Virus record (IMG/VR): IMGVR_UViG_3300036800_000157
Coordinates: 1-36,398 of that record
From: a virus
Direction: 5' to 3' (one strand)
DNA: 36,398 nt
Shown here: positions 1-36,398 of the stretch, piece by piece
Layout of the letters: each line of letters begins with the position of its first letter
Position numbering within the stretch: position 1 is the stretch's first letter
Translations under genes and position numbers: made by a program
Notes under the pieces: generated by a model
The model's input: only the letters and a program-made list of their open reading frames with translations
Databases searched by the model: none
What the model was told of the DNA's origin: nothing

Positions 1-405
1 GCCTACCGCGACGCCAACAAGGCCGAGATCGCCGAGAAGCAGCGGGCCTACTACGACGCCAACAAGGCCGAGATCGCCGAGAAGCAGCGGGCCTACCGCG
101 ACGCCAACAAGGCCGAGATCGCCGAGAAGAAGCGGGCCTACCGCGACGCCAACAAGGCCGAGATCGCCGAGAAGCAGCGGGCCTACCGCGACGCCAACAA
201 GGCCGAGATCGCCGAGAAGAAGCGGGCCTACTACGACGCCAACAAGGCCGAGATCGCCGAGAAGCAGCGGGCCTACTACGACGCCAACAAGGCCGAGATC
301 GCCGAGAAGAAGCGGGCCTACTACGACGCCAACAAGGCCGAGATCGCCGAGAAGAAGCGGGCCTACTACGACGCCAACAAGGCCGAGATCGCCGAGAAGA
401 AGCGG
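1..405 (+). repeat. 45-bp coding tandem repeat, nine units
   Basis: Nine head-to-tail 45-bp units run from base 1 to 405 without spacers. They differ almost only at codon 3 (TAC or CGC) and codon 14 (CAG or AAG). In order the units are R/Q, Y/Q, R/K, R/Q, R/K, Y/Q, Y/K, Y/K, Y/K. Near-identity at the DNA level, including synonymous positions, points to recent expansion by slippage or recombination. One and a fraction further units lie at 36314-36398. Confidence 0.95.
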
Positions 406-426
406 GCCCGAAAGGCGGCCCCATGA
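1..426 (+). CDS. 15-residue repeat protein, C-terminal part (gene crosses the window ends)
   Basis: This is the 3' part of a gene whose start is at 36290 across the circle junction. Reading frame 1 is open from base 1 to TGA 424-426. It encodes nine near-identical 15-residue units of the form AYxDANKAEIAEKxR, followed by ARKAAP. Only unit positions 3 (Tyr or Arg) and 14 (Gln or Lys) vary. Joined through the 40-bp terminal overlap, the protein would be about 164 residues: MNDREYQR, ten units and the tail. The units are charged, Ala-rich and certainly helical, and a 15-residue period suits a long rod or coiled coil. Similar YY-x-ANK repeats occur beside HNH domains in other phage proteins, but no nuclease domain is present here. 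The stop overlaps the next ATG as ATGA (423). Function is unknown. The copy number may be an assembly estimate rather than the true value. Confidence 0.8.
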   Translation, partial: AYRDANKAEIAEKQRAYYDANKAEIAEKQRAYRDANKAEIAEKKRAYRDANKAEIAEKQRAYRDANKAEIAEKKRAYYDANKAEIAEKQRAYYDANKAEIAEKKRAYYDANKAEIAEKKRAYYDANKAEIAEKKRARKAAP

Positions 427-737
427 CCCCTCCCCGCACCCTCCCGGCCGGACTGGCCACCACCGAGAAACAATTCCTCGGCCAAGTCCGCCAAATGGCC
501 CAGATCTTCGGCTGGACCACCTACCACCCGTTCCTATCCATCCACTCGCCCCGCGGCTGGCCCGACCTCGCCCTATGCCGACCTCCTCGGCTCGCCCTTG
601 CCGAACTCAAAACCGAGAAAGGCAAAACCACCCCACCCCAAGACGAATGGTTGCGTCTCCTCAGCGCGTGCCCCGGCGTCGAGACCTACCTGTGGCGCCC
701 CGGCGACCTCGACACCATTGCCCAGGTCCTCCGATGA
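423..737 (+). CDS. VRR-NUC type PD-(D/E)XK nuclease
   Basis: This 104-residue protein matches the stand-alone VRR-NUC nuclease domain in length and motif layout. The pattern is Glu15 in the first helix, Gly45-Trp-Pro-Asp48, then Glu61-x-Lys63, then Gln73 and Trp76 in the following helix. This is the metal-dependent PD-(D/E)XK active site. Family members cut branched or flapped DNA, and phage copies are often grouped with replication or recombination genes. The ATG overlaps the preceding stop (ATGA), and the stop overlaps the next ATG the same way, so it is a coupled member of the early operon. The genome has no obvious RecE/lambda-exonuclease-type partner for the RecT-like protein (32946), so this nuclease could contribute end processing. 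That role is inference. Confidence 0.85.
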   Translation: MTPPRTLPAGLATTEKQFLGQVRQMAQIFGWTTYHPFLSIHSPRGWPDLALCRPPRLALAELKTEKGKTTPPQDEWLRLLSACPGVETYLWRPGDLDTIAQVLR

Positions 738-943
738 CCCGCACAGCCAGCCGGATCCGAGCGAACGCCGTCTTCAACCAGGACACCCGCGACCAACTCC
801 ACGCCGCCGCCGGCGAATGGGTCCACATCCGCACCTACCAGACACGACGCGCCAACACCCTCGTCCCCGACGGCTTCGAGATCCGCTGGACCTACCGCGA
901 CACCCTCGCCCAGCTGTGGGCCCGATGGGTCGGCAACCTATGA
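734..943 (+). CDS. Hypothetical early protein, 69 aa
   Basis: A small basic protein starting at ATG 734, which overlaps the nuclease stop as ATGA. It ends at TGA 941-943, overlapping the next ATG. It is rich in Arg and Trp (EWVHIRTYQTRR and FEIRWTYRDTL) with no Cys motif or membrane segment, and I do not recognise a family. The tight overlaps at both ends and the C-ending codon usage of the surrounding operon support it as a real gene. Confidence 0.65.
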   Translation: MTRTASRIRANAVFNQDTRDQLHAAAGEWVHIRTYQTRRANTLVPDGFEIRWTYRDTLAQLWARWVGNL

Positions 944-1059
944 GCGCCTGGACCGACGGCCAGCTGTGGTTCGTCTTTACCCTTCTCATCACCGGCGCCC
1001 TCATGGCCGCCGACCTCGCCTGGCAGCACCACACCCGACACAGGAGACACCGCCAATGA
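940..1059 (+). CDS. Single-pass membrane peptide, 39 aa
   Basis: ATG 940 overlaps the previous stop (ATGA) and TGA 1057-1059 overlaps the next ATG. Residues about 8-28 form one hydrophobic helix (LWFVFTLLITGALMAADLAW). A His/Arg-rich tail (HHTRHRRHRQ) follows, which by the positive-inside rule would face the cytoplasm. Its place in the early operon, far from the late lysis genes, argues against a holin. Small membrane proteins in this position may act in superinfection exclusion or host takeover, but nothing here shows which. Confidence 0.6.
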   Translation: MSAWTDGQLWFVFTLLITGALMAADLAWQHHTRHRRHRQ

Positions 1060-1214
1060 CCATCATCGATGACCGCCTCGCCCTCATCCACGACCTCACC
1101 CTCGACCAGGGTGCCCACGAGGACCCCGACGACGGCATGTGCGCCGCTCGAGACGGGCTGCAGCCTCTCGCGCTGCAGCGCGTCGACCGAATGCTTGCTG
1201 CCACCGGGAGCTAG
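1056..1214 (+). CDS. Small protein with H-x5-DGMC motif, 52 aa
   Basis: Starts at ATG 1056 (ATGA overlap) and ends at TAG 1212-1214. The segment GAHEDPDDGMC resembles the start of a small actinophage protein family in which a G-x-H...G-x-C motif is followed by a conserved MEA-type helix. Here that helix is absent and replaced by CAARDGLQPLALQRVD, so this may be a shortened or diverged copy. The family's function is unknown to me. The resemblance is from memory of the motif only. Confidence 0.55.
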   Translation: MTIIDDRLALIHDLTLDQGAHEDPDDGMCAARDGLQPLALQRVDRMLAATGS

Positions 1215-1221
1215 CCGACCA

Positions 1222-2115
1222 GTGGGCCGTCCCGCCGGGCCATGGTTCCGGCTATATGTCGAAGTCTTCGGCGACCCGAAGCTGCGTCGGGTACGTCCCG
1301 ACCAGCGATGGATGTGGGCAGCCGTTCTCGGGGCCGCCAAAAAGTCACCCATCCCCGGCGTGCTGCTCCTGTCGGCCTCCTCGCCAATGACCGACGAGGA
1401 GATCGCCGAATTCGCCGGCGTACCGGTGCGCGACATGTCGCGCACCCTGGAGCGCTTCGCCGCGGACGATCTCGGAATGGTCGAGCGCTCGGTTGACCAT
1501 CACATGGCGTGGCGGGTGACGAAGTGGGACAGCCGCCAGTTCGAGTCGGATGACGTCACCAAGCGAACAGGTAAATACCGTTCCCAACAACACCACCGGA
1601 ACGTTCCGGGGAACGTTCCCCTGCCGTTCGAGGGAACGCGCCCAGAAGCAGAAGCAGATACAGAAGCAGCAGCAAGTACCGCGGTAACTTCACCACCGCC
1701 GACATCGACCGCTGCCGCTGCTGCGCTCGGACAACCGGCAAACCGGGAAAACCCGCAGGTCAACGGCACAATCCCGATCCTCGATCGAGCTGTCCGGCTG
1801 CTCGCCGAACGCCACCTCGCCGCCTCCCGAACTCCCGTCGGCAACCCAGGCGGATGGCTCCGCAACGCCAACCGGGCCATACGAGTCGAACTCGCCGACC
1901 GCATCGCCACCACCAACACCGACGAGTTTTCTGATGCCGAACAGCTCGCCAACTGGCTCGAACCAACCCGCGAAATGCCCCGCGAAATGCCCCGCGGAAA
2001 GCTCGCCGACGAGCGACCCGAATGCGCCACCTGCGACCAGGCCGGCATGATCCTCGACGCCGGCGGGAACGCTCGGCGCTGTCCCGACTGCAACCCGATC
2101 GGTGCGGCCCGATGA
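1222..2115 (+). CDS. DnaD-like replication initiator / helicase-loader protein
   Basis: The 297-residue product is read from GTG 1222, with GGGAG at 1206-1210 as ribosome site; the frame upstream lacks protein-like sequence. Residues 1-110 (WFRLYVEVFGDPKLRRV...MTDEEIAEFAGV) look like the winged-helix N-domain of phage replication initiators. Residues about 125-185 are a low-complexity Pro/Ala/Thr/Glu linker. Residues about 190-265 (LLAERHLAAS...NPGGWLRNANRAI) resemble the DnaD/helicase-loader C-domain. A zinc ribbon (CATC...CPDC) closes the protein. By family role it would bind the phage origin and recruit host DnaB helicase. The linker DNA holds palindromes and short repeats that could be the origin itself. 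A 12-bp direct repeat gives REMPREMP near residues 250-257. No phage polymerase or helicase is encoded, so replication would use host enzymes. Confidence 0.75.
   Translation: MGRPAGPWFRLYVEVFGDPKLRRVRPDQRWMWAAVLGAAKKSPIPGVLLLSASSPMTDEEIAEFAGVPVRDMSRTLERFAADDLGMVERSVDHHMAWRVTKWDSRQFESDDVTKRTGKYRSQQHHRNVPGNVPLPFEGTRPEAEADTEAAASTAVTSPPPTSTAAAAALGQPANRENPQVNGTIPILDRAVRLLAERHLAASRTPVGNPGGWLRNANRAIRVELADRIATTNTDEFSDAEQLANWLEPTREMPREMPRGKLADERPECATCDQAGMILDAGGNARRCPDCNPIGAAR
1596..1687 (+). other. Candidate replication origin inside the initiator gene
   Basis: Within the linker-coding part of the initiator there are two abutting 14-bp perfect palindromes, at 1596-1609 and 1608-1621, sharing the core GGAACGTTCC. 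A cluster of short AGAAGC/AGCAGC-type repeats (about 1633-1675) follows, then a TACCGCGGTA palindrome (1677-1686). Lambdoid phages place their origin iterons in the linker region of the O initiator gene. This layout is similar, but binding has not been shown. Confidence 0.4.
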
Positions 2116-2273
2116 CTCCCGACCCGCCTCCCGAGCCCGGTTCGATCGCCGACCAGCGCCGCGAACGACACCGGCAAATCATGCGCGACTGGCTGTCCTA
2201 CGCCCGCGCCGAACTCCGCGGCGAGCCGATCCCACCGCCAGGCCAACTCCTCGACCAGCCCGACGACGCCTGA
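2112..2273 (+). CDS. Hypothetical early protein, 53 aa
   Basis: ATG 2112 overlaps the initiator stop (ATGA), and its TGA 2271-2273 shares one base with the next ATG (TGATG). It has a Pro-rich N-terminus and a central amphipathic helix (ADQRRERHRQIMRDWLSYARAELRG). No family is recognised. Its position after the initiator would suit a small replication accessory protein, but that is only context. Confidence 0.6.
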   Translation: MTPDPPPEPGSIADQRRERHRQIMRDWLSYARAELRGEPIPPPGQLLDQPDDA

Positions 2274-2725
2274 TGCCCACCCTGCCATCCGTCATCGTCA
2301 CCAACGTCCAGGACGACCTGATCGCCGCCGGGCTCGGACCGAAAACCTGGTGGCTGCACGTCGCCCCGATCGTCACCATGCCCGACTCGTGCCCGCTGGC
2401 GTCGATCTGGATCCCCGACACCGACTTCGACATCCTGAGCGGCGCAGCCGGCGTCGAGGCCTTCGAACGCAAGCACACGGTCAACATCTCGTGGCGCGTG
2501 TTCTCGGCTGCGATGGCCGACACAGGCGGCACGGGCGACCCGGCGACGGTGCAGGCCCTCGAGACCGTCGGCGAGCAGATCATCAACCGGGTGGCCACGT
2601 ACGCCGCCGGCATGCCCGGGATCGGCCCCGAAATGGTGGGCACGTTGCGGTCCCGTCGTGTCGCCCCGCTCGAGGGGTCAGTCTGGGAGCTCCTCGTCGA
2701 GCTCGTCGCCGAAGAAGCCGCATGA
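2273..2725 (+). CDS. Possible tail terminator-like (gpU-fold) protein in the early operon
   Basis: A 150-residue protein with an N-terminal helix (TNVQDDLIAAGL), strands (ASIWIPDTDFDIL and KHTVNISWRVFSA), a long helix (PATVQALETVGEQIINRVATYA) and a final strand (GSVWELLVELVAEE). That order is what I would expect of the gpU/DUF3168-like tail terminator fold. The late operon lacks an obvious terminator between the connector and the major tail protein, which fits this gene supplying it. Its place in the early operon is odd for a structural gene. I have no motif that proves it. Alternatives are an unrelated small protein of similar topology. Start: ATG 2273 in TGATG. The stop overlaps ATG 2722. 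Confidence 0.4.
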   Translation: MPTLPSVIVTNVQDDLIAAGLGPKTWWLHVAPIVTMPDSCPLASIWIPDTDFDILSGAAGVEAFERKHTVNISWRVFSAAMADTGGTGDPATVQALETVGEQIINRVATYAAGMPGIGPEMVGTLRSRRVAPLEGSVWELLVELVAEEAA

Positions 2726-2778
2726 TGCGACACGGGTGCCGGCGCCTACTGCGAGCCGCCGAATGCTCGCTGAGCTAG
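2722..2778 (+). CDS. Possible 18-aa leader peptide before whiB
   Basis: ATG 2722 sits in an ATGA overlap with the preceding gene, and the frame ends at TAG 2776-2778, inside the start of the WhiB gene. The product (MMRHGCRRLLRAAECSLS) is Arg-rich. It is one of several very short frames in this genome that bridge two genes by overlaps, possibly carrying ribosomes to the next start. It may also be chance. Confidence 0.25.
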   Translation: MMRHGCRRLLRAAECSLS

Positions 2779-3056
2779 CCCACCCGGTCTGGCATCACCA
2801 CGCACGCTGCCACGCCCTCACTGAGCTCATGTACGACCCCGACCGCGCCGGTGAAGCCAAAGCCGTCTGCCGGCCGTGCCCGGTACGGGCCAAGTGCCTA
2901 GCCGAAGCGCTCAGCCGTAACGAGCCCGCCGGCATATGGGGAGGATTCGACCCAGCCGAGCGATCCCAGATCGCCAAAGCGACACCCCAAGACGTCCCAG
3001 CCCTATTGCACAAGTTTGCACACGCCGATCGTTCTAGGGCGCTGTCACCGTCATGA
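2763..3056 (+). CDS. WhiB-like Fe-S transcription regulator
   Basis: From ATG 2763 the product is 97 residues. It has the four-cysteine set of the Wbl family: Cys16, then Cys36-x2-Cys39-x5-Cys45, followed by the diagnostic turn Gly57-Ile-Trp-Gly-Gly61 and a short basic C-terminal region. Wbl proteins hold a [4Fe-4S] cluster and bind the host primary sigma factor to alter transcription. Phage-encoded copies are known in mycobacteriophages, where one (TM4 WhiB) represses host whiB2 and causes superinfection exclusion. GTG 2736 in the same frame is an alternative start adding nine residues. The stop overlaps the next ATG (ATGA). It probably acts as an early regulator of phage or host genes. Confidence 0.9.
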   Translation: MLAELAHPVWHHHARCHALTELMYDPDRAGEAKAVCRPCPVRAKCLAEALSRNEPAGIWGGFDPAERSQIAKATPQDVPALLHKFAHADRSRALSPS

Positions 3057-3463
3057 CCGTGATCGACGAGCCACAACTGCTCACCACCAGCGAAGTCTGC
3101 GCGCTACTGCGCTGCCACCGAAACACCATCGCCAATCTCGTCGCCCGAGGACGGCTCGCTCCCATCCGGATCAGCGCACGACGTGTCCTGTACCGACAAG
3201 CCGACCTCGACCGGCTCGTCGGCCTGCCAACCGCCAGCGACGCCGTCACCATCATCGCCGCGCTGGGCTACATGGCCGAGCAGGCCGCAGAAGAGCAACG
3301 ATCGTTATGCCCGGCGTGCGGCAAGCGTCGAGTGAACCGCGGCGCATCAATGTGCACCTGGTGCGAGCAGAACCGTGAAGTCCAGCTGCTGCACAAGCGC
3401 AACTGGTGGGACCAGCACGGCAACGACTGGCGCCACGAACGAAAAGCCAACACCGATGCCTGA
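3053..3463 (+). CDS. Excisionase-like HTH protein with zinc ribbon
   Basis: Residues about 9-55 (LLTTSEVCALLRCHRNTIANLVARG...YRQADLDRLV) form the MerR/excisionase-type helix-turn-helix (HTH_17) used by phage Xis and small regulators. A helical spacer follows, then a zinc ribbon with Cys86-x2-Cys89 and Cys101-x2-Cys104, and a basic, Trp-rich tail (KRNWWDQHGNDWRHER). At 136 residues it is longer than a plain Xis, and a second simpler Xis-like gene lies at 31077. This one may therefore be a transcription regulator rather than the recombination directionality factor. Start: ATG 3053, ATGA overlap. The next gene starts inside its last codons (ATG 3456). Confidence 0.75.
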   Translation: MTVIDEPQLLTTSEVCALLRCHRNTIANLVARGRLAPIRISARRVLYRQADLDRLVGLPTASDAVTIIAALGYMAEQAAEEQRSLCPACGKRRVNRGASMCTWCEQNREVQLLHKRNWWDQHGNDWRHERKANTDA

Positions 3464-3782
3464 CATCGACGCGCTGACCATCGAGATCGCCAAGCTCGAG
3501 CTCGGACCACACGACGTGCTCGTGCTCAAAGTGCCAGACACCATGAGCGAGTACGCCGAGCGACGACTCTGCTACCGCATCATCACAGTGTGCGGCGACG
3601 TCCGCCTTCTCGTACTGCCCACATCGACAGACCTCGCCACCATCAAACCCGGAGACCTCGACATGACCACGTCGCCACCCGAACCCGAAGGCACCCCAGA
3701 GCCCGACAGCGACGACCCGACCAAGGACGACGCCCCCCGTGAGCGCCAGCCGCTGCGGAGGGCCGTGCCGCCCGGTGCGTGA
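3456..3782 (+). CDS. Hypothetical acidic early protein, 108 aa
   Basis: ATG 3456 overlaps the previous gene by 8 bases. Residues 1-60 look like a compact alpha/beta domain (IAKLELGPHDVLVLKVPDTM...ERRLCYRIITVCGDVRLLVLP). The segment LGPHDVLVLKVP recalls a small protein seen in several actinophages. The C-terminal third is disordered and acidic (Pro, Glu, Asp). No catalytic motif is visible. The downstream HNH gene overlaps its end in another frame. Confidence 0.6.
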   Translation: MPDIDALTIEIAKLELGPHDVLVLKVPDTMSEYAERRLCYRIITVCGDVRLLVLPTSTDLATIKPGDLDMTTSPPEPEGTPEPDSDDPTKDDAPRERQPLRRAVPPGA

Positions 3783-4026
3783 TCCTCGCGGATACCGCTT
3801 CAAAAGCGCTTGGCGCACCACCACCCGAGCCGCCGTACTCGCCACCACCGGCGGCCGCTGCGCACTCTGCGGATGGCCCGGCACCGACGGAAAAGGAAAG
3901 GGACTCCACAAAGCACACCTCGTCCCCCACGACCAGGGCGGCCCCGACGACGAACGCAACCTCGTGCCGCTCTGCCCCTCCTGCCACCGCACCTTCGACA
4001 GCCAGACCAGGACGATCGTTACATGA
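3739..4026 (+). CDS. HNH endonuclease
   Basis: The 95-residue frame from GTG 3739 carries a complete HNH motif with structural zinc: Cys41-x2-Cys44, His60 (HLVPHDQGG follows), Asn74 (ERNLVPLC), Cys79-x2-Cys82-His83. HNH proteins next to terminase are common in cos-type phages and in several cases are needed with terminase for DNA cleavage at packaging. The position just before the presumed packaging site and the small terminase fits that role. A second start, GTG 3775 with GGAGGG at 3757-3762, would drop twelve residues of unremarkable sequence and cannot be excluded. It is the last gene of the early operon. Confidence 0.85.
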   Translation: MSASRCGGPCRPVRDPRGYRFKSAWRTTTRAAVLATTGGRCALCGWPGTDGKGKGLHKAHLVPHDQGGPDDERNLVPLCPSCHRTFDSQTRTIVT

Positions 4027-4046
4027 CGTCGCCCAGCCACGAAGCC

Positions 4047-4074
4047 GGCTGTGTCGACCCCCAGCCTCGTTTTT
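4047..4074 (+). terminator. Possible intrinsic terminator after the early operon
   Basis: GGCTG (4047-4051) can pair with CAGCC (4062-4066) across a 10-base loop, and a TTTTT run follows at 4070-4074. The stem is short but GC-rich, and this is one of very few T-runs in the genome. It lies 20 bases after the HNH stop, where the early transcript should end. Confidence 0.4.
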
Positions 4075-4234
4075 CCTTTCGGGTCGGCCTCGACACCTCC
4101 GCTAGTCACGCGTGTGTGCGGCCCGAATTGGATGTTTTCGGGGCCGGTCCCGGGGTGCTGGCTGGAGTTAGCGGGCGGTTGCGAGTATTCCGCCGGCATA
4201 TCCGGGCCGGTCTCGGCCGGTTCCTGGGGCTGTG

Positions 4235-4336
4235 TGCAGCTGCTCGACCAGCGGTGGGAAGTCCCCTTCTCCGCCCGCTTTCCGTCGAGTCCGGGTCCGG
4301 GGAGAAATCCCGGGGCGGCCTGGTCGAGCAGCTGCA
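4235..4336. repeat. 17-bp perfect inverted repeat upstream of terS
   Basis: The 17 bases at 4235-4251 (TGCAGCTGCTCGACCAG) are the exact reverse complement of 4320-4336, with 68 bases between. The second arm ends 21 bases before the small-terminase start. It could be a terminase or HNH recognition site, or fold in RNA to control terminase translation. Confidence 0.8.
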
Positions 4337-4357
4337 GACGGTCTCGAGGACCTGGCT

Positions 4358-4858
4358 GTGAGGGGTCGGAAGCCGACGCCGACCGCGTTGAAAGTGCTGC
4401 ACGGCGAGACGAGGCCGTCGAGGATCAACCAGAGGGAGCCGAAGCACTCGCCGTTGGCGCCTGGCTGTCCGGCGAACCTGTCGGCGGAGGCGAAGGCGGA
4501 GTGGCGGCGGGTTGTGCCGGCCCTCGACCGGGTGGGGATGTTGGCGAAGGTCGATCGGGCGGCGCTGGCGGCCTACTGCGAGTGCTGGTCGCAGTGGGCT
4601 GAGGCGCAGCGCGATATCCGGCGGAACGGTCTGATCACCGAGGTACTGGAGAGGGAGTGGAAGGCGGCGGACGGGGTCATCCATGTGATCGTGAGGCGGT
4701 CGAAGAATCCGGCGGTGCTGATCGCCCGGGATTGCGCCGCGCAGATCCGGTTGTTCGCCGCAGAGTTCGGGCTCACGCCGTCGTCGCGGTCCCGCTTGGA
4801 GGTGCCCGATCAGCCTGACGCGGGAGGCCAGAGTGCGAGCAGCCGGTTCCTCTCTTGA
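4358..4858 (+). CDS. terS: Terminase small subunit, P27 family
   Basis: The start is GTG 4358, set by CGAGGA at 4345-4350 and by the family-typical opening RGRKPTPTALKVLHG. The 166-residue product follows the P27 pattern. It has the basic RGRKP start, EPKHSPLAPGCPANLSAEAKAEWRRVVPALDRVGML (helical, DNA-binding region), then DRAALAAYCECWSQWAEAQRDIRRNG. A conserved SKNPAVLIARDCAAQIRLFAAEFGLTPSSRSRL closes it. The protein recognises the packaging site and delivers DNA to the large subunit. The large-subunit gene begins 26 bases before this one ends. The frame is open further upstream (to 4232), but that extension is not protein-like. Confidence 0.92.
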   Translation: MRGRKPTPTALKVLHGETRPSRINQREPKHSPLAPGCPANLSAEAKAEWRRVVPALDRVGMLAKVDRAALAAYCECWSQWAEAQRDIRRNGLITEVLEREWKAADGVIHVIVRRSKNPAVLIARDCAAQIRLFAAEFGLTPSSRSRLEVPDQPDAGGQSASSRFLS

Positions 4859-6488
4859 GGTCTGCGGGTACACCTGGGACGGCGTGTCGTGCCCCGAGCG
4901 CGGCGCACATCTGTGTGCACCGCGGGCGGCCCGGGCGGTCGGGTTCTACCACGAGGTGCTGGTCCACACGAAGGGGCGGTGGGCTCGCCGGCCGTTCCTG
5001 CTGGCCCCGTGGCAACTCGAGGAGATCATCCGGCCGCTGTTCGGCTCGGCCCGCTGGGAGGAGCAGCTCGGCGAGTACGTCCGCCAGTACACGCTGGCGT
5101 GGATCGAGCTGGCCCGCAAGAACGGCAAGTCCGAGCTGGTGGCCGGCGCCGGCCTCCTGCTGTTGTGCGCCGATGACGAGGAGGAGGCGGAGATCTATGG
5201 GGCGGCGAAGGACCGGGACCAGGCCGGGGTCATCTACCAGGTGGCGAAACGGATGGTGGAGCTGTCGCCGGTGTTGTCGAAGCGGCTGGTCATCGTCGAG
5301 TCCCGCCGCCGGATCATCGACCCGAAGACCGGCTCGTTCTACGCGGTGGTCGCCGCCGACGGTTCGGGCAATCTGGGCTCCAACCCGTACGGCGTGCTCT
5401 TCGACGAGATCATCACCCAGCCGTCACGGGAGCTGTGGGACGCGCTCAAGACGGGGATGGGCACGAGGGCGGAGCCGCTGATGTTGGCGGCGACTACAGC
5501 GGGCAACGATCCGTCGGCGATGGCGGCGGAGGAGCATCTGCACTCGGAGCGGGTGTTGCGGGAGCCGGAGCTGGATCCGGCCCGGTTCGTGTTCATGCGG
5601 AACACACCGGCGGACGCCGACTGGACCGACGAGAGCGCCTGGGCGTGGGCGAACCCGGGGCTGGGCGACTTTCTGCGGATCGATGTGCTGCGGGCGGAGG
5701 CGCTCGAGGCGGCGAGCTCGCCGGGCAAGCAGAACGCCTTCCGGCAGTACCGGCTGAACCAGTGGGTGCGCCAGGTGACCCGCTGGCTGGATCTCGGCTT
5801 GTGGGATGAGAACTCCGGGCTGGTTGTCGCCGAGGACCTGCGGGGCAAGGAGTGCTGGGCGGGACTGGACATGGCGTCCACGTCGGACTTCGCTGCGTGG
5901 GTCCTGTTCTTTCCGGATGCGCTCGACGAGGGCGACGGGAAGCGGGCGGATGTGGTGCTGCCCCGGTTCTGGCTGCCGGAGAAGGCCGTCCGGGACCGCA
6001 AGGACGCGATGCGGCCTGTCTTCGAGTTGTGGGCCCGGGAGGGCTGGCTGTCGATGACGGAGGGGGAGACGATCGACTATGGGGCGATCCGGGATCAGAT
6101 CGACCGGGACCTGCAGATGTTCCGGGTCCTCGGGCTCGGCTACGACAGGTGGGAGGTCAACGAGCTCGTGTCGTGGTTGAAGGCGAGGAAGGGGTCGAAG
6201 TGGGCTCAGGCGGTGCAGCAGACGACGTCGGCGTTGAACGCCGGGTCGAAGGAGCTGGAGCGGCTGCTCGGGTCGCGTCGGCTGCGCCACGGTGGCCACC
6301 CGGTGCTGCGATGGATGGCGGACAATGTGACGGTCCGGCGTGATTCGGCGGGGAATATCAAGCCGGACAAGGAGCGGTCGAAGGAGAAGGTGGACGGGAT
6401 CGTGGCCTTGGTGGACGCGCTGTCGGTGTGGTTGGCGAAGCCGGCCCCGGGGTGGGTGTATGTCGGCGCCGGCGAGGCCTCGTCGTGA
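4833..6488 (+). CDS. terL: Terminase large subunit (packaging ATPase/nuclease)
   Basis: The 551-residue protein starts at GTG 4833 behind GGGAGG (4822-4827). The ATPase domain has a deviant Walker A (Ala94-Arg-Lys-Asn-Gly-Lys-Ser100), Walker B (GVLFDE, Asp191/Glu192) and a coupling motif (AATTAG, about 219-224). The C-terminal RNase H-like nuclease has the expected acidic residues: Asp346 (GLDMAS), Asp438 (YDRW) and Asp521/Asp528 (KVDGIVALVDAL). This is the HK97-like Terminase_1 type, which drives DNA into the prohead and cuts it. The sequence is G-rich on the plus strand, unlike the early genes just upstream, so terminase may derive from a different source or reflect a strand-bias switch. 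The stop overlaps the next start as GTGA. Confidence 0.97.
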   Translation: MRAAGSSLEVCGYTWDGVSCPERGAHLCAPRAARAVGFYHEVLVHTKGRWARRPFLLAPWQLEEIIRPLFGSARWEEQLGEYVRQYTLAWIELARKNGKSELVAGAGLLLLCADDEEEAEIYGAAKDRDQAGVIYQVAKRMVELSPVLSKRLVIVESRRRIIDPKTGSFYAVVAADGSGNLGSNPYGVLFDEIITQPSRELWDALKTGMGTRAEPLMLAATTAGNDPSAMAAEEHLHSERVLREPELDPARFVFMRNTPADADWTDESAWAWANPGLGDFLRIDVLRAEALEAASSPGKQNAFRQYRLNQWVRQVTRWLDLGLWDENSGLVVAEDLRGKECWAGLDMASTSDFAAWVLFFPDALDEGDGKRADVVLPRFWLPEKAVRDRKDAMRPVFELWAREGWLSMTEGETIDYGAIRDQIDRDLQMFRVLGLGYDRWEVNELVSWLKARKGSKWAQAVQQTTSALNAGSKELERLLGSRRLRHGGHPVLRWMADNVTVRRDSAGNIKPDKERSKEKVDGIVALVDALSVWLAKPAPGWVYVGAGEASS

Positions 6489-6763
6489 GGGCCCGGGGCA
6501 ACGGTGACCGTCACACCACTGGTATAGAAATACCAGTGCAAGCGGAGCCGGCACCGGTGCTGTGGCTGGAGCGGGCGATCCACCGCCGGGTGATCGTGCA
6601 CTGCGCCGACGACCGGTCGATCGAGGGCGTGCTCGTCTTGGCGGCGGACGACGGTCTGCTGTTGTGGTCGGCGAAGCTGTTGGGCAAGCCGGAGGTGGAT
6701 CTGGCCGGTGAGGTGTTCGTGCCCCGCTCGCAGGTGCTGCTCATCCAGACGGTGCGCCAGTGA
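6485..6763 (+). CDS. Small Sm/LSm-like phage protein
   Basis: Start GTG 6485 overlaps the TerL stop (GTGA); a later GTG 6536 is possible. After a short N-terminal stretch, the core (RVIVHCADDRSIEGVLVLAADDGLLLWSAKLLG...VFVPRSQVLLIQTV) has the strand pattern of an Sm-like barrel. A two-strand sheet with an x-S-I-x-G-V-L turn is followed by a final strand. Proteins of this kind, about 90 residues, are common between terminase and portal in actinophages. Function is not established; RNA binding is only suggested by the fold. The stop overlaps the next GTG. Confidence 0.65.
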   Translation: MRARGNGDRHTTGIEIPVQAEPAPVLWLERAIHRRVIVHCADDRSIEGVLVLAADDGLLLWSAKLLGKPEVDLAGEVFVPRSQVLLIQTVRQ

Positions 6764-6894
6764 CCCTGCGGGGCTATTGGACGTGGACGGCGACGGTGTG
6801 CCGATATTGCTCGCACCGGAAGGTGCGACGCGATGACGGCTGGTGCTTGTGCCCGAACTGCGACGGGCTTGACGTGAAGCTCCCGCCGGCCTAG
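6760..6894 (+). CDS. Zinc-ribbon peptide, 44 aa
   Basis: GTG 6760 overlaps the previous stop (GTGA). The product is VTLRGYWTWTATVCRY... with Cys14-x2-Cys17 and a second knuckle WCLCPNC. Together they make a complete small zinc ribbon. TAG 6892-6894 is the stop and at the same time the first base triplet of a start-associated element. Zinc-ribbon peptides of this size near phage terminase genes are frequent and uncharacterised. Confidence 0.7.
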   Translation: MTLRGYWTWTATVCRYCSHRKVRRDDGWCLCPNCDGLDVKLPPA

Positions 6895-6915
6895 CCGGCG
6901 GGTATCCTCGCCGGC
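6892..6915 (+). promoter_or_regulatory. Start-associated element, long form, copy 1
   Basis: Begins TAGCCG and has ATC at offset 12-14. GCCGGCG (6894-6900) pairs perfectly with CGCCGGC (6909-6915) across an 8-base loop. The hairpin abuts GTG 6916, leaving no room for a Shine-Dalgarno sequence. It is 24 bases from the T to the start codon. Confidence 0.7.
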
Positions 6916-7377
6916 GTGACCGACACGCCTCGAACGATGGTGCAGCGAGCCCCCTACCCCGACATCCTCGCCGAGCTCGTCACCAAGACGACGCTTGGCA
7001 TGGACGGATCTTGGCGGGTAACCCTCGAGGACCTCAAGCGGGACGACGACCACGGCCGGGGCGAGGCCGGCGGTCTGACCCTGAAGATCCTGACCAACGG
7101 CTACGACACTTACCATCCCGACCGGGGCCAGGGCTACCGGGTGTACCACTACTTCGTGGTGCCGGCGGCCACCTACGACGAGCGCTCGTGGCGGCGCTGG
7201 CTGTTCGAGCGGTACCTCGACGTGTGGCGTCACGAGGCGATGGAGAGCTTCCGCATCGGCGACGAGCGGCCGTACGCGCCGAGCCACGGCCCCGGGAACG
7301 ACCCGTACCTGGTGCGGGAGGTCGGGACCGACCTGGATCGGCGCACCAGGTTCACTGGCGAGGTCCTCGACGGCTGA
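6916..7377 (+). CDS. Hypothetical protein between terminase and portal, 153 aa
   Basis: GTG 6916 directly follows a hairpin element, with no Shine-Dalgarno sequence. The protein is soluble and aromatic-rich (TYHPDRGQGYRVYHYFVVPAATYDERSWRRWLFERYLDVWRHEAMESF), without Cys or membrane segments. I do not recognise a domain. Its TGA shares one base with the portal ATG (TGATG), so it is coupled to portal translation. Confidence 0.7.
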   Translation: MTDTPRTMVQRAPYPDILAELVTKTTLGMDGSWRVTLEDLKRDDDHGRGEAGGLTLKILTNGYDTYHPDRGQGYRVYHYFVVPAATYDERSWRRWLFERYLDVWRHEAMESFRIGDERPYAPSHGPGNDPYLVREVGTDLDRRTRFTGEVLDG

Positions 7378-8741
7378 TGCACGTCAAGTCCGCCAGCGGC
7401 GATCTCGTCGACGTCTCCCACCGGTCGTGGCCGCTCGCCGGCACGAACTACCAGTCCGAGTACTCGCAGAGCTGGGCCGGCCTGCGCATGTCGGCCCTGC
7501 CGACCGGCGAGTCCCGGATCCTGTCGCTGCGGCGGATCTACAAAGGCAACCCGTGGGTGTGGGGGATCGTGAACATGATCGCCAACGGATTGGCGTCCTT
7601 CCCAATCCGGGTCACCGACTGGGGCCCCTCGGGTAACCGGGTCCCGGTGCGCGGCGACCTGCCCCGCACGAAGCCGGGACCGCCGAACGCCGGCCAGGTC
7701 CTCGACACCCGGCTCAACCATCCGGCCCCCTACATCTCACGCCGGCGAACGATGCGCCGCACCCAGATCGACAAGCTGGTATACGGCAATGCCTTGTGGT
7801 TGAAGGAAGCCGACGGGTACGGCGGCCTGGCCGGATTGTGGAACGTGCCGTGGCGGACGGTGTCGGCGATCGCGGGCACCGAGGTGCCGATCGTCGGGTA
7901 CCGGGCAATGGGTTTCGCCGGCACCAGGTACTTCGATCAGACCGAATGCGTCCAGTTCGGCGAGGGCGACCCCGACGCCCCGATCGCGCCGAGCCCGCTC
8001 GAGAGCCTGCAGTGGACGATCGCCCTCATGGACGCCATGTCGCGGCACCTGGTCGGGTTCTTTCAGAACTCGGCGCGCCCGTCGGGTGTGCTGAAGCTCG
8101 ACCAGATGCCCGACGACGATGACCTGGCGAAGATGCGCAAGCAGATCCGCCAGCTGTACACCGGACCGGAGAACGCCGGCGAACCGTTGATCACGTCGGG
8201 GGAGTGGTCGCCGATGAACGGCGGGGTGTCGTACTCGGATCTGGTGGAGCTGGCCAGGCTGTCCCGCGAGGAGGTGTGCGGTACTTACAATGTGCCGCCG
8301 CCGATCGCCGGGATCTTGGACAAGGCGATCAAAAGCAATGTGGAGGAGCTGCGAGAGCAGTTCCTGCGCGACGTGCTGGCCCCGGCCGGGTCGGAGACGA
8401 CCGACGAGATCGTGGCCCAGATCATCGACCCGGCACCGCAATGGTCGGGCCTGTCGTGCGGGTTCGACATGTCGGCCCGGCTGCTCCCGGATCTGGAGGC
8501 GCTGGCGATGGCCTTCAAGGAGCTGAAGCGGGTGTACACACTGAACGAACTGCGCCGGATGTCCGGGCTCGCCGACCTGGACTTCGAGTGGGCGAATCAG
8601 CCGTGGATGGAGCCGGGGTCGCTGCCGGCGGGCCTGGCCCCGCAGGGGGCGACGGTCAACCCGGACTCCGGTGAGGAGCAGGAAGAGGTCGAGGGGGTGC
8701 TGCCCGGCGACGACGAGTTCGACGAGGACCTCGCCGCCTGA
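7377..8741 (+). CDS. Portal protein (HK97-like, Phage_portal)
   Basis: Starts at ATG 7377 (TGATG) and gives 454 residues. Typical portal features are visible. There is an early segment with serial turns and NPWVWGIVNMIANGLASFPIRV (about 55-80). The core has LVYGNALWLKEADGYGGLAGLWNVPWRTV. The helical stem and clip region has LQWTIALMDAMSRHLVGFFQNSARPSGVLKL. The downstream conserved part is ARLSREEVCGTYNVPPPIAGILDKAIKSNVEELREQFLRDVLAP. The tail is acidic (EEQEEVEGVLPGDDEFDEDLAA). Twelve copies form the DNA channel at one capsid vertex. The next gene is the protease, in standard HK97 order. Confidence 0.95.
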   Translation: MHVKSASGDLVDVSHRSWPLAGTNYQSEYSQSWAGLRMSALPTGESRILSLRRIYKGNPWVWGIVNMIANGLASFPIRVTDWGPSGNRVPVRGDLPRTKPGPPNAGQVLDTRLNHPAPYISRRRTMRRTQIDKLVYGNALWLKEADGYGGLAGLWNVPWRTVSAIAGTEVPIVGYRAMGFAGTRYFDQTECVQFGEGDPDAPIAPSPLESLQWTIALMDAMSRHLVGFFQNSARPSGVLKLDQMPDDDDLAKMRKQIRQLYTGPENAGEPLITSGEWSPMNGGVSYSDLVELARLSREEVCGTYNVPPPIAGILDKAIKSNVEELREQFLRDVLAPAGSETTDEIVAQIIDPAPQWSGLSCGFDMSARLLPDLEALAMAFKELKRVYTLNELRRMSGLADLDFEWANQPWMEPGSLPAGLAPQGATVNPDSGEEQEEVEGVLPGDDEFDEDLAA

Positions 8742-8745
8742 TCTC

Positions 8746-8770
8746 TAGCCGGGCCGCATCGTGAGCGGCC
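8746..8770 (+). promoter_or_regulatory. Start-associated element, long form, copy 2
   Basis: TAGCCG, with ATC at offset 12-14. GGCCGC (8752-8757) pairs with GCGGCC (8765-8770) across 7 bases and abuts ATG 8771. The arm sequence differs from copy 1 but still pairs perfectly. It is 25 bases from the T to the start. Confidence 0.7.
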
Positions 8771-9979
8771 ATGGCCTACGCGAAGCGCCGGATCCGCATG
8801 CAGGTCCGGGCGACCCCCGACGCCGGCGAGGGCACGTTCGTGGCGAAAGTGTCGACGTACGACCTCGAGTACGACGTCGGGTGGAACTGGACCGAGGTCA
8901 TCCAGTCCGCCTGCTTCGAGGAGTCGATCGCGAAGCACCCGACGATCCCGGTGTTCTACAACCACGGGTGGGGGCTCGCCCCGGTCGGGTCCGGAAAGCC
9001 GACCGAGACGGCCAACGCTCTCACCGTCGCCGGGCGCATGTACCTCGAGATCGGCGATCCGATGGTGGCCCGGGTGTACCAGGCGATGCTCGACGAGGCG
9101 CTCGAGGAGTGGTCGATCGGGTTCTGGCCGGAGGAGATCACCTGGAATAGCGACAACCCGCTGTGCGACATCATCAGCAAGGGCGACCTGGCCGAGGCCT
9201 CGATATGTGTGAGGGGCGCCAACCCTGACACCGGCACCCTCGAGCTGAACGCGCGACGACGGGTGTGGATCGAAGGCGACGAGGCTGAGCGCGAGCGGGA
9301 GGTGTCCCGGCTGCGTTCCCGCTTCAACGTGGTCGATCTCGGCCGGCGCTCGAGCGAGATCTGCAGCTCGTGCGGGCACGAGACGCGCGGCCCGACCGGC
9401 AAGGGGGTCGACGAGGGCTCGTGGGATGGCGCGGCATCCCGGTTCTCCGACGACCAGTACAAGACGGCGTGCGCGGTGTGCCGTGGCGACGACCCTGACC
9501 ATCCCAAGCAGGACTGCTCGCTGCCACACCACGAGCCGGACGGCAAGGTGTCCCGGGCGGGGGTGCACGCCGCGGCGGGCCGGGTGAGCGGGACGTCGCT
9601 GACCGACGAGCAGAAGGCGACGGCGGCCGCCCATCTCCGCTCGCATTACAGCAAGGACCTGGAGGAGGACCCGCCGGACTCGATCAAAGCCGACGCCTTC
9701 GGGGCCCCGTCGTCGCGGGCCGGGCATTCCCACGAGCACGCCCACGGCGACGCGTCCCACTCGCACGAGCACACCCATTCCGGCGGCAACTACGACCACG
9801 GCGACAACGCGGCCGACCCCGACAACGAGGTCACCCACGACCACTCCCACGACGGGCCCGAGGGCGCACCGTCCGAGGAGGATCCGGGCCTCGACACCGA
9901 CAGCCGCGACCGGCTCTACCGGGCGCTCGGCTCCGAGCATTGGGCGCCGGTGCTCGCCGACCTGAAAGGCAACCCATGA
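8771..9979 (+). CDS. HK97-type prohead protease with long His-rich C-terminal extension
   Basis: Residues 1-160 are the U35/S78 maturation protease: strand-rich start, catalytic His65 (FYNHGWG), Ser115 (EEWSIGF) and Glu142 region (GDLAEASIC). The enzyme cleaves the capsid delta domain and itself during head maturation. The extension (about 195-402) is unusual. It carries Cys-containing CSSCGHE and the conserved module WDGAASRFSDDQYKTACAVC...KLP-like...AGVHAAAGRVSG...AAAHLRSHY, which also turns up fused to other phage head proteins. A His-rich stretch follows (319-361) with a dozen His in SHEH/HAH/HTH patterns, suggesting metal binding. ATG 8771 sits directly behind a hairpin element. The stop overlaps the next ATG. 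Confidence 0.9.
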   Translation: MAYAKRRIRMQVRATPDAGEGTFVAKVSTYDLEYDVGWNWTEVIQSACFEESIAKHPTIPVFYNHGWGLAPVGSGKPTETANALTVAGRMYLEIGDPMVARVYQAMLDEALEEWSIGFWPEEITWNSDNPLCDIISKGDLAEASICVRGANPDTGTLELNARRRVWIEGDEAEREREVSRLRSRFNVVDLGRRSSEICSSCGHETRGPTGKGVDEGSWDGAASRFSDDQYKTACAVCRGDDPDHPKQDCSLPHHEPDGKVSRAGVHAAAGRVSGTSLTDEQKATAAAHLRSHYSKDLEEDPPDSIKADAFGAPSSRAGHSHEHAHGDASHSHEHTHSGGNYDHGDNAADPDNEVTHDHSHDGPEGAPSEEDPGLDTDSRDRLYRALGSEHWAPVLADLKGNP

Positions 9980-10974
9980 CCGACGTCGAGATCCCCGGCG
10001 AACTGCTCACCCTGTCGACGTTGCGGGCCCGGGCCGGCCGGCGCTTCATCGAATCCGAGACCTACCTGAAAGCCCGGGCCTCCGGGCGGGAGGCCATGGC
10101 GCACGAGCTCGTCGCCGCCGGGCCCGTCCCGGTGCTCGACCAGCCGGAGCTGCGGGCTGCGCTCGGCCTGGTCTCCTTCGACATCGAGGGCATCCCGGTC
10201 ACCGCCGATCTACCGTCCGCGGCGCTGCTGCCCGGCATGGTCGAGACGATCCCGTTCGAGAAGCTGCAGGCCGAGCTCGCCCCTGAACTGTCCGAGACCG
10301 TGCTCGCCACCGCGGTACCGGTGGGCACGTCACTGCCGGAGGGTCAGGTCAACTACGGGCTGACCCCGACGTTGCAGCTGCTGCCCCGCTTCGGGGTCGC
10401 GTTCCCTGTCACGGTCGGCCAGCTTGACGAGCCCGGATATGTCGAGAGCATCATCAACCGGCGCATGGAGGCCGGTGTCGGGCTCGGCCTCGAGAACGAT
10501 CTGATCAACGGCAACGACTCCTGGACCGGGATCCTGGCTCTGCTGGCCGCCGGCGGCGAGACGGTGGCCAAGACGGGCGGCCAGTACCGAGTGGACGCCA
10601 TCGTTCAGGCCGCCGGTGTGGTCCACAACGCCGGCTGGTACCAGCGGCCGCTGGCCGTCGTGTGCAACCCGATCACCAGGACGGCGGTCCTGACAGAGCG
10701 GGACGGCAACACCCAGCCGCTGCCGGTGATCCACATGCTGCGCGGGCTGGTCGACACGTGGATCCCGTCGCGGTGGATGCCGCCCGGCACCGCCGTGGTC
10801 GGCGACTTCTTCTCCGCGGTGGCGCTGCTGGTGCACGGTGGCTTGGAGATCGGGGTGTCGCCGAACTACCTGGATTTCCTGTCCCGCGGCATGGTCGAGA
10901 TGGCGCTCGAGTTCCGCTGCTTCGGCTGGGTGCGCGAGCTCGGCCCCATGTGCTCGGTCACCGGGATCTCCTGA
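9976..10974 (+). CDS. HK97-fold capsid protein 1 (no delta domain)
   Basis: ATG 9976 overlaps the protease stop (ATGA), giving 332 residues. The C-terminal half follows the HK97 capsid order and resembles the next capsid gene. A VVGDFFSAVALLVHGGLEIGVS block matches ACGDFRTACRMWMRTGLSVT there, and NYLDFLSRGMVEMALEFRCFG matches EYMDFFTRGMVAILAELRAAF. The middle also aligns in layout (conserved N-L-I-N-G-N-D type A-domain helix and VCNPITRTAVL strand). It lacks the coiled-coil N-terminal scaffold domain of the second gene. It could form pentons, a minor capsid component, or be an earlier duplicate. Which of the two builds the shell cannot be read from sequence. Confidence 0.8.
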   Translation: MTDVEIPGELLTLSTLRARAGRRFIESETYLKARASGREAMAHELVAAGPVPVLDQPELRAALGLVSFDIEGIPVTADLPSAALLPGMVETIPFEKLQAELAPELSETVLATAVPVGTSLPEGQVNYGLTPTLQLLPRFGVAFPVTVGQLDEPGYVESIINRRMEAGVGLGLENDLINGNDSWTGILALLAAGGETVAKTGGQYRVDAIVQAAGVVHNAGWYQRPLAVVCNPITRTAVLTERDGNTQPLPVIHMLRGLVDTWIPSRWMPPGTAVVGDFFSAVALLVHGGLEIGVSPNYLDFLSRGMVEMALEFRCFGWVRELGPMCSVTGIS

Positions 10975-11004
10975 ACGGTCTAGCCGGCTTCGATCCTCGC
11001 CGGC
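10973..11004 (+). repeat. 32-bp direct repeat, copy A
   Basis: The 32 bases ending in GCCGGC at 11004 are identical to 14110-14141. The repeat contains a start-associated element plus the eight bases upstream of it. The two copies flank the block holding the second capsid gene, the 133-aa protein and the connector. Confidence 0.9.
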
Positions 11005-11005
11005 A
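10981..11005 (+). promoter_or_regulatory. Start-associated element, long form, copy 3
   Basis: TAGCCGGC with ATC at offset 12-14. GCCGGC (10983-10988) pairs with GCCGGC (10999-11004) across 10 bases. One base later comes ATG 11006, the start of a 13-codon frame that runs into the capsid gene. It is 25 bases from the T to that ATG. Confidence 0.7.
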
Positions 11006-11047
11006 ATGACCAGCGCCCGCGCACTTCCCTGGAGGCGACATGCCTGA
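11006..11047 (+). CDS. Possible 13-aa leader peptide before capsid protein 2
   Basis: ATG 11006 is placed against a start-associated hairpin exactly as true gene starts are. The frame (MTSARALPWRRHA) stops at 11045-11047, eight bases inside the capsid gene. A parallel 13-codon frame exists at 14142 behind the duplicate element. The capsid gene itself has its own good ribosome site, so the leader could couple or tune its translation. It may be a chance frame. Confidence 0.35.
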   Translation: MTSARALPWRRHA

Positions 11048-12506
11048 CAAGCCGACTCTCACCGTCTCCGGCGGCCGCCTTCACTGGCTGGTCGACGGCC
11101 GCCTGCTTCCCTATGTGGCGGGCGGTGAGGGTGCCACCACCACCCTCGAGGACGAGATCGTCGAGCTGCGCGCCCAGATCAAGTCGAAGGAGGAGGAGGC
11201 CGGGCGGATCAAGACGGAGGTCGACGCCGACCGCGACCGCCTGCGGGCGGAGGGCGTGAACCTGCTGACCGACAAGCGGTTCGACGAGTTCGACGCCCGC
11301 TGGAAGGAATCGGACGGCCTGAAGGCGGAGGCGTCCGACCTGCGCGGCCGCCTCGAGAAGGTCCTGACCCGCATGGCGGCCGAACGAGGCGGCGGCCGCA
11401 ACCCGCTCGCCGGCGCCGGGGACGTCCCCCTCAACCGGGCCGAGCGGCGCCAGTTCGCCGAGATCGCCAAGCGGTTCATGGGCTCCGAGCCGTACAAGCG
11501 CCTGCTCGAGAGCAACGAACTGAAAAGCCAGGGCACCCGGTTCTCGACGTCGCCGGTCGAGGTCCTCGAGCGGGGCGGCTACGACGAGGGCAGCGGCGCC
11601 CTGGACTCGCCGCTGATCCGGGCGCTGCAGACCCGGACCACGGTCAACGTCGGCGACGCCGGCGCCGTCGTGCCGATCGACCAGCAGGTGTGGCCGCCGA
11701 TCGAGATCCCGGTCCGTCAGGTGATGTTCCTGGACCTCATCCAGATGCTCACCACCGAGAGCGACATGGTCAACTACGTGCAGCAGTCGGTCCGGTCCGA
11801 CTACGCCGCGGAGACCCCCTACGGGACGGTCGCCCCCGAAGCCGACTACGAGTTCGCCCTCAAGCAGGCCAGCGTGAAGCGGCTGCCGCAGTTCATCCCG
11901 GCCACCAAGGACGTCCTCGCCGACCAGGGCGAGCTGCAGCCGCTGCTGCAGGACCAGCTGATGACCGGCGTCCGGCTGAAGCTCGAGGCGCAGACGTGGG
12001 CCGGGGCCGGCAGCTCGCCGACCGACACCCAGTTCCAGGGGGTGCTGAACGCGGCAGGGATCGGCACCGTCACCTACCAGTCGACCGGGCACACCTCCGA
12101 ATACCAGCTCGACGCCTACCACCGGGCCATGACCACCATCCGGCTGGTCCTGTTCGCGGATCCGACCGCGTTCGTGGTCTCCCCGCTCGACTACGAGTGG
12201 GCCGTCCTGAAGCGCGACGCCTACGGCCGCTACATCTTCGAGCCGAACACCGAGTCGGACATCAAGAGCCTGTGGGGGCTCACCACCGTGATCTCCCCGC
12301 TGACCGCCCAGGGCACGGCGGCGTGCGGCGATTTCCGGACCGCTTGCCGTATGTGGATGCGCACCGGCCTGTCGGTGACGGCGTCGACGGAGTACATGGA
12401 TTTCTTCACCCGGGGCATGGTGGCCATCCTGGCCGAGCTGCGGGCCGCGTTCGCCGTCGTCCAGCCCCGTGCCATCTGCGCGATCAACGGCCTCACCGGC
12501 CCGTAA
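11040..12506 (+). CDS. HK97-fold major capsid protein 2 with N-terminal delta domain
   Basis: ATG 11040 lies behind GGAGG (11031-11035). The 488-residue protein has an N-terminal coiled-coil region (about 35-120: TTLEDEIVELRAQIKSKEEEAGRIKTE...DGLKAEASDLRGRLEKVL). This is typical of the scaffolding delta domain removed by the upstream protease. The HK97 shell fold follows. The P-domain and A-domain regions run to FTRGMVAILAELRAAFAVVQPRAICAINGL at the end, matching the usual C-terminal pattern. It is the better candidate for the main shell subunit because it carries the delta domain. It is paired with a shorter homologue directly upstream (9976). Confidence 0.92.
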   Translation: MPDKPTLTVSGGRLHWLVDGRLLPYVAGGEGATTTLEDEIVELRAQIKSKEEEAGRIKTEVDADRDRLRAEGVNLLTDKRFDEFDARWKESDGLKAEASDLRGRLEKVLTRMAAERGGGRNPLAGAGDVPLNRAERRQFAEIAKRFMGSEPYKRLLESNELKSQGTRFSTSPVEVLERGGYDEGSGALDSPLIRALQTRTTVNVGDAGAVVPIDQQVWPPIEIPVRQVMFLDLIQMLTTESDMVNYVQQSVRSDYAAETPYGTVAPEADYEFALKQASVKRLPQFIPATKDVLADQGELQPLLQDQLMTGVRLKLEAQTWAGAGSSPTDTQFQGVLNAAGIGTVTYQSTGHTSEYQLDAYHRAMTTIRLVLFADPTAFVVSPLDYEWAVLKRDAYGRYIFEPNTESDIKSLWGLTTVISPLTAQGTAACGDFRTACRMWMRTGLSVTASTEYMDFFTRGMVAILAELRAAFAVVQPRAICAINGLTGP

Positions 12507-12516
12507 GGAGGATCTG

Positions 12517-12918
12517 ATGGACCGATTCGAGCGTGCCGAGCAGACCATCGTGTTCGAGCATCCGGCCCCGCCGGGACATCCCGACGACGAGCGAGCCAAC
12601 CTGAACCGTCCGGTCACGATCCTGGCCCAGCCCGGCCAGCAGCTCAACCGGGACCCGGAGTTCCTGCGGAAGAACTTCGGGATCCTCCCCGAGCACGCCC
12701 GGTTCATCACGACCTTGGCGAAGTCCCGGGCCCGGCCGCTCACCGACGACGAGAAGGCCGTCGAGCGGGCCGCCGAGGCGAAGGCCAACGTGGCGTTCGC
12801 CCCCGGCGCCGGCGTGAGCTCGGGCGGGATCAGCGCCGAGGAGGCGGCCGACCTGAAGGCCCGGGTCGCCAGGCTCGAGGAGCTCCTCGGCGCCGAGGCA
12901 CCCTCCGCCAAGAAGTAG
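12517..12918 (+). CDS. Hypothetical head protein, 133 aa
   Basis: ATG 12517 has the strongest ribosome site seen here (AAGGAGGA, 12504-12511), suggesting high expression. The N-terminal part (FERAEQTIVFEHPAPPGHPDDERANLNRPVTILAQPGQQLN) looks extended. The middle is helical (PEFLRKNFGILPEHARFITTLAKSRARPLTDDEKAVERA). The end is a short coiled coil (AADLKARVARLEELLGAE). No family is recognised. Position after the capsid and high expression suit a head accessory or decoration protein, which is inference. Confidence 0.65.
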   Translation: MDRFERAEQTIVFEHPAPPGHPDDERANLNRPVTILAQPGQQLNRDPEFLRKNFGILPEHARFITTLAKSRARPLTDDEKAVERAAEAKANVAFAPGAGVSSGGISAEEAADLKARVARLEELLGAEAPSAKK

Positions 12919-12930
12919 CCGGAGGCCCTC
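12916..12930 (+). promoter_or_regulatory. Start-associated element, short form, copy 4
   Basis: TAGCCGGAGG: the TAG is the stop of the upstream gene, and GGAGG inside the element serves as a Shine-Dalgarno sequence for GTG 12931. GGCCC (12924-12928) could pair with GGGCC (12935-12939), enclosing the start. It is 15 bases from the T to the start. Confidence 0.5.
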
Positions 12931-14106
12931 GTGCGGGCCGTCGCCGGGCAGCCGGCCACCATCCGACTTCAGGTCCAGACCGACGGCGGCACCCCGGTCG
13001 CTCCCGACGCCCTCCCGTCGGTCACCGTGTTCGCCGGCGACGGGGTCACCCAGCTCTACAGCGCGACCGGGGCGGCGGTGGGCGGGTCGACCGGGGCCTA
13101 CACGTGGGCGCTGCCACCGCAAGCCAAGCTCGACCAGCTGACCGCCATCTGGACCTACCTGGTGTCGGGGGTGGCCTACACGCAGCCGGTGACGGTCAAC
13201 GTGGTGGCCGGCCGGCTCGTGCACCCCTACACGCTGCGCCAGGCCGACACCAACCTGGCGGCCTGCACCGACGAGCAGCTGCTGTTCCTGATCGACCAGG
13301 CCGAGGACCTCGTCGAGGACGTCCTCGGCTACCCGCCGGTGCTCACCGGCGCCCGCCAAGAATGGGACGTCCTGCGCGGCACCCTCACCGACGCCCTCTA
13401 CATCTCCGGGACCGTGAACGGCCTGCCGTACGGATGGGGGGCCGGCGAGATGCTCATCCCCGGGTTCCGCTACCCGGTGGTCGGTTCCCAGCCGGCCGGG
13501 ACCGCCGCCCTGTACACATCGGTGGCGGCCGGCTCGGCAACATCGGTGCAGTTGGCCGGCAACCAGGTCGGCAAGATCGGCGCCGGCTACCTGCTCGAGA
13601 TCGGCGGCTCGGGGAGCGGCCTGGTTGCCACCACCACCAGCACCGGCACTTTCGACGGCACCAAAACCACCTACACGGTGGCGGCGCTCACCGTCCCGGT
13701 CATGATCGCTTCCGGTGGGGCGGTGCCGTGGTCAGGTCCGCCGTCGGGCGCCGGGGCCGTGTATGCCGGCAGCATAAACGGGGTCGCCCTCGACCCGGTT
13801 GCGGACATCCCCATGCTGCGCGTCCTCGACGGCGCCCTGGCCTGGGCGGACTACCGGCCGTGGATCTCCGGCCGCTACCAGATGTGGTTCACCCACGGCG
13901 CCATCAACCCGCCGGCCGACCTGCGCGCCGCCACCCAGAAACTGATATCGCACGCCGCCAAAGTGTCGAACTACCCCGAGCGCGCCGCCCAGGTGATCAC
14001 GGAGGGCGCCACCATCCTGTTCTCGCTGCCGTCCCCGGACCGACCCACCGGGCTGCCCGAAGTGGACGCAGTCCTTGTGCGCCGGCGCACCCAGTCGGAG
14101 ATCTGA
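12931..14106 (+). CDS. Head-tail connector with N-terminal Ig-like domain
   Basis: GTG 12931 gives 391 residues. Residues about 1-95 form an Ig-like beta domain (VAGQPATIRLQVQTDGGTPVAPDALPSVTVF...TWTYLVSGVAYTQPVTVNVV). From about 97 comes the connector pattern YTLRQADTNLAACTDEQLLFLIDQAEDLVEDVLGYP, the helical start typical of gp6/Ad1-like adaptors that dock under the portal. A Ser/Thr/Gly-rich beta insertion (about 195-255) interrupts it. The C-terminal helices (DLRAATQKLISHAAKVSNYPERAAQVITEGATILFSL) complete it. The fusion of an Ig-like domain to an adaptor is less usual; such domains on phage particles often aid surface attachment. Confidence 0.8.
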   Translation: MRAVAGQPATIRLQVQTDGGTPVAPDALPSVTVFAGDGVTQLYSATGAAVGGSTGAYTWALPPQAKLDQLTAIWTYLVSGVAYTQPVTVNVVAGRLVHPYTLRQADTNLAACTDEQLLFLIDQAEDLVEDVLGYPPVLTGARQEWDVLRGTLTDALYISGTVNGLPYGWGAGEMLIPGFRYPVVGSQPAGTAALYTSVAAGSATSVQLAGNQVGKIGAGYLLEIGGSGSGLVATTTSTGTFDGTKTTYTVAALTVPVMIASGGAVPWSGPPSGAGAVYAGSINGVALDPVADIPMLRVLDGALAWADYRPWISGRYQMWFTHGAINPPADLRAATQKLISHAAKVSNYPERAAQVITEGATILFSLPSPDRPTGLPEVDAVLVRRRTQSEI

Positions 14107-14109
14107 GCC

Positions 14110-14141
14110 GAACGGTCTAGCCGGCTTCGATCCTCGCCGGC
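14110..14141 (+). repeat. 32-bp direct repeat, copy B
   Basis: Identical to 10973-11004. Perfect identity over 32 bases, while other start-associated copies differ, suggests either a recent duplication or recombination, or strong sequence constraint at these two sites. Confidence 0.9.
14118..14141 (+). promoter_or_regulatory. Start-associated element, long form, copy 5
   Basis: TAGCCGGC with ATC at offset 12-14 and paired GCCGGC arms (14120-14125 and 14136-14141). It abuts GTG 14142, which opens a 13-codon frame running into the next gene. It is 24 bases from the T to the GTG. Confidence 0.7.
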
Positions 14142-14183
14142 GTGAGCGCAACCTGCCGAAAGGACCGCCGCTGTGGCCGATGA
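14142..14183 (+). CDS. Possible 13-aa leader peptide
   Basis: GTG 14142 lies directly behind the element, and the frame (VSATCRKDRRCGR) ends at 14181-14183, 11 bases inside the following gene. It mirrors the leader before the capsid gene in length, position and Arg content, though not in sequence. It could equally be coincidental, because the downstream gene has its own AAAGGA site. Confidence 0.35.
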   Translation: MSATCRKDRRCGR

Positions 14184-14568
14184 CCTCTCTTCCGCGACCA
14201 TCTCGCCGCGCGGGATCGACATGGTGGCCGGCACCGTCGGCCGGTTCACCCGCGGCGGCCCGCTGGCGTCGACCAGCTCGGGGGCGGTGACCACCACCGC
14301 GACCTTCCCCGGGGTGGAGGTGGCCGGCGCCGGCCAGGTGCGCCTCGACCTGGTGACCACCGCCGCGCCGACCACCTACACGGTGGCCGTCGAGACCAGC
14401 TTCGACAACGGTGCCACTGACGCCTGGCGCAACGTCACGTCGTTCCCGGCCCAGACCGCCGCCGGCACGGTGCGCGCCGTGTCCGCTGGCCTCGACCGCT
14501 GGGTGCGGGCGCATGTGACCGCCATCACCGGCTCGGCCACGTTCACGCTCAGTGGGGAAGCCATCTGA
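14173..14568 (+). CDS. Beta-rich structural protein, 131 aa
   Basis: GTG 14173 is preceded by AAAGGA (14158-14163). The sequence is dominated by alternating strands: GAVTTTATFPGVEVAGAGQVRLDLVTT, TTYTVAVETSFDNGATDAWRNVTSF, AGTVRAVSAGLDRWVRAHVTAITGSATFTLSGEAI. That looks like one beta-sandwich of the kind found in head decoration or neck proteins. The gene sits between connector and tail genes. No exact family is recognised. The stop shares a base with the next ATG (TGATG). Confidence 0.65.
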   Translation: MADDLSSATISPRGIDMVAGTVGRFTRGGPLASTSSGAVTTTATFPGVEVAGAGQVRLDLVTTAAPTTYTVAVETSFDNGATDAWRNVTSFPAQTAAGTVRAVSAGLDRWVRAHVTAITGSATFTLSGEAI

Positions 14569-15020
14569 TGGGCGCCTTCGGCAAGTACCGGATCCGGGCC
14601 AACATCGACCACTTCGTGCTCGGCGGCCACGAGCAGGATTACAGTTTCGCCGCCGGCGACCTCGAGCCGGCGGACGCCGACGAGCAGGCCGCCCTCGACC
14701 AGCTGTGCCGGGTGTCCTACACCAGCCCGGATGGCAGCGAGTCCTATACGTTCGCCGAGCTGCTCGAGCCGGCCGACCCGCCGGCGCCTGACACGCCCGC
14801 GGACGAGACGCCCGCGGACGAGACGCCCGCGGACGAGACGCCCGCGGACGAGACGCCCGCGGACGAGACGCCCGCCGGTACGCAGCCGGGCGTGCCTACC
14901 GGCGACGAGCCGGTCCCCACTGGTGGACCGAACACGCCGGCGGCCGACACGCCGGCCACGACGCCGGCGGGCACTCCGACGTCGGAAGGGACCGCACCAG
15001 CGGCTCAGCCGGGCGCCTGA
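14568..15020 (+). CDS. Structural protein with DETPA pentapeptide repeats
   Basis: ATG 14568 (TGATG). Residues 1-65 form a small folded domain (MGAFGKYRIRANIDHFVLGGHEQDYSFAAGDLEPADADEQAALDQLCRVSY...). The rest is disordered, with five DETPA pentapeptides and a Pro/Thr/Gly/Ala tail to residue 150. The DNA repeat is nearly perfect (15-bp units, 14802-14876), so the copy number may vary between isolates. Pro/Thr-rich tails on small phage neck proteins are common, but the role is unknown. The stop shares a base with the major tail protein ATG. Confidence 0.7.
   Translation: MGAFGKYRIRANIDHFVLGGHEQDYSFAAGDLEPADADEQAALDQLCRVSYTSPDGSESYTFAELLEPADPPAPDTPADETPADETPADETPADETPADETPAGTQPGVPTGDEPVPTGGPNTPAADTPATTPAGTPTSEGTAPAAQPGA
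14802..14876 (+). repeat. 15-bp tandem repeat encoding DETPA
   Basis: Five consecutive 15-bp units, GACGAGACGCCCGCG, with the last base changed in the fifth. They are in frame and encode Asp-Glu-Thr-Pro-Ala. Confidence 0.95.
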
Positions 15021-16246
15021 TGGCCTCGATCATCCAGCGCCGCCTCTCCAGGGCCGGCCTGTCCCGCCAGACCGCCAAGGGCACCGCCGCCACCGCGGCC
15101 ACCTACGGGTACGGCGTCGACGGCGGGTCGATCTGCAAGCTGGACCTGACCGAGAACGAGATCCCGCTCACCTGGTCGAACCGGGACATCCTCGGCTTCG
15201 ACCGCCAAGGTGTGAAACCCGGCCAGGACGTCGGCACTCTCGGCACCCCCAACCTGCTCGGCCTGCTGTTGCTCGGCGTGCTCGGCTCCGACGCCGTCAC
15301 CTCCACCCCGGTGACCATCACCGCCATGACCAACGTGGGGACGACGGTCACCGCCACGGTCGCCTCGTCGCCGCTGTACGTCGGCCAGCAGATCGTCGTC
15401 GCCGGGGTCGCCGGTTTCACGACCAACAACCCCAACGGCACCTGGACGGTAGCGTCGATCACCGGCGGCATTCCAGGGGCGGCCACCCAGTTCACGTTCG
15501 TGGTCACCGCGGCCCCGACCGGTGCCTACACCGCCAGCTCCGGCACCGTTACCCCCGGCTACACCCACACGATCTCGCCGGCGGCCGTGCTGCCGTACAT
15601 GACCGCGTGGGGCTCGTTCGGCACCGCCGACTGGGCCGAGCTGCAGGACTCGAAGGTGTCGTCGATCGAGTTGTCGTGGGAGGAGGCCGGCAAGGTCGCC
15701 GTCAAGGCCACGGTCATGTCGTGCAACGCGGTGCTGCTCGCCGCCGCCTACACCGAGACGACTCTCGAGCTGCCGTCCGCCGTCGGGTACTTCACCGCCG
15801 GCGGCGGAGCGTTCAGCGTCGAGGGGCGCACCTACGCCGTCTCGGGGGGCAGCATCAAGTTCGACACCCACATCGACCAGCCGATCGCTTCGGCGACCGT
15901 GCTACCCGCCGATGTGGTGGAAGGCAAGTTGCAGACGGACTGGTCGCTGAAGATCCTGCCCACCAGCACCGACCTGTTCCGCGAGACCTACTACGGGTCG
16001 ACCGCCCCCGGCGCCTTGTCGACGATCCAGCCGTTCCCGCATCTCGGGTCGGTGTCCTGCCAGTTCTCGGGGCCGACCGGCGACACCCTGGTTGTCTCGT
16101 CGCCGCAGGTGCGGTTCATGGTGGCCTTCCCCGAAAGCTCGCCGGAGGGCGGCCCGGCCGAGCTCACCCTGGCCGGCACGTCGGTGCTGCCCACCTCCGG
16201 CCAGTCGGTCACCGCGGTGCTCAACAACCAGGTTGCGGCGTACTGA
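15020..16246 (+). CDS. Major tail protein
   Basis: The 408-residue product (ATG 15020) sits before the chaperone and tape measure, as major tail proteins do. It opens IIQRRLSRAGLSRQTAKGTAA, then NEIPLTWSNRDILGFDRQGVKPGQDVGTLGTPNLLGLLLLGVLG. A Thr/Val-rich Ig-like insertion (about 95-185) follows, then the beta core (WAELQDSKVSSIELSWEEAGKVAVKATVMSC) and a C-terminal RFMVAFPESSPEGGPAELTLAGTSV. Hexamers of this protein stack to form the tail tube. The inserted beta domain may project on the tail surface. Both junctions are one-base stop/start overlaps. Confidence 0.85.
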   Translation: MASIIQRRLSRAGLSRQTAKGTAATAATYGYGVDGGSICKLDLTENEIPLTWSNRDILGFDRQGVKPGQDVGTLGTPNLLGLLLLGVLGSDAVTSTPVTITAMTNVGTTVTATVASSPLYVGQQIVVAGVAGFTTNNPNGTWTVASITGGIPGAATQFTFVVTAAPTGAYTASSGTVTPGYTHTISPAAVLPYMTAWGSFGTADWAELQDSKVSSIELSWEEAGKVAVKATVMSCNAVLLAAAYTETTLELPSAVGYFTAGGGAFSVEGRTYAVSGGSIKFDTHIDQPIASATVLPADVVEGKLQTDWSLKILPTSTDLFRETYYGSTAPGALSTIQPFPHLGSVSCQFSGPTGDTLVVSSPQVRFMVAFPESSPEGGPAELTLAGTSVLPTSGQSVTAVLNNQVAAY

Positions 16247-16728
16247 TGGCCACCAGGATCGTCATCACACGCGACGGCCGCGACCCCGTCGAGGTCGACC
16301 CCTCGGCGCCGTGGTCGGCGCGCGAGCAGGTCGACTGGGAGCAGCAGTTCAAGTCCAGCTTCGTCACCGTCTTCCAAGCCGTCGGCAAGGACATGGCCAG
16401 CTCCGCTGCGGCGCTGAAGGCGGCCGGCAAGGACGACGACCAGGAAGTGGACTTCGACGAGCTCGAGGCCGCCGACGCCCCGCCGATCTGCTTCCAGGTG
16501 ACGTGGATGCTGTTCTTCGCCTGGCACCGCCTCCGGGCCTCCGGCGACGCCCCAGCCAAGTTCGACACCTTCCTCAACACCATCGACTACGACTTCGTCC
16601 GCCAGCCCGACCCTGAGCCGGCCGCAGAGCCCGCCCAGGTCGCCCAGGAGCCGCTTGCGGCACCGGCGGAGCAGGATGGGAGCCTGGGCCCTACCCAGCC
16701 GATCCCAGAGCCGGCCCCGGCCCCGTAG
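16246..16728 (+). CDS. Tail assembly chaperone (gpG-like)
   Basis: ATG 16246 (TGATG), 160 residues. The core (EQVDWEQQFKSSFVTVFQAVGKDMASSAAALKAAGK...ICFQVTWMLFFAWHRLRASGDAPAKFDTFLNTID) is the helical domain typical of chaperones placed between major tail and tape measure genes. A Pro/Ala/Glu-rich tail follows. In many long-tailed phages the ribosome slips -1 near the end of this gene to make a longer gpGT-like product. A GGGCCCT slippery heptamer in the right phase lies at 16686-16692. A -1 slip there opens directly into the next gene. Confidence 0.85.
   Translation: MATRIVITRDGRDPVEVDPSAPWSAREQVDWEQQFKSSFVTVFQAVGKDMASSAAALKAAGKDDDQEVDFDELEAADAPPICFQVTWMLFFAWHRLRASGDAPAKFDTFLNTIDYDFVRQPDPEPAAEPAQVAQEPLAAPAEQDGSLGPTQPIPEPAPAP
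16686..16692 (+). other. Candidate -1 programmed frameshift site
   Basis: G GGC CCT matches the X XXY YYZ pattern in the chaperone's own frame. After slipping, the -1 frame is open from 16692 to TGA 16965-16967, giving a fusion of about 240 residues (149 zero-frame codons plus 91 codons). A translational frameshift at this position is widely conserved in long-tailed phages. Confidence 0.55.
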
Positions 16729-16736
16729 CCGCCCTC
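16726..16736 (+). promoter_or_regulatory. Start-associated element, short form, copy 6
   Basis: TAGCCGCCCTC followed by GTG 16737, 11 bases from the T; TAG is the chaperone stop. It shares the CCCTCGTG ending with copy 4. If the -1 frameshift is used instead, this may be only a remnant or chance match. Confidence 0.4.
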
Positions 16737-16967
16737 GTGGCCCGCTACGGCTCGGCCGCCGCCACAGTGGCGGGCCTGTGGATCGACGTCGGGCTCGCCC
16801 CCGACGTCACGCTCGCCCTCGAGGCGTCCGTGTTCGAGGCGTCGTGCGGGCTCCTCGAGGCCCGCCGGGCGAAGGCCGAGATCGACGAGCGGCACCGCCG
16901 CCACGTCGAGGACATGCGTGCCGCCAGCCAGATGCACGCCGTGCTGCACCGCAACGGGGCCAACTGA
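16737..16967 (+). CDS. Second chaperone segment (gpT-like extension)
   Basis: From GTG 16737 the product is 76 residues. The first half is small-residue rich (YGSAAATVAGLWIDVGLAPDVTLALEASVFEASCGLL); the second is a helical region (EARRAKAEIDERHRRHVEDMRAASQMHAVLHRNGAN). It lies in the -1 frame relative to the gene before it and is continuous with that frame back to the slippery site. It is therefore probably made mainly as the C-terminal part of a frameshift fusion, the form that binds the tape measure protein. Separate initiation at GTG 16737 is the alternative. Confidence 0.65.
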   Translation: MARYGSAAATVAGLWIDVGLAPDVTLALEASVFEASCGLLEARRAKAEIDERHRRHVEDMRAASQMHAVLHRNGAN

Positions 16968-17386
16968 TGCCCGTCCGCATCACCGGGCTGAAGGAGCTCC
17001 GGGCCGAACTGCGCGCCGCGGCCGACGCCAGCCCACGGGAGGTGACCGCCGCCTTGCGCGAAGGGGCGAAGACGGTGGCGGCCAGATCCAACGAGCTCGC
17101 CCCGCAGGGCAAGACGGGGGCGTTGAAGGCCGACGGGCGACCGTTCGCAACCGGCACCCGGGCCGGGGTGCGCTACCGGTTGCCGTACGCCGGGGTGCAG
17201 GAGTTCGCCGTCAACTGGTCCCGCCGCAACCGCACCGGCAAGGGCACCAACGAGGTGCATTACACCAAAGGCGGTCCGCCGCCCCGGTTCGCCTATAGGT
17301 CGGTCGACGAGCTCGGGCCCGGGCTCCTCGACGCCACCTTCGAGCGGATCACCAACATTCTGCGCTGCCACGGGTGGTTCCGGTGA
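16967..17386 (+). CDS. HK97 gp10-like head-tail joining protein
   Basis: ATG 16967 (TGATG), 139 residues. The sequence VRITGLKELRAELRAAADASPREVTAALREGAKTVAARSNELAPQGKTGALKADGRPFATGTRAGVRYRLPYAGVQEF follows the HK97-gp10 family. It has an N-terminal helix pair, then the APxxTGxL turn, then the strand before the aromatic PYAxxxEF. The family forms part of the neck or tail completion. In most genomes it precedes the major tail protein. Here it lies after the chaperone and before the tape measure, so the neck genes appear rearranged. The stop overlaps the tape measure GTG. Confidence 0.8.
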   Translation: MPVRITGLKELRAELRAAADASPREVTAALREGAKTVAARSNELAPQGKTGALKADGRPFATGTRAGVRYRLPYAGVQEFAVNWSRRNRTGKGTNEVHYTKGGPPPRFAYRSVDELGPGLLDATFERITNILRCHGWFR

Positions 17387-20259
17387 GCAAGGAACTGACC
17401 GCCGCATACGTCCTCGACGCGTCCGGCGTCGGCCGGGGCGTGAAAGACGCCGAAGGCCAGCTCACCAAGCTCGACCGCGACTCCAAGGATCTCGGCGACT
17501 CGTTCGACAAGAACACGTCACGGGCCGGGTCGGGGTTCACGGCGCTCGGCAACCAGATGGGCGCCCTCGGCATCCCGTTCTCCGGGGCGATATCGAAGAT
17601 CGGCACCGATCTCGACAAGGCCAAGTCGCACGCCGGCGGCTACGGCCAGGTGCTCTCCGACGTGGGCAAGGTGGCGACGGGGGCGCTGGCGGGAGGGCTG
17701 ATCGCGGCGGGGACCGAGTCGGTCCATCTGGCCGCCAACTTCCAGACGTCGATGACAGAGCTGGTGACCGGCGCCGGCGAGTCCGAGTCGGCGATCGGCA
17801 TGGTGTCGAAGGGGATCAAGGCGATGGCGCCGGCGGTGGGCACGACACCGCAGGAGCTGGCGGCCGGCATGTACATGATCGAATCGGCTGGCTATCACGG
17901 CGCCCGGGGGCTGACCGTGCTGCGCGCCGCGGCGGAGGGGGCGAAGGTCGGCGGGGCGGACATGGCCACCGTCGCCGACGGGCTGACCACCGCGCTCAAC
18001 GACTACCACCTGCCGGCCACGCAGGCTGCGCTGGTCACCTCCCAGCTGGTGGCGACCGTCGCGGCCGGCAAAACCCACATGCAGGACCTGGCCGGCTCGC
18101 TCGGCAAGGTTCTGCCAGCCGCATCGTCCGCCCATATCGGATTGTCCCAGGTGCTGGGGGCGATGTCGACGATGACCGCCGGCGGCACCCCCGCGGCCGA
18201 CGCCGCCACCTACCTGCGCCAGACGATCCTGCAACTGTCGAACCCGACGGCGGCCGCGTCGAAAGAGATGGCCTCGCTCGGGCTCAGCTCGGTCGACGTC
18301 GCCCAGCATCTCGGCTCGCGCGGCCTGACCGGCACCCTGGGGGTGCTCACCCAGGCGGTCGCCAGCCACACCCAGGGCGGGCTCGTGTGGATCGCGACGA
18401 TGCAGGCCCAGTCGAAAGCGTCGGCGTCGCTGGCGGCCGACTCCGCCAAGCTCGGCCCGGGTCTCACCGCCACCGCCGAAGGCTACGAGCGCGGCACCGT
18501 CAGCGCAGCCAAGTACAAGAAGACGCTGGCCACCCTCGACCCCGAGCAGAAGACGCTCATGGGGTCGGTGGCATCGCTCACCGGCACCCAGGACGCTGCG
18601 CAGAAGTCGCTGAAGGGCATGACCGGCACGCAGCAGACGGTCACCGCCGCCCTGGCCAAAATGGTCGGCGGCACGAAGAGCATGCAGGCGGCGCTCGAGC
18701 TGACCGGCGGCAACGCCGCCACCTTCAACGCCAACGTGAAAGCGATCGGGGCGACCAGCACCGAGGCCGGCGGCCACGTGCAGGGCCTCTCGACAGTCCA
18801 GCACGATCTCAACTTCCAGATCGACCAGGCCAAGGCGACCGCCCAATCCCTGGGGATCAGTTTCGGCCAGTTCCTCATCCCCAAGCTGGAGACGGTCATG
18901 AGCGCGGTCGGCGGCACGGTGGCCTGGTTCGAGAAGCACAGGGCCGCCGCCAAGGCCCTGGGGGCAGCGATCGCCGGGCCCCTCGCGCTGGTCATGGCCG
19001 CCTTCGCCATCAACACCGGCGTGAAGATGGTGAAGTCGGTCACCGACGCCAGCAAAGCCCTCGTCGGTCTCGGCAAGGACGCCGTCGAGCTCGGCCCGAA
19101 GCTCCTCAATGTCGTGTCATCCGGCGCGCAGATGGCCACCCAGTACGCCTCCCAGACCGCCAAGATGGTCGCCTCCGGGGGGGTGTGGCTGGCCGAGCAC
19201 ACCGCTATGGCCGCCAGCTTCATCGCCGAGAACGTGGCCATGGCCGCTTCGGCCACCGCGGCGTTCATCGCCGAGAACATTGCCACTCTCGGTATCGCCA
19301 CCGCGGTGGCCGCCCTGATCGCCGGCGTCGTCCTGCTGGTCACCCACTGGAAGGCCGTGTGGGGCGAGATCACCAAGATCGCCGACGACGTCGGCAAAGA
19401 CCTGGCCGGGGTGTGGCACGGCATCGAGCGGGACGCCAAAGCCATCTGGGGCGATCTGGAAGGGTTCTTCAAGAGGTGGTGGCCGGAGATCATCGGTGTC
19501 ATGACCGGCGGGGTCGGTCTCATCCCGGCCCTGCTCATCCAGCACTGGCGTCAGGTGGAGGGCGACGCCAAAGCTGTGTGGGGCGACGTGGAGCACTTCT
19601 TCGGGGCCGTGTGGGGCGGCATCAAACGGGTGTTCATGGACGCCACCGTCGTCGGGCTGATCATGGGCCACTGGCGCCAGATCGACGCCGACGCCCGCAA
19701 CGCCTGGGGGGGCGTGGTCGGGTTCATCCAGGGGATCCCCGGTGACATCGAGAACGTGTTCGCCAGCGCCGGGTCCTGGCTGGTCAACGCCGGCGAGGAG
19801 CTGATGCGGGGCCTGGCGAACGGGATCACGTCGGCCGCTTCGGGCCCGGTGAACGCGGTAGAGAACGCCGGGAAGAGCGTGATCAGCGGGGTGAAGCATT
19901 TCTTCGGGATCGGGTCCCCGTCGAAGGAATTCGCCGACATCGGCAACTTCTTGATGCTCGGACTCGAGCAAGGGATCAACGGGGGCGCCGACCGGCCGCT
20001 CGCCGCGGTGAGAGGGCTTGCCGGGCAGATGGCCGGCACCCAGTTCGCTCTGCCGACCCCGGCTGCGGCGGCGGCCGCTGGGGGGGCGTCTGTCCCGGTC
20101 GCCGCGGGAGCGCCCGGCGGCAACACGTACCAGGTGACGATCGTCGTTCAAGGCAATGTGCTCGACTCGTCGCGCTTCGTGGCCACAGTCGGGCCGGCGC
20201 TGCGGCAGTGGCTGGTCGGCAACAGCCAGGTCAACGGCACGTCGACGTTGACGATATGA
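17383..20259 (+). CDS. Tape measure protein
   Basis: GTG 17383 overlaps the previous stop (GTGA); GTG 17374 is possible. At 958 residues it is the second largest protein here and lies in the tape measure position. The N-terminal third is helical with heptad spacing (DAEGQLTKLDRDSKDLGDSFDKN). Residues about 100-330 contain the conserved TP901-type block (FQTSMTELVTGAGESESAIGMVSKGIKAMAPAVGTTPQELAAGMYMIESAGYHGARGLTVLRAAAEGAKVG). Hydrophobic stretches near 525-550 and 630-660 could cross the host membrane at DNA entry. Three W-rich repeats of HWR-type follow. By the usual 1.5 angstrom per residue rule the tail would be about 140 nm. Confidence 0.93.
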   Translation: MSKELTAAYVLDASGVGRGVKDAEGQLTKLDRDSKDLGDSFDKNTSRAGSGFTALGNQMGALGIPFSGAISKIGTDLDKAKSHAGGYGQVLSDVGKVATGALAGGLIAAGTESVHLAANFQTSMTELVTGAGESESAIGMVSKGIKAMAPAVGTTPQELAAGMYMIESAGYHGARGLTVLRAAAEGAKVGGADMATVADGLTTALNDYHLPATQAALVTSQLVATVAAGKTHMQDLAGSLGKVLPAASSAHIGLSQVLGAMSTMTAGGTPAADAATYLRQTILQLSNPTAAASKEMASLGLSSVDVAQHLGSRGLTGTLGVLTQAVASHTQGGLVWIATMQAQSKASASLAADSAKLGPGLTATAEGYERGTVSAAKYKKTLATLDPEQKTLMGSVASLTGTQDAAQKSLKGMTGTQQTVTAALAKMVGGTKSMQAALELTGGNAATFNANVKAIGATSTEAGGHVQGLSTVQHDLNFQIDQAKATAQSLGISFGQFLIPKLETVMSAVGGTVAWFEKHRAAAKALGAAIAGPLALVMAAFAINTGVKMVKSVTDASKALVGLGKDAVELGPKLLNVVSSGAQMATQYASQTAKMVASGGVWLAEHTAMAASFIAENVAMAASATAAFIAENIATLGIATAVAALIAGVVLLVTHWKAVWGEITKIADDVGKDLAGVWHGIERDAKAIWGDLEGFFKRWWPEIIGVMTGGVGLIPALLIQHWRQVEGDAKAVWGDVEHFFGAVWGGIKRVFMDATVVGLIMGHWRQIDADARNAWGGVVGFIQGIPGDIENVFASAGSWLVNAGEELMRGLANGITSAASGPVNAVENAGKSVISGVKHFFGIGSPSKEFADIGNFLMLGLEQGINGGADRPLAAVRGLAGQMAGTQFALPTPAAAAAAGGASVPVAAGAPGGNTYQVTIVVQGNVLDSSRFVATVGPALRQWLVGNSQVNGTSTLTI

Positions 20260-22205
20260 GCCTGCCGCAGCTGTCGGTCCGCGTCGCGTTCGCGTCGAAC
20301 CCGTACGACCCGACGCTCACATGGACCGAGATCGGGCCGGCGTCGGGTGCCGGCCCGGGCGGGTCGGGGTGGGTGCGCCAGGTGAAGTCGAAGCGTGGCC
20401 GGGAGCGGTTGCTGCGGTCGCAAGCGCAGTTCCAGGCGGGCACGGCGACGGTGACGTTGGACGGCCGGGACCGGCGGTTCGATCCGACCAACTCGGCCGG
20501 CCCTTACTGGCCGAATGTGCAACCGGAGAAGGTGATCCAGGTGGGTGCGACCTGGGCGGGCACGTTCTATCCGTTGTGGACCGGCTATGTGGATGATTGG
20601 CCGCAGAACTGGCCGGGGTTCTCGGAGGGCGAGGTCCCGTTGGTGGCGACCGACCTGTTCAAAGCGTTGGCCGCGGCGCGGGTCCTCTCGTCGGGCTATC
20701 CCAACCAGGTGATCGCCGACGGGGCCGTCGCCTACTGGCGCCTTGGAGAGCCGGCCGGCGCGACCATCGCCGCCGACGCGTCGGGGAACGGACACACCGG
20801 CACGGTCAACCCCTCGGTCGTGACCTTCGGCCAGAGCGGCGCCTTGCCAGCCGACCCGACAACGAGCGCACAGTTCGTCGGCGGACCGATAGGGCCGGCC
20901 GGGTCCGGCATCACCGCGCCAGCCGGAGTGCCATCGGGTTCCCCCGGGGTGTCGATCGAATACTGGTACAAGTCCAGTGACACCAGCGCCAACCACCTCA
21001 CCCACACCAGCGTGATCGCGACGCTCGGCGGCACCCAGTTCTCATTCAAACTGTACGTAATCGGGCCGCCTGTGCAGGCCCAGCTGCTCATCAACGGCAA
21101 CGGCGCCGGCTTCGGCCCGACCGTGACCAGAGCTCTCAACGACGGCAACCGGCACCATCTCGTCGGGACTGTGGTGGCCGCCACCGGCGGGTCCGTCGGC
21201 ACTTGCTGTCTCTATATGGACGGGACGCTCGCCGCCACAACCGGGGGCGGGTCAGGCGGTGGCGTCGAGCCATGGCAGGGCATCTTCGACATCAACGCCA
21301 CCTCCGGCCAGGGCGCCGACATACAGGAGGTGGCCGTCTACCCGGTCGCGCTCACCGCCGCCCAGGTCGCCAACCACTACAACCTGGCCGCGTTCCGCTC
21401 CCAGCAAACCGGCCAGATGGTCTCCCAAGTCATGGAGAACCTGCTCGCCTACCCGGCCCGGCTCCTCAACATCGACACCGGCCACACCCTCTGCCAACAG
21501 GACACCCAATCCGAGGTCCAAACCAAAGTCCTCGACTTCCTGCAAAAGCTTGAGCAGACCGAGCAAGGCCAGTGCTACGTGAACGCCGCCGGCGTCCTCA
21601 CCTTCGAGGACCGCTACCACCGCTACCGCTACCCCGAGCTCGCCTCGCTCGCATCGCTCGGCGACGGCGGCGCCAGCTACCCCGCCGAGATCGCCTACGC
21701 CATGGGAGGGCTCACCCTCAACTTCGACCGGGCCGAACTGTGGAACGACGTTGCCGTCACCCGCCGCAACGGGAACCTCCAGGAGGCCGCCAACGCCACC
21801 TCGGTCACCAAGTTCGGGAATCGCGCCATGCAGGGCCTCTCCGACCTGCTCATGGAAACCGACCTGGACGCCCTGTACTGCGCCGAGTGGATCCTGGCCG
21901 ACACCGCCTTCCCGCAATACCGGGTCGGCAACCTGACGATAGATCCCCGAGTCGACGACCGGTGGTGGCCGATCGTGCTCGGCCTCGACATCGGCCAGGT
22001 TGTCACCACCATCAAACACAACATCCCTGGCGGCGGCCCGCCCGTCGACCTCGTCGTCCGGCTGGAAGGCGTCGAGCACGAGATCACCCCGCCGAACGGC
22101 TGGCTGACCACGTGGCATGTGTCGTTGACGGGCACCAACCCGTGGCTGATCCTCGACGACCCGATTCTCGACCAGCTCGACGTCGGCAACCGCTGGGGCT
22201 GGTAA
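20256..22205 (+). CDS. Minor tail/tail-tip protein with LamG/ConA-like domain
   Basis: ATG 20256 overlaps the tape measure stop (ATGA), 649 residues. Residues 1-145 resemble a distal-tail N-domain (SVRVAFASNPYDPTLTWTEI...ATVTLDGRDRRFDPTNSAGPYWPNVQP...PLWTGYVDDWP). A lectin-like jelly roll (about 152-385) follows: AYWRLGEPAGATIAADASGNGHTGTV, GVSIEYWYKSSD, QEVAVYPVALTAAQVANHYNLA. The remainder continues the tail protein. Such domains bind sugars, so it may aid cell-surface attachment. Codon bias changes inside the gene: G-ending codons before about 20.75 kb, C-ending after. This suggests that the lectin domain and what follows were joined on from another phage. Confidence 0.8.
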   Translation: MSLPQLSVRVAFASNPYDPTLTWTEIGPASGAGPGGSGWVRQVKSKRGRERLLRSQAQFQAGTATVTLDGRDRRFDPTNSAGPYWPNVQPEKVIQVGATWAGTFYPLWTGYVDDWPQNWPGFSEGEVPLVATDLFKALAAARVLSSGYPNQVIADGAVAYWRLGEPAGATIAADASGNGHTGTVNPSVVTFGQSGALPADPTTSAQFVGGPIGPAGSGITAPAGVPSGSPGVSIEYWYKSSDTSANHLTHTSVIATLGGTQFSFKLYVIGPPVQAQLLINGNGAGFGPTVTRALNDGNRHHLVGTVVAATGGSVGTCCLYMDGTLAATTGGGSGGGVEPWQGIFDINATSGQGADIQEVAVYPVALTAAQVANHYNLAAFRSQQTGQMVSQVMENLLAYPARLLNIDTGHTLCQQDTQSEVQTKVLDFLQKLEQTEQGQCYVNAAGVLTFEDRYHRYRYPELASLASLGDGGASYPAEIAYAMGGLTLNFDRAELWNDVAVTRRNGNLQEAANATSVTKFGNRAMQGLSDLLMETDLDALYCAEWILADTAFPQYRVGNLTIDPRVDDRWWPIVLGLDIGQVVTTIKHNIPGGGPPVDLVVRLEGVEHEITPPNGWLTTWHVSLTGTNPWLILDDPILDQLDVGNRWGW

Positions 22206-22209
22206 ACCG

Positions 22210-22219
22210 TATCTAGATA
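22210..22219. repeat. AT-rich perfect palindrome TATCTAGATA
   Basis: A 10-bp perfect palindrome in the 34-base gap after the tail-tip gene and just before a start-associated element. It stands out in an otherwise GC-rich late region and could be an operator. Confidence 0.5.
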
Positions 22220-22224
22220 GCCTC

Positions 22225-22239
22225 TAGCCGGCGGTCACC
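22225..22239 (+). promoter_or_regulatory. Start-associated element, short form, copy 7
   Basis: TAGCCGGCGG lies 15 bases before GTG 22240. GCCGGCG (22227-22233) could also pair with CGCCGGC (22257-22263) further on, enclosing the start codon in a 23-base loop. Confidence 0.5.
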
Positions 22240-22713
22240 GTGAACGGCGTGATCATCGCCGGCGAGGACCGTTACACGCCTGCCCGGGACCGCCCCGACC
22301 ACACGGCTGCCGAGGCGGTCGTGTGGCGTCACTGGCGCCACCATCCCGGCACGGTGCCCGCCCCCCTCGTAGGCCAGCTCCGCGGGGAGTGGCCCACCGG
22401 CGCCCATCCCACTGTGACGTCGGCGGCCCGGGTCGACCATGGCCGCTGGCTGGTCGACTGCCCCTGGCCGGGCTGCAACAGCAGCCAGTACGCCTCCCGG
22501 CTCGACCACCGGTTCTTCTGTGTCGACGGACCCCACGACGGGCATTTCGCCTGGATTCCCGTCGTGTGGCCCACCGACGTGGAGATGGCCACCATCGAGG
22601 CTGTCCTCGACGCCCGCCCGGAGCCGGCCACCCGCAACTGGGCGCCGGGCGAGCCGATCAACCAGCTGGTCGCCGAGAACGCCGGCCACGACCTGCCGCC
22701 GGCGGCCCCGTGA
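22240..22713 (+). CDS. Conserved-looking zinc-finger-type phage protein, 157 aa
   Basis: GTG 22240 follows a start-associated element. A Cys cluster in the middle (Cys74-PWPG-Cys79...RFFCVDG, Cys94, then His99/His102) looks like a degenerate zinc finger. The pattern GRWLVDCPWPGCNSSQYASRLDHRFFCVD resembles an uncharacterised actinophage family near tail genes. The C-terminus is Pro-rich. Function is unknown. The stop overlaps GTG 22710. Confidence 0.6.
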   Translation: MNGVIIAGEDRYTPARDRPDHTAAEAVVWRHWRHHPGTVPAPLVGQLRGEWPTGAHPTVTSAARVDHGRWLVDCPWPGCNSSQYASRLDHRFFCVDGPHDGHFAWIPVVWPTDVEMATIEAVLDARPEPATRNWAPGEPINQLVAENAGHDLPPAAP

Positions 22714-23096
22714 GCTGGACCTCGCCGAAGACGTGGGCGGTCGGCGACCCCGCCACATCAGCCGACCTCAACACTTACCTCCGGGACAACCCCAGCTATC
22801 TCTACGGCGACACCACCTGGACGGCGATCACGGCGTTCACGAACGGTTGGGGGGCTTCCGGCACGCCGCCGGGCTATATCCGGGAGGGGAACGTGATCAG
22901 GATGCGCGGGGCCCTGTCGGCCGGGACGGCTGGGAGCGCAGCCTTCACGTTGCCGTATGGGCCTTCCGAGAACGGCCACTTCGCTGCGACCAACGGAGCC
23001 ACATCCGTGGATGTTGCGGTGACAGCGGCGGGCGTGGTCACACCGGGCACCTCGACAACGGTGTGGCTGTCCGGCCTCACCTTCTCCATCATCTGA
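22710..23096 (+). CDS. Tail fibre/baseplate-associated protein, 128 aa
   Basis: GTG 22710 overlaps the previous stop (GTGA). It opens with SWTSPKTWAVGDPATSADLNTYLRDNPSYLYGD. This is the widespread start of phage tail-fibre or particle-associated proteins (the TW-x-V-G-D...LN-x-x-x-RDN pattern). It then has alternating strands (GYIREGNVIRMRGALSAGTAGSAAFTLPYG...VAVTAAGVVTPGTSTTVWLSGLTFSII). It is probably a small trimeric tail-tip protein; the exact role is unknown. Confidence 0.7.
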   Translation: MSWTSPKTWAVGDPATSADLNTYLRDNPSYLYGDTTWTAITAFTNGWGASGTPPGYIREGNVIRMRGALSAGTAGSAAFTLPYGPSENGHFAATNGATSVDVAVTAAGVVTPGTSTTVWLSGLTFSII

Positions 23097-23105
23097 GGTG
23101 GACCG

Positions 23106-23930
23106 ATGACCATCAGCATGGCCGACTCCGTCAACCCTCAGGCCCTGCTCGGCTTACCGAGCTACATCACCGCCTTCGCCGGCTACGACGACGGCAACTG
23201 GCCCGACTACCAGGCCATCGCCAACGCCCACCCCGGGGCGCACCTTGTCGAGCTCACCGTGTGGCTCGCCAACCGCGGCCTCGGGCTCGACGTCGAACCC
23301 GGTGATGCCACCATCACCCAGGCACCCGTCTACGTCACCGAACGCCACCAGGCCGGCATCACCCTTCCGGTCGTGTATTGCCCCGCCTCATGGTCCCAAC
23401 AGGTCCTCGACGCCATCGCCGCCGCCGGCATCCCCCGCAGCTCGTGGCGGCTCCTGTCCGCCCACTACGGGATCGGCCAGCACATCTGCGGGCCCGGTGC
23501 CTGCCAATACCCCCAAGCGGACGGCACCCAGTGGATCGATCACGGCACCTGGGACGAATCCCTCCTCTCCGACGACTTCTTCACCGCCAGCCTGCCTGCA
23601 CCGCCCAAGCCCGCCCAGCTTCCTCAGCCACCGTCGCGCAACTACCCGGGAGACAACACCATGAAGGCCTACCCGATCAACGGGTTCACGACCGACGACG
23701 CCGGCTGGTACGCCGCAGACGTCGTCCTCGACGCCGGGTCAACCCCCCACGACATCGTCAACGTCCGTTGCGACTGGGCGTCGGGGTACGACCGGCAGGG
23801 CTGGCACGCCTGCGACGCCTCCGTCGACTTCGCTTCCGGCGCCCCGCAGCCAAACGTCGCCCGAATCGTGTTCCACTCCCTCGTCCCGAAAGACTCGTTC
23901 ACAGCCACCGTGTGGGTAGCCGCCCCGTGA
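23106..23930 (+). CDS. GH25-like glycosidase-fold protein (candidate endolysin or tail lysin)
   Basis: ATG 23106 follows GAGGTGGA. Residues about 15-160 match an actinobacterial GH25-like domain: YITAFAGYDDGNWPDYQAI, HLVELTVWLANRGLGLDVEPGDAT, then APVYVTERHQAGITLPVVYC and IDHGTWDESLL. The LDVEPGD block (Asp62, Glu64) sits where GH25 muramidases keep their acidic catalytic pair. A Pro-rich linker (164-178) joins a beta-rich C-terminal domain (185-274), perhaps a wall-binding unit. If active, it would cut peptidoglycan for lysis or entry. It is the only lysin candidate I see, and it lies beside the membrane-protein cluster, which suits an endolysin. No amidase or peptidase is visible. Confidence 0.65.
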   Translation: MTISMADSVNPQALLGLPSYITAFAGYDDGNWPDYQAIANAHPGAHLVELTVWLANRGLGLDVEPGDATITQAPVYVTERHQAGITLPVVYCPASWSQQVLDAIAAAGIPRSSWRLLSAHYGIGQHICGPGACQYPQADGTQWIDHGTWDESLLSDDFFTASLPAPPKPAQLPQPPSRNYPGDNTMKAYPINGFTTDDAGWYAADVVLDAGSTPHDIVNVRCDWASGYDRQGWHACDASVDFASGAPQPNVARIVFHSLVPKDSFTATVWVAAP

Positions 23931-23956
23931 TGCCAGGCCAAGGGCGGTGACCGTCG

Positions 23957-24298
23957 TTGACCGACCCGTGGTCGCTGCTGGCACCGATCCTCGCCGGTTA
24001 CGTGGCGATCGCCGGGGCGATCGTCGGCTTCCTGATCCGCGAGATCGGCACGGCCCGCAAGGCGGTGGCGGACATGACCGACAAGATGATCACCCAGGTG
24101 ATCCCGGCGCTGGAGCGCTCGACCGCGGCCGGCCAGGCGGTGATCCCAGTGCTGGACCGCGACGCGGCGGCGATGGGGGCCATGGTCGAAGCGACCGGCA
24201 GACTGCTCGACACAACCAACGAACTGCAGAAGCTGCTCGCAGTGCTATCCGACCGGCAGGCCAGGACCCCGCCGACACGGCCGAGAAGGGCCGAGTGA
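23957..24298 (+). CDS. Small membrane protein with coiled region, 113 aa
   Basis: The best start is TTG 23957 (AAGGGCGG about ten bases upstream). The overlapping frame from GTG 23947 codes only for Arg/Asp-rich shadow sequence. Residues about 5-27 (WSLLAPILAGYVAIAGAIVGFLIREIG) form one transmembrane helix, and the rest is helical. This could be a holin or antiholin. The stop overlaps the next ATG (TGATG). Confidence 0.6.
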   Translation: MTDPWSLLAPILAGYVAIAGAIVGFLIREIGTARKAVADMTDKMITQVIPALERSTAAGQAVIPVLDRDAAAMGAMVEATGRLLDTTNELQKLLAVLSDRQARTPPTRPRRAE

Positions 24299-24477
24299 TG
24301 CGCAACCCGCTAGGCCGCCTCGCCGACGACCGGCAGCGCCTCGCCCAAGTGGAAGAGCGCCTCGACCGCCACATCGCCGAGGTGAACGTCACCAACCGGG
24401 CGGTGATGACCGCTGTCGTCAGGATCCAGACCGAGCTCGACGAGCGCAGGCACACGACCGAGGGGGGGACGCAGTGA
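24298..24477 (+). CDS. Coiled-coil peptide, 59 aa
   Basis: ATG 24298 (TGATG) to TGA 24475-24477, which overlaps the next GTG. It is highly charged and helical (RLADDRQRLAQVEERLDRHIAEVNVTNRAVMTAVVRIQTELDERR) with heptad spacing and no membrane segment. It may partner the flanking membrane proteins. No family is recognised. Confidence 0.6.
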   Translation: MRNPLGRLADDRQRLAQVEERLDRHIAEVNVTNRAVMTAVVRIQTELDERRHTTEGGTQ

Positions 24478-25049
24478 CAGTCGCACCGGACGACGGGACA
24501 ACGCTGAGCGACGACACTTCCATCGACCACCTCGCCGATGGGCTCAAGGATTACGCGGAGGCGGCCCGAGAGCTGGCCCGCCGGCTACCGACGAGGAAGA
24601 CGGCCCATATCTTGGTGGTCGTCGCGGTGGCCGCCCTGATCGCCGCGGTCGGGTCTGGGGTCGGTGTGTGGCTGATCCGCGACACCCAGCTCTCGAGCGT
24701 CAAAACCTCCCACAGTCAGCAGACAGAGGCCGGCACCGTCAAAGCCCAGGCGGGAACGCTCAACGCCCAGGCGGCGACGATCGCGGCGCAGGCCCGACAG
24801 ATCGCCGCCCAGTCCGCCCAGCTGGCCCGCCAGGAGCGGTTCGACGAGATCCTCGGCGGGTTCCTGATCGAGGTGCTTTCGCAGCCGGGTGAACATCTCA
24901 CCCCCGCCGAGCAGGCCACCAAAGCTCAGATCCAGCGGTTCCTGGCGGCCACACCCACCCCGGCCGCCACCCGGCCGGCGCCGCCGTCGACGACGGTCCC
25001 GCACCGGGTCGCAACGCCACCGGCTCCGGCGAGCCCCCCTTTACGGTGA
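24474..25049 (+). CDS. Membrane-anchored coiled-coil protein, 191 aa (lysis-region)
   Basis: GTG 24474 (GTGA overlap). Layout: soluble N-terminus, one transmembrane helix (about 44-67: AHILVVVAVAALIAAVGSGVGVWLI), a Gln/Ala-rich coiled coil (about 80-125: KAQAGTLNAQAATIAAQARQIAAQSAQLARQ), then a Pro/Thr-rich disordered tail. The topology puts the long coil outside the membrane. This resembles a spanin-like or holin-accessory layout, though spanins are not expected in a single-membrane host. The role is uncertain. Confidence 0.65.
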   Translation: MTVAPDDGTTLSDDTSIDHLADGLKDYAEAARELARRLPTRKTAHILVVVAVAALIAAVGSGVGVWLIRDTQLSSVKTSHSQQTEAGTVKAQAGTLNAQAATIAAQARQIAAQSAQLARQERFDEILGGFLIEVLSQPGEHLTPAEQATKAQIQRFLAATPTPAATRPAPPSTTVPHRVATPPAPASPPLR

Positions 25050-25050
25050 C

Positions 25051-25069
25051 GCCCGGCCGCAAGCCGGGC
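25051..25069 (+). terminator. GC-rich hairpin after the 191-aa gene
   Basis: GCCCGGC (25051-25057) pairs perfectly with GCCGGGC (25063-25069) around a 5-base loop, one base after the stop. There is no T-run, so it is more likely an mRNA-stabilising or translation-uncoupling structure than a classic intrinsic terminator. Confidence 0.35.
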
Positions 25070-25110
25070 CGCCAGCGCCCGCATCACACACCGACACGGC
25101 GCCACCAGAA

Positions 25111-25269
25111 ATGAGCCTGCTCCACCACCATCGCCCGGAGCAACCGTTCGAGGAGCGGCCGCCCGACGAGCCCGAGCATGTCGCCGATCTGCGAGCCGAG
25201 AACCGTCAGCTGCGGGTCGAATTGCGCCGCCAACTGAGGGAAGCCACCTCGAGAGCCGGCCGCCGGTGA
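25111..25269 (+). CDS. Charged small protein, 52 aa
   Basis: ATG 25111 to TGA 25267-25269, overlapping the next GTG. The first half is His/Pro/Glu-rich, and the second is a short coiled coil (HVADLRAENRQLRVELRRQLREA). The ribosome site is weak. The overlap with the next gene and the heptad pattern are the support. Unknown function. Confidence 0.5.
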   Translation: MSLLHHHRPEQPFEERPPDEPEHVADLRAENRQLRVELRRQLREATSRAGRR

Positions 25270-25628
25270 GCGTCCCGCTGCGCCATCACGCCACCCATCT
25301 CGCCCGCGGGCTCGCACTCGGGCTCCTGGTTGCAGCGGTCGTGATCGGCGGCGTCCTCGCCGTCTTCCTTGCCGTGTTCGGCTGGGCCCGGTTCGTGGCC
25401 GACTTCTGGCCGCTCGACAACTCCCGGATCGGGCCGAACCTGTGCGCGTCGATCGTGATCGTGGTGCTCGTCACCGGCCACAACGAGTACCGCACCGCAG
25501 TGCGAGCCGTCGAAGCCGGCGAACGGTTACGTCAGGTCGGCCGGGATCTCGAGGCGGAGGTGCTGCACCCTGCGGAGACCGCCGAAGCCCACGTGGCCGA
25601 CGACGTCGACCAGCAGGCGACGCCCTAG
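25266..25628 (+). CDS. Two-helix membrane protein (holin candidate), 120 aa
   Basis: GTG 25266 (GTGA overlap). Residues about 15-45 (GLALGLLVAAVVIGGVLAVFLAVFGWARFV) and about 57-72 (NLCASIVIVVLVTG) are hydrophobic and could form two membrane spans. A charged soluble tail follows (RTAVRAVEAGERLRQVGRDLEAEV). The size and topology suit a class II holin. Its stop TAG is part of a start-associated element. Confidence 0.6.
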   Translation: MSVPLRHHATHLARGLALGLLVAAVVIGGVLAVFLAVFGWARFVADFWPLDNSRIGPNLCASIVIVVLVTGHNEYRTAVRAVEAGERLRQVGRDLEAEVLHPAETAEAHVADDVDQQATP

Positions 25629-25649
25629 CCGCCCGGGATCATCCCGGCC
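25626..25649 (+). promoter_or_regulatory. Start-associated element, long form, copy 8
   Basis: TAGCCG with ATC at offset 12-14. CCGGG (25633-25637) pairs with CCCGG (25643-25647), two bases before ATG 25650. It is 24 bases from the T to the start. The arms differ from all other copies. Confidence 0.7.
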
Positions 25650-26159
25650 ATGACCACCACAGCGAGCCCGCACACCAAGCCCACGGTCGCCACCGTCGTC
25701 GGCGCGGTCGTCGGAGTCCTCTCCCTCGTCCAGGGGTACTTCACCTCCGGCCACCTGCCGTCTTCGGCGGAGGTGGCGTCGATCGCCGGAGGCCTCGGCC
25801 TCACCGGCGTCTCGGTCCTCGGGTTCATCTACCACTACACCACGTGGATGAAGACGGTCGGTCCGGTGGTGGCCAGCGAGCTCCCGGTCGCCCAGGCGGC
25901 CGTGGCGGCCATCCCCGGCTTGGATCAGCGGATCGCCACGCTCGAGGGTTCGTTGGTGAAGACGGTGCAGGACGAGGTGTCGAAGTTCGCTCCGGCGGTG
26001 AACGTGGAGGCGTTGGTGGCGAAGGTGAAGAGCGAGCTGCTGGCGGCCCTGTCCGGTGCGGCCGCAACCCAGGCGGCCGGCGCTCCAGCCGGGTCACCGG
26101 CGGTCCCGGCGGTTGTGACTCCGGCGGCGTCCGGGCCGGCCGCTCCGCCAGCCAGCTGA
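25650..26159 (+). CDS. Two-helix membrane protein (holin candidate), 169 aa
   Basis: ATG 25650 directly follows a hairpin element. Two hydrophobic segments lie near the N-terminus (about 13-32, VATVVGAVVGVLSLVQGYF; about 42-62, VASIAGGLGLTGVSVLGFIY). A helical region follows (AVAAIPGLDQRIATLEGSLVKTVQDEV), then an Ala/Pro-rich disordered tail. This is a common layout for actinophage holins, with two spans at the start. It is the second holin-like gene in a row; one may be an antiholin. Confidence 0.6.
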   Translation: MTTTASPHTKPTVATVVGAVVGVLSLVQGYFTSGHLPSSAEVASIAGGLGLTGVSVLGFIYHYTTWMKTVGPVVASELPVAQAAVAAIPGLDQRIATLEGSLVKTVQDEVSKFAPAVNVEALVAKVKSELLAALSGAAATQAAGAPAGSPAVPAVVTPAASGPAAPPAS

Positions 26160-26173
26160 GCGGGGGGTAGACC

Positions 26174-29100
26174 GTGGCCGGCAGCTACACGGTCCTCGGC
26201 ACCGAGCCGATCACGGTCGGCGCCCTCTATCAGGGCGCGTGGACCACTCAGACGTTCGCTCCGGGTGCGATCACGCCGACCACGATCCAGCAGTGGTTCT
26301 TGGACAACATGTTGGTCCCGAATGGTCAGGCGACGAATCCGGCCGGCCGGACCGGGATCCAGCCACCCGGCGTTGCCGTGTACAGCCCGCCGGCGGCCGG
26401 GAGCATCCTGGTCGCCGATGGCAACAACGGCGGCACGTGGTCCCCTCCTGGCGCTTATGTGCCCATCGATATGGGCGACACATCGGGCCTGACTGATATC
26501 GGGCCGGTGCTCCAAGCAGTGCTCGACGCCGGGGAGATCGTTAACGGCGTCCCTGGGGCGACCTACTACCTCAACTCGGCGGTCTTTGTCGACAACACTT
26601 TCCCCCGGTACCGGGCGCACGTCGCTCTCAATGGGGCGACCCTCAAGCTCGGCCCGAACGTGCCACGGGCGGTAGGCACCCTGGACACGTCGATCGTGGC
26701 CGGGATTTTCAACAACACGCTCCGATCGTCGTTCGTGCAAGCAGTCTCAGCGCTGGCAGTACCGGCCACGACCGTCGATGTGGGCTCCAACGGGGGGGCG
26801 ATAGCGACCATCGCATCATGGGCAACCCCGTCGCCCGGTGTTCTGGCCGTGGTCAGCACGGCCGGGCTGGCAACCTCGGGCGCCGTCACCGTGGTGACAT
26901 CCCTCGGTTTGCAGACGGTCACCTACACCGGCACGTCGGGCGGGAATCAACTGACCGGCTGTGTTCCCACCGGGACCGCCACCAACGGCGTTGTGGCCAC
27001 CGGAGCGGCGGTCACCCAATACACCTCTGCCGCCAGTCTCGCCGGGTCCACCCTGACCTTGGCGGCAACGACCAGCTTCTCGGCGGGTGGCGGGACGGCC
27101 GTGATCGTGTCCGGGGCAAGCTCGGCGGCAGTCTCATTCGGCGCCGCGTCCGGGACGACGCTGACCAACGTCACCTACATCTCTGGCGGTCTCACGCTCG
27201 GCAACGGGAACGCTATCTACCAGATCAGCGCCACCCCCTCGGCCCAGGTGTTGGTCTGTGACGCCACCCGTGCTACCGGCGCGTCGTTCCCGAACGGCCA
27301 ACGCCTCAAGGTGTCCCACGGTCTCATCGACGGCTCGCTCGCCCCCGCCGCCGGCTCGACCGTCGCCGCCGGCTCTAACGCGGTCGCCGCTACCAGTTTC
27401 ACCGGGTCCGGCGTGCTCAACCTCGGCACGATGCCGTCAGCGCCCGCGTTCACGGCGGCGGGAACCGTCCGGGTCGTGAGCAACGCCGGGGTCGCCGTCA
27501 TCTCCTACGCCGCGGTGTCCGGCACGACGTTGACCGGCTGCAAGTTCCTCTACGGGGCCGCGATCACGCTCGCCACCGGCCAGTTCGTCGTGCAGCAAAC
27601 CCCCGTCCTGGTCGCTGACAACACCAGTTCCACCCAGTTCGACAACGTGGGCATACAGAACGCTCTGGCCTTGTGCTGGTGGTGGGGGTACTCGGACGGC
27701 CACTCCTTCAAGGACTTCGCGGCCCAGGGCGTCCAGACGATCAGCGGCATGGCGAACGTCATCGTCGGGAACATGGCTTGCGTTCAGGAGAACCAGGGTG
27801 ACAACCTGCGCTTCGATGCCCCGAAAGCCGCGTCGCTCGCCCAGATCATCGGCAACCTGGGAGCGTCGATCACTGGCATGGTTGGCGACGGCCTGTACCT
27901 CGGCAACTGCACCTCGGTTCACATCTCTGGTGCGCACGCTGACGGCGGCCAGCCCGTGGCCAACGGCCCGGCGACACCTATGGTCGTTGACTGCTCCAAT
28001 GTTGTGATCGACAGTTCGGCATTTGTCACTGGCGTGGGAACGACGGCACCGGGCCGGTCTCCGATCGTCATAAACGACCACCTGTCAACCCTCAAGCCGA
28101 CCGACCTGCTTCTCCGCCACGTCGACTTTTGGACCTACTACTACGGGCTGACCGACATCGCCGCCGACCCCGACATCAACATCGTGGCGATGAACAAGGG
28201 TTCTCTGCTGCGGTGCCGGGACTGCACCGGGAAGATAGCGGCCAACCCGCGGGCACTCAGGGTCACTTCGACGGTGACAGCTATCCAGACGGCGCTCACG
28301 GCCGGCGCGGACATTATCGCTGGCGGTTCGTTCGACGTGCGCTACCAGGAGGGCGGCTGGGCCGTCACGCTCCCGAACAATGCCGCCATGGCCACCAACA
28401 CGCTCGGCGCCCCATCGGCGTTCACCGCGGCCGGGATCACCTTCGGCGGATCGCCCGGCACCCTCGTCTCGGGCGGCCAGTACCAGTACGTGGCGGCCTT
28501 CAAGAACAGCCTGGGCCAGTACACGCCGCTGTCGGCTGCCTCGGTCGCCACCACCCAAGTCGCCGGGACCAACAGCCTCACGATCAACAACGACAACGGG
28601 GTAACCGGCGTCGTGGCCCTGTGGCGGGTGACGGGGTCCACCGGGGTCCTGACCGCACCTGACCACTACGTCGAGATGCCCATGGGCACCGAATCGGTGT
28701 TCTGGCTGGACACTGGCGCCAACATCAACGGCACCCCCTGGGCGACCGGGACCGTTCCCATCCCGAACACTGTCGCCGGGACCGGGATCATCTATCCGAA
28801 CATTCCCGGCGCTAAGCCATCTTCTATCGGGGCACCGCCCCTATCCGATCTGCTCCCCACGGGGTGGTCAACGGAGACGATGCCTCGCTCTGCCATCACC
28901 TCGAACACGAGCGGCGGTTTGGTCTCCGGCACGCTCTACATGGCCGCCGTCTACCTCACCGCCGGCACGGTTGTCCACAACCTCACCTTTGTCGCCGGCA
29001 CGGTCCCGGGGGCGACTATGACGCACTGGTGGATGGGACTTTACGACTCGTCCAGGGTGCAACTGGCGACCACCGCAGATCAGACCTCGGCAGCCATACC

Positions 29101-29377
29101 CGCCGCAACCCTCAGCACCCAGGCTATCGCTGCCACCGCCGCCGGAGCGGCTACGTCGTTCACGACCACTTACACCGGGCTCCACTACATCGGGCTGATG
29201 GTCGCTGCCACTACGGTGCCGAACCTGCTCGGCGTCGGTGGAGCGGGCAATGTGGCGTTCGGTATCGCCCCCATCCTCTCCGGGATCTCCGATACCGCTC
29301 AGACGGCACCGCCAGCGTTTCCGCACACGGCGACCACGCTCTCAGCGACGGCCATGAACTACCTCGGCGCATCGTGA
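26174..29377 (+). CDS. Large tail fibre/spike with probable beta-helix
   Basis: GTG 26174 follows a G-run ribosome site (26162-26167). The 1067-residue protein opens with a possible particle-attachment segment (SYTVLGTEPITVGALYQGAWTTQTFAPGAITPTTIQQWFLDNM). Then VPIDMGDTSGLTDIGPVLQAVLDAG...YYLNSAVFVDN recalls the start of pectate-lyase-type right-handed beta-helix spikes. The middle has helix-turn rungs (SVHISGAHADGG, VVIDSSAF). The C-terminal half is Thr/Ala/Gly/Ser-rich beta sequence (QYQYVAAFKNSLGQYTPLSAASV), ending in a SGGLVSGTLYMAAVYLTAG jelly-roll-like domain. It probably recognises the host surface and may degrade a polysaccharide. No catalytic residues can be assigned. It is the last gene of the late operon. 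Confidence 0.8.
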   Translation: MAGSYTVLGTEPITVGALYQGAWTTQTFAPGAITPTTIQQWFLDNMLVPNGQATNPAGRTGIQPPGVAVYSPPAAGSILVADGNNGGTWSPPGAYVPIDMGDTSGLTDIGPVLQAVLDAGEIVNGVPGATYYLNSAVFVDNTFPRYRAHVALNGATLKLGPNVPRAVGTLDTSIVAGIFNNTLRSSFVQAVSALAVPATTVDVGSNGGAIATIASWATPSPGVLAVVSTAGLATSGAVTVVTSLGLQTVTYTGTSGGNQLTGCVPTGTATNGVVATGAAVTQYTSAASLAGSTLTLAATTSFSAGGGTAVIVSGASSAAVSFGAASGTTLTNVTYISGGLTLGNGNAIYQISATPSAQVLVCDATRATGASFPNGQRLKVSHGLIDGSLAPAAGSTVAAGSNAVAATSFTGSGVLNLGTMPSAPAFTAAGTVRVVSNAGVAVISYAAVSGTTLTGCKFLYGAAITLATGQFVVQQTPVLVADNTSSTQFDNVGIQNALALCWWWGYSDGHSFKDFAAQGVQTISGMANVIVGNMACVQENQGDNLRFDAPKAASLAQIIGNLGASITGMVGDGLYLGNCTSVHISGAHADGGQPVANGPATPMVVDCSNVVIDSSAFVTGVGTTAPGRSPIVINDHLSTLKPTDLLLRHVDFWTYYYGLTDIAADPDINIVAMNKGSLLRCRDCTGKIAANPRALRVTSTVTAIQTALTAGADIIAGGSFDVRYQEGGWAVTLPNNAAMATNTLGAPSAFTAAGITFGGSPGTLVSGGQYQYVAAFKNSLGQYTPLSAASVATTQVAGTNSLTINNDNGVTGVVALWRVTGSTGVLTAPDHYVEMPMGTESVFWLDTGANINGTPWATGTVPIPNTVAGTGIIYPNIPGAKPSSIGAPPLSDLLPTGWSTETMPRSAITSNTSGGLVSGTLYMAAVYLTAGTVVHNLTFVAGTVPGATMTHWWMGLYDSSRVQLATTADQTSAAIPAATLSTQAIAATAAGAATSFTTTYTGLHYIGLMVAATTVPNLLGVGGAGNVAFGIAPILSGISDTAQTAPPAFPHTATTLSATAMNYLGAS

Positions 29378-29414
29378 CCGAGCGGGGTCCCATAATGCCG
29401 GTCCTGGTCACGCC

Positions 29415-29438
29415 TGCTGGGGATCAGGATACCCAGCA
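29415..29438. terminator. Hairpin between convergent tail-fibre and minus-strand genes
   Basis: TGCTGGG (29415-29421) pairs perfectly with CCCAGCA (29432-29438) around a 10-base loop, 38 bases after the tail-fibre stop. There is no T-run on either side. It is a possible two-way transcription end. Confidence 0.4.
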
Positions 29439-29492
29439 CGGCTGACGCCCGCTCCATCGGCCCACCACTTTACGAGTATGCCGGCAGAATAA

Positions 29493-29636
29493 TTAGGTCA
29501 GCTGGTTGTGCACTTTCGCCAGGAACAGCTCTGACTCCGCGACCAGTTGCTTGCCGTCGCTATCGGCGGCTCGGGCAGCCAGCCACCGGCGTCGGTCACC
29601 ACGCTGCCGCCACCACACCCAAGGCCAAGTCGTCAT
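29493..29636 (-). CDS. Small Trp/Arg-rich protein downstream of integrase, 47 aa
   Basis: On the minus strand, ATG at 29636 follows an AGAGGAAAG-type ribosome site and runs to TAA at 29493-29495. The product starts MTTWPWVWWRQRGDRRRWLAARAADS and ends ELFLAKVHNQLT. The WPW opening, a helical middle and a final hydrophobic helix recall small actinophage proteins of the DUF7620 type, which is a resemblance only. It lies 30 bases after the integrase stop on the same strand, so it may share that transcript. Confidence 0.55.
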   Translation of the reverse strand: MTTWPWVWWRQRGDRRRWLAARAADSDGKQLVAESELFLAKVHNQLT

Positions 29637-29666
29637 AACTGTCTTTCCTCTCCACCGAGGCGGCGC

Positions 29667-30599
29667 TCAGGCCGCCCGGTCATAGCTCCGGCCTTCCACG
29701 GCGGCCCGCAGCTTGCTCAGACCGACCCGTCGGAGGTAAATCTCGGTCGTCGCTACACTCGCGTGGCCCAACAGCTTCTGGACGATCCGCACGTCATTGC
29801 AGGCCTCCAGCACGTCGCTGGCGCATGTGTGGCGCAGGGCGTGAGCGGACCGACCGTCGTAGCGGGCCCGCTTCACGCCGGCGTCGACCATCCAGCCCGC
29901 CACCAGCCGCGAGATACTCCCGGGCGTGAGAGCAACGCCCGGGCTGTTCTGCGATTGGAACAACGGCCCGGAGACGATGCCACGCCCGATCAGGTAGATG
30001 TCCAGGATGGCGGCCGCCGGCGCCGGCACGGGGAGAACGCGCTCGTGGCCGCCTTTCCCCCGGACGAGGAGAGTCCGGGCCCGATCGTCGTAGTCATCGA
30101 CGTCCGCCCACGACACTTCGCAGCACCGGAGCCCGCAGTACAACATGAGCGCAACGATCACACGGGCCCGGGGGTCGTCGAGCTGCTCGACGTGGCTGAC
30201 CAGCGCCACCGCCCGGTCGAGAGACAGCGCGCGCGGTACGGCGCGAGGTTTCGCGATCGATAGCCCTCTGGTGGGATCCTTCCCGAGGGCGCCCTGGTCG
30301 ACGAGCCACTGGCAGAGGCACGAGACGTTTGACAGGTTGAGCCGGCGGGTGCCGGGGGAGAGGTGGCGGATGCTGACGAGCCACTGCTCGACGTGGCGGA
30401 CCGTCAACTGGCTGAGCGGCCGGCGGCCGAAGTGGTCGGAGAATCGGCGCAGGCGGTAGCCGACCCGCATGGCGGTCTCGGTGTTGAGCCGACCGAGGGA
30501 GTGACGTTCCTCGACGTATCGCTGGATGTGGTGGTTGAGGGTTGGCGTTGTCATGAGGGCGATAGTTCCCTCGCTGGCCGGTGCGTCCCGGGCCGTCAT
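29667..30599 (-). CDS. int: Tyrosine integrase
   Basis: Read on the minus strand from ATG 30599, which overlaps the repressor stop as ATGA, giving 310 residues; ATG 30554 is an internal alternative. Residues about 20-115 are the SAM-like core-binding domain (LNHHIQRYVEERHSLGRLNTETAMRVGYRLRRFSDHF...). The catalytic domain has Arg158 (GLRCCEV), Lys182 (RGKGGHERVLPV), His253-x2-Arg256 (HALRHTCAS), His279 (LLGHASVATTEIY) and the nucleophile Tyr288. All active-site residues are present. It lacks the N-terminal arm-binding domain of lambda Int, so it resembles the shorter XerC/D-like type. It would insert the phage at a host site. No attP core is recognisable in the flanks. Confidence 0.95.
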   Translation of the reverse strand: MTARDAPASEGTIALMTTPTLNHHIQRYVEERHSLGRLNTETAMRVGYRLRRFSDHFGRRPLSQLTVRHVEQWLVSIRHLSPGTRRLNLSNVSCLCQWLVDQGALGKDPTRGLSIAKPRAVPRALSLDRAVALVSHVEQLDDPRARVIVALMLYCGLRCCEVSWADVDDYDDRARTLLVRGKGGHERVLPVPAPAAAILDIYLIGRGIVSGPLFQSQNSPGVALTPGSISRLVAGWMVDAGVKRARYDGRSAHALRHTCASDVLEACNDVRIVQKLLGHASVATTEIYLRRVGLSKLRAAVEGRSYDRAA

Positions 30600-30982
30600 G
30601 CTGCTACCGGGAGTAGCTTTAGGCGGGGCGCTTGGATACACCACGATCCATGTTCGGGCAGGTCAGCGTCGCTATCCGATGTAGCGACCGGTTGCGCGGG
30701 AGGGCCGGGATCGAAGCGGTCAAGCCCTAGGAGCCACGCCGCATTTACACCCGTCAGGTCGACGATCTTCTTGGCCGTAGGCACTAAATGCCGGGGCACA
30801 CTGACCCCGGCTTCCCACGATCCGTAGGTCGGCTGCGAGACGCCGAGCAGTTGGGCCATCTCTCGCTGACCGACCCTCTCGCCCACGATCGCGCCGTACT
30901 GGATCCGGACGAGCCGCAGGCGGTCAGCGAATGACAGCCGCGGCTTCCAGCCCCTCATGGGAATCACCGATGCCTCAGTCAT
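30596..30982 (-). CDS. XRE-family repressor (CI-like immunity repressor)
   Basis: The start is set at ATG 30982 (minus strand) because a TTGACA promoter lies immediately upstream. An in-frame ATG at 31078 would run back through that promoter. The 128-residue protein has an HTH_3 domain at about 20-85, with the recognition pattern VGQREMAQLLGVSQPTYGSWEAGVSVPRHLVPTAKKIVDLTGV. The C-terminal part is short and acidic, without an S24 self-cleaving peptidase domain, so induction must work differently from lambda CI. It shares an operon with the integrase (ATGA overlap), so lysogeny and integration are co-expressed. Its promoter holds a GCACA-N3-TGTGC operator candidate that could allow autoregulation. 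Confidence 0.85.
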   Translation of the reverse strand: MTEASVIPMRGWKPRLSFADRLRLVRIQYGAIVGERVGQREMAQLLGVSQPTYGSWEAGVSVPRHLVPTAKKIVDLTGVNAAWLLGLDRFDPGPPAQPVATSDSDADLPEHGSWCIQAPRLKLLPVAA

Positions 30983-30984
30983 GC

Positions 30985-30997
30985 GCACAGTGTGTGC
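30985..30997. promoter_or_regulatory. Operator candidate GCACA-N3-TGTGC
   Basis: A perfect 5-bp inverted repeat with a 3-base centre that overlaps the -10 of the repressor promoter. A protein bound here would block repressor synthesis. Confidence 0.5.
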
Positions 30998-31017
30998 GGT
31001 GTTGATGGGAATGTCAA
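30989..31017 (-). promoter_or_regulatory. Repressor-integrase promoter (leaderless)
   Basis: On the minus strand, a perfect -35 TTGACA (31017-31012) is followed after 17 bases by CACACT (30994-30989) as a weak -10. Six bases later comes the repressor ATG (30982). The transcript would begin at or next to the start codon, so the mRNA is probably leaderless, as is common in actinobacteria. Confidence 0.65.
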
Positions 31018-31039
31018 GAGATGCTCGCGGGACCAGAGC

Positions 31040-31069
31040 TTGACAGGTAACTCCAATCATGATTGAGTA
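31040..31069 (+). promoter_or_regulatory. Early rightward promoter
   Basis: TTGACA at 31040-31045 matches the -35 consensus. A -10 region at about 31063-31069 (TTGAGT or TGAGTA, spacing 17-18) is weak. The first gene starts at 31077, again nearly leaderless. The two -35 boxes of the switch are 22 bases apart and face away from each other. Confidence 0.55.
31054..31065. promoter_or_regulatory. Operator candidate CAATCATGATTG
   Basis: A perfect 12-bp palindrome between the -35 and -10 of the early promoter. Repressor bound here would shut off the early operon. Its sequence differs from the operator on the repressor side, so the two sites may bind different proteins. Confidence 0.6.
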
Positions 31070-31076
31070 GCGATCC

Positions 31077-31256
31077 ATGGCTCACGGATGGATGACCACG
31101 GAAGAGGCGGCCCAGGAACTGCGGGTATCGATCTCGACGATCATCCGCTACGCCAAAGCCGGCCACATCCGAGCGGCACAACTCCCCGGCGGCAGTTGGC
31201 GACTCGCCCGCGAGGACGTCGAGACACTCCTCGACCCCGACAAGGCCGCCTCATGA
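31077..31256 (+). CDS. Excisionase-like HTH protein, 59 aa
   Basis: ATG 31077 is the first gene of the rightward early operon. The 59 residues are almost entirely an HTH_17/excisionase domain: WMTTEEAAQELRVSISTIIRYAKAGHIRAAQLPGGSWRLAREDVETLL. It lies at the position of cro in lambdoid switches, opposite the repressor. It could therefore be the recombination directionality factor, a Cro-like regulator, or both. Its stop overlaps the next ATG (ATGA). A second, larger protein with the same type of HTH is encoded at 3053. Confidence 0.8.
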   Translation: MAHGWMTTEEAAQELRVSISTIIRYAKAGHIRAAQLPGGSWRLAREDVETLLDPDKAAS

Positions 31257-31411
31257 CCGCCGACGTCGACCGGACGGTCAGCCCCGCCGGCGACCACCGC
31301 GACCACCCCGTCCCCTGCACCACCTGCCAACGCCCCACCTGGGCGATCGACGCCACCTGCAACCGCCACGCCGACACCCCCGGTGCACCAGCCCGGGGAA
31401 TGCCGACCTAA
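31253..31411 (+). CDS. Small Cys-rich early protein, 52 aa
   Basis: ATG 31253 overlaps the previous stop (ATGA). The motif Cys-x2-Cys-QRPTWAIDATCNRHAD suggests a zinc-binding knuckle completed by Cys and His. The rest is His/Pro/Ala-rich. No known family. Placed between two regulators, it may be a small DNA- or RNA-binding protein. Confidence 0.6.
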   Translation: MTADVDRTVSPAGDHRDHPVPCTTCQRPTWAIDATCNRHADTPGAPARGMPT

Positions 31412-31442
31412 CCACCAGCCCGGCCACGGGAGGGCCACACCG

Positions 31443-31487
31443 ATGGACGCACACAACCTACCCACCTGCAACCGGAGCCGACGGTAA
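31443..31487 (+). CDS. Possible 14-aa leader peptide before the ParB-like gene
   Basis: ATG 31443 has a strong GGGAGGG site (31428-31434) at correct spacing. The frame MDAHNLPTCNRSRR ends in TAA 31485-31487, sharing one base with ATG 31487. The ribosome site is better placed for this frame than for the downstream gene, which supports translation here. Confidence 0.45.
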   Translation: MDAHNLPTCNRSRR

Positions 31488-32902
31488 TGGCCACCCGCAG
31501 CCGAACCCTCAAAGCCGTCACCGTCGACGCCGAACCGTTCGACCAGGCCGCCATCCCCAACCATCCCGCCGCGTTCGACATCCCCCTCGACCGCATCCGC
31601 CCCAACCCCAACAACCCGCGCCGCGACGCCCGAGCCGACAACACCCTCATCGCCTCCGTCGCCACCGTCGGCATCCTCCAGCCCCTAGTCGTCCGCCCCA
31701 ACGACAACGGCTTCCAGCTGCTCGCCGGCCACCGACGCCTCGACGCCGCCCGCAAAGCCGGCCTGCCCACCGTCCCCGCCATCGTGCGCGCCACCGACGA
31801 CGCCGGCGCCCTCGAGATCATGATCGTCGAAAACCTGGCCCGCCAAGACCTCACCCCCCTCGAAGAGGCCACCGGGATCGGCGAGCTCGCCAAGCTCGGC
31901 CGCACCCAGCGCCAGATCGCCGACCTCCTCGGCACCTCCCAGCCGCACATCTCGAAACGGCTCGGCCTGCTCAAACTGCCCGACCGGGCCCGCACCGCGC
32001 TCGACCACGGCGAGATCACCGTCGAGGAAGGCACCGCCCTCGCCGCCCTCGACACCACCACCGTCGACAAGCTGTGGAAGAACGGTCCGCCGCGCGCCTT
32101 CGACATCGCCCAAGCGGTGAGACACCACGTGTGGGAGAAGGCCCGGGCCAAGAAGATCGCGGAGCTGACCAAGGCCGGCGTGACCGTGGTAGAGGAGCGA
32201 CCCGGATGGAACCGGAAGCATCCGCCGTGCCGGGTCGTCTATCTCGATCTCGGCACCGACTTCGACCACACCATCGAGCCATGCCACGCCGTCCACGTGA
32301 CGCACACGGGCGATACCGAGGATTGCTGCACCGACCCTTCCCGCCACCCCGACCCCGAGGACGACCGGGACGATGACGAAGAGCCGGCCGGCGAGAGCCC
32401 GATGCGGCTTGGCCCGACCGGCACCGAGGCCCTCGGCGACGACACCACCGTCGACCAGGCCGCCGAAGAGCGTAAAGCCCAGGACGCTCAACGCAACGGC
32501 GACCGACAACGCCGCCGCGAGTTCTTCCGCACCCTCCTCGACAAGCCGCGCCCGCTCGAAGTGATCGCCCTCGCCGCCTGGGTCCTGCCGGTCATGTCCG
32601 AGATCGTCCTCGACGGTGTCTGGGACCTTCTCGCACCCGACGTCGACGAGCCCGCCTGGGACGAGATGCCGGCCAGCGTGCAGGAGCGCGCCGGCGACCA
32701 GATCGGCACCCAATCCCAGGTGGTGTACGCCATCGTCCTCGACGCCGCCGACGGCTGGACGTTCGCCGCGTACACCCGTCACGACCACGACCTGGCGTCG
32801 GTGGTGCGCCGCTTCCTGCTCCACCTCGAGGCGGCCGGCTACGAGCTGTCCGATCCCGAACGCCAGCTCCTCGACCCAGACCACGAGGAGGCCGGGGCGT
32901 GA
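31487..32902 (+). CDS. ParB/Spo0J-like protein with long C-terminal region
   Basis: ATG 31487, 471 residues. The ParB N-domain is clear: IPLDRIRPNPNNPRR (about 32-46), then GHRR (81-84) and ENLARQDLTPLEEA (115-128), the residues that bind CTP in ParB. The HTH (TQRQIADLLGTSQPHISKRLGLLKLP, about 140-165) follows. From about 250 the protein has an unrelated extension with Cys/His (HTGDTEDCCTDPSRHP), an acidic stretch and an alpha-helical end. No ParA is encoded, so it is more likely a regulator, a nuclease-type ParB, or a partner in replication than part of a partition pair. A plasmid-like stage is possible but unproved. Confidence 0.85.
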   Translation: MATRSRTLKAVTVDAEPFDQAAIPNHPAAFDIPLDRIRPNPNNPRRDARADNTLIASVATVGILQPLVVRPNDNGFQLLAGHRRLDAARKAGLPTVPAIVRATDDAGALEIMIVENLARQDLTPLEEATGIGELAKLGRTQRQIADLLGTSQPHISKRLGLLKLPDRARTALDHGEITVEEGTALAALDTTTVDKLWKNGPPRAFDIAQAVRHHVWEKARAKKIAELTKAGVTVVEERPGWNRKHPPCRVVYLDLGTDFDHTIEPCHAVHVTHTGDTEDCCTDPSRHPDPEDDRDDDEEPAGESPMRLGPTGTEALGDDTTVDQAAEERKAQDAQRNGDRQRRREFFRTLLDKPRPLEVIALAAWVLPVMSEIVLDGVWDLLAPDVDEPAWDEMPASVQERAGDQIGTQSQVVYAIVLDAADGWTFAAYTRHDHDLASVVRRFLLHLEAAGYELSDPERQLLDPDHEEAGA

Positions 32903-32949
32903 GGTTGATCTACCGCCCGATCGACGAGCCTCTCGGAGCGGTGGCGTGA
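32899..32949 (+). CDS. Possible 16-aa coupling peptide
   Basis: GTG 32899 overlaps the ParB-like stop (GTGA), and the frame ends at TGA 32947-32949, which overlaps GTG 32946 of the next gene the same way. The product is VRLIYRPIDEPLGAVA. Exact GTGA overlaps at both ends make it a plausible bridge for ribosomes, though it may be chance. Confidence 0.35.
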   Translation: MRLIYRPIDEPLGAVA

Positions 32950-34064
32950 GCGGCGCCGAGGTTGCTCTTCACGGCGACGACCAGCGGGCCCTCGACCGGC
33001 TCATGGCCCGGGCCCGGATCATCGCCGCCATGCCCGGCCTCAAAAAAGAGATCGCCGGCGACGCCCACGCCGTCGGCGCCATCATGCTCTCCCTCGACGC
33101 CTACGGCCTGCCCGCCACCATCCCCGGCATCAACGACGCCTTCGACTGGATCGAAGGCCGCGCCGCGCCCTCCGCCCACCTCTACCAAGGCCTCGCCTAC
33201 CACAACGGGTACAGCATCGTCCCTGTCGAACGCACCGCGGAGCGGGCCGTAGCCCGCATCGAGAACCCCTTCGGCGCGCCGGCCACCACCGTCGAGTTCA
33301 CCATCGAGATGGCCGCCGACGCCCACCGCCTCGACGAGTGGGTCGAGAAATGGAATCAGACCGACCGCGGCAAGAGCTACCCGACCAAGCTCGTCGTGCG
33401 CGTCAACGGCCAGCGGGTGAACGAGCCGTGGCCGGACTGGGCCACCGCTCTGGTCGACTCCGGCCAGGTGAAACGATTCGACGCCTGGTGGAACTACCGG
33501 ACCGACATGCTGTGGAAATCTGCGGCCAAGCGCGCCGTCAAGATCGCCTGCCCGCATGTCCTGCTCGGCGACATCGTCGACCACGCTCTCGTCTCCCCGG
33601 CCGCGGCGTCTGCCCCCGCCGGGCCGGTCGGGGAGACGGGCCCCCTCGACGACGGCGTCATCGACGCCGAGGTCGTCGACGATCCGCTCCCGGCTAGCCC
33701 GCCTCCTTCGGGTGAAGGGCCGCCTGCCAAGCCGGGAACAAGGGACCCCGACCAAGGCGACCCGCCGGGAGCGCACCACGCGGCCAAGACGCCACGGATG
33801 GGCCCGGTGCGCGAACTGTTCGAAGTCCACGGCGAAGGCCTCGACCCCGACGTCGTGCGCACCGTCATCTTCTCCTGCACCAACGGGACCAGCGACAAAG
33901 CCAACGACATGACCCTCTCGGCCTACGGGATCGCCGTCTCCGTCCTCGCCGGCATCCGGGCCGGGCGTTGGCCGACCGGCTGGGACGATGTCGCCGCCCA
34001 ATACCAGACGTGGCTCAACCCGCCCCAACAGACCACCTACGGCCCAGACGAGGAGCCTTTCTGA
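32946..34064 (+). CDS. RecT-like single-strand annealing protein
   Basis: GTG 32946, 372 residues. The first 210 follow the RecT layout: RARIIAAMPGLKKEIAGDAHAVGAIMLSLDAYGLPATIPGINDAFDWIEGRAAPSAHLYQGLAYHNGYSI. A strand-rich part (ATTVEFTIEMAADAHRLDEWVEKWNQTDRGKSYPTKLVVRV) and a final helical block (WWNYRTDMLWKSAAKRAVKIACPHVLLGD) follow, like the WKxYPxxMLxxRA motif of the family. The protein would anneal complementary strands in recombination-dependent replication. An acidic Pro-rich linker (about 215-280) leads to an extra C-domain (MGPVRELFEVHGEGLDPDVVRTVIF...). No RecE-type exonuclease lies beside it. Confidence 0.75.
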   Translation: MSGAEVALHGDDQRALDRLMARARIIAAMPGLKKEIAGDAHAVGAIMLSLDAYGLPATIPGINDAFDWIEGRAAPSAHLYQGLAYHNGYSIVPVERTAERAVARIENPFGAPATTVEFTIEMAADAHRLDEWVEKWNQTDRGKSYPTKLVVRVNGQRVNEPWPDWATALVDSGQVKRFDAWWNYRTDMLWKSAAKRAVKIACPHVLLGDIVDHALVSPAAASAPAGPVGETGPLDDGVIDAEVVDDPLPASPPPSGEGPPAKPGTRDPDQGDPPGAHHAAKTPRMGPVRELFEVHGEGLDPDVVRTVIFSCTNGTSDKANDMTLSAYGIAVSVLAGIRAGRWPTGWDDVAAQYQTWLNPPQQTTYGPDEEPF

Positions 34065-34567
34065 TGGCAGTGCGCTACACCCCCGCCCCCTCGGTAGCCG
34101 CAACCGCCGCCGAGCTCATCTCCGCACACCACCAGCGGCTGCTCGACTACGGCCACATCCGCATCGAGTACGTGTTCCGCTCCGAGCACGCCAACAGCAA
34201 CGGCAAGGCCGTGTGGGGGCGGGCCCGCAAGATCACCGGCCTCAACGCCTACCTCGCGTCCAACGAGCCCGACGACGAGGAGGAAATAGAGCCGTTCTTC
34301 GTGATCGAGATCGCCGCCGACATATGGGAGGCCCTCGACGGGGCCGGCCGCCGTGCCCTTGTCGATCACGAGCTGTCCCACTGCAACGTTGTCGAGGGCG
34401 ACGACGGCACGGTCAAACTCGGGTTGGTCGCACACGACCTGGAGGAGTTCGAAGCGATCGTCCGCCGCCACGGCCTGTGGCGCAGCGACGTCGCCTCCTT
34501 CGCGAAGGTCGCTGCCGACCACATCGAGGACCGGCAGCTTCGCCTGGTGGACGGAGACGGCGAGTGA
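34064..34567 (+). CDS. Putative phage metallopeptidase
   Basis: ATG 34064 (TGATG), 167 residues. The zinc-site motif is His102-Glu103-x2-His106 in RALVDHELSHCNV. Near the C-terminus is the conserved LVAHDLEEFEAIVRRHGLW (His124 or Asp125 may be the third ligand). This matches the pattern of the putative phage metallopeptidase family, which is widespread and has no known target. The middle contains an acidic loop (NEPDDEEEIEP). It probably acts on a host or phage protein early in infection. Confidence 0.8.
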   Translation: MAVRYTPAPSVAATAAELISAHHQRLLDYGHIRIEYVFRSEHANSNGKAVWGRARKITGLNAYLASNEPDDEEEIEPFFVIEIAADIWEALDGAGRRALVDHELSHCNVVEGDDGTVKLGLVAHDLEEFEAIVRRHGLWRSDVASFAKVAADHIEDRQLRLVDGDGE

Positions 34568-34570
34568 AAC

Positions 34571-34580
34571 GGGGGGGGGG
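34571..34580 (+). repeat. Ten-G homopolymer run at a start codon
   Basis: A run of ten G residues ends in the G of GTG 34580. Such runs slip readily in replication and sequencing. Here the run also serves as the only ribosome-site-like sequence for the next gene, so its length could affect expression. Confidence 0.9.
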
Positions 34581-34756
34581 TGAGCACCCGCACCCCGGCC
34601 ATCTGCAACCAGCCCGGCCCGAACATCGAGATCAGGCCCGGCGACTGGGCGGCCGTGTGCTGCACCCGCCCGCGCGGCCACGACGGCAAACACGCCTACT
34701 CGACCCTTCAGCACGCCCGGATCGCCGAGTGGGACGACAGGCGTGCTAATGCCTGA
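34580..34756 (+). CDS. Small zinc-type protein, 58 aa
   Basis: GTG 34580 to TGA 34754-34756. The pattern Cys-x17-CCTRPRGHDGKHAYSTLQHARIAEWDD matches a small actinophage family with a CxRPxGHxGxHxY core, presumably a zinc site built from Cys and His. Function is unknown. The start lies at the end of the ten-G run. The next gene's ATG lies eight bases before this stop. Confidence 0.6.
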   Translation: MSTRTPAICNQPGPNIEIRPGDWAAVCCTRPRGHDGKHAYSTLQHARIAEWDDRRANA

Positions 34757-35087
34757 CGACACCGAGACCTTCGACCAGTGGGCCATCGTCGAGCTGATGG
34801 GCCACGTCCGCCTCGCCGGCCGCCTCACCGAGGAATCCCACTTCGGCTCAGCGCTCGGGCGCATCGACATCCCCAAGGACCACGACCTGGCCGCCGGCGA
34901 AGACGCATTCATCACCCAATTCTTCGGCGGCGCCAGCGTGTACCGGATCACCCCGGTCAGCGAGGAAGCCGCCCGCCAGGTCGCCCGTATGGCCAGACCG
35001 GCGCCGATCTACCGCCTCGCGCTCACCGCGGCGCCGCCGCGCCCGTCCTACGAGTACGGCGATGACGACGACCCCGAGCCGCTGTGA
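34749..35087 (+). CDS. Conserved-looking hypothetical protein, 112 aa
   Basis: ATG 34749 overlaps the previous gene by 8 bases. The sequence TETFDQWAIVELMGHVRLAGRLTEESHFGSALGRIDIP...ITQFFGGASVYRITPVSEEAARQVARMARPAPI is a pattern I associate with a widespread phage and prophage hypothetical family; the fold looks like a small beta barrel. The C-terminus is acidic. Activity is unknown. The stop shares one base with the next ATG (TGATG). Confidence 0.7.
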   Translation: MPDDTETFDQWAIVELMGHVRLAGRLTEESHFGSALGRIDIPKDHDLAAGEDAFITQFFGGASVYRITPVSEEAARQVARMARPAPIYRLALTAAPPRPSYEYGDDDDPEPL

Positions 35088-35236
35088 TGGCCCGGGCCAG
35101 CTCCACCGTCGACGTCAAGTCGACCGACGTCACCAAGCTCGTCGCTCAACGCCGACGCCACCAGGAGGTCATCCGTCGAGGCGCCAAGATCGTCCGCGGC
35201 GCCAACCGCCGGGCCGGATGGCCACGCAAACGCTGA
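35087..35236 (+). CDS. Small basic protein, 49 aa
   Basis: ATG 35087 (TGATG) to TGA 35234-35236. The product is strongly basic (VAQRRRHQEVIRRGAKIVRGANRRAGWPRKR) with no fold motif, and may bind nucleic acid. Both ends are one-base stop/start overlaps. No family is recognised. Confidence 0.55.
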   Translation: MARASSTVDVKSTDVTKLVAQRRRHQEVIRRGAKIVRGANRRAGWPRKR

Positions 35237-35751
35237 TGCTCACCCCCGAAGCCCAAGCCTCCATCGACGCCCACAAAGGCCGCCAGCAAGGCTGGATCCG
35301 CGGTGAACGCCCCCTCCTCGACTCCCGATTCGGCGCCCGGACCATCGGTGCCATCGCCGAGATCACCCCCGGCTGCGAAGCATGGACCCGCACCGACCCC
35401 CTCGGCGACATCGCAGCCCGCGGCGGCATCGTCGTCCACGTCAACCCCGGCCAACCCGACACCATCTCCGACGACGGCGAGATCGTCCACCACCCCGCCC
35501 GGTACCGCTGCCACAACCCGGCCGGCCACTGGCCCGACCAGGCGTTCGTCACCATCAGCGAAACCGAGATCGACCCAGCCACCGTCGCCCCCGCTTCCGC
35601 CCTCAGCCTCGTCGCCGCCATCCGGCGGTTCTGCCGCGAGGTCGGCGGTATCGACCGCCTGCGCGTGCGCAGAACCCTCGACGCCCACGAGGCCCAGCTC
35701 GTCACCGACGCCTGGCGCCTCGTCGTCGCACTCATGGGAGGTACCCGATGA
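35236..35751 (+). CDS. Hypothetical early protein, 171 aa
   Basis: The start is taken at ATG 35236 because it forms TGATG with the previous stop; in-frame ATG 35218 is also possible. The N-terminal half has strands (RTIGAIAEITPGCEAWTRTDPLGDIAARGGIVVHVNP). The middle is a His/Pro loop (EIVHHPARYRCHNPAGHWPDQAFVTI), and the end is helical (ALSLVAAIRRFCREVGGIDRLRVRRTLDAHEAQLVTDAW). No family is recognised. The stop overlaps the next ATG (ATGA). Confidence 0.65.
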   Translation: MLTPEAQASIDAHKGRQQGWIRGERPLLDSRFGARTIGAIAEITPGCEAWTRTDPLGDIAARGGIVVHVNPGQPDTISDDGEIVHHPARYRCHNPAGHWPDQAFVTISETEIDPATVAPASALSLVAAIRRFCREVGGIDRLRVRRTLDAHEAQLVTDAWRLVVALMGGTR

Positions 35752-36293
35752 GCTCTCTTGCCGCCTCGCTGGCTCTGCTCGAGGCCGAGCGCGCCGACCT
35801 GGCCCGACGTGTGTCGGCCCTCGACGCTGCCATCGCCAGCATCCGCTCGGTCGCCGGAGGCCAGGTCGTCAACGACCCAGCGCCTGTGCCCGCACGCAAG
35901 ATCGACCAGCCGGTGCCCCCGGCTACGCAGCCGAAGTCGCCACCGGCGAGGCCGCTGCGGCGCATGTTCACCGCCTCGGCCAAACGGGCCGGCGCCGACC
36001 TGGGCCGGGACATCGGTGCCCAAGCCGCCGCCGAGCAGCTCGACCTCGACCCGGCGACCATCGAAGGATGGATGAGGTGGTTCCCAGCTGAGACCGAGTC
36101 CACGACTGCGACCGCTGCACCCGCCGTCCTGCCGGAGCTGGCCCTGGTCGCGCCCATCCGTGGCGACACAGGCGACCGCCAGCTCGGCACTTGCTCGTGC
36201 GGAGCAGCAATCTCTGACGCCGACGCCTGGGCGCTGCACAACCAGGCCATTCCATCGCCGGTCGGCCATCGGCTCGTCAGGCACGCGTCATGA
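35748..36293 (+). CDS. Coiled-coil protein with Cys motif, 181 aa
   Basis: ATG 35748 overlaps the previous stop (ATGA); the open frame continues further upstream but that part is Arg-rich shadow sequence. Residues about 1-35 form a coiled coil (SLAASLALLEAERADLARRVSALDAAIASIRSV). A Pro-rich linker follows, then a helical domain (KRAGADLGRDIGAQAAAEQLDLDPATIEGWMRWF) that looks HTH-like, and a terminal CSCGAAISDADAWALHNQA segment. It may bind DNA. It precedes the repeat protein with an ATGA overlap. Confidence 0.6.
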   Translation: MSSLAASLALLEAERADLARRVSALDAAIASIRSVAGGQVVNDPAPVPARKIDQPVPPATQPKSPPARPLRRMFTASAKRAGADLGRDIGAQAAAEQLDLDPATIEGWMRWFPAETESTTATAAPAVLPELALVAPIRGDTGDRQLGTCSCGAAISDADAWALHNQAIPSPVGHRLVRHAS

Positions 36294-36398
36294 ACGACCG
36301 CGAATACCAGCGGGCCTACTACGACGCCAACAAGGCCGAGATCGCCGAGAAGAAGCGGGCCTACCGCGACGCCAACAAGGCCGAGATCGCCGAGAAGC
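36290..36398 (+). CDS. 15-residue repeat protein, N-terminal part (runs off the window end)
   Basis: ATG 36290 overlaps the previous stop (ATGA). The frame reads MNDREYQR and then the same repeats as 1-426: one Tyr/Lys unit and most of an Arg unit, cut at base 36398. The last 40 bases equal bases 1-40, and joining there keeps the frame and completes the unit as the Arg/Gln type. This confirms that both pieces are one gene across the circle junction. Confidence 0.85.
   Translation, partial: MNDREYQRAYYDANKAEIAEKKRAYRDANKAEIAEK
36359..36398 (+). repeat. 40-bp terminal overlap with the window start
   Basis: Identical to bases 1-40. It marks the circular closure of the contig, or an assembly break inside the tandem repeat. 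Confidence 0.9.

Follow-up and report, generated by a model that had tools for sequence, protein, structure and literature searches.

The phage genome analyzed here carries a repeated, strand-specific element placed at a fixed distance before start codons, and its copies are most likely phage-specific promoters rather than RNA hairpins. The element is real and is wider in extent than had been apparent from this one stretch of DNA alone (hereafter the window, a 36,398-bp IMG/VR virus record with 69% GC). We estimate a probability of roughly three in four that it represents a promoter family producing leaderless and leaderless-coupled mRNAs for virion genes, a reading based on sequence comparisons. 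The original prediction, drawn from the letters of the window, had described a repeated, oriented, start-associated control element in late genes, and this core is borne out by the window and by its relatives.

Searches against Pfam and PHROGs indicated that the window derives from an HK97-type siphovirus, with the following landmark genes:

4833-6488: terminase large subunit gene
within 7011-8741: portal gene
start at 17374: tape measure gene
29667-30644, minus strand: integrase gene

We compared the window with four IMG/VR contigs that present close portal and capsid matches (G2, 3300047163_000118; G3, 3300037840_000167; G4, 3300014153_000001; G5, 3300037069_001223) and with a prophage of Acidiferrimicrobium sp. 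IK, class Acidimicrobiia. The portal and capsid proteins of these relatives share 59-83% identity with their window counterparts, and the six genomes amount to 192 kb in total, most of the records being metagenomic contigs or fragments. Together they constitute a limited group of temperate siphoviruses with hosts in Acidimicrobiia, and the related prophage (G001:C23, ~169-205 kb; L017, L029-L032) makes this class the likely host class of the window phage as well, the hosts being relatives of Acidiferrimicrobium that live in soil or water. Megablast and tblastn searches of GenBank phages returned no near relative. An exact 25-mer of the element had no match in IMG/VR, and a narrower form of its consensus had a single match there, a relative already in the set. 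Two distant portal relatives (L014, 54% GC; L015, 52% GC) presented no clustered element. At both ends of the window (1-426 and 36218-36398), the DNA codes for repeats resembling AYRDANKAEIAEK or matches one and the same region in relatives, so that the record may be a near-complete genome broken inside one repetitive gene. The window also encodes a ParB-like protein (ParB_N and HTH_ParB; 31487-32902) with homologues in the prophage and G4, and an HNH endonuclease (3667-4020) located between an HTH gene and the terminase genes and kept in relatives.

The pattern CTAG-n9-AYnnT matched the window exactly seven times, always on the plus strand. It is this longer pattern that exceeds chance, with shuffles averaging 1.04 matches and none of 100 reaching seven. 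When the pattern was further constrained to be preceded by C or T and followed by ATG or GTG (RTG) 6-8 nt past its last T, the seven observed copies compared with 0.022 expected. Each copy is listed from its CTAG:

3034-3051, plus strand: copy 1 (CTAGGGCGCTGTCACCGT), in the 3'-terminal part of whiB; GTG 3059 opens a BldC-like HTH gene
6891-6908, plus strand: copy 2; GTG 6916 opens a 153-aa ORF (phrog_1540) without Shine-Dalgarno
8745-8762, plus strand: copy 3; the prohead protease gene (PF04586) begins at ATG 8771 and has no Shine-Dalgarno
10980-10997, plus strand: copy 4; ATG 11006 opens a 13-codon uORF before the major capsid gene
14117-14134, plus strand: copy 5; GTG 14142 opens a 13-codon uORF before a tail gene
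22224-22241, plus strand: copy 6; GTG 22249 opens a 154-aa ORF without Shine-Dalgarno
25625-25642, plus strand: copy 7; ATG 25650 opens a 169-aa ORF that includes a hydrophobic stretch and has no Shine-Dalgarno

Copy 1 had been overlooked because it reads CTAGGG. An ATG at 3053, following this copy, overlaps the whiB stop, and orthologues of the copy precede the same HTH gene in G2, G4 and the prophage. The original prediction was built on eight TAGCCG strings, all of which are present on the plus strand where they had been placed, but only six of them belong to the element. At 12916 the TAG is a gene's stop codon, with a G before it and a GGAGG Shine-Dalgarno after it, and a relative has no element at that place; the string at 16726 likewise reads GTAG, and neither of the two has a right box. 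The string at 22225, classified as a short copy, is a long one with its GTG at 22249, and the RTGs that follow 10980 and 14117 are not main-gene starts but open uORFs, the main genes starting at 11040 and 14173. Bare TAGCCG is common in the window (13 on the plus strand and 15 on the minus strand), the additional plus-strand occurrences being at 1212, 2899, 23917, 30457 and 34095. We also considered the TAG as a stop codon and rejected this idea: 25626 and 12916 are the only two that fall at plausible gene ends.

We further analyzed the conservation of the element in the six genomes. The consensus obtained from the relatives is GCTCTAGCCG-n6-SAYNMT, followed by 6-8 nt and then ATG or GTG; across the six genomes the consensus reads GCTCTAGCCGSCNNSSAYNMTS, and upstream of it no conservation is seen at the place expected for a -35 box. 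The pattern YCTAG-n9-AYnnT has 41 matches on the gene strand and none on the opposite strand. All 41 forward matches present the 9-nt spacing, other spacings yielding 0-2 matches on either strand, and the original prediction was right in describing an ATC-like box at fixed spacing. An RTG lies 6, 7 or 8 nt past the last T in 40 of the 41 elements. When any base was allowed after the A, we obtained 48 forward and 3 reverse matches, 46 of the forward ones with an RTG. Shuffles yielded 1.67 elements (0.15 with an RTG) on the plus strand of the six genomes together. The right box begins with C or G in almost every copy (T in 1 of 39). The element precedes the protease and capsid genes in all six genomes and is also found before a tail gene; it precedes the BldC-like HTH gene in the four genomes that cover this region. 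Four genomes carry it directly before the portal gene, and the window and G2 carry it before the gene preceding portal. We give no overall P value because orthologous sites are not independent counts. CTAG itself is about five-fold depleted in the six phage genomes (118 observed and ~570 expected), and approximately 40% of the remaining CTAG fall in the element.

Across the six genomes, 31 of the 46 element-linked RTGs open a long ORF, although one of these is cut short by the end of its contig, with only 8 codons open. As had been anticipated from the lack of room for one, no Shine-Dalgarno was found at 29 of the 31 long-ORF starts. The other 15 RTGs open an ORF of 6-24 codons, and one of the corresponding elements (G2, 14520) probably matches by chance. 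For each of the remaining 14, a main gene with its own start is found 26-71 nt downstream; in 13 of them, the short ORF stops at a position from -10 to +9 nt relative to that start, and in the last at -13. Exactly one of the three frames would reach the main start in 12 of the 14 cases, and the RTG uses that frame. The window contains two such ORFs:

11006-11047, plus strand: capsid-leader leaderless uORF (MTSARALPWRRHA), whose stop overlaps the capsid start at 11040
14142-14183, plus strand: tail-leader leaderless uORF (MSATCRKDRRCGR), whose stop overlaps the tail gene start at 14173

The capsid and tail genes each possess their own Shine-Dalgarno. Capsid-gene uORFs of other sequence are present in G2, G3, G5 and the prophage, and equivalents of the tail-gene uORF in G2, G3, G4, G5 and the prophage. 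The uORF peptides are not conserved between relatives, so it seems that the coupling, and not the peptide, is kept. In the same region, the adjacent ORFs 9940-10974 and 11040-12506 both match the capsid family PF05065 (E = 8e-8 and 1e-27, respectively), and it is possible that a second capsid-like protein is encoded beside the major one.

The element is specific to the phages. In the Acidiferrimicrobium assembly (5.1 Mb), 8 of the 11 pattern matches fall in a 22-kb prophage stretch, all on one strand; the rest of the assembly contains 3 matches against 14 for a reversed control pattern. Across 296 Acidimicrobiia genomes, element matches were no more frequent than those of the control pattern. 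A host promoter was therefore rejected, the element being missing from the host chromosome and from the class. TANNNT located ~12 bp before the start is a sign of leaderless genes in Actinobacteria (PMC3160421). In agreement with this, 25 of ~43 TANNNT occurrences counted over 31 distances cluster 6-9 nt ahead of candidate RTG starts in a 400-kb portion of the Acidiferrimicrobium chromosome, and SAYNNT presents no such peak there. The right box of the phage element ends 6-8 nt before the RTG, which is the site of the host leaderless -10 box. The element thus looks like a promoter with an altered -10 box and an extra GCTCTAG ~26 bp before the start.

The invariant CTAG and A...T, the rigid spacing and the fixed distance to the RTG fit a DNA promoter element, and the RNA-level reading first proposed finds no support. 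Our model is as follows. The right box S-A-Y-N-N-T would stand in for the -10 box, and the left box GCTCTAG, ~26 bp before the start codon, would lie in what would otherwise be the spacer; a -35 box is lacking. The first base of the transcript would be that of the ATG or GTG located 6-8 nt downstream, or would lie no more than two bases away from it, which would make the mRNA leaderless. This RTG is the gene's own start in about two thirds of the cases. For the remaining third, mainly capsid and tail genes, it opens a frame of 6-24 codons ending at a gene start led by a Shine-Dalgarno, and this short frame would pass ribosomes to the main gene by translational coupling. A phage factor, possibly a sigma-region-4-binding WhiB-like protein and/or a BldC-like HTH protein, would direct the host RNA polymerase to the element. 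Promoter activity and the transcription start point are predicted from sequence, and late timing is suggested by the genes served.

Two neighboring genes encode the candidate factors:

2736-3056, plus strand: phage WhiB-like gene (PF02467), start codon uncertain; candidate co-activator
3059-3463, plus strand: gene for an HTH_17 (BldC-like winged HTH) and four-cysteine (zinc-ribbon-like) protein; candidate activator with its own element

The WhiB-like gene, with the HTH gene directly after it, lies upstream of the terminase genes in the four genomes that cover this region, and in each of them the element before the HTH gene falls inside the 3' end of whiB. The HTH protein had no match among GenBank phages. 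We obtained an AlphaFold model for this protein (pLDDT 82, pTM 0.38), and its seven best PDB matches are all Streptomyces BldC (best E = 1.4e-3); excisionases share the HTH_17 fold, Pukovnik Xis being found at rank 10 of the structural matches. The model displays a long C-terminal helix, and the BldC type is a MerR-like winged HTH without a coiled-coil dimerization domain. BldC is known to bind direct repeats as head-to-tail multimers (PMC5859096). The position of the two genes and their autoregulatory layout suggest that the WhiB and BldC-like proteins might act at the element. We tentatively envision that WhiB on sigma region 4 and the BldC-like HTH on the spacer CTAG redirect the polymerase of the host so that it uses a new class of promoter (CTAG-n9-AYNMT-6-8 nt-start), which drives leaderless or leaderless-coupled virion genes and autoregulates the HTH gene; this detailed scheme is possible but rather doubtful. 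A phage-encoded alternative sigma factor was rejected, as neither the phage records nor the prophage had a match to Sigma70 region 2.

Alternatively, the copies could be asymmetric phage-repressor sites similar to the stoperators of mycobacteriophage L5, which would silence the prophage rather than start transcription. These phages are temperate (integrase at 29667-30644), and the single orientation, the many sites, the short gaps and the asymmetric sequence all resemble published stoperators (PMC9283540). However, no fixed RTG distance has been reported for stoperators, and here 40 of 41 elements lie at 6-8 nt; the frames of the coupled uORFs are conserved, and the element coincides exactly in position with the leaderless -10 box. 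This makes stoperators an unlikely explanation. The consensus of L5 stoperators is a 13-bp GGTGGMTGTCAAG-like sequence, and it has five two-mismatch matches in the window, none of them at an element copy.

It is less likely still that the element is a start-associated translation signal, comparable to the SAS of cluster K mycobacteriophages, on a leadered mRNA transcribed from farther upstream. Both occur in many copies on one strand just before starts, and the function of SAS is likewise not established (PMC3203893). But the element has no Shine-Dalgarno-like core of the GGGATAGGAGCCC kind, its two boxes keep a rigid 9-nt spacing, and its RTG distance is that of host leaderless -10 boxes. The window has no match to GGGATAGGAGCCC with up to two mismatches, in agreement with the original view that the two sequences differ.

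A promoter for a phage-encoded single-subunit RNA polymerase appears very improbable. The element is compact (22 bp), repeated and phage-only, as such a promoter would be, but PF00940 had no match in four genomes (a search in which the positive control was silent too) and no unassigned ORF of polymerase length was noted in the gene lists, which contain only tape-measure, tail and ParB-like ORFs.

Finally, an RNA hairpin in a 5' leader, acting as a translational operator, a processing site or a ribosome-entry structure, is the least probable of these explanations. Some window copies do form strong hairpins (6891, 10980 and 14117), and the window arms present a mean z of -1.7 over six copies, two of which are identical. 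In contrast, the 33 copies in relatives average -5.2 kcal/mol (control, -4.6; random genomic 25-mers, -5.0) with a mean z of -0.2, so that the hairpin is not a conserved feature. The covariation of the arms initially described was not recovered: the arms fail to pair in homologues, a condition that the original prediction had itself set for its refutation, and no pairing register exceeds shuffled partners. In addition, the conserved letters (CTAG and A...T) are not the paired arms, and Rfam had no match in the window.

Reading the element as a promoter has several implications. Among the regulators of actinobacteriophages, WhiB proteins are the most frequent (PMC8612146). In the present case, a WhiB of the phage and a BldC-like protein adjoin a defined, repeated, phage-only element, and the role of a phage WhiB could be directly tested with a reporter. 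Our results also suggest that a phage has come to rely on leaderless starts for expressing its virion genes, with tiny coupled frames placed ahead of the capsid and tail genes. The element additionally provides a marker for recognizing phages of the poorly sampled class Acidimicrobiia.

The late promoters of T4 and the early promoters of phiC31 are also repeated, phage-specific promoters that need phage factors. The element would resemble them in that one sequence is repeated over one temporal class and recognized with phage help, but factors and sequences differ, and a leaderless design with coupled uORFs is, to our knowledge, not found in either system. We also know of no promoter class that a CTAG at such a position would fit. 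L5 stoperators share the asymmetric, oriented and repeated organization with short gaps but differ in sequence, and only the element presents a rigid link to the RTG and a right box at -10 (PMC9283540). The SAS and ESAS of cluster K phages are likewise present next to starts in numerous copies with a strand bias, within a single group of phages, and ESAS contain putative promoters (PMC3203893, PMC11373665); these phages also encode WhiB, often with HTH_17 proteins near it (PMC8612146). However, SAS have another sequence, which resembles a Shine-Dalgarno when the phage element does not, and ESAS possess 17-bp inverted repeats and SigA-like -35 and -10 boxes that are absent here: upstream of the element we found no conserved letters, and no pairing in relatives. 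The uORFs end at the start of the next gene as do the leaderless RTGA-coupled small ORFs known in mycobacteria (PMC4633059). In position, the element resembles the leaderless promoters of Actinobacteria, which also place a -10-like box ~12 bp before an RTG without Shine-Dalgarno (PMC3160421). Their box is TANNNT, whereas the right box of the phages is SAYNNT, with the first T missing, and the phage element further differs by its invariant CTAG 9 nt upstream, its restriction to phages and the use of one element per gene class.
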